Below, piece by piece: positions 1-64,000 of a stretch of DNA of 64,000 bases (its first letter is position 1; every line of letters starts with the position of its first letter). The DNA is from Dacryopinax spathularia (Eukaryota; Basidiomycota; Dacrymycetes; Dacrymycetales; Dacrymycetaceae), in the NCBI GenBank assembly GCA_037974965.1, contig JBBPFI010000004.1:2108001-2172000 (forward strand), in the 5' to 3' direction. The position numbers and the translations under genes are program-made. Under the pieces are notes generated by a model, which made no database searches, was not told the origin of the DNA, and was given only the letters and a program-made list of their open reading frames with translations.

Positions 1-2461
1 TCAGTCGGCCGAGCAGAAGAAGCTCGTTGATACCGCCAATGAAGCACTCAAGAACGGGGCCCGTGCGTGCATATGACTCCTTCCGTTTGTTTTGGCTGAC
101 AGAGGAATGGTCGTAGGTGACTTCCTCAATGCGCAAGATCTCTTCAAGGAAGCGAGCAACAAGATTCCTGGACCCTGGGACATGGTGGCCATGAACATCA
201 CTGAAACGGCCGTCAATGTCGGCGTGTCTGCGCTGAATGCATACATCACTTCAGCGGTGAGAGCCTTCAAGGCCGTGGGAGATTCTTTGTGCTGATATCA
301 ACTTGGTCCTTCCTGTGTTTCATGGACGCTAGACTGCGTGAGTCAATAGTCTTTGTAGACGACCGCGCTGCGTACTCACCCAGCACCCTATAGCATGAAA
401 ACAATCGGAATCGAAGCCGCTAGAGCAGCGATTGGCAAAGCGACGGGCGAACCAGGAAAAGAGACTGGAGCCTCGGGAGGGACACAACCAAGTGGATCGA
501 CAGGGCAAGGTGCGGGCAATACGGGCGCTGGATCGGGCGCGCCAGCCCCAAACGCTGCCCCAGTGCCTTCCACCGCCACTGTCAATGACAGAGGGATCAG
601 TCAGGTCCTTAATCTCGCGATGTTGCCTGCTTCTGGATCTTCTGACGGTTTGCTGCATAGGTCCCTGCAGCCTACCAGAGTGCGCTCACGGTCAAGAGTC
701 TCCTCAATGGCGGTGAGGGTGGAAAGCCAAACTGGGACTTAATTACCCCCAAAGACCCCGCCCAGCATGGCGCGGACTTCCTCAAGGGCACCCTGGAACA
801 GCAAAGGGCGAGTCTTGCGGAGTACAAATCTCAGGAGTATGCGGGACAAGTGCTCGCCGAAATAGAGAAGCTGCTTAAGGTATATCGACAGCCGACTGTA
901 CTCAAACGGTCGCTGACGAACCTTCACAGGTCGTCAACATCATCGCCAAAGCTGGCACAGACTCGACCTCCGACGAGGAGCTACAGAAACAACTGCCTGC
1001 CGTTGAGGCTTCCGTGCAGAACTTGCTTCTTCTCCGGCAGAAGGCCAGTCAACTCCAACAAAGTACCGGCAATCTCCCGACTCCGCTCTTTGTCAGCAAC
1101 GCGAAGCCAAGCGATGGGAAGACCGCCATCCTGGCAGCGGAGGTCAGTGTTGCGCGCACGTCCGTCAAACTCTATTGACATCATTGTCATCGTATCAGTC
1201 TGCTAAGCAGAACTTGGAGCTTCAGCGCGCTAATCTGGAAGGGTCCCGAGCGGCTTACGCGAAGATCACGGATGAAGCCGTCAAGCAGGTAGGGGTCTGC
1301 GATAAGCGCCTTGCCGGTGCTGACAAAATGTGTTCCAGCAAGGAGAGCTTATGAAACAGATGGCAGAGATGGCTCATCTCGATCTCACCAATCAGAGCTT
1401 GAAGACGATTTTGCCCATCCTGCGCAAAGCGGTCAGCTCATTCACCATCATCCAGAACAATATGACGATGCTTGTTCGCTTCTTCGATGTATGCATGTTC
1501 CTAGTTGCTCGGACCTTTGCTAATCTACTCGAACCACGTCACAGGCCATTTCTGGGTTGATTTCCACCGGTAAGCCCGTCGGTATCTTGGGCGAAACAGG
1601 AGGCTTACGGACGTCCTAGTTATGACGCCTTACATCAACAAATACATCTCGGTACGTGGATTTGGGGACAGAACAAGGGTGTTGTGATTCATACTTCTGC
1701 AGACCTCCAAGGATTATGCCGCAGAGCTGGCAGGAATGAAACTGGAGAGTAAGCCGGCATGAAGGCATACCAGTAGAAATTCTAAACGGCTGTAGTATTC
1801 ACCATCAACACGATGTACCAGCAAGCTCTTCTGGTTTCCCAGTAAGTCGCTGCCTTCTCGCGCTTGTATTCGCGATCACTGAAGAAGACGTTCAGAGTTG
1901 CCATGCTCTGCGAGAAGATCTCAGGCACATACTGTCATGTCTCCACAGACTATATCCTGCCCTTCCAAGCGAGCATTGGTCAAATGCTGGACGAGATCCG
2001 CGACAAGGAGACCGGAGAACTGATTCAGAAGGAAGTCGCCAAGTGGCAGAATATGCTGCTGGAGCAGTCCCAGAAGGCGAGCAAAGGGGTATGTCACAAT
2101 ATCCACCATGCCGACCGCGACCAACCGTCTCTCCAGATCCTTGAAATGGTCCAGAAGGATCGCGATTCCTATATGCAAGACATCGCTGACAGGCTGGATT
2201 CCATGACGACGGCGACAGAAGGTCTGATGGCTCCCGAGAGTAAGTCCAGTATTGCAAATGTCGTGCGCGCATAACCTCAACTCTCCTTCTATAGCTCCCG
2301 CGTTACTCAAGGAGGGGAACAACGCCTATGCCGATGCCTTGGCAGCTAAGAAAGGGGAGCAGTTCGAGGCTGTAAGCGTCTTCCTGGAAATTCCGATCGG
2401 AAAGCTTGGCTGACCTCTGCCTCAGCTCGCCGGTGTACATTTGGCTGAGGACGACGAGTAA
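1..2461 (+). CDS. Alpha-helical multi-exon protein, 3' part (function unknown)
   Basis: The gene enters from the left edge, so its start is not seen. About twelve short exons can be joined through GT..AG introns of 40-60 bp (for example exon 1-66, exon 103-256, and a last exon 2426-2461 ending in TAA). The product is mostly amphipathic helix. A low-complexity Gly/Pro/Ser/Thr/Ala linker lies near 430-590, coiled-coil-like stretches near 760-1290, a more hydrophobic segment near 1410-1660, and further helices to 2400. No catalytic motif is visible. Long helices around a central hydrophobic stretch recall the helical pore-forming fold (ClyA/Xax-like), but that is only an architectural resemblance. 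No signal peptide can be judged because the N-terminus is missing. The exon chain is fairly sure; the function is not. Confidence 0.6.
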
Positions 2462-3068
2462 GCCGAAGTGGCCGAATGGGCAGCTTGCTATTCTTTGGCT
2501 TTGACATGTTTCGGACCTGACTTCTCATGCGACTTAGAAGGTTGTTTGAGGATGAACTTCCACATTTAGTTTCAGGCACATGTATTCAATTGTATGCAAC
2601 GACTTGGCCTTCAGACACAGAGCGCCTGACATCGCCGGCATCGTCGGTGCGCCTTCTTAAGACCTCCAATCTTGTCTTCCTGTCAAGCTCAGCCGGGTGG
2701 TAGTGCTTTTGTTTAGGGTACGTGTGCTGTTTGGTCCCCTGTAGGGTCTCATGGCGGCTGTGCATTCATTCGGGACAGGTCATCCTCTGCTTCCTGCGAG
2801 CTTATGACATACTTCTATGTTTGCCCCGTGGAGCCCCGCAATTCGTCGGCACATACATAAGCCAGGCTTCCCGTTCACATGCACAGAATCGGCACACAAT
2901 CGGACCGGTCTTACCGGACACGTCTTCGAACCGGAGAATGATACATAGACGCGAGTTGGCTTCGGACAATGTTCCTCGTGCCTTTTGCATCCCCAAATCC
3001 CCCCACAACAGCCTTCTTGCACCTTTGCCCGCACTCGTTATTGCTACTAGAGACCTGATCGAGCGATC
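2462..3068. other. Intergenic spacer
   Basis: No convincing coding exon is seen here. The stretch holds the 3' flank of the helical protein gene and the 5' flank of the sugar transporter gene. Confidence 0.5.
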
Positions 3069-5788
3069 ATGGTTTCTGCACTCACCATAGGTACGTCACA
3101 CTTCCGATGACGGGTCGGCCGGCATCGGTGCAGTCAGTGCTGACAACCGAATCTGTGATAAGGCTTCGTCGCCTCTATCTCGACGTTCTTGTACGCTGCT
3201 TCGTCCCGGTCGCGCTGACCCCTTGGCTGAATTTGTATCCAGATACGGTCTTGATACTGGGTTTGTTCGATCTCTCATTCGTCCTGGACGTTTACATGAT
3301 GTTGATACCTGTTCCCCCTCTCCAGCATCGCGACGACTACAATTGCACATCAGTCATGGGTTGATTACATGAAGAACCCTAACCCGGCTTTGGTTGGAGC
3401 GGTACCTGGAGTGAGTTCAATATCGCTTTGCTGTCTCAAAGCCATTCTGGTACACTAACTTGATCAAATAGGTGTACATTGCAGGTGAAGCCGCTGGCGC
3501 TCTGTTCCAGGTTTTCGTCTCCGACTGGCTCGGCCGGAGGCGGTTTTTGGTGAGTGACTGCCCACCCTGTACTGAGGCCTGCTTGGTGCTGACGGAGGGG
3601 GCTTCTGCAACTTATAGATGGTCCTCTGCGTTATCGTCACAATTGGCTCGGCATTACAGACCGGTGCTCCCAATTTCGCAGCTTTCCTTGTGGGGCGTGT
3701 CATAGCAGGTTTTGCGGTTGGAGGGTTCATCGCGTGCGTACGGTTTACTCGAATTTCACCGGTTGTGATCTGACATTTTCTTCGGAACGTTTATAGTACC
3801 AACCCAGTCTACTTGTGCGTTCCTTCTATCGGCAACAATGCGCATCATGCTTAAATCATCGCAGGTCCGAAGTCTCGCCACCACATGCCCGAGGCCTTGT
3901 CACTGGTATGTCCGGCATAGGTATTTCCTTCGGTAAGACTTTGCCTCCGATACCCCAAGCCGACACTGACACCAACAATAGGAACGATGGTATCCAATTG
4001 GATTGGTCTGGGCGGCGCGTATGCGCCCTACGGACAGACACAATGGCGTCTTCCTTTGGGTCTGCAGGTATAGACATGCATAGGACAAACTGCCATGAGA
4101 AACTCAACGGATATGCACAGATCCCTTGGGGCATTCTACTCTTTCTCTGTCTCATCTTCGTCCTGCCGGAATCGCCGCGTTGGCTATACCGCCATGGCCG
4201 TGAGGATGAAGCGCGCAAGTCATTCGTGTCGATTCATGGCCGCCGCTTTGGCTCTGTACGCCAAGCATTCTCAGGATCTGTGCAAGGAGCTGACAAGCAA
4301 CAGGACCGGGAGGTGGAGGAAGAGTTCATCCTCATGAAGAAGGTCATCGACGCCGAACGGGAACAGGAGGTCGATTCAATCCGTGAAATTTTCACTCGGT
4401 ACCCCAAGCGGACAATCATGTTCGTAAGCTGCAGACGAGTCGACATTGGTGATGGCTAATATATTGCAAAGCTCGATGGCGTCCCAGACAATGACCTCCC
4501 TCACCGGCGTCAATGTTATTCAGTACTATCAGACCATTCTGTAAGTGCAACACAAAGTTTGAAGGGTTATCGAAGGCTAATATCTCGTCCACCAGCTATA
4601 AGGCGCTCGGTATGGCCGGAAATGGTGAGGTTGCGTTGGCTGCTCGCGCGATCCTGCGACTGAAATGACTTGGAAGAAATTCTACTGTTGGCCGGCGTGT
4701 ATGGTACCGTCGCACTCATCGCAAACTGCATCACGACTTGGCTCGGTATGTGGCTTCGTCGTTGCGTCATGTTGCCGAACTCAAGTGACTGTTCGTAGTG
4801 TGCGATCGTTTCGGTCGTCGTCCTATGTTGTTGCTGGGCTTGTTGAGCGTTGTAATCGTCGATACGTAAGTCTATCAGCCCCTCGTGCGAGATCTGCGGA
4901 TGCCTCAACTTACTGATCACCTGTAGCTACAATGCAATTATGACCGACATCTTTGCGACTAGCAGCAACAAGGTTGCGAAAGGCTTTGCTATCCTGGGCA
5001 TTTATCTCTTGTGAGCTCGTCTAGTACAGCGGGCTGAGATCGAGACTGACCCGTGTGCAGCGTTACATGGTCAGGACCTTCCAGCACTCCTTGCTTCCTA
5101 CGTACTGACAGATGTCTTCCTCCAGCTACTACGGTTTATTGTGAGCTGGCTGCACTCCTGGTTTGACGTGTTCGCTGATAATTTCGACAGGAATTCGACC
5201 ACATGGCTATATGCACCTGAGGTGATTCGACCCATCCACTCCGTGGCCATTATAGTCCTAATCAGCGATGTAGATTGTTCCCTTGCCCATTCGGTCTAAG
5301 GTCACGGCATTGGGCGCCTTCACTCACTTCGTCGTGGTGCGTAGCATGCCCGGTTACAGGTTAAAGACGATCTAAAAGCAGTTGCAGAACGTGGGATTGA
5401 CGGAAGCTGGTCCTTCAGCGTTCGCAAATATCGGAGCTAACTATTACGTGCGCTCATTGCTCATACTTTGCTCATCTAGCATATATTGACGTACGCATTA
5501 GTGGGTGTTTGTCGGGTCCAGCGCGTTCTTCCTTGTGGTACGTTGTTGGGGACTACGTTTATAGCGCCGGTTGCTGACTGCTTCGCCTAGTTCGGCTGGT
5601 TCTATTTCAAGGAGACGAAGGACCTCACGCTCGAGCAAATTGCCAAGCAATTTGGTGACGACCTTGTGCCGGTCACCGAGGAGGATATCCGCGCTCTGGA
5701 ACAGCAAGAGAAGGAGCAAACGGGATCTGCTACTGACAGTGCAGGCAAGCTCGACGGGGAGATCGAACACCTGGAGAATCGTGTGTAA
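3069..5788 (+). CDS. MFS sugar/quinate-type transporter
   Basis: This is a plasma-membrane proton-coupled solute transporter of the MFS sugar porter family. The gene has many tiny exons. The start is ATG at 3069, spliced to exons that give a first helix ending YGLDTGG, the counterpart of the family FGYDxG motif. Family signatures follow in order: the loop 2-3 DWLGRRRF near 3520, GRVIAGFAVGG near 3695-3725, the PESPRWLYR motif after helix 6 near 4170, a long charged central loop near 4200-4390, the CDRFGRRP loop 8-9 near 4800, and a C-terminal FKETKDLTLEQI motif near 5610. The charged tail ends at TAA 5788. Splice sites are GT..AG with introns of about 50-60 bp, and no stop interrupts the joined frame. 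The substrate cannot be read from sequence. It lies 1.3 kb from the 3' end of a second, intronless sugar-type transporter. Confidence 0.85.
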
Positions 5789-7047
5789 AGCTTGCCCCGC
5801 AAAGCTGCCGTTGAAAAGCTTAGGATACCGGTTGAGATTTGGTTGAGAAGATACGATTTTAGTGCAGCAAACGATGATTCCCTTTCATTTCCCCCCGGGC
5901 CCCTCTGTCATCCGCAGCGCGCGGGTGTTCGCAAAGGGTGCCAGGTCGAGTCCCCTCTCTTGTCTCCCTACACGTACGCGCGTTCACATGGAAGGATAAT
6001 AACGTTGAGCGCTCGTCCAACCTCGCACATCGATAACATCCCTTTCTGCCGACTTGTTTCAACGCTGTCCTATCTGGAAGACGCGGTTGAGCGAATGCAA
6101 CGAAGCAACGAAGGATTCCGGTCGCGTCCCCGCGGGCGAGCATGACGAACCTACCGTCGACGACTGAACGGCGCTTCGACCTCCTACATACCAGCTCCGC
6201 GCGTCACAGCCAAACGAAGGCGGTACGGTGCCGAGATTACCCAGGGGGTACGTCGAGCTGAAGAGTAGGACTTATAGAGGTCGTGGATCGGACGTGAGGT
6301 GCAGGTTTCAAAAGAGCCGCGTGTTAACCGGTCGACACCGTACGTTTACGCGATTACACGCATCTCGGATGTCCCTCACAAGGTTGTACAAGGCTGGAAC
6401 GCGACCAATACATCGGATCGGATGAGAGACGCGCACATCGCCCACACCACGCTTCCCCTGCAGGATGTCGGAGTAGGGGGTTATGTCTTCTGTGACCCAG
6501 CAAGCGCATATCACTCGATACGGAAGTTCAAACACCTCCAGCGGAGGGACCGCTTCAAAAGCAAGCTTCTGAACCGTCCCGACGGTGCCTCCATGCCAAA
6601 CGCGCCTGCCTAGGGAAAGCGCCAAACGGCGACCAACTCGGAAACGGCCCGAACTAGATATCTTTTGGCGAGCCCCCTATGTGCACATGACCCGCAGTCT
6701 TGTCGGAAGATGATGGGCCGTTGGATTTGGGCATGCTCGCAGCTCTGGGCAATGGGCTCTCCGAAGTTCGTTGCTTGAAGCTGGACTGCTGTACCAGGCA
6801 AATCGAACAGGGTCGAGAAGCGATGAAGCCAGTGCGTATCTATCATTCAGCCTCTCAGCATACCTATTAACCATGACTTTCAGAATACTATATATATTTG
6901 CCCATACGAATGGTACACTGTAACCCATATGCATCCTCGAAGTGCGTACGAGCAGGTCCGACAGCGAAGGGACGCGTGCTTTGGTCGAGGATCTCAGCAA
7001 ATCCCATTTCACGCATACACGTGCAATGCGTCCTCCATCCAATCCCA
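5789..7047. other. Intergenic spacer between convergent transporter genes
   Basis: Short open frames occur on both strands but none shows a domain, a consistent splice chain or a good start context. I see nothing else supported here. Confidence 0.5.
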
Positions 7048-8679
7048 CTATACGTACTCCATATGCGACACACTGCCCTTGCTCGAGTCCAACTTGGCGG
7101 GGTCGTCGTCGTGCAAGCCAAGTTCCGGGACAGGTGCCCCGCGCGCCTTGCCAAGCTCCTCGAATTCCTGCTCAGCCGCATGCTGTCGCTCGACGCCAGA
7201 AATCCCGTCAAACAGGAGAGCGCACTCCTCTAAGGATAATCCCTTGGTCTCGGGGAAGAAGAGGTACATGACGACGCAGTAGACGACGTCGAGAACGAGG
7301 TAGAGGAGGATGTATTTCCAGCCCAGGGTGCCCATTGCGACGGGGTTTGCGAAGGAGCTGATATAACCGACAACCTGCTGGCCAAACTGCCACATGACGA
7401 CGATCTTGGAACGAAGCGCGAACGTTGACATCTCTTGGATGTACGGCTCCGCCGCCGCGTCGAATATGTGGATCCAGCCCTGGAACCAGAAAACCATGAG
7501 CACGACGCCGTATCCCAAGCTGGGCTTCGTGTAATTCGATTCGATGATAAGTGCCGACAGGATCGTCCAGATGAGGAGGGATACCGTGCAAAGCGCCATT
7601 GGAATGATGAGCACTGGCCTGCGACCGAGCTTGTCGACATAGAGGAAGGTTGAGATGGCGAAGACGAATGCACAAATGTTTACACCACCATTGATGAGCA
7701 GTTGCGTCTTGCTGTCGGTAATTCCTGCGCTCTTAAGGACGAGAGGAAGGAAGTAGGAGATGAGGTTGGAGCCGGTGAATTGGCGGGCCAAGGGGAAGAA
7801 CAGCATCATGTAGAACCGACGGCGGGTGCCTTTCGTCTTGAAGAATTCAGCCCAAGAATAAGCCTTGGCCATGCTGTCGAGCTCGATCTGAGCATCGATT
7901 TCGGCAATTTCAAACTTGACGAGGGCCGACTCGGTATCACCGTTTGCATGATGCTTGACAAGGACATCGATCGCCTGTTGTCGTTTTCCTGTTGCCAACA
8001 GCCAACGGGGCGACTCAGGGCAGGACAGGAGGGCGCAGAACTGGAGTAGGGCGAAAACACCTTGCAGGGCAAGTGGAAGTCGCCAGCTCCAAGTCGTGGT
8101 GTATGTGAACGTGGCATACGTCGTCCACGCCGCGATAATTCCTCCAAGCGGGTACGAAGGGGCGTACATGGTCTGGAGCTGCGCACGCTGGCTGGGGTGG
8201 GCCAATTCGGCGAGAAGCGTTGGGCTCGCCACTTGGCAAAGACCGTCCCCGAATCCAACGAGGATACGAGCGCCTAAGAACATACCGAAGTTCTTAGACG
8301 CAGCACCGAGAATTGCGCCAACGATGACTATCCAACAGCCGACACCGAGAGGAAGACGTCTTCCAAATTTGTCGCAGATAAAGCCAGCCATAAGGGTCGC
8401 GATACTTTGCCCAACCGAAATTCCGACGTTAAGGAGTCCGAGGCTTGCACCGGCGGGATGATTGAAGTACTCGGTCCAAGTTGGTAGCGATTGAAGACCA
8501 TTTAGAAGGGAACCGTCGTACCCGCCGGTTGCTTGGGATACCAAGGCGCTCAAGAGGGCGAGGTTGAGCCTCCAGAGGTACCAATAATTCCACCATCCCT
8601 TTCGTTTTGGCAGAACGTCTGCCATAAGAAGACCGTCATAGCTGACGCCGTGTGGCCCGCCCAAGTCGTGATGAACCAT
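7048..8679 (-). CDS. MFS sugar (lactose-permease-like) transporter, copy 1
   Basis: A single uninterrupted exon encodes 543 residues. The reading frame is open further upstream, but the ATG at 8679 is chosen because the protein then begins MVHHDLGG..., matching the MVGHHAP start of its paralogue at 51863. Sugar-porter features are seen in order: GGYDGSLLNG in helix 1, CDKFGRRLP in loop 2-3, GARILVGFG in helix 4, PESPRWLLATGKR after helix 6, a charged central loop, VDKLGRRP in loop 8-9, and FFPETKGLSLEEC after helix 12. About twelve membrane helices are expected. It is transcribed away from a PhyH-like dioxygenase gene with a 940-bp shared upstream region, so the two are probably co-regulated. 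Having no intron is unusual among its neighbours. Confidence 0.92.
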   Translation of the reverse strand: MVHHDLGGPHGVSYDGLLMADVLPKRKGWWNYWYLWRLNLALLSALVSQATGGYDGSLLNGLQSLPTWTEYFNHPAGASLGLLNVGISVGQSIATLMAGFICDKFGRRLPLGVGCWIVIVGAILGAASKNFGMFLGARILVGFGDGLCQVASPTLLAELAHPSQRAQLQTMYAPSYPLGGIIAAWTTYATFTYTTTWSWRLPLALQGVFALLQFCALLSCPESPRWLLATGKRQQAIDVLVKHHANGDTESALVKFEIAEIDAQIELDSMAKAYSWAEFFKTKGTRRRFYMMLFFPLARQFTGSNLISYFLPLVLKSAGITDSKTQLLINGGVNICAFVFAISTFLYVDKLGRRPVLIIPMALCTVSLLIWTILSALIIESNYTKPSLGYGVVLMVFWFQGWIHIFDAAAEPYIQEMSTFALRSKIVVMWQFGQQVVGYISSFANPVAMGTLGWKYILLYLVLDVVYCVVMYLFFPETKGLSLEECALLFDGISGVERQHAAEQEFEELGKARGAPVPELGLHDDDPAKLDSSKGSVSHMEYV

Positions 8680-9619
8680 TGTCGTCGGGAAGGGAGTAGG
8701 AGGCCTTTTGCGAATATGGAGATGAGAATACCACGACAGGAATTGGTAATGCGGGGGCCTTCGGTAACCTGCCGAGCAACGATCAGCTTTAATAGGCGGT
8801 CCAAACCCAAAGATTCTGGCCTGCTTCTCACGCTGCCGCCGAGCCACCACTCCCCAAACTTTGACTTCTTGACAGAGCAGTCAGTTTCCTGGCGATTGAA
8901 TACCCCGTACCTGTCCTCCACATGCTAAAGGCGGCCCGTTGGCGGGCCCTGGGGAGCAGCTGACCACCCCCACCTCAATCCACCCCACACGGCAAAAGGT
9001 ACGTAAAAGAAGTGGATCTCTATTGAATTGCGAGCCTAACCCCGCTCGGAAGGCGGAGCCTAATTAAGCTTGGGAAGGTTCTACGACGATTGGTGACTGA
9101 GCTTTACGAGAAAGCCGGTGTTGTATACTTTTCTTAACACAATGACGGCCATCCCGAGCTTTCTTCAACGGCAGACATCGCTACTCATCTCTAACGTCCG
9201 GCTTGCCCCCGTTTACAATGATCAAGCGGACAGAGAGGCCTTCCGATGCAAGGGCGCGGACAGACCATGCCGACGGCGGGCTGAGCGGGGTGTGGAGGTG
9301 TTGAAAACGAGACCGCCTGGGTGGAGGGCGGGATCGGCACAATGTATCAGCGCGGGAGCAGTCAACCATATGCGGCGGCATAACTGCGCCCTCCTGACCC
9401 TCCCTCTGCGGTCAACCATACAATCAGTGAATCATCTCCACAGCCAATCGGCCGCTTCCCCCTTGGCGAATAGGTGGAGAAAGTCTATTTCTCGGTCCCC
9501 TGCAGCCGGGTTTCGGACGAACCGAACTACGGTAATCAGCATTAGCATGCAGTATATGAACAGTCCCACTAGGGGCAAGTCAATGCCTCGCGCAACTGTG
9601 CATCCCTTCCTCTTTCGCT
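8680..9619. promoter_or_regulatory. Shared divergent upstream region of MFS copy 1 and PhyH copy 1
   Basis: This 940-bp gap separates two genes that start away from each other, so both promoters must lie here. The equivalent gap of the mirrored pair is 51221-51862. Individual factor sites could not be assigned by eye. Confidence 0.55.
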
Positions 9620-10905
9620 ATGCCTATCGAATACAAAGTACTCGACGAAACCCAGCGACAGCACTTCTTGGAGCATGGCTGGGTTCGCATCGAGAATGCG
9701 CTGAATCCCGAGATCATGGATAAATGGCTCGAGGACTTCTGGATCAGACTGGGCTGGGATCCCAACGATAGGAGCACTTGGGTGCATGAGGACGTCGCCA
9801 TGCCGAGGCACCGAGAGGCTCCCAATGAGATAGTATTTCCCAAGGCATGGCAGGCAATGCGTACGCTCGACACTCAGACATCACTTCCACTTGGCTGACA
9901 TGCACTGCAGAGGAGCTTGCCGGAGGAATCGACCGCATACATCCCGTTCGCGAGCGCTACCAGGGAGACCAGTTCATCTTCAACGCCGGATCGGCGAACT
10001 TGAATCAGGAGGTACCGTCTGCTGTCATCAGCTCTTTGGAGCTCGTGGCTCACGATTTTTCTAAGGACCCCATTCCTCCGCAGAAACTCAAAGGATGGCA
10101 CACGGACAACGACTGGTATCGACAGTTCTTGGATTCCTCGGGCAATATGCTCACGGTCATCTGTCTTTACACCGATATTCTGCCCGGAGGTGGCGGTACT
10201 TGGGTGGCCGAAGATGGCCTGGCCGGTGTGGTCAAATATCTGTATGATCGGCCCGCCGGTATCGAATGGCCGTATGAGAGGGAGAAGATTTACACTCATA
10301 TTCCGGACTGCAAGAAGTTTTTCCAAGTTGAAGGGAAGAAGGGCGACGTGTTTATCTTGCACGGTCACCTGGTAAGTTTCCGTGTCCTTCGCCTCGACGG
10401 AATCACTCATTAATCGAATTACCAGCCGCACTGCGTGGGCAAGAACTACATTCGCATGCCCCGGATCATTACCAATCCTCATTGCAACGGAAAGGATCCC
10501 TACAACTTCAACCGTGAAGATCCGAGCGACTATTCGCTTGTAGAGCAGGTCATTCTCAGAGCACTCGGTCGTGAGTCCATTCCGGAATGGAAGGCGACAC
10601 GGGAGCGCAAGATCTGGTATCCCCGTAACTATCAGCTGAAAGGCTCCCGTATCCCTGCCGAGCTCGAGCGAATGATTGCGGCTAAAGGGGGGGACGCGTC
10701 GAAAGTCGATTCCATCCACCTGCACGCCACGCCCGAGGAAATGCGCGCACATCTCGCCAGAAATGGGCTGAACCAGCCTTACGGCCCTGATCCTTGGTTC
10801 CCTGATACCCGGGTACCGGGTGAATGGGATACTAAGCCTCAGGAGCAGATGTTTATGGGATCGGGTACGAAGCATTCACCTGATGGTCGCACTCCCCCGT
10901 CATAA
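9620..10905 (+). CDS. PhyH-like Fe(II)/2-oxoglutarate dioxygenase, copy 1
   Basis: Predicted soluble non-haem iron oxygenase of the phytanoyl-CoA hydroxylase family, coupling 2-oxoglutarate decarboxylation to substrate oxidation. Exons are 9620-9860, 9911-10011, 10066-10371 and 10426-10905, giving 375 residues. The 54-bp intron at 10012-10065 happens to keep the frame open and is inferred from the paralogues. The metal ligands are H126 and D128 in WHTDNDW and distal H218 in LPHCVGKNY. R229, eleven residues after the distal His as in human PHYH, should bind 2-oxoglutarate. Other conserved patches are HFLEHGW near the start, RERYQGDQF, GGGGTWVAEDG and YNFNREDPSDYSLVEQVILRA. It is divergent from an MFS transporter gene, and the same pair recurs inverted at 49.9-53.5 kb. 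The substrate is unknown. Confidence 0.9.
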
Positions 10906-11327
10906 ACTGGTCTTGACGGAGCGAATCAGTCTTCATAGGATATCGCTGCCGCATGGTTGAGAAGCATGCAATAGAAGCCCCGCTTTTCGGGAGTGTCCTG
11001 TCTAGAAGGACAATGATCCATATGCAATTGCGTCGCGACTCTCAGTGCACTGATCTGCTGGGCTGGTTGGTCGTCCACCGAAGTCGGCTCGCGCCCCGCG
11101 GGCTTTGACCTTCAATTCACCAAAATGACATCAATCAACACTACTACTAACTTGCCGCTGACTCCTAACAAACACGTACACAGAGAAGCGTAAACCCAGA
11201 CCGAAATAGAAAGACAGCACGAGCAAGGAACGGGAAAAGATTCATCTTGCTCCCCCCACTTCTTGCGGCCGTGCGCCTCCAGCCAGCCTCGTACTATGGT
11301 CGCTTCCCGAACGGCGCTGCTAGCCGC
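10906..11327. other. Intergenic spacer (convergent 3' flanks)
   Basis: Between the 3' ends of the PhyH gene and the small repeat protein gene. No coding feature is seen. Confidence 0.5.
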
Positions 11328-11531
11328 TTAAGGGCCCTGGTAGTTGCCCCCAGTGTTCTGAGTGCCGCCACCGGACTGCCAGTTTCCGCCGGTGTTCTGA
11401 GTGCCGCTGCCGTGCTGAGTGTTGTTGCCGGTATTTTGAGTTCCACCGCCGTACTGAGTGTTGCCGCCTGTGGATTGCTGCCCGCCGCCCCACTGCGTGT
11501 TGCCGCCCGTCTGCTGCTGTCCCCAAGTCAT
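11328..11531 (-). CDS. Small Gly/Gln/Asn-rich tandem-repeat protein, type A (A1)
   Basis: Intronless ORF of 67 residues from ATG at 11531 to TAA. After a short MTWGQQQ leader the whole protein is 13-residue repeats: TGGNTQWGGGQQS, TGGNTQYGGGTQN, TGNNTQHGSGTQN, TGGNWQSGGGTQN and a final partial TGGNYQGP. By direct count, 44 of 67 residues are Gly, Gln or Asn. It has one His, no Cys, no acidic residue and no hydrophobic segment, so it is probably cytosolic and intrinsically disordered or amyloid-prone. The composition recalls the oligopeptide repeats of the yeast Sup35 prion domain; that is an analogy, not homology. Two close relatives lie at 14.9 and 35.2 kb, and a diverged class (type B) faces it at 13.5 kb. 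Low-complexity sequence alone could be noncoding, but the shared start, stop and TATA spacing among three copies argue for a gene. Confidence 0.7.
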   Translation of the reverse strand: MTWGQQQTGGNTQWGGGQQSTGGNTQYGGGTQNTGNNTQHGSGTQNTGGNWQSGGGTQNTGGNYQGP

Positions 11532-11676
11532 GTTCAGGTGTTGTGGTAGAGCTGTAAAAGACGATAAGAGGTGGGCGTGGAGGTTGGAATAATGCGCTTA
11601 CTGTATGAGGTTGTTCGAAGAACGGACGTGCGAAAGGCAGTTGGTTCCTTGCTGCTGGATTCTTGCAAATCGGTGG

Positions 11677-11685
11677 TATTTATGC
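11677..11685 (-). promoter_or_regulatory. TATA box of A1
   Basis: GCATAAATA on the minus strand, about 150 bp before the A1 ATG. The other two type A genes have a TATA element at the same distance. Confidence 0.55.
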
Positions 11686-13018
11686 ACTTTGAGTATCACA
11701 CAAGGTCCGTTGTTAAGCCGAGTGCTTGCGACTGCAATACGCTAGAAGGACCGGCGATTTGTAGAGCTCGGACTTGCCGGAGGTGTTGGCCCATTCACTC
11801 TCTTCCTTTCATCCGATCTGGAGTGGAGCCAACCCCTAAGTAAGAGTGAGCTCGGATGATCTTACGCATGCGAGTCAGAGCTGAGTTGTGTCGAACGAAA
11901 CATGAAGAATTCTTCTAGACTCGGAAGCACCGGTGCTTTTGCCAGGCCGATACCAGCGGACGGTTGCTACGCGCATGATTGGTGCCAGCTGTGCTATACA
12001 TACGCTTGTGGGCCCGTTTCTTCGTCCGAGAAGCAGGTTTTGAGGGCGTGACGCCTGCTTGTATCCGCTTGTGTTCAGTTAGGTCTTGTGCTCAGAAGCC
12101 ATCTCGGACTAGAAGCCAAGAGGACCTCAACGTGACGGGTCCTCGGCGGAGCTTGCTACACAGGCCCGTGCTGCATATTCTTGAACACACCAGACCCCAG
12201 ACAGCAGCATGCCCACGGATTCAGAGAAGAATCTCAGTGCAGAGGCCGGGCTGAGGATGAATCCTGAGCATGCGCCTTCCGAGCCGGCCAGCCGGTATAG
12301 CGTGGATGAAGCAGCATGAATGTGTTTTGGGCTCCTTCGCAGGGACGCGCAGCGGATGAAAGCGGATGGCGGCTGGGCAAAGGAGGTCGGCCACTGGACA
12401 GTTGCTGGGACCGCCACAACCGTACATTCGACATTGCGAATGTGCCCGAGTCGCAACGTTGTGGCGATCCGATTAAATGCTGGAGATCCGGGATGAGAGA
12501 CCGAAGTGCGTGAAGTGGAGCCACGAGCTTCTCATGATCTTGAAGAAAAACATCCTCAGTACTCGATCGAGTGCGTACTTTGCCTTCAAATGGATACGCA
12601 AATCGGCAGCCAGCGACCTGAACTTGACTGGTAAGATAGGTCGTCTTGGCCTGGGCCTATATATGGAGATATCTTACAGTTACCTCATTCAGCCGTTTCT
12701 CGGTGGTTCTGCCGCAGCCAACCCCTGGGACGAACGGTGCGACATCCTCTCTGACGATATGGCTGGATAAACCAACTGAAGAAGGCATGCATTCGAATCG
12801 CGCCTGATATTGCGCCATTGACGCTGCGCTGTACTTCGAAGGTTCATAATTGCTGTGACAATATTGAGATCATGCCAAAATAGCGTTCAGAGGGCATACC
12901 ATGAAGTGACCGGAGGATCGGGGAGGATCAGGGAACATGGGGGAAGCGTCCTTTATGGTTGCTGACGAGATCCGGAATCTGCAAGAGGGGCGCGACGTCG
13001 TGCTTCTCTCAGGGTATG
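11686..13018. other. Intergenic spacer between A1 and B1
   Basis: Head-to-head gap between two small repeat protein genes. Only short unsupported frames are present. It ends in the conserved upstream block of B1. Confidence 0.45.
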
Positions 13019-13040
13019 CCGGCGTTTAAAGATACCGGTC
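13019..13040 (+). promoter_or_regulatory. Conserved upstream block of B1
   Basis: CCGGCGTTTAAA followed four bases later by CCGGTC, preceded by a CTTC-CTCAGGG segment. It begins 451 bp before the B1 ATG. Near-identical blocks precede B2 (37191, 454 bp) and B3 (60308 on the minus strand, 453 bp), and an orphan copy sits at 16879. Conserved distance and orientation point to a regulatory element or core of a duplicated promoter. Confidence 0.55.
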
Positions 13041-13350
13041 ATCAGGATTCACCTGACCGTCTCAAAAGAAGCAGTATGTGAGACGACCAGTTCGCCTTCG
13101 GGACCATTGGTGATCCGTCTGGCAGCGATCCCTGGTCCTTCGAGACTAGCGGTATCTTCATCGGTGCAGGTGTCACCGGCGCCTCGAGCGGACCAAGACA
13201 GTCCCCGGCCGGGACTCAGAGACCGGGATAAGTCATGCCGAGAGTCGCACAGCTAGACGCGTAGTCGGAAGTGCTGAGTTTCCGAGGTCGTTCTGGGGGG
13301 CAGGCTGTGCGTCGACGGCGTGCTGGCATTTTCGGATATCGAAGTGTGTG

Positions 13351-13358
13351 GATAAAAG
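13351..13358 (+). promoter_or_regulatory. TATA box of B1
   Basis: GATAAAAG about 119 bp before the B1 ATG. Matching elements lie 114 and about 121 bp before B2 and B3. Confidence 0.55.
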
Positions 13359-13469
13359 GCGCCGCGATGTTTTTGTTTTGCTCAGCTCGACCCGCTGCAC
13401 CTTCAGCATCCGTCCGTCCTCAGCTGCGAACTGCCAACACACAGCGATACCTCACCTCCACGCGCGACC

Positions 13470-13780
13470 ATGTCCAACTACCTCCCTGACGGCAGTTTCA
13501 CCTTCACCCGGTTGCCGCCCGGCACTCCCAATCCGAACTCCAACGGTGAATATCTCAACCCGGGCGGAAAGTAAGTCGTATCGTCCTTTTCGTTGATCAG
13601 AGAGCTGAGGCAGATGTCAGCGGCAACAGCAACAACTATTATATCAATCCATACTACCAGAACACCGGTGGCAACACGCAGTACGGCAATGGCTGCATCA
13701 ACACTGGCGGGAACCAGCAGGAAGGATTTCAGCAGGGGAGAATGCAGCAAGGAGGAAACCAATGGGGACGACGATGGTAG
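13470..13780 (+). CDS. Small Asn/Gly-rich protein, type B (B1)
   Basis: Two exons, 13470-13570 and 13621-13780, encode 86 residues. The N-terminus MSNYLPDGSFTFTRLPPG is followed by a Pro/Asn stretch. After the intron come NGNSNNYYINPYYQNTGGN, the repeat TGGNTQYGNGCIN and a second TGGNQQ, then a Gln/Gly/Arg tail. The intron position (phase 2, before the NGN) and the N-terminus are nearly identical in B3 at 59.6-59.9 kb. That conservation across a splice site, and of the encoded protein, is good evidence for a real gene. There is no signal peptide or membrane segment. The single Cys in the GNGCIN turn is kept in B3. The function is unknown. The repeat unit is shared with type A, so I infer the two classes interact or co-assemble, which is untested. 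Confidence 0.78.
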
Positions 13781-14880
13781 ATGCCTAGCTCCACGCCTCG
13801 AGATAGGGTGATCGTCTGCTCTCCTGTCGTTGGGTCAACAAGGCGGGGTGTAATCTCAGTCGCGGCGGTATTCTTGCAGAGCGGTCCATGATTTTGCTGT
13901 GTCATGCGTTACTTTCTTTTATTATTGAGAATGTATTACTGTTCGCTCACCTAGAGACTATCGCTCATGCATCCGTATTTGGCAGCGGAAGAAAGTGAAC
14001 GGCTGAGGCACCACGAGCATGCCGTGAAGACTCGGCCATCTCGCATATCACCTGCACGACCCTATCAAACGAGAATGAGGCCGTCCTGTCTGGCTAGTGC
14101 ACGCACTTGAGCAACAGCCCGTACTAGTATAAAGTTTGACATGCGTACTTCAGTGAGAGCCTGCCTCCGCCAGCCTTTGCTCGTGCGGCGACTGTCGACG
14201 ATACGACGTACGCGCATCGCCAGCACCGAGTTGTCCCATTCAAGAAAACCATGCCTTGTCAAGTAGGTATGGCATCTGGCAGAATTAGGGTGACTCGGAC
14301 CGCAACAATTTAGATAGTGACGTACCTGTTATTCGGCGCGCATGGGTTGGCTTAGCGGATGTACCATCGGGCTGGACGTTGGCGAGCGACTTCTCAGTTG
14401 AATTTAGGGCATAATGAGCCGGTTGTGGGAGTTCCCCGCATACGGCCAGGCCGAAGGTGCGAATGAAGGGGATACTGGGTACAGTTCAGTGAGGATAAGT
14501 CGACCACTCTTGCTACAAGGGCCTGGCGATTCCTGCGCGTTGCGGGCGGAACTTGAACCGGGCGCTTCTTTCCGCGCTTAGAACTGAAGTTGCCCCTAGT
14601 AAGCTCGAACCTATTTCAACGACCTGCTTCACGTCTCACATCCATGATCGTGGTCGTGAACACGGGTTTCTTCAACACTTTAATCAATAAGCTCGCCTCG
14701 ACATCCTGACTACACACAAACACGATCGCCGCACATAGGAATCATAGGGAACTCAGACGAGACATGGAAGGAAAGAAACAGACGAAAGACGGGAAGAGTT
14801 TCATCATGCCCTCCGCGCCACGCTGCGGCATCCTTCCGCTCAGCCTCGTACAGTCGGCTAGAGGGAGTGTCGCTGGCCGT
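13781..14880. other. Intergenic spacer between B1 and A2
   Basis: 3' flanks of two convergent small genes. No domain-bearing or spliced frame was found. Confidence 0.5.
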
Positions 14881-15114
14881 TCAAGGGCCCTGGTAGTTGC
14901 CGCCGGTGTTCTGGTATCCGCCGCCGTACTGCTGGTTGCTGCCGGTGTTCTGATACCCGCCGCCGTACTGCTGGTTCCCGCCGGTGTTCTGGTAGCCGCC
15001 TTGGCCGTACCCGCGCTGGGTGTTGCCGCCGGTCCACTGCTGTCCGCCACCCTGCTGGGTGTTGTTGCCGGTCTGCTGCTGGGGGTAGCCGGGGTTGCAG
15101 TTGTTGGGCCACAT
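14881..15114 (-). CDS. Small Gly/Gln/Asn-rich tandem-repeat protein, type A (A2)
   Basis: Intronless ORF of 77 residues; ATG 15114 to TGA 14881. After MWPNNCNPGYPQQQ come TGNNTQQGGGQQW, a longer unit with an inserted GGY, then TGGNQQYGGGYQN, TGSNQQYGGGYQN and TGGNYQGP. The last eight residues are identical to those of A1. It is the most tyrosine-rich member, and the QQYGGGYQN units closely mimic yeast prion-domain repeats in composition. It is preceded by TATATAAA about 154 bp upstream. Downstream of its promoter, at 16.6-16.9 kb, lie the upstream blocks normally found before a type B gene, but no B coding sequence follows. Confidence 0.7.
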   Translation of the reverse strand: MWPNNCNPGYPQQQTGNNTQQGGGQQWTGGNTQRGYGQGGYQNTGGNQQYGGGYQNTGSNQQYGGGYQNTGGNYQGP

Positions 15115-15262
15115 GATTGAAATAGGTTCGAGGTTAGAGCTGCGGGAGGGTGTTTGAGTAATTGACTCGTATGATGAGAACGAGTGTCTCACCTGTGGGA
15201 GGTCTTTAGAGGATGTAGGGCTGAGTTGTTGTTTGCTGCCCTCTACCGTCGAAAAGGCCCGG

Positions 15263-15271
15263 TTTATATAC
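15263..15271 (-). promoter_or_regulatory. TATA box of A2
   Basis: TATATAAA on the minus strand in the context AAGCGTATATAAA, about 154 bp before the A2 ATG. A3 has AAGCGTATAAA at 155 bp. Confidence 0.6.
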
Positions 15272-18200
15272 GCTTGCAGCCCTATCGCGACCGGAGAGGT
15301 TGAAGTCCATGAACTGGCTGCGCAGAGCTAGAAGCTCCGGTGATTTCGCCAACTCGACTGCCGGAACGTTCTTAGGTAGGAGTTCTGCCACTCTCGGAAC
15401 GGCTGGGCAGGTGCGGACTCCAAGATAGGTCGTCCAGAGGAAACATCCAGATGATCTTGAATACCGATATGGAGCGCCTTGCCTCTCGAAGTATGTGGGC
15501 GGGAGCCCTGGTCGACTAGAAGCACGGGAAATGTGAACGGCCGAACATGCAATGTCCATGCGAGTCGAGCTTGTTTCCTTCTTAGGTGTAGAAGGGCAGA
15601 GTGGTGACGAAAGTGGTTGTCCCGGAGGCAGACGCAAGAGAATCTCGACCATTAGGGGCCCGGGTCGTTGTTGATTCAGGACGTCTAGCGCATCGGCGGA
15701 ACGAGCTGCCGAATCCTGCATTCGTCGGACGTGAAAGCAGGCTGAATGCGTAAATGCGACACCAAAGCAGGCCAACGAGGGCCGTGACCCGGTCCATACA
15801 TGTGCCGGGACGACCACATCTGGTCTCGACCACACCAACCCAGCGCCAGTCAAGGAGGACAAGCAAGACCGCGCACAGGCCGAATGGTTCGTAAGGCACT
15901 ATCTTGGTACGAGGATAGGCAAGGTTGACTCGGAAAACACGGGGATTGAGCCCCTACACAAGCTCGTGATTGAGCTCATATCGCTGATCCCGCCATATCT
16001 CTGACGCCGAGCGGCGCTAGTCCAGGTTTGGAAATTCAAGCACGCTTCGGCGGACGAGCAGTACTATCGCCGCCATACTCCAGATTGGGAGTCACGGAAT
16101 GTTTCGGGCGGCCCACGTGCTGTGTCCGGGACTGAACAAGCAAGTCGGAAGTTGTTTCTGTGACGGCGGTCATGTCGGGCCAGCAGAGCGTCTTCTAGGG
16201 GTTGCATGGTCAGTCTGCAGTCACGCGTTGTATTTGTGGTCGGTACTTACCTCACGCCGGCATGAAAAGTAGCGGTTTTGCAGTGCGCAGAAGGCAGGTC
16301 TTCCAGCTTTGGCGGTAATTTGGCGGTTTTGTATTGGGAGAGATCCGCCCGCAGGTTGAGATAGCGCACACTCCTCCTGATGGGACCGAAGCCAAACCGG
16401 GAATCCCTGTCTTGAGGTGCATTCTTCCGAATCCCCTACTCGGTTCATCGAGCACAATATGTCCTATCGTCCTCGAAAAGCACAGCATGGCCAGCCGTTA
16501 CCATTCCGCTGAGCCCGTATGGGCTGCTGTGCACCTCGTGACTGCATTATTGGTAGCCTGATTCGTAAGACTTCCTTGCAATTGGTCTGATGGTGTACGC
16601 GGATGGACAGACAATGGTGTGCGGTTGGCCGGATATGTCAGGGTAAAGAACTTCCTGAAGAAGAAAAGTGTTCGAATGGAGCCTGATGCTGCGCCGCTGA
16701 CGGAAAAGGAAGCTCGATTGGGTTCGGTGTCTGTGGCGCCAGTGAGATTGTGCGAAATAGACGGGTTAAAGACGAACACGTCACCGGAGGAAGGAGATAG
16801 AACATCGAGGAGGTGGACCCCTATGCTTGCTGGCGAATGCCGAACTATATGTGGGGACCATGCCGTGCTTCCTTTCTCAGGTGTTCCCGGCGTTTAATAG
16901 GCCCCGGTCGCATGAAATCGCCTGAATGGCTTCTACAATGGTGGAACTGGCGACTAAACACGGCCGTGTCCTTGTCCAGCTTCGTGCGGAAAGGCAGCTT
17001 TTGATTCGGAATAGCGATGTCTCCACGGTATCTGCGCGCCTGAACGTACCCAGGCTCCCTGCTCACACCGGTGATGAAGGAGCGTTCGTGCTCGAGCTGA
17101 TGTTGCGTGAATACACGCCAGTGTGACCGAGATACTGTGCGGTGCTGTGGAATATTGGCGCAGTAGTCCCTTCCATCGAGATACTTGTGATCCGCGAGCC
17201 GCATCGTCGTATTATCAGCGGAAAAAACCGCTTCCCACTTGCGCAGCTCCGTAAACGCCTTGCGCCTGCTGAACCGCATCAGCCTTGTCCCCTCACGTAA
17301 GAGCACAGTCATACTCACCTGGCGACCAGGGCATGTCCGAGACTCTCTCCCTGTATCTCATACTCTCCCAGGGCGTGTCCACCACCGCGATTTTGACAAG
17401 GCGAATGAGGATCGGATCGCCGATGGGGACCTTGGGATGATGGGGATCAACTCCGTGTCTAATCGGCGAGCCTTGATATCATGATTGCGGTGATTCGAAG
17501 GTAATGATGAGGTTGAGCGCTGCAGCAGATTGGAGCAGATGAGGCATGACGATGACCAACATTGCGCATGAGCTGCGCGGCTCATTCAAGTGCCGTTTTG
17601 GAGCCGGGGTTATCGTGCGCATCGCCCGGCGTTGTAGGTTGTATTACCTCCTACTGTCGACGTAGACATAGTGGCAGAGAATATGAGCGACGGAGCTCTG
17701 CACAACTACGGCGTTTGGAGATGGACGCGTTCAAAGGACGCGACACCGAGGACGCACATCGAAGGGTGTCGCGCTCTGATTGGTCCGTTTGTTTTTCCCG
17801 TGGGCGCGAAATATGACGCCGGTCTCCTTGTGACTGAGACCATACACAGATCGTGAAAGATTGTCCGAGGTTCGGACGCGTCCGGGTCCCGTACATACCG
17901 CCACCCGAATCCCTATAGCCGGTAGTGGCCGTGTACTTATGTCAGATTACTATATAGGGACTTAATGTCGATATTGTTCGCCTGACTCACAATATCAACA
18001 CCATACTTCATCCTGCCCGTGAGTTTGCATCTGATAACAGCTGTTCTTGAGGAGAAGTAGCAAACGACTCCGCCTACCACTATTTTTCGATTTGCGCGAG
18101 TACCAAAAAATGAATCGCCCTGCAAGACGCCGCTTGCGAATCCCCCACAAAGGTCGCACTTTGGTCAGCGACTTTTCAACTCATCCATTCTCGTCCCAAA

Positions 18201-18391
18201 GGTATGTTGGACAAAGCATCATTACATTCTTCCTGACCTCGTTTGTTAGATCTACGGCTATACGAGACGGTCGAGTGGGCCACGTACGCTAATAATTGAG
18301 GGTGTCAACACAGCAATTCCGGTAAGCCTTGACCTTGCCACTTTCGCACTCGGACGCGCGCATCTCTCTCTCTTACCATCACCTCGCCACA
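15272..18391. other. Long spacer with orphan type B promoter blocks
   Basis: No supported gene in about 3 kb. Two segments match sequences upstream of type B genes: GACAATGGTGTGCGGT at 16610 (compare 36912, and 62112-62135 on the minus strand), and the CCGGCGTTTAA block at 16879. By analogy a B gene would start near 17330, but no TGGN-coding sequence is present there on either strand. Confidence 0.5.
18132..18149 (+). repeat. Single copy of the dispersed 18-33 kb repeat core
   Basis: GCTTGCGAATCCCCCACA, the core of a repeat found at least fifteen times between 18.1 and 32.5 kb on both strands, including one copy inside an intron at 19012-19031. Confidence 0.7.
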
Positions 18392-19578
18392 ATGGACGAC
18401 CTTTTTCATTCCACTCCCCGCCATACTCCTATCGTCAATACCCCTCCCAACCCTGTCTCTGCTATGAACACGAATACTCCCAACGCTGCGCGAGCTACAA
18501 GCGCTCCTCGCCCCACGAACAATTCGACGACGGCGCCCACGACTATCACCGGGCTTCAGAGGCTTCTGCCACAGCTTTTTACGAGGGCCAATGAGCACCC
18601 TCCTCGCCCTATCGAGCTTCGCCCTATCGCTGGACCCGGCCTGCTCCCAACGCACCACGAGCGCCCTACGCCGCCCATGCCTCCGCCTCGCCGGATGGTC
18701 GAGCCTTACCACATATTCTTAGGCCGTTTGATCAATCGCCTGCTCGACCACTGGACGTCGGTAGCCATCCCCACCAGTACTCTTCTCGCGGACGAGCTCA
18801 CTGCGGCGTCGAGTGGCCCTTGGATCAGGGCGGAGCAGCAGGAAGAGGGGGCGGACGAGAGAGTCCTGAGCGGGAGGCGTCTGACGGGTCAGTCGGAGGA
18901 GACGGACAGCGATGGGACCTCGTCCCATGTCGGTCAGCGTGAGGAAGAGAATGGCATGTCTCAGGACGTCCTGGGCGGACATTTGGTGCGTTTTTAGAGC
19001 GACGTCGTCTTTGTGGGGAATTCGCAAGCGATGGTCTTGCCTCTTCAGCTTGCTGACTTGCTGCTGTAGGCACGCGACTGGCGTCAAGATCCTCGCCCTT
19101 TTTGGGATCGTACTATCGAGGAACGCCAGCAGATCCTCGCTCAGGAGCAAGTCCGCGGCGGCGACACCGGTATCTGGCTCGTCCAGTCCATTATCGAGGG
19201 CTATGGAGCTTGGTCGACGGCTGGGTGGGAAGAGTTGGGATTCTTTCGCGCGTGGCTCTCCCGCGTGATGCCCTGCTTGTACCAGACGGGTGCCGAGCCG
19301 TTTAGGCACACTTGCAACCCCCGTTACTGCTTCTGCGGACTCATCGGTGTGCTTATCGTCCCTTTCGCCGCTATATACTACCTCTTGCATTGGGTCTACC
19401 GGAGGACGCGCAAGATCCATCGTCCTGTGGTAATCATCATCAGTAAGTGTTTGTTCTTCCCCTGCGACTCGTGAGCTAATCAGTCTCAGCGACCTACTGC
19501 GTGCTTAGGTTTGCCTTCGGTGTGGACGCGCTCAAGCTGACCATCGCGATTCTCAAGGCCTTGCCTGGTTTCTTCTAG
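18392..19578 (+). CDS. Orphan membrane protein with disordered N-terminus
   Basis: Three exons, 18392-18985, 19070-19442 and 19490-19578, give 351 residues. The first 100 or so residues are Pro/Thr/Asn-rich and probably disordered. A conserved-looking patch reads FLGRLINRLLDHWTSV, followed by an acidic Gln/Glu-rich linker. The second exon carries ARDWRQDPRPFWD and an aromatic, helical region. A hydrophobic segment beginning GLIGVLIVPF, of about 20 residues, is followed by Arg/Lys residues, which predicts one membrane anchor. The short last exon is also hydrophobic. No known domain is recognised. A mutated copy of the NRLLDHWTSV region lies at 26.3 kb. The first intron contains a copy of the dispersed GCAAGCGA repeat core. 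Gene structure is supported by three matching phases; the function is unknown. Confidence 0.65.
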
Positions 19579-20609
19579 GACATGGTCTCAAGGAACGCAC
19601 AAGATACTAGTGTCCGGTTCTCACTCATGCTCTTTCCTCTTTTTTCCTCTCTGTCTGTCTTTCTCTCTCAGTCATCGTCCCTTTCCTTCCCCCGGTTCTC
19701 ACTGTTCAGATCGGTCTAGCTTTACCGCAATCGCGCATCGTGATACCGTAGACTTGATCCATGTTCGTTTGTACAGAACATGGGATAAAAATGCATTGCA
19801 GTTGGCCTCGTACCTATACATCAATGGGGGACGTTTCTATTCTCGCCCCTCGTGACCCCCCCACAATCCAGAACCACCCTTCTCAGGCTGGTAGCCCTGT
19901 CAATATGAGCGAGTATCGCGGCATCGCTTGCAAATACCCCACAATCCAGAACCACCCTCTCAGGCTGGTAGCCCTGCCAATATGGGCGAGGATCGCGGCA
20001 TCGCTTGCAAATACCCCACATGCCTGAGTAATGCGCTTCATGAGGCCGGAAGGTTCTGTCCGCTACATGTCCTAGCGAGGGATCTATCGCAACTTCAGTA
20101 GCAGGTCATCCTAGGCATCCACTGAGGGAAGACTTGCGCATCTTTGCTCGAGCTGAAAGCCATCGTCTGAAACTATCGTCTTCGGCCTGGCGTATCCTTC
20201 CTCGAGCCTGTTGTCACCTTCGTAAACCATTCCGAGCGATCGATGGTTTCGTGCCCCTGGCCTTGTAAATCCGTCAATGTACCAAGGTTCCAAATGTCAT
20301 TTGCCTGTCCACGAACACACAGCAGTCCGTTACACTTGTTCTAATGTACTCTACTCGGCAATGGAATCAATAGCGACGCTGCCCTTGAAGTATTTGCTTT
20401 TTGAAAGTTGCGTGCTGCCTTGAGCATTGATCATCCCTTCGTAATTCGGGTGTTCCCAGACCTCTGCCAATCTCCCATCCGGAAAGTCCTCTGCTCCACT
20501 GAAGAAATGCTGTCAAAGCAGCTCCTCGAGTTCGTCCACATCGCCACGGCAGGCTGGACCTTGCTCATCATAATACTTGACGGGAACTGCTGCCAGGGTT
20601 AGCCGTCAT
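19579..20609. other. Intergenic spacer with minisatellite
   Basis: Pyrimidine-rich 3' flank followed by two and a half copies of the 78-bp repeat, listed separately. Nothing else is supported. Confidence 0.5.
19848..20015 (+). repeat. 78-bp-family minisatellite, about 2.5 units
   Basis: Repeated CCACAATCCAGAACCACC - CTCAGGCTGGTAGCCCTG - AATATG - GCATCGCTTGCAAATA blocks. This is the same unit that forms four exact 78-bp periods inside the gene at 23.5-24.7 kb. Confidence 0.8.
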
Positions 20610-23092
20610 TCATTCGTATAGATGACAGTACTCACTATTACCATAGACGCCATTGCACCACATGCAAATGCCACGGTGACGCCTACACCTTGCGCAGCAT
20701 TGCCTTTCCCAGCGAAAACACCAACGATTCGCCCCTACGCGCTCCCCCTTCCATATTCGGCATCCGTGGCAAGCATAACGTCCATCCGCGATCTGACTAT
20801 CGTGAGTTTCAGTGAGAGGAGAGCTGAAGAAAACGCGTACCAGTATATTTCCAGTGGGATGCCCCGTTATCTTGACGGTTCCATGGGTTTTCACATCCTC
20901 TGGCGTAGGCCAATGAGGATATTCCCAAGTCGCGACGGCCCAGTAATCCGCTTTCAGTAAGAGCTGTCGAGGGAATTGTCCGATCTTCCGGGACCTGGAG
21001 AATCGCATGCGCTTCGGCTGTCTCGACTCGTCTGGGTCCTGCACTAGCATGCCGTCTTTGTCCAGGACGACCGGTAAGCCGAGCTGCCGGCGGCGGACGA
21101 CGGTATATTGACCATAGCGGTAGTCCCACTCCGCTGATTCCAAAGGACGGCGAGACGAGCTCAGTAGATGCGCCCGGGTCAGAGGAGGTGCCGGACGTTG
21201 AAGATATTTTCCGTTCGGAAGGCGAAGATGAACACGTTCCATAATCGCACGAGGGATCCGACTTGGAATAAATGGATATCTCCATTTGTCGTAAAGCACC
21301 AACCACTCGAAGACGGCAGTAAAGATGTCCACCAAGACAAGAGCCTGTTCAACTGTGAAAGGGCAGTCTATTTCTTGATGTGCATGAAGGGTGTTCTGTG
21401 AAATCCAATTAGGGACGGATTGCAGCGATATAAGCGACAATTGTACTTACCAGGGAGAGGGTGACGTCGGCAAACCATTGCGTAACCCGATCTTCATTCT
21501 TTCTCAGTGGCGGCTTGGGTTTATTGCGGTTGATCACCTGAAGCGTTCCTTCGATGAACAAGGTTGAGTAGTAATCGGCATTGAAGGCTTGAAGAGGATC
21601 GTATGTTGCAACCCGTGAATACAGAGCATCCCAGTCGATCGCCTCTCCAAATCGTTCTCGAACTGTCGGTGGAAATGGGTCAGGAAAGCCTTCACGAAAA
21701 TGCCAGGCAATCAAGTACACGGCTTCCGCTTCAATTAAGCCTTCGGCTTCCTCAAGGATACTATGCCCGCCGGGTTTTGGCATGAGATCATTGGCCCGCA
21801 ACCACAGGACATTCTCCTGTCCCAGAGAGGTCAATAGAAGATGTCAGGGATACAGACGATGCTTACTATACGGCGCGCTCGTCTCTTCGCCATCTCTATT
21901 GCACAGTCCTCACCGATGACTGACCAGTCCCCATACCAAGGCAGTACTAGCACGTGTAGCCTGGCGATGTGATCTATGACTTCCTGGGGCCTGCGGCAAG
22001 CTTGGAGTGCGTCGATCCAATCATCCTGCCATGTCGTCGGAAGGAGCTTCATCTCGGTACGCAGGAAATTCTCTTGTGGGGAGTCTATGCGCATCAACCT
22101 GACACCTTCAGGGCGAAAGGGTTCCCAGTCTTGAGGGATCGTCTCATAAGTTGCAGCATGCTCGAAAAGAAGCTCCTCCAAGTGTGCAAGGTATCGATGA
22201 GTTATACGTCGACTGCTTTGGTTTCGGACAGTGCACTCCGCCTTGAGAGACGTCAGACAGTGCTCTACTCTTACCGGGGCAAGTTTACCTTGTATGCCAT
22301 TCCGACTCGCCACCAGCTTTCGAGATCTCCTTCGTCATCTGCAGTGGACGACTCGGTCAACGACTCGGGCGCCTCCACGAGTAATGCACTGCCAAGAAGT
22401 ATAAGACGGTATACCAAGACGTCTTCCGCATGCTCTGACGGCGTATGGGGGAGGCGTTGTTCGGCACCTGAAGCCCACGCCTGCCATGGTGTAGGATCGG
22501 AGGACTTCAAGGGCAAGCCCCAGACGAAAAAGCCGCTTCTAGAGTCGTCATCCTCGCTTTCCTCAGAGGCGTCTTTCTCATTCGGCTTCCGTGTTCTGTT
22601 GATCAGGTGTGCCCCAAGGGGGGGAAATGCAGGAAGGAAGTCATCGCCTGGTCCAGCTCTGGCGAAGCTCGTATATGCTCTGCGCTGATCGTTTTCAATC
22701 TCAACGTCCTGCTGCTTTGCTTGCTCTATCTCAGCTAAGCAACGGGTTTCCTCAAGTATCTCGCGTTGCTTAGCACGTAATCGAATGGTCTCGTCTGAGT
22801 GCTCGACGTCATCTAGCTCTGACTCTGGTTCACGCGTGTCGTCGGTCGTAGAAGCCTGAGAACGAGCTAGCGCCAAGTTTCGCTTCAGGACCGGACATCG
22901 ATCTCTACGGACGAAGAGGTGTGCCCATACACTCGGGATACGAGCAGCATCGTCTTGAGAGGGGGATGTATCGTGCTGTCCTGCCACCACATCAGTGGTG
23001 CTCGTGCTTCCAGTTGGCGATGAAGGAGTGAACAGTAGCCGATTGGGGGGATATCGTGAGGCGTCCCATGGCCGCGGTGCTCTAGTCGTCAT
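20610..23092 (-). CDS. Orphan protein with C-terminal cysteine cluster
   Basis: Four exons read leftward: 23092-22289, 22241-21867, 21816-21451 and 21395-20610, giving about 776 residues with all phases consistent. The N-terminal third is charged and probably coiled-coil (an Arg/Glu/Gln-rich stretch near 22.75 kb) with an acidic DASEESEDDD patch. The middle is helical with many Trp and aromatic residues. The C-terminus has a putative zinc-binding cluster, CHGC - C - CC - C - CMWC, within about 45 residues before the stop. No catalytic domain is recognised. The layout (long orphan, zinc cluster, neighbour of KDZ debris) resembles the gene at 29.95-31.95 kb in style, though not in alignable sequence. 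A possible 44-bp intron in the last exon would destroy the cysteine cluster, so I kept it as coding. Confidence 0.6.
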
Positions 23093-23477
23093 TGCTGACA
23101 CGGTTGCTCAGGCTAATTCGTATTACGGTGCTAGGGTTATCGAAGCGGTCTATGATACGGAAGATGGCTGGACGTTAGCAGGTGTGGTGGGAACAGAGAG
23201 AGAAGTACCATTGCTAGGCGCGTTCCATAGCCTTGACGCGACTGATTTTTGTCACGTGCTTGGTGGCAGAGGCTGACTTAGATCAGCACAGCTTTGCGGA
23301 TTCAAAGCCACTGCCAGCTCCACCTCACCATGCCCCTCTCTTGACAAACAACCACCACCAAGACCACCCCTAACCGAACGATAATCTCTTCTAACGATAC
23401 AAGTGAGTGGTATATGGGCCTGTGCATTGCTACGTAGACTCATCCCACTGTACACAGTTTCTTGCTCTTACAACACG
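23093..23477. promoter_or_regulatory. Divergent upstream region
   Basis: Gap of 385 bp between two genes starting in opposite directions; it must hold both promoters. No element could be assigned. Confidence 0.4.
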
Positions 23478-24714
23478 ATGCAGACGGGTCTTGTGCCCCA
23501 TGGCGCTTGGGACGCGTCTCCTATGCCCGGTACGCAGTACGCTAGTTGATCCGTGTCAGTCCGCTAACAATCCAGCAGAGTTGAGTGAGGGCGCTCAACT
23601 CGCCCGGAACATGGCCGAGCACAATGTTCCTGATCCCGATTCGGGACTGAACCACCTTTCCGGGTTTTCTATCGCCTCCAACATTGTGGCGAACCGCGGT
23701 GATCCTTGCGGATCTTCCACAATTCAGAATCACCCTTCTCAGCCTCGTAGCCATGCCAATGCCAACGCAGACCACGGCATCGCTTGCAAATCCCCCACAA
23801 TCCGGAACCACCCTTCTCAGGCTGGTAGCCCTGCCAATATCACTGCGGATCACGGCATCGCTTGCGAATCCCCCACAATCCAGAACCACCCGTCTCAGGC
23901 TGGTAGCCCTGCCAATATGAGCGAGGATCGCGGCATCGCTTGCGAATCCCCCAACATTCAGAACAACCCTAACAGGGCTCGCACCGCCTCCAACATTAGG
24001 GCCGGTCACGGCGTCGCTTGCAAATCCCCCAGAATGTCGCACTCCCATCCTTCAGTGGGGTTCAACGGTGCGTTCGATTGGGCGGACGCGCTGGGAAGCG
24101 GCCGCCAAGCCCGAGCCTCGTCGTTGCCGTCGATCAGCAGCATCGATGCACAATATGCGATGGATGCAGCCCTGGAGCGGACTATTGAGCGCCTGGATGC
24201 GTACGCTGCCTATCTCCGCGCGGTACAGCCCAGGAACGATGTAGAGGCTGCTGTCATTCAGGAGCGGCTTCGCGTGATGGCAATTTGGCGCGCAGCCGTG
24301 GTAAGCAAGCAGGAGCCGGATCTCCTGCAGCTCCTGTGCCTTTCTGGCGATGCGCCCCCACCCTATCAGCCTTCTTGGGCTTCGAAGTTTGTTTTTGGAC
24401 CGGACAAACCCACAACGAACGCTACGCCCTTGCTGTCACTTCGCTCCGAATTCTTGACCGCTCCCGCCGTCGACGCACTCAACAATTGCGCCAAGGGATC
24501 CTCTCATCTTTCGCTTGGGTACGGCCCTCAAGTATATACGAGCGCCAGTGCCGCCGACCTTTACCAGGCGAGGCGCGATGAAGACAATAGGCTTGCCCGC
24601 GAACGGCGCGATCAGAACGGGCTTCGCTCCGTGATTGCGCAGATCGTCAGCTGGTGGGCTAGCGTGAAGACCGCCTATACTCCAGCCTACTCCCCTGTCT
24701 GCGTTTCCATGTGA
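23478..24714 (+). CDS. Repeat-containing orphan protein (minisatellite in frame)
   Basis: Exons 23478-23529 and 23576-24714, 396 residues. The ATG at 23478 is preferred because its splice joins cleanly to ELSEGAQLARNM. Residues roughly 70-165 are a tandem 26-residue repeat, GIACESPTIQNHPSQAG..., encoded by an exact 78-bp minisatellite at 23776-24010 and degenerate flanking units. The C-terminal half is non-repetitive, with a helical LERTIERLDAYAAYLRAV segment and a charged RRDEDNRLARERRDQ segment. There is no known domain, signal peptide or membrane segment. The same repeat occurs outside genes nearby, so the coding part may have captured a spreading repeat, or the noncoding arrays may be decayed copies of this gene. 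Confidence 0.55.
23701..24035 (+). repeat. 78-bp minisatellite within coding sequence
   Basis: GGCATCGCTTGC (or GGCGTCGCTTGC) recurs at 23776, 23854, 23932 and 24010, exactly 78 bp apart. A more diverged unit precedes the array. The period is a multiple of three, so the frame is kept. Confidence 0.9.
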
Positions 24715-25072
24715 TAGGGGAGGAATCCTCCTGCCACGTCCTGTAACACTCCTTAGCTTTAGCCGACCATGGCCAATCCTGTTTGTACGCCGTCATTAAC
24801 AGCTATACTATGCTGCGTTCTGTGTATCGTGTCTCTCTAGAACATTTCCGTCTCTCAATACACGGCCGTTTTGAGCAAGAAGACCGTATGGTAGCGTCTT
24901 AAATTGTTTGTGGAACTGCAGACCATTGTAGGCATGCGTGTTTGACCTGGGGTGAGCACTGGAAACCCATGTGTACGGCGTGCCATGGATTGTAGTGCTC
25001 GTAAGACCATGCAATTGGTAAGGATGGTTGGAATGTATACATGCCTTGCAGGTCGGTGGTGTCAACAGGCGC

Positions 25073-25200
25073 CTACCAGATTTGGGGATTTGGGAGCCAT
25101 CAGATTGGAAACCCACCAGATTGGAAACCCACCAGATTGGAAACCCACCAGATTTGAGAGCCATTGGATTTGGGAGCCGGCTGATTTGAGAGCCACTCAA
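25073..25200 (-). repeat. 16-bp tandem array
   Basis: ACCAGATTGGAAACCC repeated, grading into GATTTGAGAGCC units. On the minus strand this reads TGGCTCTCAAATC, the same family as the array at 29.5 kb but in the opposite orientation. Confidence 0.85.
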
Positions 25201-26324
25201 TGAGAAACCCACATGGCAAGATGTCCGCCATCTAGAGGACACACGGTTCGTCAGCGCCGCCCGGAATCGTCACCGAAAGGCGAGGAGACCGTTGTCCTTC
25301 GACACCGCATGAGACTGAATGCTCTAGATTGGGAGATCGGCGAATATAAACACCCAGAGGATTGCAGGTCGGTGAGTTATAACGCCATATTTACTCAGAT
25401 CTATGCACTTTTGGGGAAGGATACGGGTGTCACGTGAGCGCAAGGGAAGAAGCACCATTCGGTGGCGCTGACACGCGTCCTTTATTATTGTCTTTCGCTG
25501 GCACCAGGTGACAACAACCATCATCTATTCGAGATTCGCTTCCTATGTTGTGTCTTTTGCCCGTATGCATCTCAAAAGTCGGCTTTGTATCTAGTCCAGA
25601 GTTGGCAGGGTCGGGGCAAGCGGGATATGTGGACTAATGAAGGTGAGCTGTCATCTTCTGCATTTCTTCAGCAGTGCTGTACCAATTGTGTTGAAGTCAT
25701 AGGTGGCTTGCACTCTAATCACCCGTACAGGAAGATATCGCTGCCATTTGAAGGTTCTTCTACTCCACCCGAGATCGCAAGGCTAGAGCGCGCGATTCCA
25801 TCATTCTCCTTCGGGATTCGCTCAAGAAGTGGCTTGAGTAAATATAAGGTAGGCTGAAGATAATGGTCCTCAAAGGATATCGTCGAGCTCAAGCACTGGC
25901 ACGCAGATCTTCCCTCAGTAGGTATCGGGGTTGACGTCCCGCCTGCGGTGATATCCCGGCTAGACAGGCGGGGACTTCACCTCCTGGGGTCGTCCCAGAC
26001 CACTTCAGCGCATTCTATCCTCGTCTTGGCTTTCATCAGAGGCACCCCAATCAAAACAGCCATAATTGAGCAAAGTACGTACCGTCTCCTTAAAGGCCTT
26101 AAGGACAAGCTGACAACGGCGCGAAGTGTCGTCTACACCAAGCTCTCCACGGTCGACCCCTGAGAAGACAGCCCATTCGTCCTCTTGCACAATGTAAGTC
26201 CTGTTCCTTCATGGATTGTGGGGTATTCGCAAGCGACGCTGAGGCAAGCAACTGGCAGGACTACAAGCCGTTCCAGCAATGTACGCTCTCAGGAGGAACG
26301 AATCGTCGAGCCTTGCCTTTCTTC

Positions 26325-26480
26325 AGCGGCTTCGATTAGCAGCCTGCTAGATCACTGGACGTCCGTACTCATCCCACCAGTCCTCTCTTCGCGGACGAGA
26401 ACGAGTTCACTGCGTCCTCGAGTCGCCCTTGGAGCAGTACGGAGCAGCAGAAAGAGTGGGCGGCCGAGAGGGTGGTCAGC
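26325..26480 (+). pseudogene. Decayed fragment of the 18.4-kb membrane protein gene
   Basis: The DNA aligns by eye with 18721-18870: both contain a CTGCTNGANCACTGGACGTC stretch, a following CTCTTCTCGCGGACGAG or its close variant, and GGAGCAGCAG. The frame is shifted by small indels and the rest of the gene is missing. It lies at the edge of a minus-strand 78-bp repeat block. Confidence 0.75.
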
Positions 26481-26616
26481 AGGAGGGTTCTACGCGCTTG
26501 GTCGGAGAGGGTGGATGGTGGGCAGGCGTGGTTCACCATGGAGAGGTGCGCACACGAGAGTTGGCATACCTTCAGGCTTCTGGCTTTAGGGGGGCTGCGC
26601 TTCGCATGTTGCGCGC

Positions 26617-26895
26617 GTGTGGGGCATTCGCAAGCCAGGCCATGATCTGCAGGGATACTGGCAGGGCTACCAGCCTGAGGAGGTTGATTCTGGGATGTGG
26701 GTGATTCGCAGGGCTACCAGCCTGAGAAGGGTGGTTCTGGATTGTGGGTGATTCGCAAGCGATGCCGTGATCCTCGCTCATATTGGCAGGGCTACCGGCC
26801 TGAGGAGGTTTGGTTCTGGGTTGGGCGTGATTCGCAGGGCTACCAGCCTGAGAAGGGTGGTTCGGGGTTGTGGGTATTTCGCAAGCGTCGTCTTG
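26617..26895 (-). repeat. 78-bp-family repeats, inverted and deleted
   Basis: Several AGGGCTACCAGCCTGAG and TGTGGGTGATTCGCAAGCGA units, the reverse complement of the arrays at 19.85 and 23.7 kb, with internal deletions. Confidence 0.85.
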
Positions 26896-27218
26896 ATCCA
26901 GGGACGTACTGATATCGATCGCAGATTAAGCGCTCTCCCGCGCCAAGACGACAATGCCGTCCCCAACGTATTTCGAGCCATAAGTCGCCGTCCATTCTGT
27001 GGGTATCATCTCGTGTATGCGCATACACGAAATGATGGTGTGTTCAGTCATCGAGACGCGAGGTGTGTTTTCTAGCATTGTTGGAGAGTTACAAGAGACG
27101 ACTTCGCACTGCAGCTTACTCGGTGCAGCCGAAGACGAGGCTGGCGCGAGACCAAAGTCGCAGACCTCAGGAGTTATCAAGCAAAGGACTGAGTTAACCC
27201 TAGACGTGCCATCCCTTT

Positions 27219-27238
27219 GTGGGGGATTCGCAAGCGAC
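27219..27238 (-). repeat. Solitary copy of the dispersed repeat core
   Basis: GTGGGGGATTCGCAAGCGAC, a close minus-strand match to the core of the 78-bp unit, without flanking units. Confidence 0.75.
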
Positions 27239-27589
27239 GTCTTGACTCAGGGACTTACTGAAACCCATGCAGACAGAGGGAACGCTCGAGGCATCGGACA
27301 CGCTATTGCATACATGTTCCTGCCAGAAGTGTCCGCTCATTCAGTGAGTTTAATCTCGTGTATATGCGCGTCAACTTTGCTCGTCCATAGAGAGGACACT
27401 CGCTGCGTAAGTTTCACCTCCAATCTTGCTATATGCTGTCCCTAATTGGATTTCGCAGAATTCACATAACAACACCGAGTTGGCCTTCAAGCAGAGACGC
27501 CAGAGCAGACTATCCCCTTTCTGAACAGCTTGGTACGGGCAGACGCGATTCGTCTTAATTGCTTTCTGACTTCCTCATAGTCGCTCTCC

Positions 27590-27720
27590 CTCACTATCCC
27601 GCTCTCTTTCACTACGTCGCTCTCCCTCTCTATCCCTCTCTCCCTCTCTCCCTCTCTTTCCCGCTCTCGTTCACTACATCGCTCTCCCTCTCTATCCCAC
27701 TCTCCCTCTCTATATCGCCC
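27590..27720. repeat. Pyrimidine-rich tandem repeat
   Basis: CTCTCCCTCTCTATCCC-type units. Its reverse complement, GGGATAGAGAGGGAGAGC, occurs in the gene at 31.34-31.38 kb, in an intron of the KDZ pseudogene at 33.93 kb, and in a degenerate form just upstream of that pseudogene at 34.71 kb. Confidence 0.8.
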
Positions 27721-27884
27721 ATATTCCTTCCTGCTGAAACCGTGGCTCTCGCATCCCTTGCCGTGTTTATGTCCCCCATTCATCTCGGTCTATACTGGAT
27801 CCAACCGTGCTTCAACCGCCTTCGATCAAATTTCCCCCTCATCTCACATCCCCGCCATACTGCTGTCTTCCATTCCCAACCTTG

Positions 27885-28140
27885 CATCGTCCTTATCCCT
27901 GACTTCTTCTATATCCCTCTCATCGTCCTTATCCATGACTTCTTCTATATCCCTCTCATCGCCCATATCCCTGACTGCTTCTATATCCCTCGCATCGACC
28001 GTATCCCTGACACCTCCGATAACCCTCGCACCGTCTGTATCCCTGACACCTCCGATAACCCTCGCACCGTCTGTATCCCTGACATCTTCGATAAACCTCG
28101 CACCGTCTGTATCCCTGACATCTTCGATAAACCTCAATCG
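27885..28140. repeat. 36-bp minisatellite
   Basis: Units built on CCCTGACACCTCCGATAA - CCTCGCACCGTCTGTAT with period 36. Because 36 is a multiple of three, several frames stay open and look coding, but they are not supported as a protein. Confidence 0.85.
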
Positions 28141-28775
28141 TTCAAGACTGCTCTCCGCCTCAATGTATCGCCCTACTGCGTACTTCCACGCATACATTTT
28201 GCGCAATATCGCGTTCTATCAATCGCCAGCCGTACGTATGTCCGACGCCTCAGGTATTCACTCCGATATGCTAGCTCACGATGTACACTGACTGTTACAC
28301 AGTACGGTTAATAAGTGGGCACGGAGACGGTCAAGAACTGAACAAGATGGACACCCGTGTGTCGATAATGAGGCGCTGTGAGCTCACGAGTTGGACGGGG
28401 ATTGACAAATCCCCGGCAAGCTTTATACCAATGACGTCTATCGTACGAGTGAGTACTTTTCATATATACTAATGAAGCGGGCACTGACCTACCAGAATGC
28501 GTACCCCTACACGCTGAACGTGGGTCCCATTTACCCAAGCTAGAGATATGCTCCCAAACATCGTGTGCGAAACCCCCACAATCCACACCGACTTTCTGGC
28601 TCTTCCATGTCCGTTCGATGTCCGAGCGATCTACAACTTGCTTGCAGCATATTGGTAGAGGCAGTGTGCGTACTTTGGATGTCTGGATATTCTCTCGCTT
28701 TTGTGAACTTTACTGCCGCGGTTCAGCAGGAACTGGGAGCTGTTGTGAAATCGACGCGAACTGCATTCAATCGAG

Positions 28776-28897
28776 GGACAAGCTTTTGGTGTATGATGGC
28801 ACCGTTGGCGAATCCCCCACAGAGCCGCCCCCCTACGGCGCACCTCAGACGACATCCCACGCGGCTATGACCGATTGGCAGGCTAGCGGAGCAAGCC
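28776..28897 (+). repeat. Left arm of a 125-bp inverted repeat
   Basis: Matches the reverse complement of 32351-32477 over its length. It includes AGCTTTTGGTGTATGATGGC, a GTTGGCGAATCCCCCACAGA core and ATGACCGATTGGCAGGC. The two arms lie about 3.5 kb apart around the cysteine-cluster gene at 29.95-31.95 kb. Confidence 0.85.
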
Positions 28898-29504
28898 CTT
28901 CTTTGACTGTGAGCCCTCCTGAGTCGTCTCCTGCCTTCTATTCTCTTCTGCCTGCAGTAACAAAGGATAATAGCATCTTCCCTCGACTACCTTATGAGCG
29001 ATACCTGGGCGGTGGCGAGCTGGCAGGATCTTGCGTTGGCCAGGTTAATGAGTATCTGCAGGAGGCTCCGGATGGAAGAGTTGCGAGTCGGCTGCGAAAT
29101 TCCAGCGTTGTTGAGCAAGCGGGAGTCAACGTGAGCAAACATAATAACGTTGGGCCAGTAATTGCAAGTTTATGTCGGTCGACTCGCTTTCCAATCGATA
29201 CTGACGCGATGGCAGATACCCTGTGTAGTGCGAAGCAGTGAGATTGATCATGTTCGAAAGGAGAAGAACTGGCGTCAATGAGTAGTATCGACAGAAGGTC
29301 CGGGTGGTGCGCCATGATCTCATGGTACTGCATACCATAAGATCCTGCTTCTAACGTCGTCACCTTCTAGCGGCCGTCGCACATACGTGCACCGGATGCC
29401 ATCGGCTCTCGTATTTGGCGGTTGCCGTGTGAGTGGGTCATCCTTCTGAGCGACCTTCAAATCAAACGGTTTTCGGATCATATAGCACATCAATTGTGCG
29501 GCTC

Positions 29505-29640
29505 TCGAACCATGCGGCTCCCGAATCATGCGGCTCTCGAATCATGCGGCTCTCGAATCATGCGGCTCTCAAATCATGCGGCTCTCAAATCGTGCGGCTC
29601 TTGAACCGTGCGGCTCTCGAATTGTGCGGCTGCCAGATTC
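29505..29640 (+). repeat. 16-bp tandem array
   Basis: About eight units of TGCGGCTCTCGAATCA with point changes. It is related to the 25.1-kb array, which lies in the opposite orientation. Confidence 0.9.
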
Positions 29641-29949
29641 CCAGGATAAACTGGCTGACCAGAGTTTTCACAAATCGCAAGGGTACTGGTGTTCGAGGAG
29701 GACCACTCTGCCCAGTACTGTCCGAAAATGTATATTATCGATCGCGCTGCACATAGTAGTTTGATGATCGGTAACTAATGTGTACGAGGAGATTAATTTT
29801 ATTCGGTTGACCTGAGTCTGGCCGGTCCGTGCGCATCATCAGCGGAGGCCCTGGATTTAGATGGGCAGCGGTTTTCTTATTTGCACTGGGATAGTGCCTC
29901 TCAACTTTCCTCCTGCTTTGTATCCTGCATCATATCCCTTTCCTGCTAC

Positions 29950-31953
29950 ATGTCGCAAAATCGCTCTACCGTACCGCATGTTTGGGTGCGTAAAGCTGAT
30001 TGCCCGGGCGACGTGGTTAAGGTTTTGGATTACTGGAGACTGGATGGGTATTTCGCAAAGCCGTGCCGAGCATGTGGGCTGGTGGGCCAATCGTATGTCT
30101 CCTACGATCGGAACGGGCAGATGCCACATAATTGGGGACGGGTTTGCGAGCGGGTGCGTCTGTTAATGACTTTTTGAAGAACATCGCAATAACAACAATG
30201 TAGTGCTGGGAGGTCGACCATTTCGATCATTCGTTCTCATTCGTCACCAAGCCGATCGATGCTGAACTGATGGGCATTCTCGAGATGGAACTCACTGAAT
30301 GGGCGGCTTCTTCTGGCAGGAACATTCGCTTGAGCTCGGCATCCGTCAGCCCTTCGAAGTCGGCGACAACGAGACCATCCAAGCTTCCCGTCAAGGTGAA
30401 GCTGCCGTGCTCAGGGTGCAGGAAGCATGCGAACTGTCAGTGCGTTCACACGCTCTGCAGGACCTGTTGCCGTATTCGGCAATCCGTAGAATCGTACGAT
30501 TGTCCAGCACATCGACCCGCTTTTTCCTCGGTCGACACATCAGTAAAGGAAGAATCAAAGGCCAAAGTTGAGATCATCGATGTAGACGCGCTGCCCGACT
30601 TCTCGCCTTCACGCTCAGTACAGGGAACCGCTCCTTCCAGCAAAGCGTCAAATACTCAAGCATTTCACGGGCCATCTGCTCCGCGTCACCCACGTCCATT
30701 GGGCCGGCCAACGCGGGATGTCTACGCACAAGCAAGGAAAGAAGCTGGCTCGGAGAAACAGCGCCTGGACTCCATGGCAGAGGAAGCGCGGGCTAGAGAG
30801 GCTGAGATGGCTCTCCAATTTACTGTCGTGGTCATTACCAAGGTACAAGGCCTTTCTCATGCCCTCAACTCTACTCACCAACATGCAGGACGACGCTTTC
30901 CTGATTCCTGGCATTCTGGCCAAGAAGAGTGCGAGCGGCCTGATGACGAGGATCAGCGAGTGGGGCGAACATGTATCGAACTGGCTTGTCAGCAAGATTG
31001 GGCATGAATACGCTGCACTGGAGCTATTCAACGTGGAAAGCGGGCGGTGGGAGCTCTACGGAAAAGATGTGTTGCGCCCTATTCAGAAAGGGGAGAGACT
31101 GCTATGTCGCCTCCCCGGAGTCGGGGCGGATCGGCCCCATCTTCAAGCTGAAGTAGCTCAAGTGATCTATCCATCGCTATTACACGACTCCCCTCGACGA
31201 TCTTCCCACCAGACATCACCGAGAAAGACACCCCAGAAGTCCACGCCCACCGCTCATGTTCAGACAAGTCCCTCCTTACTTGTTCGCCAGTGTGCAACGC
31301 TCGGGCGGAGTGCAAGGTTGGGCGGGGGAACGAGGCAGACTGGGATAGAGAGGGAGAGCGGGATAGAGAGGGTGCTCGATATAGTGAAGGAGACGGGGAT
31401 AATGAGTCAGACCGGTGGAAAGGGACAGACAGGGGTCCAGACGGTGAACGAAACGCAAAAGCGCAAGCGCGTACCTTCCAATGGCTCGGCGAAGAGCCTG
31501 CCATCCGTTCAGGATATCCTCGCAGAGTTCAAATTGTCTTCTTCAGATGACGACAGCCCAAGGGAAGGGCCCACCGAGAAACCGCTGAGGTGGCCTGGTG
31601 ACCAAAGCTATGGCGCTGTTGTTGCCTCCATGGACCAAGTCACCAAGCTGATATTGGAGGAAGGGCGGGAGGTCGATCCTTCCCTGCTATCCGTCATGAA
31701 GTACGCTGTACCGCGATCGACTTGGTATGACCAAAGGGCGTTCTACCTCGAGGCACCAGAGGCTCTCAAAGCGGCCTACAAGCAACGTCCGCATCGCTCC
31801 TGGAGATCATTTCGCAGAGCGGTGACGAAGGCATTACGGCAATCTAAGCAGACAGGCTCAGCGGAGAAAAATGATGGCCAAATCAGTCCAAAGGTACGGG
31901 CCAAGTCGAAGGATGCCGTCAAGGCTCGCCGGAACAAGAAGCCGAGGGTGTAG
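29950..31953 (+). CDS. Orphan protein with zinc-type cysteine cluster
   Basis: Exons 29950-30153, 30204-30842 and 30889-31953 give 635 residues in consistent phase. The N-terminus has paired cysteines in AKPCRACGLVGQ. A second cluster, CSGCRK - C - C - CRTCC - C, lies near residues 120-155 and is likely zinc-binding. An Arg/Glu-rich coiled-coil stretch follows before the second intron. The C-terminal third is basic and ends in KKPRV, a possible nuclear signal. A segment near 31.34-31.41 kb is built from the dispersed GGGATAGAGAGGGAGAGC repeat, translating to Gly-Ile-Glu-Arg-Glu-Ser units. No catalytic domain is recognised. The gene is bracketed by the 125-bp inverted repeats and lies just downstream of KDZ transposase remains, so a mobile-element-associated origin is possible but unproven. 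Confidence 0.65.
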
Positions 31954-32515
31954 CTGGTTACATGTGCAAGTCCATATTGCTGGCAAGTGCCATGTGTCGC
32001 CAGCTGCGCACGAACAAGCCAATCATACCACCATTATGCTTTACCTTATTCCACGCTCTTTATTATTTACTTTCCACACGCTCGTTGACGCTTACTTCGT
32101 TCTTCCAAACACCATCCCGCTCTCCTTCCTCAAGCTCCTTCGACTTCAGTATCATGCGTTCATTAGCCATACTTACTATCTTACCGCATTCTAATACCAA
32201 TACTTTCACTGTATGCGGAAGGGTTCCTCAGGCATGTGGGGGATGCGCAAGCGAAGCCGGCACCCGAGGTAGTAAGCGATCACAGCTCTCGTACTAAGGA
32301 CAAGGGTAAGGAGAGTGGCAGCTCAGAGATGGAGGATTCCCGGTCCAGGAGGGGCTTGCACCGCTGGCCTGCCAATCGGTCATAGCTGCATGGAATGCCG
32401 TCTGAGCTGCGCGCTAGGGGTGCGGCTCTGTGGGGGATTCGCCAACGACGCCATCATACACCAAAAGCTCGTCCTCCGATTTAGTACCCTAATATGACAT
32501 GCGACTGAAACAAAT
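31954..32515. other. Intergenic spacer with right inverted-repeat arm
   Basis: Convergent 3' flanks of the cysteine-cluster gene and the KDZ pseudogene. It holds the repeat arm at 32351-32477 and another dispersed core near 32233. No gene is seen. Confidence 0.6.
32351..32477 (-). repeat. Right arm of a 125-bp inverted repeat
   Basis: Reverse complement of 28776-28897 with scattered substitutions. Similarity ends sharply on both sides. Confidence 0.85.
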
Positions 32516-34696
32516 TTACTGAAGAGCAGCCTGGGGAATATGATGTGGCTCTTCACCGCGCTGACGAAGCTCATCTACAATGTAACAATTGCGCATCTTG
32601 ATAGCTTCGTCAAAAAAGAACTTGAACTGGACCGGTCCCATCTCTCGTACAATAGCGGAGAAATTTCGCATCCAGGCGTTGACTTGCTCGCACTTCGAGG
32701 AATTGAAGGTCCACTCCTGTTTGGCTTCATCGAAAAGTTCCGGATAGGCAGACGCGTTACAGTGATAACCACAATACCAATCCTTCTCAGTGTGCTTGCT
32801 CTTGAAGTGGAAAACGTCGACAACCAGCGCAGTGTCCTTGAAGAAGTCCCGAAGCTTGGGCCGATCATGAATGTACTTATGCAGCTGGCAGTTGTTATCG
32901 TAAAACAACACATCAGGCAGGGAGGCAGGTGTGGGAAATACGGTTTGTAAGAAGGACTGACATGAAATGAGCAAGGAGTGGACGAGATAGAAAGAGATGA
33001 ACTAACGACCACAGACTCCAACGATTCGGCTCCGTAGAATGTACCGCGTGCCAAGATGACGCCGCAAGGTCAAACGACGAGTTGCTCATTGTGCGTACGT
33101 CTTCGACTGAACTGTGCCTTGACTTTCTTTTGCGGTTGCGTGCTTCTAGGATCGGAAGAGGCCATCCCGAACGCGTCATCGTCCGATATCACAACTCCTT
33201 CTATATCCCGGTGATCTTCCATGCCATTGCCAACCGTAAGAGGAGCCCCTCGCAGATAGGCGTGCGTGCGATCCAGCCGCCTTCTTAATAGCTGTACGGA
33301 CTGGTTGGCTGATCTGAATTTGGCCTCGATTCCAGCATGATTTGCGTCTTCGCACGTCTGATAACCCGGTCAAGCGGGCCTGTCGCACCCATCCACGCAA
33401 CAAACGGCCTCAAGGTGAATGTGTTCCAGACAATGACACGCCCGATTGCTGACAAGGGGATTGCCGCAATTGTGTTGAGCACAGCATGGGCGACTAATTG
33501 CCACTCCATCCGTTACTGCGCAAGAAAGCATATCTTGGGAAACTCTCAACGATAGGTATGTAAGCAAACGAAGCACTCACATTCTTGGCCGTTGCGGTCG
33601 AAGAATTTCCTACAAGTATTGCAGGAATGAGCCAAATGCTCTTGACCAAATTGGGCGATATACTGGTTCCTCTCCACCATGGCTTGAGCAAGTCGCTCAG
33701 CCTGTGTAAGACCACCACCGTGAGGTAGTCGGAGCTGACTTCCCTGCTCTTGGTGATGAAGTAGTAGGGAATATAAGTAGAACATGTCGGATATATACTC
33801 GCTGCGAAGCAGCGGCACTTGATATGGACCTTTAGCGAAGGAGGAAGTTGATGCGAGCGTAGTATTGTAGATCGCGGCATTCGTTGCGAAAGACGAGCTA
33901 GGTAGAGGGGAATGATATTTAGAACGAGAGCGGGATAGAGAGGGAAAGACTCACTGTGACAAGATCGTAAGCACTCGGAAGAGTTCACACAGCTTATCCT
34001 CAAAAAGCATATGTTTGTCGCCTTGGAGTACAGTCGGCATATCAGAGTAGTAGACGCGGTGCTGTGTTCCATCTGGACCAGGTTGGCACGCGTAATTGAG
34101 ATGATAGGTTGAGTTACAGCTCAAGCAGCGGAGGGAGGTCACCATAACGGAGAAGGCACCTCGACTGAGAGTGTATAAGCTGGCCCGAAAGCGCCGCGGA
34201 TCATAGCGCCGTGCCCTGCGGGCGTTGACGATGAAGAATGGACAAAGGGCGTATGTACAGGTTCGCGTTGGGGGGTAGAACTCTTCCGCACCTATCGATG
34301 GTGTCAGGGATACGGACGGTGCAAGGGCATCAATATCGGCTTACCGAGTTCGAAGGTTTGTGCATGCTCGGCGAAGATGCGATAGTCATCCGCGAGAGGA
34401 GGAGAGATAGCCGTGACATCCTTGGCCGGAAACCATATCGTCTCTCGGAAAAGTTCCCAAAGAGACAGAACTTGCCCTCGGCTGATGTTCAGCCCTACCG
34501 AGAGTAAACCCACGACCGAGTTTGGGAGATCGACAGGAGGCGCGTTGGGCCAGACAAGCCCAGTGTCCTGTTGCCAGGAAATCCGCGTTTGCAGGCGGCG
34601 CGCGGCAACAATGAATTCCATCGCCAAATCCATAGAGAGATGTCCGACGGAGGGCCGAAGACGCTTTAGACGCTTGTACAGTTCATCTAGGTACAT
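32516..34696 (-). pseudogene. KDZ-superfamily transposase with CxC5 and CxC6 cysteine clusters, broken
   Basis: Read leftward from ATG 34696. An N-terminal helical region leads to EEFYPPTRTC and a CLSCNSTYHLNY block, which is the CxC5 cluster, at 34.3-33.96 kb. After an intron comes a HSCNTCRKFF - CECFVC segment, then AVTDGVAISRPCC - ACHCLEHI (CxC6) at 33.55-33.37 kb. The transposase core follows: RRRTHNEQLVV - PCGVILARGTFYGAE near 33.1-33.0 kb, DVLFYDNNCQLHKYI, and HFKSKHTEKDWYCGYHCN, ending at TGA 32516. Two in-frame TGA stops, at 33370-33372 and 33070-33072, fall where the family has a coding residue (CGA by inference for the first). Both are exactly in frame with conserved sequence on either side. 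Splice sites are otherwise intact, so decay looks recent. Family members move large Class II elements; I could not find the terminal repeats. Confidence 0.85.
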
Positions 34697-35187
34697 GTCG
34701 TGTTACACAGAGCGGGATATGGAGGGAGAAGCCGGTAGAGCAGTTCCAGAGTCGGCACGTTGCGAGAGCGAGAGTCAGGGAACAGTCATTAAGTCTTGAA
34801 TTTATGAATGCGTAGCAAATTATAAGGTAAACCCTTATTCTGAGTCCCAGCCGGGTGGCTGTACCTCGTAATAACCGGTGTACGGGACCCGGACACGAAT
34901 GCGTCCGTACAATCTTGCACGGAACCTGGATGTACTGTTGTGACTATGTAACTCAACGCTCTGAGTAGACATAATTTGCATCGATCCATGCCCTGTGGGA
35001 ACACACCAACGCGTACAAATATTCATGCCACGGATCAAACCTTTCTACGAGATTTATACAGACAGAACACAACCAAGAAGGGGAGAAGCTTCATCCTGCT
35101 CTCCCCTAGCTTCGCCGCGATATCCTGTACATGATCCCCCTCATCCCGTTAGCGACTTGCCGGTGACCCCCGCGCCATGAGCGTCAC
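34697..35187. other. Intergenic spacer
   Basis: Begins with a degenerate GAGCGGGATATGGAGGGAG repeat just upstream of the transposase start. No gene is seen. Confidence 0.5.
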
Positions 35188-35388
35188 CTAACCTTGACGA
35201 TTACCGCCCGTGTTCTGAGTGCCGCCGCCGGTCTGCCTGTTTCCTCCGGTGTTCTGGGTACCACGGCCGGTCTGCCTGTTGTTGCCCGTAGACTGGGTGC
35301 CGCCGCCACGCTGGACATTTCTGCCGGTGTTCTGCGTTCCGCTACCGCGCTGCACGTTGCCGCCGGTGTTCTGCTGGTTTCTGGTCAT
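35188..35388 (-). CDS. Small Gly/Asn/Arg-rich tandem-repeat protein, type A (A3)
   Basis: Intronless, 66 residues, ATG 35388 to TAG 35188. After MTRNQQN come TGGNVQRGSGTQN, TGRNVQRGGGTQS, TGNNRQTGRGTQN, TGGNRQTGGGTQN and TGGNRQG, all of 13 residues. It shares the repeat frame, start-proximal unit and promoter spacing with A1 and A2. However, every aromatic residue is gone and Arg takes the variable positions, making it strongly basic. That is a coherent change in all units, not random decay. The TATA box is 155 bp upstream. It faces B2, whose ATG is 2.26 kb away. Confidence 0.7.
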   Translation of the reverse strand: MTRNQQNTGGNVQRGSGTQNTGRNVQRGGGTQSTGNNRQTGRGTQNTGGNRQTGGGTQNTGGNRQG

Positions 35389-35536
35389 TGTGTGATTGTC
35401 GGAGTTGCGCTCTGGGGAAGTGCAATGAGAGGAGGGACGGAACATGTAATGCTTATGAGACTTACCGAGAGGATACTTTGTGCGGGTCGAAGTGGCTGCA
35501 GTGGGTTGCCTGCTCTAATGAGCCACCAAGCAGGCT

Positions 35537-35546
35537 CTTTATACGC
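35537..35546 (-). promoter_or_regulatory. TATA box of A3
   Basis: GCGTATAAAG on the minus strand, about 155 bp before the A3 ATG. It is the same AAGCGTATA context as A2. Confidence 0.6.
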
Positions 35547-37190
35547 TTGTGCGTGAGCAGACACGGTAGTGGATGGAGCGGGTACACGCACCCAGCTGCT
35601 GCAAAATCCCGCGCTCCCCATGTCGCCTGAATCCCCCGTACCCCGATCAACCCTGGATACGCTGCCTCTTAAGAGATCATGCGGCCCACTTGCTCGATAT
35701 CAACCAGTCAGAGCGGGTCGTATCGAGAGAAACTTAGCTCCTGATTCGGTTGTCTGAGCAAGGTGGAACCACTGACGCGGTAGAAGTACTCGCAGGTTTG
35801 GGATCATTGTTGATATACTGTGGGTTGAAGGAGGCTCGGTCTTCAGTCCAGCACATAGAGAGGCCCGAGAATAGGTCACTGGAAGGCGTGCGCAAAGGGA
35901 TCCTGAGATGGGATGACGGCCTGCTCTGAAAGGACCAATTTGAGACACGAGCTGCGCCAGAACTCCTCGTCTCGATAGCGCGACGGCCAAAACTACGCCC
36001 ATGCCCATTCTCCGGCATCCTGCCAGATAGGAGATGATAGTGCCACTAGTAGGACGCGATGCCTTAGTAGGGAGAGAGTTCCATTTGGATTGTAGGTGTG
36101 CCGAGGATGCAGACAAGAGCCACGGTGCCGGATTCTCGAGTGGATCAGCGATAGGGCCGTGCGCAAGCGTGTGATCTATTCGGTGGACATAACGCTGGAG
36201 TCCGTCGCCTGTTTCGGTGGTTGGGTGGGTAGGCTGCATTGGGTACTGGTCGACTTACATACTGGGGGTACACCAGCACGTTGATGTATGTTGTCCTCGC
36301 AAGCCGTGGGCACATCCAATAGCCTTGCTAGATCGTTGTCCGTGCAAGGCGGACACTGCGCATCGAGCCCCGAATCCCGCCTGGGAATGAACAGCCTTGG
36401 AGTCAGACGATCGCTCGGACAAGCTTCCTCTGCGCTAGAAGCTAGAGGGCGGCAGCAGGCATTATACCGAGCTTGCAATACAGTGGGCGACCTGTCACAT
36501 AAATGCGATCAGAGCGCTCGTAGAAGTAACGCAAGCCATATCAGGCTGGACTCACTTTGTAACGGATCCGCGAGAAGCAATTCGGTATACTGCGACCTCC
36601 ATGGCTCGCGCATGACTCATTAGTCACTTCTCAGCGCCCGGATTCATGCGTTTTGCGTTTGGGTCTTCTACAGCAGGAGAGCAAAGCCTCTTCGGTCGTC
36701 AAAGCTCGACCTCATCCCGCTCCATGCGGCGTCTCCTGAGTCCTTCCAGCACTTTTGTCAAGGCCTATGACGGGAAGAGTGATTCTTGCACTCACCATTC
36801 TGAAGCTGTGCTATGCGCTACAATAGGCATGCACGTGTGTTGATGCCCTCGCTGGACGGGATAACGTTCGTATGATTGTGTTGTTCTGCTTGCGGGTGCC
36901 GCCGACGGCTAGACAATGGTGTGCGGTCTGGCGGAACATGTGAACATGCATAGCCAACCCCAATTCGGGATGTAGGGGACCAACATGAGATTGCGCTATT
37001 CCTGCATGTCGAAGTCGAACCCTCGCGCTGAAGTTGATTGTAAGAGAATGCGGACCCCACGATCGAGGAAGAACTTACCAAATCTGGTAACATTAGGGGT
37101 CCAGCGAACACGGGCTATGCCGACCTATTACCCTTACGCTTCGAGATCCGGATCATTCGAAAGCCGTATCGGGCTTCTTTTCAGGGGTTC
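35547..37190. other. Intergenic spacer between A3 and B2
   Basis: Head-to-head gap. It holds the GACAATGGTGTGCGGT segment at 36912, shared with 16610 and with 62112-62135 on the minus strand. No gene is supported. Confidence 0.5.
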
Positions 37191-37214
37191 CCGGCTTTAA
37201 ACATGTCCCGGTCA
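37191..37214 (+). promoter_or_regulatory. Conserved upstream block of B2
   Basis: CCGGCTTTAAAC then CCCGGTC, preceded by CTTCTTTTCAGGGGTTC. It starts 454 bp before the B2 ATG, equivalent to 13019 and 60308. Confidence 0.55.
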
Positions 37215-37530
37215 CCATTAGCCCCAAAGGGGTATTCGGCGAAACGGGCACTGCGCTGCGCAGTTATTGTGGTCGTTCGTGCCGTAGAAGCTCCTAGCCA
37301 TACCGGACTAGTGTAGTTCCCATTGACAAAGCGTCGACCGCATATCACAGCTTTGCCGGAGTCGTACAACAGGTCGGGACCGGGAGATATGGAGGGTTGC
37401 CGCCGAGACTCGCAAGCGTGGAATCTGACAAGGCCGTACACTAATCGGAACCTCATAGTTCCGGTCTCGGCATTGAGACCGCAAACTAGCCACCAAGGGG
37501 TGTTTAAGCATTGCGATTCTCGACCACCTG

Positions 37531-37539
37531 CATAAATAC
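37531..37539 (+). promoter_or_regulatory. TATA box of B2
   Basis: CATAAATAC, about 114 bp before the B2 ATG. Confidence 0.5.
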
Positions 37540-37644
37540 TGCTGTTATGCTCTCTTGCTCAGCACCAACAACCAGCTGAACCTCACCAGAATCAGCCTCA
37601 CTACCGCTCGTGCGCAACAACAGTTTACTCACCTCTATCCGAAC

Positions 37645-37921
37645 ATGTCCTACAACCCGCAGTCATCTGGTAACGGAAATGGTGGATATCCCGATCCTCT
37701 CGACGAGTAAGTCGTATCCGGAAACTGCTCCGCGATGGGTGACTGATCTCCCCTCCAGTACCATATACAACACGTATTACATCAACCCCGTGTACCAGAA
37801 CACCGGCGGCAACACTCAGAATGGCGGTGGAACCATGAACACTGGCGGCAATACTCAGCAAACCGGAGGACAGGGGCAAGGCCACACGTACCCGAGGTTG
37901 AACTCTGGCCCCTGCTGGTAG
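37645..37921 (+). CDS. Small Asn/Gly-rich protein, type B (B2)
   Basis: Exons 37645-37706 and 37759-37921, 74 residues. The N-terminus MSYNPQSSGNGNGGYPD differs from B1 and B3, but the intron phase (2) and the second exon are conserved: NTYYINPVYQNTGGN, then TGGNTQNGGGTMN, TGGNTQQ and a short tail ending in GPCW. There is no signal peptide or membrane segment. It lies opposite A3, repeating the A1-B1 layout. Confidence 0.75.
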
Positions 37922-39048
37922 ACGGACTACGCAAAGGCATCGGTGGTACGCTCTTCTAGGCTTGTTATACCCGAACGAGTGCTCATGAGCCGTATGCAGG
38001 CTGCTGGTTTATGAGACGGAGGTGCCTGTTCGAGTTATCAGCCGGCTTGTCATTGGATTTGGGGGCGTGAGGTTGGGCGTCCTTGTAAGGGTAGAGCACA
38101 GATCCATCCGTAACGCAGTTGCCGGGTCCATAAAATGGCTGGGTACTTGCACAAAAGCCGTGAGAACGCCTGAAATGTGCGCCCCAGGTTGTGCGACTCG
38201 CAGTCCGATAGTCCTCCACCCCGAGCCGCACAACTCCCATGCATAGGGCGCTCAAGACTCCAGACTCCGTGACCACCCGGCTGAGACTATCTGGTGGTTC
38301 ACACGGATTGCTTGAGATAGGATGCGGCAGCGACAAGAATACAGCGGATTCGGGACTGTGTCGGCTTGCGGACACTCGAGACGCATGCAACAAGGTCGAC
38401 CATTCCAACTCGCGTGCGTAGTTTCCTCGCTGACAGGCAATCATCTCAGGCATGGGCGATATCCTTTGGGAATGCAAAATGGCATGGGCGTCGACGGGGA
38501 ATGTGCGACAGGGCTGGCGGTCTTCAGTGAAAGCACGTCGAAACGGAGCATAACATGCGCACCTGGTCCTCTCTTCGCCACTCAACCCCGCACCACTCTC
38601 GTCGGCGTGTCGAATATCATATCGTGCTTGCCATTGAGTTGACTGGATGTATGCGGCGTCCGGACGAGCTGTACTTGCATTCCCTGCGCCAGTACATCGT
38701 GCAGAGCATCGACGAGCTCGAAAATCGTTTAGCGAGCAGGCTCTCGGGTGTTCGGGCCCAGCTCAGAGCACTCTCGTGAACGGCCCGGAACGATAGGCAT
38801 GGGGCATCGTGCATGTTGATTGAGTAGAGGTGAAGCTGATCATCTCACGTCGTCGTCGAATCCGCGTGTTTGGTGTATTGTAGCAAGAACGAATATGGCA
38901 GTTGACTGACACTTGTGAAGTTAGATACAGATGCCATGGTGAGTGTAGTAGCCAAGGTGCGGATCAGGGTTGATCATCAGATAAGCGCTGCTTTTCTCTT
39001 AATTCCGAGACGGATCAACCCGCTTCTCGGCGCAAGGCCACAACACCT
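37922..39048. other. Intergenic spacer
   Basis: Contains a short helical-looking frame ending at 38779 (RRPDELYLHSLRQYIV...) that may be an orphan exon, but no start or splice chain supports it. Confidence 0.45.
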
Positions 39049-39899
39049 GTGTGTCACGCTCAATTGAAGGAGAATAGACGCTGCGGTTCAGCCATACCAC
39101 TAGACGAGTGCTGCTGGGATCGTAAGCCCGTCGTGGTGGACGAGGCTCTACCTACTGCTAAGATGGCAAACGTCGCCCAGCCTGCCACTCTTCTTGGTGC
39201 AAGCGTCACCATTAGCTCTGCTCAGCAGCCAACACCACGTAGAGCCGTTAGGTTGACGAACTGGGAAGATCAAGATGATGATGATGATGCTGATGATGGC
39301 GACGACGTCGACGACGCTGATGATGACTTTGATATTGACAGGCAGTGAGTAAGAACAGGACTCCTCACGAATAGGACACTGAGTTCAGAGCCAGAAGCAC
39401 CGCCAGTAGCGTGACCATCAATAACAATTCGAACAACACGGTCTATCACAATCACCTTTACTACCAGAACACGGGCGGTAATATCCAGTACGGCAAGGTT
39501 TCCTGGTTGAACACGGGCGGCAATCAGGAAGGCGAGCCGGGTGATCTGATACGGTACCCATCATCGGGGGACATCGCGGTGAGAGGGAGGCCGGCGTATG
39601 AGATGTCATTGAGAGGGGTGCCCGTGATCAGGGTGAGCGGTAGAGATGGACCCTCCCAATCTGTGGGACGTCCTGAAGCCTGGATGGGCAGGGACGAAGT
39701 GTCATGGGGAGCAGAGGCGAGCTATCGGATGAACGGGTCACAGCAGCACCGATATGGGACGCCTCCATCAGTTGGGAGCAGCAGCGTCGGCATGGCACCC
39801 ATGGGAGGCCGGACCGTGTCGATAGACACAGTCTGTGGTCATGACGAGGAGCCCTTCATGGTGCTGTTCCGAAAGGTCCGTGAATACGATACTACTTGA
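39049..39899 (+). CDS. Chimeric acidic protein with TGGN repeats (type D)
   Basis: Two exons join near 39344/39404. The first is open from at least 39049 but has no ATG at its left limit, so the start is uncertain; an in-frame ATG lies in TAKMANVAQP. It ends in a run of Asp-rich sequence (DQDDDDDADDGDD...). The second exon starts with QARSTASSVTINNNSNNTV, then YYQNTGGN, TGGNIQYGKVSWLN and TGGNQEG, clearly related to type B. It continues for about 130 residues rich in Arg, Gly and Ser. The stop at 39899 may be removed by another splice (GT after 39876 to AG near 39930), which would extend the frame to about 40077. It is the largest family member and the only acidic one. Confidence 0.55.
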
Positions 39900-40781
39900 A
39901 CCACTGGAAGACTAACATGATGGGACCATCCAGCCCGACAGCCACTACTCCTCGACGGCTCCATACGAAGGGCAGGACATGATTCCATACCAAGAGCAGC
40001 GGTGGACCGGAGATGAGTACTGTACCCGCATGATCATATGCGTTTTGATTCCGTTTCAGGCTCCGACACGGAAGTAAAGAGAAATGCGATTGCACGCTTG
40101 TTACAAGTTACAAACTGAACCAATTACTTCCTCTTCGATGGTGTATGAGCAGAAGTTCCTAAGTTAGCGGAAGTAAGCACCCAATTGAGGGAGTGCTGTT
40201 TCATAAGAAAAGGAGGAGAGATTCAGATTCCACGAGGAGAGGGCGGGGCCCGAAAAGATTTGAGGACCGAAAAGCGGAGTTGGAAGCGGAAGCAGAACTG
40301 AGCACTACTCGCGGGCCCGCATTACATGTTACAAAGTCCGGATTTGCTCGCGAAAAAGGCTCGCGTTACGCATTACACGAGCATATGATCATGCGGGTAC
40401 AGTATTCTACAGACTGGTGACACAGGACACATCGAGCGAGATGAAGGAGCGCGTGTTCGCATGGGTGTTAAGGGATGGACGAGGGTGACACGGAAAGAGG
40501 TGCCCTGGGCGAGGGGAGCGGTGAACACGGCCGGAGCAAGTCGATGGCAGCATGTACAATATGGCACGAAGGGATGCGCGCACCGCTGTGGTATCTCTAT
40601 TGATTTCATCTGACTTCTCCGAGTTGAGGGTGGTTGTTTTGCCGCACGAGCTGCTCGACGAGCACGCATAGAAGTCCTGTCCAGCTCGCAGTCGAGAAAA
40701 ATGATCATCATTCCTAGTTGTTTTTACAGGCAGTGTATAGTCGGCCAAGAATCATCGCCTGTCTGCTCTTTCTCAACACAA
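39900..40781. other. Intergenic spacer
   Basis: The first 180 bp may be a third exon of the acidic chimera. The rest has no supported feature. Confidence 0.4.
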
Positions 40782-42249
40782 TCATACCATGATAACGAGC
40801 TTCCCCGTATTCCCGCCCTGGAACAACACCTGGAACGACCCCGGCGCGCTCTCGATCCCCTTCAGGATTATCTCGTCGGACTTGATGATGCCTTGTGCGA
40901 TCAGAGCAGGGATCTCGCCGTACATCTTTGCGGCGTAGCCCTTCGCGACGAGGTCAGGTACGAGGAAACCTTGCATCATGATGCGCTTTCCGAAGAACTG
41001 GTCGAGGTTCTGCATTGTCGTCAGATACACTGGTAGCGGCGAGCAGAGTGAGATGGCGAACCTGGACACCATACTTCTCGCCGTGCTGGTTGTATGTGGT
41101 GACATACCCGCAGGACTGAAAGAGCGAGATGAGGACGAGCTAGGCTAGTCTCAATACCGAGACACTCACCAAGATCCGGCCGTTGAGCGTTAAGGCATCA
41201 ATCGCCGCATCGAGCGTCTCGCCACCAACGTTGTCCCAGTAGATATTGATCGGGCCGTGCTTGGCGAGCACATCAGCCGCCTTCGTCGTCTTGTAGTTGA
41301 AGGCGACGTCCACGCCGAGCTCCTTCTCGAGGTACTGGACCTTACTGTCACTCCCGCAGGAGGCAATCACTTTCAGTCCCTTGCGTTTGGCAAGTTGGCA
41401 GACCATCCTGTTTGGCGTCTCAGATCCGACCATTGGAAGACAGGACGAGGAACGCACGAGCCGACTGAACCTGCACCGGCGGAGACGAAGATGGTCTGGC
41501 CCTGGACATAGGACACATCATGGTCAGAATCTGCGCATACATGGGACGATTACGAGACTCACAGCTTCGGCATGCGCATACTCCTCAAACCCGGCATATG
41601 CGGTCAACCCCGGCGTACCCAGAGCTCCTACGTACGTCGACAGCGGGAAAGCACCCTGCGGATCCGGCACGGGCTGAAGTGCGAGCGAATCCATGTTGAA
41701 CGTGTACGCGGGCCATTTGTGGGCGTCAAAGTCCCAGCGACCTTCGACGTATGGTTGGACGGTGTATGCTTCCCAAGCTGGCGGCTGATCAGTAGCTGTA
41801 AGGCGCCGCTGAATGTATTGGACGTACGCGTCATGCCGTACATGTACGTGCCCGGCTCCAGCCCCTCCTTCTCAGATCGAAGTACTTGCACCACCCCGAA
41901 ACCGATGACACTACCGACGAGCAATGTTAGTGGAGCCTTCTGACTGGTGAAGATGGAAGGTACGCACGGACCGCCCAGCTTCAACGGCGTGCCATACGAT
42001 GGAACCGAAGGATCTCTCTGTTCTCTTCTCGTCAGCTCAGTCCAGCACTCTTGTAGAGATCATGCTCACCATCCTCCCACGCATATACGGCTCTGGGCTG
42101 AGGCAGATTGTCTTCGTGAGGAAACCGCCGTTCAGCGGTACATTCTCCAGATCGATCGTGCCCTCCTTCAACACGAGATGCTTTCCAGGTTCAGGAACAC
42201 CGGTGGGGATTTCCGCAAAGATAACGCGTGGGTTTGAGATTGGTGCCAT
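40782..42249 (-). CDS. MDR-family NADP-dependent alkenal/enone reductase
   Basis: Medium-chain dehydrogenase/reductase of the zinc-free leukotriene B4 12-hydroxydehydrogenase / alkenal double-bond reductase group, expected to reduce C=C bonds of enals or enones with NADPH in the cytosol. It is read leftward from ATG 42249 in about six exons. Visible motifs are the N-terminal SPEPYMRGRM, RDPSVPSYG and LKLGGP block, VIGFGVVQVLRSE, YVGALGTPGLTAY, the dinucleotide loop GAGSVGS followed after an intron by MVCQLAKRKG, then IASCGSDSKV, WDNVGGETLDA and the C-terminal YAAKMYGEIPALIAQG and LFQGGNTGKLVIMV. No frame break is seen. A cytochrome P450 gene lies 1.9 kb upstream in the same direction. A shared pathway is possible but unproven. 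Confidence 0.88.
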
Positions 42250-44160
42250 CGTATATTGAGGTCAACTAAAGAGGTCAATACAGGTGATAAGACGCTGGCG
42301 CTGCAAGGTGGTCGAAAAGAGCTTTATACGACCCTTGACCGCTCAGAGTACGCGTAAATGTGAAGGCTGGGCGAGTACACAGCATCAGGAAGCATGGTCC
42401 GAGGCGAGGGAAGCGGCGGCGACGAGGGCTAAGTCGCGCTGCGTTGTCGAAGACAAAGCACAGTTCCATCAAAAGTCCCCATCATGGACAGCCAGAACCG
42501 CACCCTCCGCGGGTTGAAACCGCGGGTGAGCTCTTGAGCTGTCTCAGTGGCGCATTTGCAGAGATGGTTCAGGCTCGAGCAGCTAGTGGGATGCACTCGC
42601 GTTCTTCGGTCCAATCAGATTACAGGAGTAGCAGGGAAAGTCGGGAGTAGATAGCGCTTAACGGCCACAGAGGGCTCTTTCACTGATGGGGAATACCGCG
42701 AGCATATTTCAAATATAGGTGAGCGCAAAGAGTTCAGTAAAGTAACATTCGCATATCGCCTCGGTGTTCAGATGGAGAACTGGGAAAGTCCAGGACGAGT
42801 CGCCAGCAGAACGCGCAGACGGCCCAGACCAACAGAAGCCATAAGGGTACAGGCTTATTCAGGGCCGGTCAGAAGTGGTCTGGCTGCCACGTCGCTCCTT
42901 ATGTCGGCCAGCACCGATCATGCCGCAACCGTGCATATGATGGAGTACGTCCACTCATCGAACGTCTCCCAATCGCATCCTACCATCAGACATATTCACT
43001 CGTACAATGGTTTTGATATCGTAAGCTATGCGACAATATTTCCATGGAAAATCCGCGTCAGACGGTCAGACCCGTAGCTGTAGTGATCGCATCAGACATC
43101 AATCATTGCGAATGTCGATTTCCGGATGCGCAGAGTCTTCCGCCGATAAGCCAGCTCTGGTAATCCTTGTACCATGGTTGCACACGGCCATATACCAGAT
43201 GAATTACGCGCTTTCACGAAGAAAGATTCAAAGGAGGGTATGTTGCCGGGTTGTTCAGATGGCTGTCACGGCGTTCGATCAACCGAAGATCGGTGGAGCT
43301 CGGCTTCCAAGCCATCAGAGCCCGTTTTGGCAAGAAATGGGGTTGTTTCGCAACTGGCGTGTTCTGAGCGAATTCATCCCATAGAATGTAGGGGAATATC
43401 AGAGGATGAGCACCGCAATCGTCTGAGTTGGCAGTCGTTAGCCTTTGACCGATTCCCGGGATCTGCGGTATCTAAATATATGCCATCCACTTCACCGAGG
43501 CAGGTTGCGAGAAAGCCAATTCCTGTATCGAGATGATCTTCTTTGCCGCCTGGTGGGGCGACCTCTGTGGCTATCAAAAGAACCACGGTCACTCCGCCTT
43601 GCTCGGGGCTGTGATAAGCTCGACCAGGACAGATTAGCCTCATAAGGCACGCAGAACGTTCAATCATGAGCCGCAGTCTACTTGGAAATGTATGAATCAT
43701 ATAGCTTAACAGACGGCATATGCATCATGATCCTTCTTTGCTTCTGCCGAGGCTCGGGAATTAGGATAAAAGTCGCGAAAGAGCCCAGGCTTCGCCACCA
43801 GAATATAATGTAACTTCAGAAGCGGCCGTAAGGGGTGATCGATTCCCCGCGGCGCTTTCCTCATTGGCTGGAGGAGTCGCAACCGGGAGCGTACCGACCT
43901 TCCGTAGAAGCTACCCGTAGTTCGGCTGCGTCAACGATCTCACCCGAAGCTTGAAACCGTACCGCGAACATTGACCCTCTCCGCGAGTTTCGCTAGACAA
44001 CGGATATGCTCGCATGTGATGAGAATGTTATGTTTATTCCCTGTCGATATCTAGCCTCACAGATTTTGAAATACTTGGAACAGGAACTTCTGATGTGAAA
44101 GGGGTCGGAAGCGTTTCCAGCCGCACGCGATTCTACATAAATGAATATCCGAACATGTCT
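42250..44160. other. Intergenic spacer
   Basis: Almost 1.9 kb with only short unsupported frames. It includes the promoter of the reductase gene. Confidence 0.5.
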
Positions 44161-46106
44161 TCAAACTTCCACCAATTCCCCCAAAACGCCGAGAACCTCC
44201 CCGACCTTTGGATGGCGGGGAATCAGCTGCACGCGGAAAGGGACGGGAGAGCGTCCAGAAAGACCATCATAGTCGTTCAGATCAATCGGATGGCCGGGTA
44301 CTTCGCGCAACTCAAAGCACCATAGCAGGTTCGAAATAGAGAGGAATAGCTCCCTCTCGGCTGCTTGAATGCCTTGACAGATACGGCGCCTGATCAGATG
44401 GTCAACATAGAGGGTCTTCTCGCTTGTCAAGCGGCATACCCTGCTCCGAACGTCCAATGATCGCGTTTGAGAGGGTCGGGCTGATTAGCGCTTTCCAGAG
44501 CCGACAGATTGTCTCCGAGATATCGTTCAGGCTTAAACTGGTAGGGATCAGGGTACCGAGTCGGATCATGATGTATGGTGTACGAGTTCAAGATGACGGC
44601 AGTTCCTCGAGGGATAACGTAGCCCCGGTATGTGGTGTCATCCAGCGTATAGTGCGGATTACCTGCCTTTTACGTTAGCTGTGCACAATGGAAAGGTACT
44701 CAGAACGAACCGAGCCAGAATGGGTTTCTTGTTCGCAGGAGCTTTGGACGGATTCAGTTACAGCGTAACCCAATTCAAGCATCAGAACAGACCTCTTTGA
44801 TCACTGCTCTAAGGTACGGAAGCTGGGGCTCGTCTTCCATTGTCGGAAGATAATTCCGACCAACGACCGCGTCAAGTTCAGCAGCGATTTTTGCCTGCGT
44901 GAATAATTAGCAGAACGCCCGTGGGTTTCGCCTGTTGCACGCACTTGGATATCGGGATATGCAGGCATGAGGGCGAAGAGCCAGCTTATAACAGAAGCAG
45001 TCTGATGTGCCTCATCAGTAAACTGGCCAGCCTGCCGGCAATCGCAGAGCTGACCGTCTGAACCCCTCCGAGGGTAAAAGCGGAAGCGAGCATGCTCCAA
45101 TCGGTAAAGTCCAAGCCTTCCTGTTCAGTGCTCTCGATAACGGTTCTAGCCATGCAGTGCGGTATATCTTCCCCGTTATCGAGCCGTTTCTGCATCTCGA
45201 CCACCTTACTGCCGTATAGAGCCTTGAGGTTCTGGTGAAGCGCTTCTGCACGAGCATAGGTACGGGTGGGGAGGCGCTGCAGAATCCACGAGAAATCCAC
45301 AGCGTTCGATAGTGGCCCTTGTACTGCATGAGTCTCGAACCAGGGGGTGAAAAGTGACGCCCCAAGTACCTGTAAGATTCATGTACTCCATACCCAAAGC
45401 AAGCGCTTGCTCCACGAACGGGTCATTGATGTTATCCGCCCGCATGCCAAATGTGATATACAGCATGTTGTTGAGTGCAAAGAATCCCGCCAATGGGCGT
45501 GGGTCGACCGCCGACTGACCACCCTTGGATAGCTTGTACAACGATTTCATGAACTGAACCGACTCGGCCTGGAAGACCTTGGTGTACTGATTGGCAATTG
45601 GAGCAGCCGAGAGATGAGTCGCGGCAAGCCGCCGGTGGCTCTTCCTTGAAAGCGACACGTTATTAAGGAAGAGCGATACATTCCAGAAGAAAAACCTACC
45701 AGATGTCACCGTATGGTGTGGAAGTGATTGCTCCTCCACGGAAGATCGTCTGCGACTTGATGAAATAGCGCTTACGAGAGCTGAACGTTTTACCGCTGTT
45801 CACCAGGAGGTCCCTGGCCACAGTAGGGTCGGATATAACAACAAAGAGTTGATCGCCAAAGCGAACGGAGAACAAGCTGCCATATTGCTTGGCCCACTCA
45901 TGCAGGACGAGCTCGGGGAATTTGCCCAGCGATAAATAGCTCCTGAACCAGCTTGCTCGCGGACCGGGAGGTAGGTTTGCAGACCGTCCAGTTGACTGCA
46001 CCCGCAGCCAGAGGTAAAGTGCGCCAGCCAAAGACAGTGTCGTGAGTATTGGTACAAGGCCCCATTGGGAGCCCCATTCCAGAGTGAAGGGTGCGTTCTG
46101 GAACAT
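44161..46106 (-). CDS. Cytochrome P450 monooxygenase
   Basis: Read leftward from ATG 46106. The N-terminus [11 protein letters not shown] leads to a membrane anchor ([17 protein letters not shown]) and the hinge LPPGP, typical of a microsomal P450. About nine exons follow. The I-helix region is [17 protein letters not shown], with Gln where the acidic residue of the usual A-G-x-D/E-T-T motif is expected. The K-helix E-x-x-R is split by an intron (KE, then LLRTRNPFW). PERYLGDN is the meander region. The haem-binding loop is FGAGRRICQG, with its Gly and Arg joined across an intron whose removal restores the motif. The frame is open through to TGA at 44161. The substrate is unknown; basidiomycetes carry many such genes. 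Confidence 0.88.
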
Positions 46107-47309
46107 AGCTTGTCGCAGGACGATGTGCAGAGGGTGTGCCCAGGGATTGGGGTCACCTTAAATAATGCGGATCCAGCCAAAACATCGCTTAGCAGGTGTG
46201 CCGATAGATCGGCCCATGAGCTGCCGAGGACTCATATCAGAGAGAAGAGCAGTAGTCGCGGTGTTTCCGTTTCGTGATTTTGCTTTGCAGTGTCGCCCGC
46301 CACCACCGCAAGGTCGTTCAGCGATGGATTGGGCACATGTCAGCGCAAACATGCCCGCGGGTGTTCTGAGATATCGGATGAACAGCGCTCTCCAATCTGA
46401 TGGACATACTCGTTGAGCTCCAGGATAAGGGAAGTGTTGTGGTCCGGTAAGACTCATATGTGGCTCCAAACGAGCTTGTTGATCATCATCTGCTAGTCGA
46501 CCCGGAACAATGCTGTCAGTGCCATGACCGATCTTCTAGAACTCAGGACTTGATTGTTTCAGGCGCGCTTGTAATGGAAGTTCCTGGGTCGAGGATCCGA
46601 CTAACGTCAAGTGTACGAAGTAGACAATAAGAGTGAGGTTGTGGATTGTTTGTATCTTGACGAGTTTGTGATGGAAAGTCGCGTGCCGGGGGTATCCGCG
46701 GAATGCGAGGCTGTGCTGGCGAGCACCCTGGGCCTAGTCTCGCTGGCACAAGCGCGCAAGAGTGAGCATCTGCCACCACCTTCCTATACCAGTCGAAAGG
46801 AAGATGGGGTTTATTCATCATACGACCGGTCGCCTGATAGCCGAGCCGACCACCTGCGGATAACAGTACTGCCTCAATGGTAGCAGGTTTCGCAACCAGC
46901 TCTGATATCTTCATTTTGGTACATGTGATTGTTTTTCTTTCCATGTTTCATCCGCACTCAACCTTCCGATCAGTTAATCTTCAGATTGAATTTTCATGTA
47001 CCGGTCGCAAGCGCAGCTTCTTGCTCTCGTCTTCAGGAAATCTGATCATAAGTGTTGGAAAACTGACCGACTGGTAACAAGAGGCTCAACAACGGTCGGG
47101 CAGCGACGACCTCCAATGGCTCGGCGACTTCTTCTTCGGCTGGCCGCTGGTGGCAGGAGCTTCTGGTTCCTACAGACGCTGATGAGCTGCAGTTGTGGGC
47201 CTTGCAAGCGCCGAATACATTTATAGGCGACTTGAACCCCAAGCATGCTCACCGCACCTCATTGTCGTCCACACCACGACCACCTCCCTCACCGCCTAAG
47301 TCTCCGAGA
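46107..47309. other. Divergent upstream region
   Basis: Lies between the P450 (-) and the seven-pass membrane protein (+). A minus-strand frame near 46.55-46.92 kb looks weakly protein-like but has no support. Confidence 0.45.
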
Positions 47310-48761
47310 ATGGTGACTGTCGAAGTGAACTTTCCTCTCGACCAGACCTTCATTCTTTCGGTATGGCTAGAGGTAAGCCCAGTTGATCTTGTCGGTACTT
47401 GATTCTGACGATGCTCTTCCACCAGGTTCTTCTCTATGGTAGGTTCTGAAGCAAAGTTCCGTGCTTATCAATGCTTACGTGCCTGCTTCCCAGGCGCCTT
47501 CTTCCCTCTCTTCTGGGCTGCCGTCTATGTACTCCTTCGACGAGGATACATGGCGAGCTTGAATAAAGTGCGTACGTTGTATGTTGTGGAGAACTCGAGT
47601 TGACGTGCTGTCCTAGCCGATGCTGTTCGCCGCGATTCTCATGTTCCTGCTGGCTACCACGCATCTGAGTGAGCCCGCCCGGCAACGACTCTACTCGCTC
47701 CTCAGACAGGATCTCATGCAGTGCTCTCTAGGTATCAACTTGTATCGGTTGCTGCAGGGATACGTCTTCCAACGCGACCGCCCCGGCGGTCCCGTTGGAT
47801 ACTTCTCCGACCTGAGTAATCCTACACATGTGGCGAAGGACACCATTTATGCGACACAGAGCTTGATCGGCGATGCATTCAACGTACGTCTATTACACCC
47901 ACTGTACGGAAAGGTGCTTATCCGTTGCATGCAAGATTTATCGGTGCTGGGTAGTATGGAATCACAACATCTACGTCGTGGCGTTACCGTTGGTCCTGCT
48001 AATTTGCAGCATCTGTGAGAGGCATCCCAACGTCATCATCGCCGTCCATTGAGGTTTTATCCTTATAGTTTCTGGCTATGTCACTTGCTCTCTCTTCGTC
48101 AAAGTTGGCACCGATGCTAGCGTACGCGTTCTCCGGCACCGCCGTGCAGAGTATCCCTGACCTCGAGAATTAACCCTTCCCAGATCTTCGCCAGCAGTCT
48201 GAACTCGTGGATCTTGACGTTCTACTCGATCGCATTCATCCAGAACACTCTCACAACTTCTCTCATTGCCTTCCGTATATGGAAGACCGATCGGGAGACT
48301 GCCGCTTTCCGCTCAAGCAAGCGTTCGAGCCTCTTGCCCACCATTCTGATCGTCCTGGAATCGGCGCTCATCTATGCGCTTGCCGAGCTCGTACTGCTCA
48401 TCCTTTATACCATCAATGACAACGCGCAATATATTGTCTTGGAAACTATCACGCCCATTGTGGTACGTTGTTTTTCCTGCACTCCCGGTCGCTGTCAACA
48501 TGCGTTGACATCTATCCATAGGGTCTAGTATTTTGCAGTATTATCGTACGAGTTGGTCTTCATGCCCACAATACCTCGATCCCAACCATGCCCACAAGAG
48601 GCACCAACTACGATCGTAACAACTACGACCTACCAATGCGACCTCTCGCGGTCACGGTTAAGAGAGAGCAGTTGCAAGAGGGCGGATACGATCAAGCCGA
48701 AGACCCCGGCAAACGTAGTCTATCGAGCGTCCATACAACCGACGCCACGGACTTGGCTTAG
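47310..48761 (+). CDS. Seven-pass fungal membrane protein
   Basis: ATG at 47310 (MVTVEVNFPLD) begins a chain of about eight exons ending at TAG 48761. Hydrophobic segments include AFFPLFWAAVYVLL, LFAAILMFLLATTHL, VVALPLVLLICSI, a segment near 48.07-48.15 kb, WILTFYSIAFIQNTL, LPTILIVLESALIY and GLVFCSIIV, consistent with about seven helices. The segment KDTIYATQSLIGDAFN followed by IYRCWVVWN is a pattern shared by large families of basidiomycete membrane proteins of unknown role. The tail is polar. A receptor-like topology is likely, but no ligand, G-protein motif or catalytic site can be named. Confidence 0.75.
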
Positions 48762-49883
48762 GGGATACCCGTCGCCGAGGGGCGCCGTTGCAGGAGGGGC
48801 GAATCACTCTCATTAGGGTACTGTTCCAATAGTGATAACTACTCAAAGTCGCACTGCTATACAGCTGACGCGCCTATAAACCGATGCAATTTAGCTACAA
48901 TCCTCGTCGTCAGATTACATCTTCATTCGTCAGATTACATCCTCATTACCTACCTAACTATACCCGTTGCCTCGGCTCTACGTTCTGCTGTACATCGCCA
49001 GGTCTTGCGTACCCAATAACCTACGACAAGCATTCACAGTGGAATGGCCTGCTATCGTGCTGTATGTCCTACACAGTCCCGGGCTCACGCATAGCCCGGG
49101 ACCAATCAGCTGTCAGAGACATCAAAGCGGTCTGGCAGGAGTACAGGAAATCGTTGCTGAAGAGAAAAGACGTACGGACCAGCGCAACGCCGTTAGGGGC
49201 GAGAGGACGAGCCGCCTTTGCACCGTTCCTCAGCTATCACCTGCTTCTTGATTTGAGACAGTCCCAGCCTGCTGAGTGACCTGCCGTATTGGCGAATCAC
49301 CAGTCGAAGTGACATGGAGATAGGTATCAGGCGATGCCCTGCGGCCTTGACGCTCTGCACTAGAGCATCGATTGCGGAGACCGATACAAACGCCCACAAA
49401 TAGGCCGAGCGTTGAAGCCAGCCCGATGAGTACGGCCTTGATTTTATGTTTGGAACGTCAGAGGTGACCTTTCGAACATATGGCAGACACTGTGTAGCTG
49501 TCTGGGAAATAGACGCTTTAGGTACTCGCAGGTGACGTGTGGACTGAAGGAGATGGGCCGTCTATTGCATGATGGCGATGAGGAGACCGTGGCCGCCGGC
49601 CGGAGTTTGGAAGTTACAATTATCGGCCGGGCGGGACGGGACCGGTCCGAATGCGGCGGGTTCCACGTCCGATCAGATTGCGCGGCTTCTTGGTCATTAT
49701 GGTGATTATGGGTCCGAGCGGCATAATCCGCTGGATGTTGTGGAAGTCTGCATCTCCCTCAGTCTACTCTGAAGTCATACATGGCATCACATTGAACATA
49801 CATTCAGAAGCGTGGACAGGTGAGAGGGAGATACAATTGACTGAGAAGTGTGTCTATACCTAGCACGCCGGCAGGCAGACGTC
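48762..49883. other. Intergenic spacer
   Basis: 3' flanks of the membrane protein and PhyH copy 2. Nothing supported. Confidence 0.5.
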
Positions 49884-51220
49884 CTACTGAGGACAAGCGC
49901 GACCATCCGGAGAGTGCTTCGTCCCGTGTCCTTCCAGCAGGTGCTCAAGCTGATATTCGTAGTAGCGCCCCTTGGGCCTCGTATCTTCCAGCCACGGATC
50001 AGGTCCATACGGGAGATTGAGCCCACTGCGCTCCATATAGTCCCTCACTTCCTTCTCGTTCCTGCGCCAGTGGATCGAATCGATGTCAGACATGTTGCCG
50101 CCCCGCTCGTAGGTCGCTTTGACGATCTGCGCCAGTTCTATCGGGATGCGTGAACCCTTGCATTGGTAGTTGCGAGGGTACCACTTGTCGTCAGGACCCA
50201 TGGCGCGAGACTGATAGTTGGGCAGGGACTTTACACCCAAAGCGCGGAGGATAACCTGCTCGACCAGGGAGTAGTCTGCAGGATCCTCACGATTGAAGTT
50301 GTAGGGATCCTTGAGACCAACATGAGGATTCGTGATGATACGAGGGCGGCGAACATAGTTCTTTCCGACGGTATGCGGCTGCGCCAGTCTTAGCATTGGC
50401 AGGGTGCAGGCGGTTGAAGGCAGATACGTACCAGCAGCGAGTGCAAGGCGAATACATCACCCTTCTTTGCGACAACCTGGACGAACTTCTTGCAGTCCTT
50501 GACGTGCCCGTATAGTGTCTCACCCTTGAAGGGCCATTTGATCCCTTGTGGTCTGTCGTGCAAGTAGCGAACAACGCCTTCGATACCGTCCTCGGCGATC
50601 CAAGTCCCTCCGCCGTCCTCTACGATGTCGGAGAAGCACACGATCAATGTCAGCGCGTTGCCGGAGGCATCCAGAGTCTGAGTGTACCAGTCGTTATCCG
50701 TGTGCCATCGAGTGAGTTGATGTGGAGGAAGACGGTTATTCTATGGCAGCTGTTAATAACGAAGACTTCACGCAGTGTCGTAGTCACGACTCACAGGATC
50801 GAGGTCGGCACCTCCAGAGTTAAAGATGAACTGATCGCCCTGGTAGCGCTCGCGGACTGGATGGAGACGATCTTCCCCTCCCACGAGTTCGCCTGCGCAT
50901 GCAGTGAGCAACCGCGCAGAAGCGATGGTATGGCGCGATGAAGACATCAACGTACAGATCTTGGGCCAAACCTCAGGCATGAGGACCTCGTTAAGGACCT
51001 CCTTGTGTCTGGGCATAGCGACATCTTCGTATGGCGGCCAAGTGCTAGGATCGTCTTCCTTCGCCCCAGGACCCAATCGATCCCAGAAGTTCTTCAAAAG
51101 GTACTCCATGGGCTCGCGAGCCAGCGCGTTCTCGAACTTGACCCAGCCATGCTCGAGGAAATGGTCGCGTTGCTCTTGTGAGAGGTGCTTATACTTGACG
51201 GGCACGGTGGCATCTCCCAT
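49884..51220 (-). CDS. PhyH-like Fe(II)/2-oxoglutarate dioxygenase, copy 2
   Basis: Exons, read leftward, are 51220-50956, 50892-50795, 50740-50432 and 50378-49884, giving 388 residues. The metal ligands are H134 and D136 (WHTDNDW) and H226 (LPHTVGKNY), with R237 eleven residues later for 2-oxoglutarate. All three introns match copy 1 in position, and the C-terminal GTKHSPDGR motif is shared, so the two are recent paralogues. Compared with copy 1 it has a few extra residues in the KEDDPSTWPPYEDVAMPRH region. It is divergent from MFS copy 2, mirroring the copy 1 pair. The substrate is unknown. Confidence 0.9.
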
Positions 51221-51862
51221 GTTTGTAGTACCTGAGCTGGGGGAAGAGGGCAGGACGAGACAATCAGTAGTCCGACTGGTCAGCTCGGTGGCATATTAGA
51301 GAAGAGATGGTCGAGCTGTATCCCTCTCCCTGTCGGCCGAAATCGTGTTCGAGGACACCAGACTCGGGCCGACTTCCTGGCGAGATAGTCAAATCCAGGA
51401 AGGTAATTGGCGGATAAATCCAGTTACGTTCAGTTGCTCGAGGTACATTGACAGTTCGGTTGAACATAAGTACGGTTCTCTATTTACCGGCATCAACGAT
51501 GTCATGCCTTTCCCCGCAGAAGACGATTGGTTCCGTCAAAAGCGGGGCCGCCGCCCGATGAATTCAATTGAACCGCCCGCCCTCCACAAAAATTCGTTAT
51601 CCTCCACACCCGCCGCCATGTCAGCAGGACAATGTAGACTTCCGGCTCTCGGCTTTGACTCTTTCAAGCTTGAAATTAGACTCGCTGCGGGGCCCCATGA
51701 TCTTCTCAGGCAGAGCCAGCAGCTCGCCCTTGATTGTATAAGGTCGAGAATGAGCTATAATAGTCGGGAAGGCAATCTTCCAGGCGACTCCTCAGGCATC
51801 GCTTCTTGTTGCCTACCTTTTGCAGCAGGCGATTGCGTGGTTACCATCGTCTACACAACACC
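51221..51862. promoter_or_regulatory. Shared divergent upstream region of PhyH copy 2 and MFS copy 2
   Basis: 642-bp gap between divergent starts, equivalent to 8680-9619. The palindrome TCGGCCGA occurs near 51333 and a related ATCGGCCG near 9448. This is too little to call a site. Confidence 0.5.
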
Positions 51863-53467
51863 ATGGTTGGCCACCACGCCCCGACAGACTTTGATCGCCG
51901 CATTGCCGATGTTTTACCAGAACGCAAGGGCTGGTGGAATTACTGGTACCTTTGGCGACTCAACTTCGCCCTCCTCGCCTCGATCCTGTCGCAAGCAACC
52001 GGTGGCTACGATGGATCACTGCTGAACGGCCTTCAGTCATTGCCGCTATGGACTGGGTACTTCAATCATCCCGCCGGTGCGAATCTTGGCGTCCTCAACG
52101 TCGCACTCTCCATCGGGCAGAGTGTCGCCATTTTGGTCGCTGGTTACATGTGCGACTTTTTCGGTCGACGTATTCCGTTGGGCATAGGCTGCTGGCTCGT
52201 GCTCATCGGCTCCATCATCGGTGCTGCAGCAACCAGCTTCGGCATGTTCTTGGGTGCACGCATCATCGTCGGCTTCGGTTGCGGTCTTCAGCAAGTTGCG
52301 AGCTCAAGTCTGTTGGCCGAGCTCTCGCATCCCAGCCAGCGTGTGCAGGTACAGACCATGTTCGCCCCGTCGTATCCGCTTGGAGGTATTGTTGCCGCAT
52401 GGGTCACCTACGCCACCTACACCTACACCACGACCTGGAGTTGGCGTCTTCCGCTAGTCATCCAGGCTGCATTTGCCGCGCTGCAGTTTATCTGCCTTCT
52501 CTTTTGCCCGGAATCGCCTCGTTGGCTTGTTGCAACGGGCAAGCGTCAGAAGGCGATCGATGTCCTGGTGAAGCACCATGCGAATGGAGACCGCGACTCT
52601 CCTTTGGTGGAGCTCGAGATTGCGGAGATCGACTCGCAGATCGAGGCCGACAGCATCGCAAAGGCGTACTCGTGGAAGGAGTTCTTCAAGACGAAGGGCA
52701 CACGTCGCCGATTCTACATCATGTGCTTCTTCCCTTTCGCCCGCCAATTCACCGGCTCCAACCTCATATCCTATTTCCTGCCGCTCGTCCTCGTCAGTGT
52801 CGGTATTACGAATAGCAAGGAGCAGCTCATCCTGAACGGCGGCGTTAACATCTGCGCCTTCCTCTTCGGCATTTCTGCCTTCCTTTATGTGGACTACTTC
52901 GGTCGTCGACCCGTGCTCATCCTTCCAATGGCCCTATGTTCTGCCTCTTTGGTCGTTTGGACCGTGCTCGGCGCGATGATGGATCACTCCACCAATAAAG
53001 GTCTTGGCTATGGAATCGTCGCCATGGTCTTCTGGTTCCAAGGCTGGATCCACGTTTTCGATGCGGCTGCCGAACCCTACATTCAGGAAATGTCGACCTT
53101 TAACCTCCGATCGAAGATCGTCGTGATGTGGCAATTCGGACAGCAGATCGTCTACTACATCAGCTCATTTGCCAATCCCGTGGCAATGCCCGAGCTGGGT
53201 TGGCGGTACATCATCATCTATGCCGTCCTAGATGCGGTCTACAGCCTTGTCATGTTCGCTTTCTTCCCAGAGACCAAAGGTCTCTCGCTGGAGGAATGCA
53301 TGCTTGTATTCGACGGCGCTGAGGGCATAGAGAGGCAGCTTGCGGCAGAACGCGAATTTGAGGAGATGAGGCGTGCACATGGTATCCTGGAACCTGGAGT
53401 CGCTGTGGAGAGTCTGGAATCGGGCCAAAAGCTGGATGTTGAGCATATCGAGAAGAGCTCTGTGTAG
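51863..53467 (+). CDS. MFS sugar (lactose-permease-like) transporter, copy 2
   Basis: One exon, 534 residues. The ATG at 51863 (MVGHHAPTDF) is chosen over the open frame upstream because the homology with copy 1 starts there. It shows the same order of sugar-porter motifs: GGYDGSLLNG, CDFFGRRIP, GARIIVGFG, PESPRWLVATGKR, VDYFGRRP and FFPETKGLSLEEC. Most residues are identical to copy 1, apart from the two termini. Both copies lack introns, so intron loss happened before the duplication. It is paired divergently with PhyH copy 2. Confidence 0.92.
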   Translation: MVGHHAPTDFDRRIADVLPERKGWWNYWYLWRLNFALLASILSQATGGYDGSLLNGLQSLPLWTGYFNHPAGANLGVLNVALSIGQSVAILVAGYMCDFFGRRIPLGIGCWLVLIGSIIGAAATSFGMFLGARIIVGFGCGLQQVASSSLLAELSHPSQRVQVQTMFAPSYPLGGIVAAWVTYATYTYTTTWSWRLPLVIQAAFAALQFICLLFCPESPRWLVATGKRQKAIDVLVKHHANGDRDSPLVELEIAEIDSQIEADSIAKAYSWKEFFKTKGTRRRFYIMCFFPFARQFTGSNLISYFLPLVLVSVGITNSKEQLILNGGVNICAFLFGISAFLYVDYFGRRPVLILPMALCSASLVVWTVLGAMMDHSTNKGLGYGIVAMVFWFQGWIHVFDAAAEPYIQEMSTFNLRSKIVVMWQFGQQIVYYISSFANPVAMPELGWRYIIIYAVLDAVYSLVMFAFFPETKGLSLEECMLVFDGAEGIERQLAAEREFEEMRRAHGILEPGVAVESLESGQKLDVEHIEKSSV

Positions 53468-54170
53468 AAGGCCGAGCTTGCTTTGTCGAAATAAGATGTC
53501 TGTGGCCGGGGCCTGAATCCCAGCCGAGTCGATCGCCGTTCTCCGCTCTGTGTTCTACTATACGTACTGTATTGACTTTGCCGAAGAAATTATCCGGATA
53601 CCCTTGCCTTGTCGTACATGGGAGGGAGAAGTGTCGAGATACAGATGCAAAATAGGTTGGAGCTCGCGCTGCCAGGAAACCATGTTCGGCTACGAGGCGG
53701 AACGGCGGGCCGGACTGACACAGGGTAGGAGAGGCTCATGGTTCGAGCTCTGAACTTGAAGCACCCCTTGGTAGTTGGTCTTAATTGCTCCGAGGCCGTC
53801 CGCTCTGACCGGTCTCTCATCGCTCGAAGGTTGCTCGGATGACCCGGAAAGGTTCAGCCAACACAAGCTCCTCCTTTCGGATCGCTTTGCCATGCATTCC
53901 CATTAGACACACACACTGTGAACAATAGTACACTATCCAAATATCGTAATCTGCCGTAGCTGGACGAGAAAGAGAGGGGAAGATATCACGAAGCAGTGCG
54001 GGCCCAGGGGTTAAGCGCCAACGATTCGCGAAGCTCAAAATGCAGCCCCAGCCAAGTTGCAGCTCCGATCGCAAGCCTGAATGTGTTCCAATTTACCAAA
54101 CATAGGTGAACCATGGGTTTCTGTTCAGGAGATATCAGACACAGTCACCGACGGAGCAATAATAAGTAAC
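53468..54170. other. Intergenic spacer (convergent 3' flanks)
   Basis: Between two transporter genes. No feature is supported. Confidence 0.5.
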
Positions 54171-56239
54171 TTACTGCAAATCCGGAACATCATCGAACCC
54201 AAGCCTGTACAAGACCTCGGGGTCAATCCCTTGTGCCTGGAGTCGGTCGAGCAGCGTACGCCGGTACGCTGCAGCCTCTTCGGTCGTCATGATCGACATG
54301 TCCTCGAGCTTTGCCGGCAGACCGAGCGCCTCACGACGTTTGGCTTGCCTGCGGTTGAGGTAGCGCAGGTAGAATCCCATGATCAGGCAGAGCAGGCACA
54401 GGCACGACCAAGCTGCAATGTCGACATACAGGCCGGTGTGGTATGTTGGTGCCTCGCGTGCGAAATAGAGCTGCGGACCAATCGTCTGCGGGGTCAAGCG
54501 GTCAGACACGTATTAGCGGAGCAACGGAGGGACAGTACTCACGTTGCCCATGCACTGGCCGGCAAACATCATCGCCGTAGTCACTACACGCTTGGTAGTC
54601 CCGCCAGCATTCAGATTGGCCCACGAGTACAGAAGCGGTTCTGCGCGGGTGGTGTTTAGCAGCGATCGCGAGAGTGAAGGATACCAGGGAACATACGCAA
54701 TGTCGCAAAGAGATAGCAAACGTAGTAGCACCCCATCAGACCCCGCACGTTGGTCCGTGGAACATAGATGAGGCCAGCGGCGCCGGCGATAGCTGGCAAG
54801 CAGAGGAACGCGATGATACAGAATCGAGTCTTGATCCGATTGGTGAGAAAAATCGCGATAAGCAGGGTGATGATTCCGATCACGCCCGTGGGGATCTGCA
54901 TGAGGATCGTCTAGACAGCCATATTAGACCGAGCTCGTCTCGATCTTATCAATACTCCTAACCGTGAAGGCATCGAAGCCAAAGCCTTGCGTAATGAGGC
55001 CTCCAAAGGCGCCAATGGCAGAAGAAGGCAACGTGACACAGCTGTACCCACGTCAGATCGACCGTTTGCATGCGTAGAGAGGTGCCTACATGAACATGGC
55101 TGTCCACATCCACGTCTTGGGATCGCGCATGGCCTCCCAGAAGTGGTCCCACTTCCATTCGGAAGTCTGGGAAGCACAGGTCAGTACGTGTATCAGCGGA
55201 TACTCAGGAGTACTCTACCTTGGTGCCAGTGTTGTTCTCTCGCAGCCGTTCCACGGCAATCAACCGGTCATTGCCGTTCCGCAAGAAACGGGCGTCCTTA
55301 GGCGAGTTGGGCATCATGTACCAGACCAGAGGGGCGAAGCCGAGCGAGACCGAGCCCAGGAAGAGGAAGATGCCTTGGTATTGCTTGATGCCCTTCGTAG
55401 CATGTCCGATACCGTAGGACAGAAGCGGTCCGATGATGCTTGCCACGCTGACGGCGAGCTGGTAAGCGATTGTCCGGTAAGATTGTTCTCGACGAGTCCA
55501 CCACATCTGAGCTGTTTGAGGTGTCAGAAGCCACTTCCTACACCAGGAGGATGATTCTTACTGATGAGAACGAAAGAGGGAAGGATGGTAGCCTCAAACA
55601 TGCCTAGGAGGACACGAGCGATGATGAGGCCCGTGAAGTTATGGGCCGCAGCTATGCAAAATGTAACGCGTTAATGCTGACAGTTACCCGCAGAGCAACA
55701 CCGTACCAGTGCAGATCGTGACAATGCTCCAGGAGACCATGTTGAAGAGCACCCAGTACTTCACTGGAAACTTGACAAGAGCGTACGAAGACAGTGGCTG
55801 GCAGACAAACTGAATGATGTATACGCAGCTAACCGCTCATTCAGTACTTTGAGGAAAGGGATTGAGATGCGAAGAACCTTGTGAGCCAGCTGTACTGGGA
55901 TCCGACTAAGCCGGTTTGGGCTTGCAAACCGAAGACTGCCGCGTAGGAGGTTGTCGCTTTGTCGAGATTTTGCAGAGCGTAGACGATGCACATGGGTACG
56001 CAAACCCACAAGTCAATCTTACGCAGGACGCGCTTGTTGTCTGCGACTGATACTTCGAAGTCTCCAGTCACGCCGGACTCGCGAAGGATTTGCGCCGCAT
56101 AATCCAGCTGGTGTCCGCTGGAATTGGAGGCCTTCAGATCGGGCTCTTCATCCAGTGGGAATCCCGCTGGGTTGTTGCTAGACTCGATCTGCGACATCTC
56201 GCCCTTCTCATAATCGTCGTTGACTTGAGGAGTCGCCAT
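54171..56239 (-). CDS. MFS anion:cation symporter (allantoate permease-like)
   Basis: Read leftward from ATG 56239. The polar N-terminus (ATPQVNDDYEKGEMSQ) is followed by LRKIDLWVCVPMCIVYALQ, then LDKATTSYAAVFGL, the characteristic first-helix region of the Dal5/Tna1 family. Downstream are SWLTSCVYIIQF (across an intron), ARVLLGMFEATILPSF, QMWWTRREQSYR, MMPNSPKDARFL, EWKWDHFWEAMRDPKTW, a region ending AGLIYVPRTNVRGLMG, NAGGTTKRVVTTAM, and a basic tail with RRQAKRREALGLP. About eight introns of GT..AG type give a continuous frame. The family imports organic anions such as allantoate, nicotinate or pantothenate. It lies between an MFS/PhyH pair and a third PhyH gene. Confidence 0.87.
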
Positions 56240-57428
56240 CAGGAGTGCAGAGAATCAGGGGGAACCTTGGATAGAAGCGGTACCCGAGAAGAGAGGCGAG
56301 GATGTTGGAGCTTTGGCCTTCTTATGCGGCCTTCCAAGTAAGGCAGCTTGGCGAGTAAGGAGTTCCTGAATTGGCTATGCGGGGCCCCAGTTGGACTGCC
56401 ACTGAGCGTGGGGTCAGTGGCCTTATGCGCGCTCGGTGTTGAATTGTGCCGGAGCAGTTTTCCTTGATGAGCTGAGACGCTTTACAGTCCAACTTGTGAT
56501 GCGCTGTTTCTGCGGGTCGCTTTACTTGCCACCCTTGTCGTCGAGGTGTAGCTTTCATCTCGCAAGGGGTTGCTTGCCAGCAGATGGCTCGGGGTTTTGT
56601 TATACCGGAGCATGCCGAGTCTTTCGACCTACCGGCATGCGAAGGCTAAGTGCAACCGTATTTTGACAGGAGGCCAGGGGGCCTTGTAGGGCCCGGACTT
56701 GCAGGGGAGCACTCCAAGGTACGCGGAACATGGTCTGAGTTGTGGCGACGCGAGTTTGGTTCCATCAGGGATCGTCGTCACGGGATGCGCCTACCTCCAC
56801 ATGACCCAATACGGAAGAGGAATCAATCCCGATCGGAAGCCGAAGGAAGTGCCGTCGAAGTTGGTTTCGTCCGTTCTTCAAGCTCGACCTTCAATACACC
56901 AAGAACACAAAATCCCACGTTCTGCTACGCCCATGGCCTATCCTGTATTCATTCGTTTCTGGACCAACAACAACAGGGGTTCCCTGGCGACATTCTGCTC
57001 GCACTTTGCAGCTTCGATTCCATCAACAATAACGTAAAAGCCACAAGACCTCATGCTTGCTATCCGTAGCTCGGTGAAGCACTTAGTCCGGAGGGTCATG
57101 AAACTGACCATGGTCATGGGGGCTGATGGTATTATTCGGCAGGCTTGGAATGGCGCTGCAAGATCGCTGCGCTTGGGTAAACTGCATTCTCAGCCCGCTT
57201 GACGACCCCTGGGATCGTAGGGGCTCGTAGGGGCTCAGAGGATCCTGACGACGCACTTCAGCTCGGTAGAGTACTTGACCCGAATCTCTGAGACAGAAAA
57301 CCCGTGTAACTCGGTGGAAAGAATTCAGCCGAGGCAAGGTTCAAGCAGATCACGTGAAGACAGATCTGGTATAAGTGGCTCTTGACATCTCGGATCTGTT
57401 CTTGCCCCGTGATCGTATCCAAGGCACG
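56240..57428. other. Divergent upstream region
   Basis: Separates the anion transporter (-) from PhyH copy 3 (+). No other gene is seen. A third transporter/dioxygenase divergent pair is thus formed, though with a transporter of another family. Confidence 0.5.
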
Positions 57429-58589
57429 ATGACAACCGAGAAGAAGTACCGCTATCTCACGCCGGAAGACGAGAAACACTTTCTGGAGCATGGATGGCTG
57501 CTCGTTCCTCAGGCGATCAAGCAAGAGTATATCGACAAATGGATGGCGGATCTTTGGACGAGGATCGGCTACGATCCAAACGACAAGTCGACTTGGCATA
57601 CACAGTACTTGCATTTACCGCGACACCGGGAAGTGCGAGCTGAAGAGTTCGCTCCGAAAGCTTGGGACGCGATCTGTGACCTGGTAGGCGGTGAGGACAA
57701 GCTTCATCCCTACCGGGAACGGTGGTACGGAGACCAGTTCATCTGCAACTTTGGCTCGGAAGAGCTCACCAAGCGAGAAACTCCTGAGCCTCCGCAGGAG
57801 CGGACAACTTGGCACATCGATAACGACTGGTTCAGGCAGTTCCTGGATTCGAGCGGTGTCGCCTTGACTGTGATCCACTGCTTCACGGATATTCTGCCGC
57901 GGGGCGGAGGAACTTTCTTGGCCGAGGATGGTATTAAAGGTCAGCGTTTCCTTGCAATCTATTGCGGAAGAGCTACTGATTCGTGGGGAAAGGTGTCTGT
58001 CAATTCTTCTACGACCACCCGGAAGGGCTCGATCCGCCGGATCATAATGCTTGCTGTGCTGGAATCAAGGATTGCAAGAAGTTCACAGTCGCCGAAGCCA
58101 AAGCAGGCGACGTAATACTCCTTCACGGCCTGCTTCCACATACCAATTCGCTCAATTACCGGCATTATGCTCGGGTCATCTCCAATCCCCATGCTACCCT
58201 CAGCGAGCCGTACAACCTCAATCGGGAGGATGGCAACTACGTGAGTGGTCCCTTGCATAACCTCCAATATGCCTGACCATACTGACGGTACTCTGAAGTC
58301 TTTGGTCGAGCAAGTCATCCTCCGCAACCTGGGTCGCGACTCGATCCCAGAATACAAGCCCACCCGAGAGCGTCTCTTCTATCGTCCGCGCACTTTCGGC
58401 TTCAAGTATGCCAAAGTTGACGAAGAGCTGCGCCGGATGATCGAAGCTGCGGAGAAGAAGGGACTCGATCGCTCCTCCGTGGACAGCATCTTCCTACAGG
58501 GCGAGGACGTGATTAAGGAGCATTGGAGGAGGAACGGGTACGATTTGCCCATTGGGCCTAATGGATTGAACATGGTGCAACATAAGTAG
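57429..58589 (+). CDS. PhyH-like Fe(II)/2-oxoglutarate dioxygenase, copy 3
   Basis: Exons 57429-57939, 57993-58240 and 58299-58589, 349 residues. The ATG at 57429 (MTTEKKYRYLTPEDEKHFLEHGW) aligns with the starts of copies 1 and 2. Ligands are H129 and D131 (WHIDNDW) and H220 (LLPHTNSLNY), with R231 at the same +11 spacing. Its introns are at different positions, and it lacks the C-terminal GTKHSPDGR extension, so it is an older paralogue. Downstream of the distal His the GKNY motif is replaced by SLNYRHY, which may mean a different substrate. Confidence 0.9.
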
Positions 58590-59552
58590 TTTACTGTTCC
58601 GTTTTGTATTAGGGCGGAGCGATAGGGAGGCAGGTTTATGTTGTAACCCAGATATTCGATTTCATACTAGAACTTTTCGCTCACCTATGAGACGTCTTTC
58701 TCTTGACTGGGATCTCGCGTAACGATATTCGAAGCGCGATTGCATATGGGTGTTGCCTGTACATCGACACCTGATACGTTTGGTACAGCAGTTCTTCTTT
58801 GATCATCGTAGCAAGGAGAAAAGGCATGGAAGTATGCAACGCTGCCAACCAGAGCCACTCGACTTTCGGATCTGCCAGAGTCTCTACAGTCGGATGGTAC
58901 ATTCGAAGCTTTCACAGGGTATCTGTTCAATTCGGACCACGAAGCTTCAGCTACGGTGGTCCACTGGTAAATGAGGGTTCAGGCCAGAGGCAGACGCGTA
59001 ACCGGCTTCATCAGTTTGCTCTCTAACAACCCGCTCGCTACTTCACCTCCGCACTTACTGTTGCATCACAAGATACGTCTGACGCGGCCGGTCCTCTCAT
59101 CGGTATCGAAAGCATGTACGGGCTATGAATTGGATGATAAGGCGACGCCCGATGGGCTGGATGCGAGTGTTCATGAGGTGCGCATGCCTGCCCTCTGGTC
59201 GTACTTCAGAAGCTGATCTTCACACCTGTGACCGTCTTCCGTCAAGATAATCAAGAATACAGGGCAGAACCTCGCGACCAGCGAACAAGCCGACTTCTGC
59301 ATCTGCAGCCTCTAAGCTGGACGACGGACCCGACGTGCTTTTCCGTGGTACCTACGATCGGAGTGGAAGTCTGGGCGAGTAAGCATGCAGTTATCAATAC
59401 TTTCAACGAGCAAGGCAGCTGATGCCTGATAGAACCATGAGCGTACACAATCTACCTTACAAGACTCATCAATGTGATGCCTGGCTCGATCAAGAGACAC
59501 AGCGCATACCCCCTAGCCATCCGGCCTGCGCCTTGTGTAACCCATGGATCTA
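58590..59552. other. Intergenic spacer
   Basis: 3' flanks of PhyH copy 3 and the small gene B3. No feature is supported. Confidence 0.5.
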
Positions 59553-59855
59553 TCAACGTCTACCGTATTGCCCGCCTGGCCACTGCTGTCCTCCGCCCTG
59601 CTGGTTGCCGCCGGTATTGATGCAGCCATTGCCGTACTGCGTATTACCGCCAGTGTTCTGGTAGTACGGGTTGATGACATACGTGTTGCTATTACCGCTG
59701 GAATCGAACTCAGTGCCAGGATCGCTTGGTTTGCCGTGGAGGACGTTGACTCACTTCGGCCCGACGTTGCGATATTCCCCGTTCGAGTTCGGATTGGGCG
59801 TGCCAGGCGGGTGCCGGGTGAAAGTGAAGCTACCGTCGGGAAGATAGTTGGACAT
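59553..59855 (-). CDS. Small Asn/Gly-rich protein, type B (B3)
   Basis: Read leftward from ATG 59855: exon 59855-59755 and exon 59697-59553, 81 residues. The first exon is almost identical in protein to B1 (MSNYLPDGSFTFTRHPPG). The second gives NGNSNTYVINPYYQNTGGN, TGGNTQYGNGCIN, TGGNQQ and a Gly/Gln/Arg tail ending GRR. The intron position and phase are the same as in B1 46 kb away. The conserved block lies 453 bp and the TATA box about 121 bp upstream. Protein-level and splice conservation make this the best-supported member. Confidence 0.8.
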
Positions 59856-59969
59856 GTTCGTGTTTGTTACGAGGCGAGTAAGCCCTTCGTCTGGTGCAAG
59901 TGGACACAGCTGATATCATTGTTACGCCTTTAGCTCATCTGGCTCGACCATGCAAGCGCTAAGCAAGGC

Positions 59970-59977
59970 CTTTTATT
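59970..59977 (-). promoter_or_regulatory. TATA box of B3
   Basis: AATAAAAG on the minus strand, about 121 bp before the B3 ATG. Confidence 0.55.
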
Positions 59978-60287
59978 TCCGCCCTTCATGACACCAATTA
60001 TCTAGGTCGTCGGGGAATAGGAGCTGCTATTCCGATGCGCAGCTGGCATTCGGAACTTGCGACAAACACGCTCGTGCAAACCCGATCCGGCACGATCAGA
60101 CCCGGTCTGGGCAAGTCGTTCTCGAGCCCGTGAGCTGGCTCAGGGCTGCGGGTGATGCTAGCACAGCGGGAGATGGCAGCTAGTGTGGAACCTGCAGGAG
60201 CCCTCGCCACATGAAGCACGACAACGGACAAGGTGGTGGAATGTCTTCACTAGTACCTGTCTTGACATGGTCAGACGGTGCTTGCAC

Positions 60288-60308
60288 CCGGGACCTTTCA
60301 AACGCCGG
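60288..60308 (-). promoter_or_regulatory. Conserved upstream block of B3
   Basis: On the minus strand, CCGGCGTTTGAAAGGTCCCGG preceded by CTCAGGGACTTG. It begins 453 bp before the B3 ATG, in the same orientation and distance as in B1 and B2. Confidence 0.55.
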
Positions 60309-61056
60309 CAAGTCCCTGAGAGAAGGGAAGCCCGTGGCTACCTATTTGGGTCCTTGGGCAATGTAGGGGACGCCATCCACCTTCTTCCCGTATGCACCCT
60401 GCTGTGTATGGTGTGTTCGTCTTCCGACATCTGTATCTTCACATTCTCACCAGTATTCTTGAAGAGTAAACCTTCCGTCTACGTCAATGGCGCAATACCA
60501 AATTCCCGCCTCTTCCTGGCCGCGTACCATCGCCTTCTGGCCCTGTCTGTATGCTGCAAAAGAAGCCGCTGCGGTGCTGCCAGGATAAGGCACGACTACC
60601 CAGCATGGCAGGAGCCGTCCTACATGCTGCTTGCCTTGGCCGCAGAGGGTTGCCGTGAAGTGTCACATGAGGAGAGGCAAGATGACGACGGATGATCGAA
60701 GTTCCGAGCCACCGAGTCAGCGTTCTTCTCTCAGGAAGACAATCATTGGATGTCACCTTGCGGGACAGCTGTTGAATGTGTCATCCGGCCCTGGTAGTCT
60801 CTCCGGTCATGCATTCGGAAAGCAGGCTCCACAGCTCCAATCTGATGAGCGCACTAGCGAGATCGTCTCCGGTCAACAAATCTACAAAAGCCGACATCTT
60901 TGCAGGCAGTCGTAGCGCCACAACTCTGCAAACCCCTTGCAGCATCCACCAGTTCTCATCCTCTTACAGCCGCTCTAACAAGTAAGCGTATTAGTCCAGC
61001 CTCTGGATGAGTCGTTGAACGCCATCTGACAGCTTTACCTCAAACCGCTTTCCACC
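60309..61056. other. Intergenic spacer between B3 and the type C gene
   Basis: No supported feature apart from the block at its left edge. Confidence 0.45.
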
Positions 61057-61302
61057 ATGTCATCAAACAACAACGGCAATGCGCAAAATACCGCGGGCTA
61101 TCGGCAGCCTGATTGGTGGCAAGGGAGACGGCCTGTTGGCCCGATCTGCGACTGCGCTTGGCGCCGCGCTGACGGGACTTTGGACCCCAGCTACTACTAC
61201 CAGTTCTCCTCCGGCAACCAGCCGTTCGGCGCGGGCTACGTGAGCAATCAGTCGAACGGTGGCTGCATTCATCACGGCAACTACAACGGTCAGGGTCGCT
61301 GA
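61057..61302 (+). CDS. Small Asn/Gly-rich protein, diverged (type C)
   Basis: Single exon, 81 residues, ATG 61057 to TGA. The N-terminus MSSNNNGNAQNTAGYRQPDWW is basic, with paired cysteines in CDCAW. The C-terminal half, SYYYQFSSGNQPFG - GYVSNQSNGGCIHHGN, follows the type B pattern YYQ-x5-GN-x-Q-x-G with a Gly-Gly-Cys-Ile motif, but the TGGN consensus is lost. Its position head to head with B3 matches the A-B arrangement, so it may be the diverged partner. The homology is weak and inferred from pattern and place. Confidence 0.5.
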   Translation: MSSNNNGNAQNTAGYRQPDWWQGRRPVGPICDCAWRRADGTLDPSYYYQFSSGNQPFGAGYVSNQSNGGCIHHGNYNGQGR

Positions 61303-62748
61303 ACGAGCTGCTGTGTGTCGACAAGTGATGCTGGTGCCGGGTGCGTGGGTGATCGGGAGGAGAGCATGAGAATGCCGTTTTCTTACTTTGCCGAACTGAT
61401 CCTTCTCTGAATTGTCCCTCCCTTTCGCTACTGTTCCGTAGTGTATGCATTCGAAAGCGGACCGATTTAGAGCTCTGCAATCATACGGATGCTGGATATT
61501 CGGCATTTTTCGCTTGGCGTGCGCAGGTTGGCAGCCTCGTAGAGTTGAGAAGTCGGCAAACCCCTTCCAGTTATCTCGCTCGTCTATTGCCGACTGGCAG
61601 GCAGAAGCGTGGTGGCAACGGAGAGGGACGGTGAGCAAGCTGCTATTCGTCAACAGGCGCCGATGATGTGCGTGGAATTGAGGAGGTATTGAGGGTGCAG
61701 TGTGGCATGACCTTCTCGTTCTGTATCGAGCGAATCATTCTCTGTGTCGTCGCTGTCTTGGTTCTTCAGCGTGTTGAGAAAGCAAACGGATTTGCAGATG
61801 CAATGCAATCATGTGGTAATCGTGCTCAGGTTGCGGAAAAGGGAAACTATAAGCACATTCATCTGATGCTGATGTGGGCACTCAAACAATGTCGGCTTCC
61901 GGCGGTCCATCGCGACCGGGACCTTTCGAGGTTTAGGAATCCCGCGCTGGCTATTTACGTCACGATTAGGGGACAGCACCGCATTTGTCCTTATCAGTAT
62001 GCCATACTCCCGATCTTCCACGCTCTTTCTGGCATGGATCGCAAGTTTTCAACGCCGGTTCTCTAAATGTGGTAAACCAGATCCAGAGCTTCATGTTTCA
62101 TGAGTCATGGGACCGGCAGACCGCACACCATTGACTAGCCGTAGTACTCTCTCGCACCAGCGGGGCGGGACGGCTGTACTGCGAACGTTGCTCTGCCACG
62201 TCATGACGAAGAAGTCTGGTCCCTCACCACATTGTGCCGATACCGCATTCGCTCTACTCTACAGATTCCGGCAGAGTGGGAGAGGCAAATCCTACAATAG
62301 AAGGCCGGGGGGAGGGGACCGGCGGTATGAGCAGTCCGACCTATGATGCGGATATGCGCAGAAACGCGCGCACTACCCTAGCGCTTAGTCAGCGGAAGCA
62401 AATACGTGCTAAGTGCGCACCTAGAACTACATCCAATCTTTACTCTTGACATCCACCTTCTGACTGGTTGATACGTGCTCCTGCATGAGTCCCAGTTGAT
62501 TATATTATCCTCAAGAGAAACCAGCAATCACTACCTACGGTAGAAACGGGCTTTGCCTGATCTATTAGTAGAGGACGTCCACGGGCACTGCCTGAGACGT
62601 CTCGACCTGGTCCCTTGCCATATTAGGCAATCCTTCCACTCTTACCACTTGTTGCCTTCACTACCTCGTCCTACCCAGAACTCACCGGCTATTCCGCACT
62701 TGACACACGCCTACGGGCACATCCATAACCCGCATCCTGCATCAGGTT
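61303..62748. other. Intergenic spacer with type B-like blocks; probable 5' LTR at its right end
   Basis: Minus-strand matches to the B upstream blocks occur at 61925-61950, 62040-62060 and 62112-62135, without a gene behind them. The last 300-400 bp upstream of the gag start probably include the 5' LTR of the copia element. LTR ends cannot be fixed because the 3' LTR is outside the window. Confidence 0.4.
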
Positions 62749-64000
62749 ATGAGCCCTGATCCTCTCGCCGACATGCCTTCTACCGACTTTAAAGATCTGA
62801 AGGTCAAGCAACTCCGTGACGATGGCTCGAACTGGACGACATGGAAGGACATCATGATGACGGCCTTCCAGCGCCGCAAGCTGATGCGTCACCTCAACGG
62901 CACTGCTCGACGGCCCTCAACCTACGTACTTGTAGATGGCAAATGGCGCGAACAACTGCCTGCTATCAGCCAACCTTCTGCAACTACGACCATCAACCCC
63001 GCACAACCGGCACAAGCCTTGGGTGCCCCAAGCACGGCAGATTCGGGAGGTGCGAATGGAGAGGATGGAATAAGAGTTGAGAGGGGCCTAGGCAAAGAGT
63101 TGTCGGAAGAGGAGATGGAAAAGCTGGACGAGAAGATGGAGGACTATGAGGCGAACGAGGCAACCATCCGGGAAATCGTCTATCAGACGATCAGCCCAAC
63201 AACGCTCATCCAAGTTCGAGATGCAACAACGGCATACCAGCTCTGGCAGAAGATAACAGCAATGCATGAGAACAAGGGCTTCGACGTACGCTCTACTCTG
63301 CACCGACGAATGATGGATCTCCGCTGTGGCAACAATCAGTCCCCACATGAGACCATTGCCGAACTTGCCAACTACCGTGACCGTCTAGCCCAAATGGGTG
63401 AAGCCATTGACGATGACACCTTCACCAACCGCATTCGCATTGCACACCCTTCCTACAGGGATGCAATACGCCAACTCGAGAACGCTATACGCGCAGTCCA
63501 GCCAACAAACCCCAACACACGTCTCACCAGCGGGATGGTCATGTCCACCATCTATGACGAATACGACCGCCGCACCTCAGAGCAGGAAGCGGACAAGGTC
63601 CAGTCCAACGCTGCATTGGGAGCGGAAGTACGGGGCAAGGCAAAGGGCAAGGGTGGCGGAAGCCGCAAGAAAGGGGGAAAGCCCCAGTCAAAGTCAAACA
63701 AGCACTGTTCGAACTGCGACAGAGATGGGCATGTCTATGAAGACTGCTGGGCCCCTGGAGGACCCAAGGAGGATGACAACCCCTGGAAGAAGCGTCAAAA
63801 GCAGAAAGGCAAAACCGCTGCCTCTGCTGACAACAGCAACGGGTCCACCGTCAACAACAAGGCCCTCGCTATCACTGCACCGTCTCTCTATGAAGAGCAG
63901 ACAGCAGCTGCAGCCCAGACAGGCAAGCCGTACTATGGTGTGATCCTGGATTCTGGAGCCAGCATCCATATCTGCCCCGACCGCGCAAAGTTCATCACGT
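62749..64000 (+). mobile_element. Ty1/copia-type retrotransposon, gag and start of protease
   Basis: One continuous frame of 417 codons, open from ATG 62749 to the window end. The N-terminal half is a UBN2-type copia gag: LKVKQLRDDGSNWTTWKDIM, then ATTAYQLWQKI and ELANYRDRLAQMG. A basic Lys/Gly linker precedes a CCHC zinc knuckle, CSNCDRDGHVYEDC (C-x2-C-x4-H-x4-C), near 63706. An aspartic protease active site, LDSGASIHI, lies at about 63948-63975. No stop or frameshift is seen, so this part looks intact. The pol region, with integrase before reverse transcriptase in this family, should follow to the right. A possible primer-binding segment, ATCAGGTTATGAGCCC, overlaps the start codon. Confidence 0.9.

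Follow-up and report, generated by a model that had tools for sequence, protein, structure and literature searches.

A cluster of small, related genes on one chromosome of Dacryopinax spathularia encodes proteins with a repeated 13-residue Gly/Asn/Gln unit. We read them, at a probability of roughly 45%, as a family that has expanded locally and whose small repeat proteins, apparently non-secreted (cytosolic), would form switch-like intracellular polymers.

Members of the family and their genomic setting

The stretch of DNA that was analysed, here called the window, is 64 kb long, and its features are listed in Table 1 together with two family members found beyond it. The first-pass annotation had described eight microproteins built on the unit. 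The three type A genes, the three type B genes, and the longer relative C were all located where it had placed them and encode the unit, but TGGN is missing from the eighth gene, D, at 61.1 kb, which can be counted only as a probable distant member. The link between D and type B consists of one ungapped alignment, which 13 of 5000 shuffles equalled, together with an A-type leader-intron layout. The term microprotein does not fit C, which at 228 aa has an Asp-rich first exon and a C-terminal part of more than 100 aa. The family continues on the same contig outside the window, with a fourth A copy (A4) and a decayed B copy (B4).

Table 1. Genes of the repeat family and neighbouring PhyH-like genes. 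Positions are those of the window, except where C4 denotes the contig.
Gene	Position	Strand	Description
A1	11328..11531	-	67 aa, five TGxN-x-Q units, ATG at 11531
A2	14881..15114	-	77 aa, five units
A3	35188..35388	-	66 aa, five units
A4	C4:2176625-2176858 (outside window)		coding DNA identical to A2
B1	13470..13783	+	exons 13470-13570, 13621-13783 (end approximate, stop included); two units
B2	37645..37921	+	exons 37645-37706, 37759-37921; two units
B3	59553..59855	-	exons 59855-59755, 59697-59553; two units
B4	about C4:2191.6-2192.1 kb (outside window)		degraded B copy
C	39163..39899	+	exons 39163-39344, 39395-39899; 228 aa; two TGGN units
D	61057..61302	+	81 aa, TGGN absent (probable distant member)
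X1	9560..10905 (approximate)	+	PhyH-like dioxygenase paralogue, multi-exon; PhyH sub-threshold, E 0.045
X3	57375..58586 (approximate)	+	PhyH-like paralogue, similar to X1 and X2

There are three divergent arrangements of an A and a B gene, and because D lies between B3 and A4, the members of the third pair are not direct neighbours. A2, C, and B4 are unpaired. The dioxygenase-like gene X1 is convergent with A1 and probably stands outside the repeat family, and X3, whose frames gave no Pfam match of their own, is convergent with B3. A subtelomeric expansion has no support, as neither of two telomere patterns was found in the last 139 kb of the contig, which runs on for 45 kb past the window. 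No known RNAs or tRNAs were found in the window.

The 13-residue unit

The 13-residue TGGN-x-Q unit described earlier keeps a regular register. Of the 15 intervals between units in the A and B proteins, 14 measure exactly 13 residues and one measures 16, while the spacing in C, read from the protein sequence, is 14 residues. The unit can be written as T-G-x-N-x-Q-x-G-x-G-x-Q-N, in which constant residues alternate with variable ones. In the complete units (n = 14), positions 2, 4, 6, 8, and 10 (G-N-Q-G-G) are constant in 14/14 and positions 3, 5, 7, 9, and 11 are variable, where G2, N4, and Q6 were preset by the search expression that picked the units and G8 and G10 were free to vary. The units outside this set are looser, in that the second B units and both units of C deviate at G8 or G10 or, for the second unit of C, at Q6. 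A beta strand with a single ladder face would show such an alternation.

When exact residues are searched, both TGGN-x-Q and the ladder GxNxQxGxG are above chance in this cluster only. At the DNA level, TGGN-x-Q has 26 matches genome-wide, of which 20 are in the cluster, whereas the control with the pattern reversed has 14. The ladder has 40 matches in the genome, 19 of them in the cluster, and the other 21 are not above the control of 28. Recent repeat slippage was rejected, since 30 comparisons between units of the same A protein showed 46% of synonymous sites to differ over the first six codons; the low amino-acid difference among units in this test is partly forced by the expression used to pick them.

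The prion-like composition that had been reported was borne out. Gly, Gln, and Asn account for 62-68% of the A proteins, including the 44 of 67 residues (66%) counted in A1, for 46-48% of the B proteins, and for 21% of C. The proteins are thus Q/N-rich, of low complexity, and charge-poor, as prion-like proteins are, although several Arg in A3, Arg in the ends of the B proteins, and the Asp-rich exon of C run counter to the last of these properties.

Coding status and gene structure

The earlier annotation had asked for a check of protein-level constraint, which was run here on the paralogues. The dN/dS ratio is below 0.5 in all six pairs computed (0.10-0.44), with dS values of 0.8-2.5 that are partly saturated. 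The lowest ratio, 0.10, is that of B1 and B3, which differ at 3/4/14 sites in codon positions 1/2/3 of exon 1 and at 1/3/13 sites in the first 102 nt of exon 2. Identity over these two stretches is 79% and 83%, compared to 65% in the intron, 52% upstream, and 42% downstream. The coding DNA of A2 and A4 is identical, whereas their 150-nt flanks are only 48-49% identical, pointing to a putative gene conversion between the two copies.

The claim that type B genes share an intron at a common phase also stands, as all three introns are in phase 2, with lengths of 50 nt (B1), 52 nt (B2), and 57 nt (B3). The intron of C is 50 nt, in phase 2, and bounded by GT-AG, so that the B and C introns fall within 50-57 nt in the same phase. 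Type A genes have predicted leader introns of 50 nt (A1, ending 20 nt before the ATG), 53 nt (A2), and 54 nt (A3). A donor/acceptor pair of 50-54 nt that ends 20-25 nt before the ATG is present in 5/5 of A1-A4 and D, while the same layout occurs in 7/463 ATG-to-stop frames of 60-90 aa, those five included. A TATA-like box is placed at -150 to -156 in 4/4 A genes (A1 -153, A2 -154/-156, A3 -155) and in 4/463 frames in all. With the pattern used, no such box was found in C or D. Type B genes have an ATAAA upstream (B1 -118, B2 -113, B3 -121). A comparison of nine upstream regions revealed no promoter word common to them, as the best 9-mer (one mismatch) occurs in 5/9 and 20 random sets reach 5 or 6. 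On the evidence of dN/dS, codon positions, the shared intron, and the TATA placement, a chance or frame artefact is rejected, and the family is, judged by these patterns, a real protein-coding one under protein-level constraint.

Searches for relatives

A Pfam scan at E<=10 of eight stretches (A1-A3 whole, exon 2 of B1-B3, exon 2 of C, and D) gave no family over its curated cut-off, in agreement with the earlier statement that no known domain is present. B2 and B3 have a sub-threshold glycine-rich match, the best being that to GRP in B2, with an E of 0.47 and 11.6 bits where the cut-off is 30, and exon 2 of C has no match. PDB sequences yielded no relative, only one unrelated nanobody at E 1.4. 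Bacterial/archaeal genomes and viral contigs gave 34, 81, 120, and 73 pattern stretches, none of which was confirmed as a relative, and the unit is not named in the literature found. The family, matching none in these collections, is best read as undescribed. Other basidiomycetes may have small Asn/Gly/Thr-rich proteins with related units among those annotated as hypothetical, which lowers the claim of novelty.

Proposed assembly

Each unit may form one extended strand of about nine residues followed by an N-T-G-G turn, and the conserved face of the strand would stack as N/Q ladders, so that the free protein would be disordered and able to convert to a cross-beta polymer. A, B, and C probably co-assemble, because they have the unit in common and A and B are divergently placed three times. 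Type A, being mostly repeat, would be the core polymer, and B and C would join the unit to other sequence. An intracellular switch-like assembly would be the most likely use, for example in stress, storage, or self/non-self signalling. Gly at about a third of the A positions fits a liquid-like or elastic disordered polymer too. AlphaFold2, run on alignments of only three and four sequences, gave no confident fold (mean pLDDT 38 for A2 and 49 for exon 2 of B1), which leaves the beta-solenoid suggested by the first-pass annotation unsupported. The low confidence is compatible with an amyloid, yet gives it no support; the alternation within the units speaks for an ordered cross-beta polymer.

A more specific version, to which we give little probability, is a receptor-free two-component amyloid. 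The products of divergently transcribed genes, A as a seed or scaffold of near-pure repeat and B/C with further sequence beside the repeat, would co-polymerise through the new 13-residue N/Q ladder, conversion would keep the copies seed-compatible, and the whole might serve as a self/non-self or selfish-element switch. If the units polymerise, tiny single-purpose proteins outside an NLR context would provide a natural prion-like repeat of regular register, one that lends itself to experimental work on how specificity is encoded by N/Q ladders. A gene conversion limited to the coding sequence would link compatibility within the polymer to sequence identity between copies.

Alternative readings and comparison with known systems

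It is possible, if somewhat unlikely, that these are low-complexity disordered proteins of the DDR48/Cprp sort that form condensates or bind RNA with no ordered polymer. The missing AlphaFold2 fold and the Gly/Asn/Gln-rich composition, with Tyr, Trp, and Arg scattered at variable positions of the units, are consistent with this, but composition alone would require neither the register nor the alternation seen in complete units. Cprp is described (PMC10512284) as a repetitive prion-like basidiomycete protein that is found at septa and affects pleuromutilin production. DDR48/Cprp proteins are, like the present family, fungal, repetitive, Asn/Gly-rich, and prion-like in composition, but by the same published description their repeats are built on an S-Y-G core, which is absent from the T-G-x-N-x-Q units. 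A selfish or conflict system, in which A and B, or allelic versions, act as a co-assembling killer/antidote-like pair, is very improbable. It would account for multicopy genes, gene conversion, pseudogenes, and transposons, and the divergent A-B arrangements, the decayed B4, the identical coding DNA of A2 and A4, and a retrotransposon insertion agree with it. The wtf drivers of fission yeasts are likewise multicopy, and for them a self-assembling poison with a co-assembling antidote is described (PMC11892871), self-assembly being shown for wtf and proposed here. However, going by that description, wtf proteins diverge rapidly and are extremely diverse, whereas the present family is conserved with low dN/dS. 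Least probable of all are multi-core precursors of RiPPs, with nearby dioxygenases, a P450, and transporters as tailoring genes. Similar cores that recur within a protein suit such a pathway, as do the three PhyH-like paralogues, the P450, and the sugar-type transporters in the neighbourhood, but the transporters belong to the sugar family, the dioxygenases are only sub-threshold PhyH, and A1 is without any Lys or Arg and thus offers no basic processing sites. Inspection of the sequences revealed no leader and, as noted earlier, no signal peptide, and for the latter reason a secreted coat or RiPP was rejected.

Amyloid signalling of the NLR type, with the units as templating motifs common to receptor and effector, is also improbable, slightly less so than the selfish system. 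With its alternating (i,i+2) Q/N/G residues, the ladder is similar to the PP pattern NxGxQxGxN and to the GxQxG segment that PP has in common with RHIM (PMC9815663 and PMC5485727), and at least 20 NACHT matches in the genome exceed the cut-off. However, 0/12 of the NACHT frames examined, out of 21 matches, have an in-frame TGGN before the P-loop, none of the matches is on this contig, and 60 Pfam scans, covering 59 different frames in the window and its flanks, gave no NLR or HeLo-type domain. For the exact motif the signalling reading is mostly refuted; no partner carries it elsewhere in the genome beyond chance. PP/RHIM motifs (fungal HELLP/SBP/PNT1 and animal RIP kinases) likewise have a short unit with alternating conserved N/G/Q and a Q-x-G core (PMC9815663), but they are single motifs of about 20 residues and not tandem 13-residue arrays. 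The residue two before Q is G there and N here, the unit reading GxNxQxGxG and not a Q-centred GxQxG; this N4 was preset in the search, and the same is seen in the protein sequences. Moreover, no pair with the motif at an NLR N-terminus and an effector end was found in the genome (exact residues; 12 of the 21 NACHT matches examined), and the proteins of the family have no Pfam domain. By analogy, the alternating ladder of the candidate polymer-forming proteins still looks closer to PP/RHIM-type amyloid motifs than to Sup35. Yeast proteins of the Sup35 type have Q/N/G-rich repeats with aromatics, and in addition to the prion domain they contain a folded domain with a function of its own. Their likeness to the present family, in the Q/N/G-rich repeats with aromatics, is compositional only, and type A proteins are nearly all repeat.

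Gene models and family members

A six-frame reading of the window revealed seven open frames that carry the 13-residue unit T-G-x-N-x-Q-x-G-x-G-x-Q-N. Three of these, A1, A2 and A3, consist nearly entirely of repeats and run without interruption for 67, 77 and 66 amino acids. B1, B2 and B3, in which the repeat is joined to other sequence, are each split by a phase-2 intron (50, 52 and 57 nt), in agreement with the common phase proposed in the first-pass annotation, and C (228 amino acids) has a 50-nt intron in the same phase. Eight unit-bearing genes had been proposed; the seven frames stand, but the eighth, D, is an 81-residue frame without TGGN. D aligns with the B motif (three B stretches plus their consensus) as YYQxxxGNxxxGxG, with an equal or better score in 13 of 5000 shuffles of D, and it has the leader layout of the A genes.

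Single-protein searches of the genome (29.2 Mb, 24 contigs) identified an additional A gene, A4, and a B-like stretch, B4, beyond the window on the same contig. In B4, TGGN is changed to TGGK, TGGG, TGGD and TGGE, the repeats are split over two frames, and no in-frame splice acceptor was found by eye; B4 looks like a decayed copy. The regions upstream of B3 and B4 are still 68% alike.

Features in and around the cluster (window coordinates unless prefixed C4, contig JBBPFI010000004.1; the window is C4:2108001-2172000)
Feature	Coordinates	Strand
A4, A gene	C4:2176625-2176855	
B4, B-like stretch	C4:2191853-2192126	
Upstream of B3	60131-60528	
Upstream of B4	83096-83495	
Sugar transporter	7048-8880	-
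Sugar transporter	51764-53467	+
PhyH-like paralogue	9560-10905	+
PhyH-like paralogue	49887-51295	-
PhyH-like paralogue	57375-58586	+
Copia-type copy	62344-67734	
Copia-type copy	C4:2100966-2106356 (-7034 to -1644)	
Minisatellite array	19859-20020	
Minisatellite array	23705-24035	
Minisatellite array, inverted	26655-26887	
L013	69274-71049	
L016	96702-98463	

Coding constraint and copy evolution

The family members are genuine genes. Nei-Gojobori counts gave dN/dS values of 0.10 (B1/B3), 0.27 (A1/A2), 0.18 (A1/A3), 0.44 (A2/A3), 0.27 (B1/B2) and 0.20 (B3/B2), with dS partly saturated, since it is 0.8-2.5 in the paralogue pairs. Differences at codon positions 1/2/3 number 3/4/14 in exon 1 and 1/3/13 in the first 102 nt of exon 2 for B1/B3, and 17/10/32 for A1/A3. 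The identity between B1 and B3 is higher in exon 1 (79%) and the first 102 nt of exon 2 (83%) than in the intron (65%) and the 150-nt flanks (52% and 42%).

The coding DNA of A2 is identical to that of A4, including the stop codon. Similarity is still fair over the 30 nt or so that precede the ATG, but identity over the 150-nt flanks is 49% and 48%. Selection at the protein level alone hardly explains this identity, because dS is 0.87 for A1/A2, and gene conversion acting only on the coding sequence is the simplest account. Within one A protein, 46% of the synonymous sites differ between units (first six codons, some residues being fixed by how units were chosen); these repeats are old.

Repeat unit and predicted structure

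In 14 complete 13-residue units from A or B, T1, G2, N4, Q6, G8 and G10 are constant, Q12 and N13 are each kept in 11, and positions 3, 5, 7, 9 and 11 vary. G2, N4 and Q6 were built into the pattern used to find the units, and position 1 could be T or S; the results not dictated by that pattern are G8, G10 and the variability at 5, 7, 9 and 11. This set leaves out the 16-residue unit of A2, in which G8 and G10 are retained, the last units of A1-A3, and the second B units and C units, which depart from the pattern: G8 is lost in B2, the position-10 glycine in B1, B3 and the first C unit, and the second C unit has E at position 6.

Alternation of this kind over ten residues would be expected of an extended strand with a single ladder face. 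AlphaFold2 returned no confident fold from alignments too shallow to be decisive, neither for A2 (mean pLDDT 38.0, 3 sequences) nor for exon 2 of B1 (49.0, two short strands, 4 sequences). The A, B and C proteins likely self-assemble: the unit may form a strand-turn, the assembly would be a cross-beta polymer, A may co-assemble with B, and a switch-like role is proposed.

Distribution and comparison with known systems

The repeat microprotein family is real, and undescribed within what was searched. Genome-wide, 20 of 26 matches to TGGN-x-Q lie in the cluster (control, 14), the other six being lone units in unrelated frames, as do 19 of 40 matches to GxNxQxGxG (control, 28).

The PP amyloid signalling motif is given as NxGxQxGxN (PMC9815663), has GxQxG in common with RHIM (PMC5485727), and its core is described as G-phi-Q-phi-G (PMC7885112). 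The ladder of alternating constant residues resembles NxGxQxGxN, but has N in place of the first G and is tandem; the unit is alike in build to the PP motif, not a member. The genome contains at least 21 NACHT matches, 20 over the cut-off, grouped on contigs C8, C11 and C14, with none of these matches on contig C4. TGGN preceded the P-loop in the same frame in none of 12 NACHT frames, and neither these nor the genome motif searches revealed a receptor or effector carrying the unit. Sixty Pfam scans of 59 different frames, smaller exons excluded, gave no NLR or HeLo-like domain. Among the described repetitive fungal proteins compared, DDR48/Cprp is the nearest by composition (PMC10512284), while the wtf killer/antidote drivers are a precedent for self-assembly within a conflict system, not a relative (PMC11892871).

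Upstream regions and genomic neighbourhood

In each of the five upstream regions of A1-A4 and D, an intron of 50-54 nt is predicted, its end lying 20-25 nt short of the ATG. Among 463 ATG-to-stop frames of 60-90 amino acids in a 139-kb stretch, a set that includes these five, the layout occurs in 7 within the exact ranges, which were chosen after inspection of the data, and in 107 with loose limits. A TATA-like box is located at -150 to -156 in all four A genes and in 4 of the 463 frames, which are therefore the A genes; if the range is widened to -220 to -90, 20 frames have one. The A-gene pattern finds no box in C or D, and B1-B3 have ATAAA, a looser word, at -113 to -121.

A and B genes are divergently arranged in A1/B1, A3/B2 and B3/A4, the last with D and a 5.4-kb copia element in between; A2, C and B4 are unpaired. 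The two copia-type copies, 99.98% identical, have terminal repeats of 402 bp and a frame of 1533 aa that is open, which suggests that the element moved recently.

L013, near A4, and L016, beyond B4, are paralogous multi-exon genes (DNA about 71% alike) with no Pfam match in three frames of one copy. The neighbours also include three paralogous genes, two with sub-threshold PhyH matches, three sugar-transporter frames (two long, one shorter) and one P450. The sugar transporter and a PhyH-like gene form a duplicated, inverted pair, and the third PhyH-like paralogue adjoins B3. The three minisatellite arrays are related, and the first two have units of about 77-78 bp.
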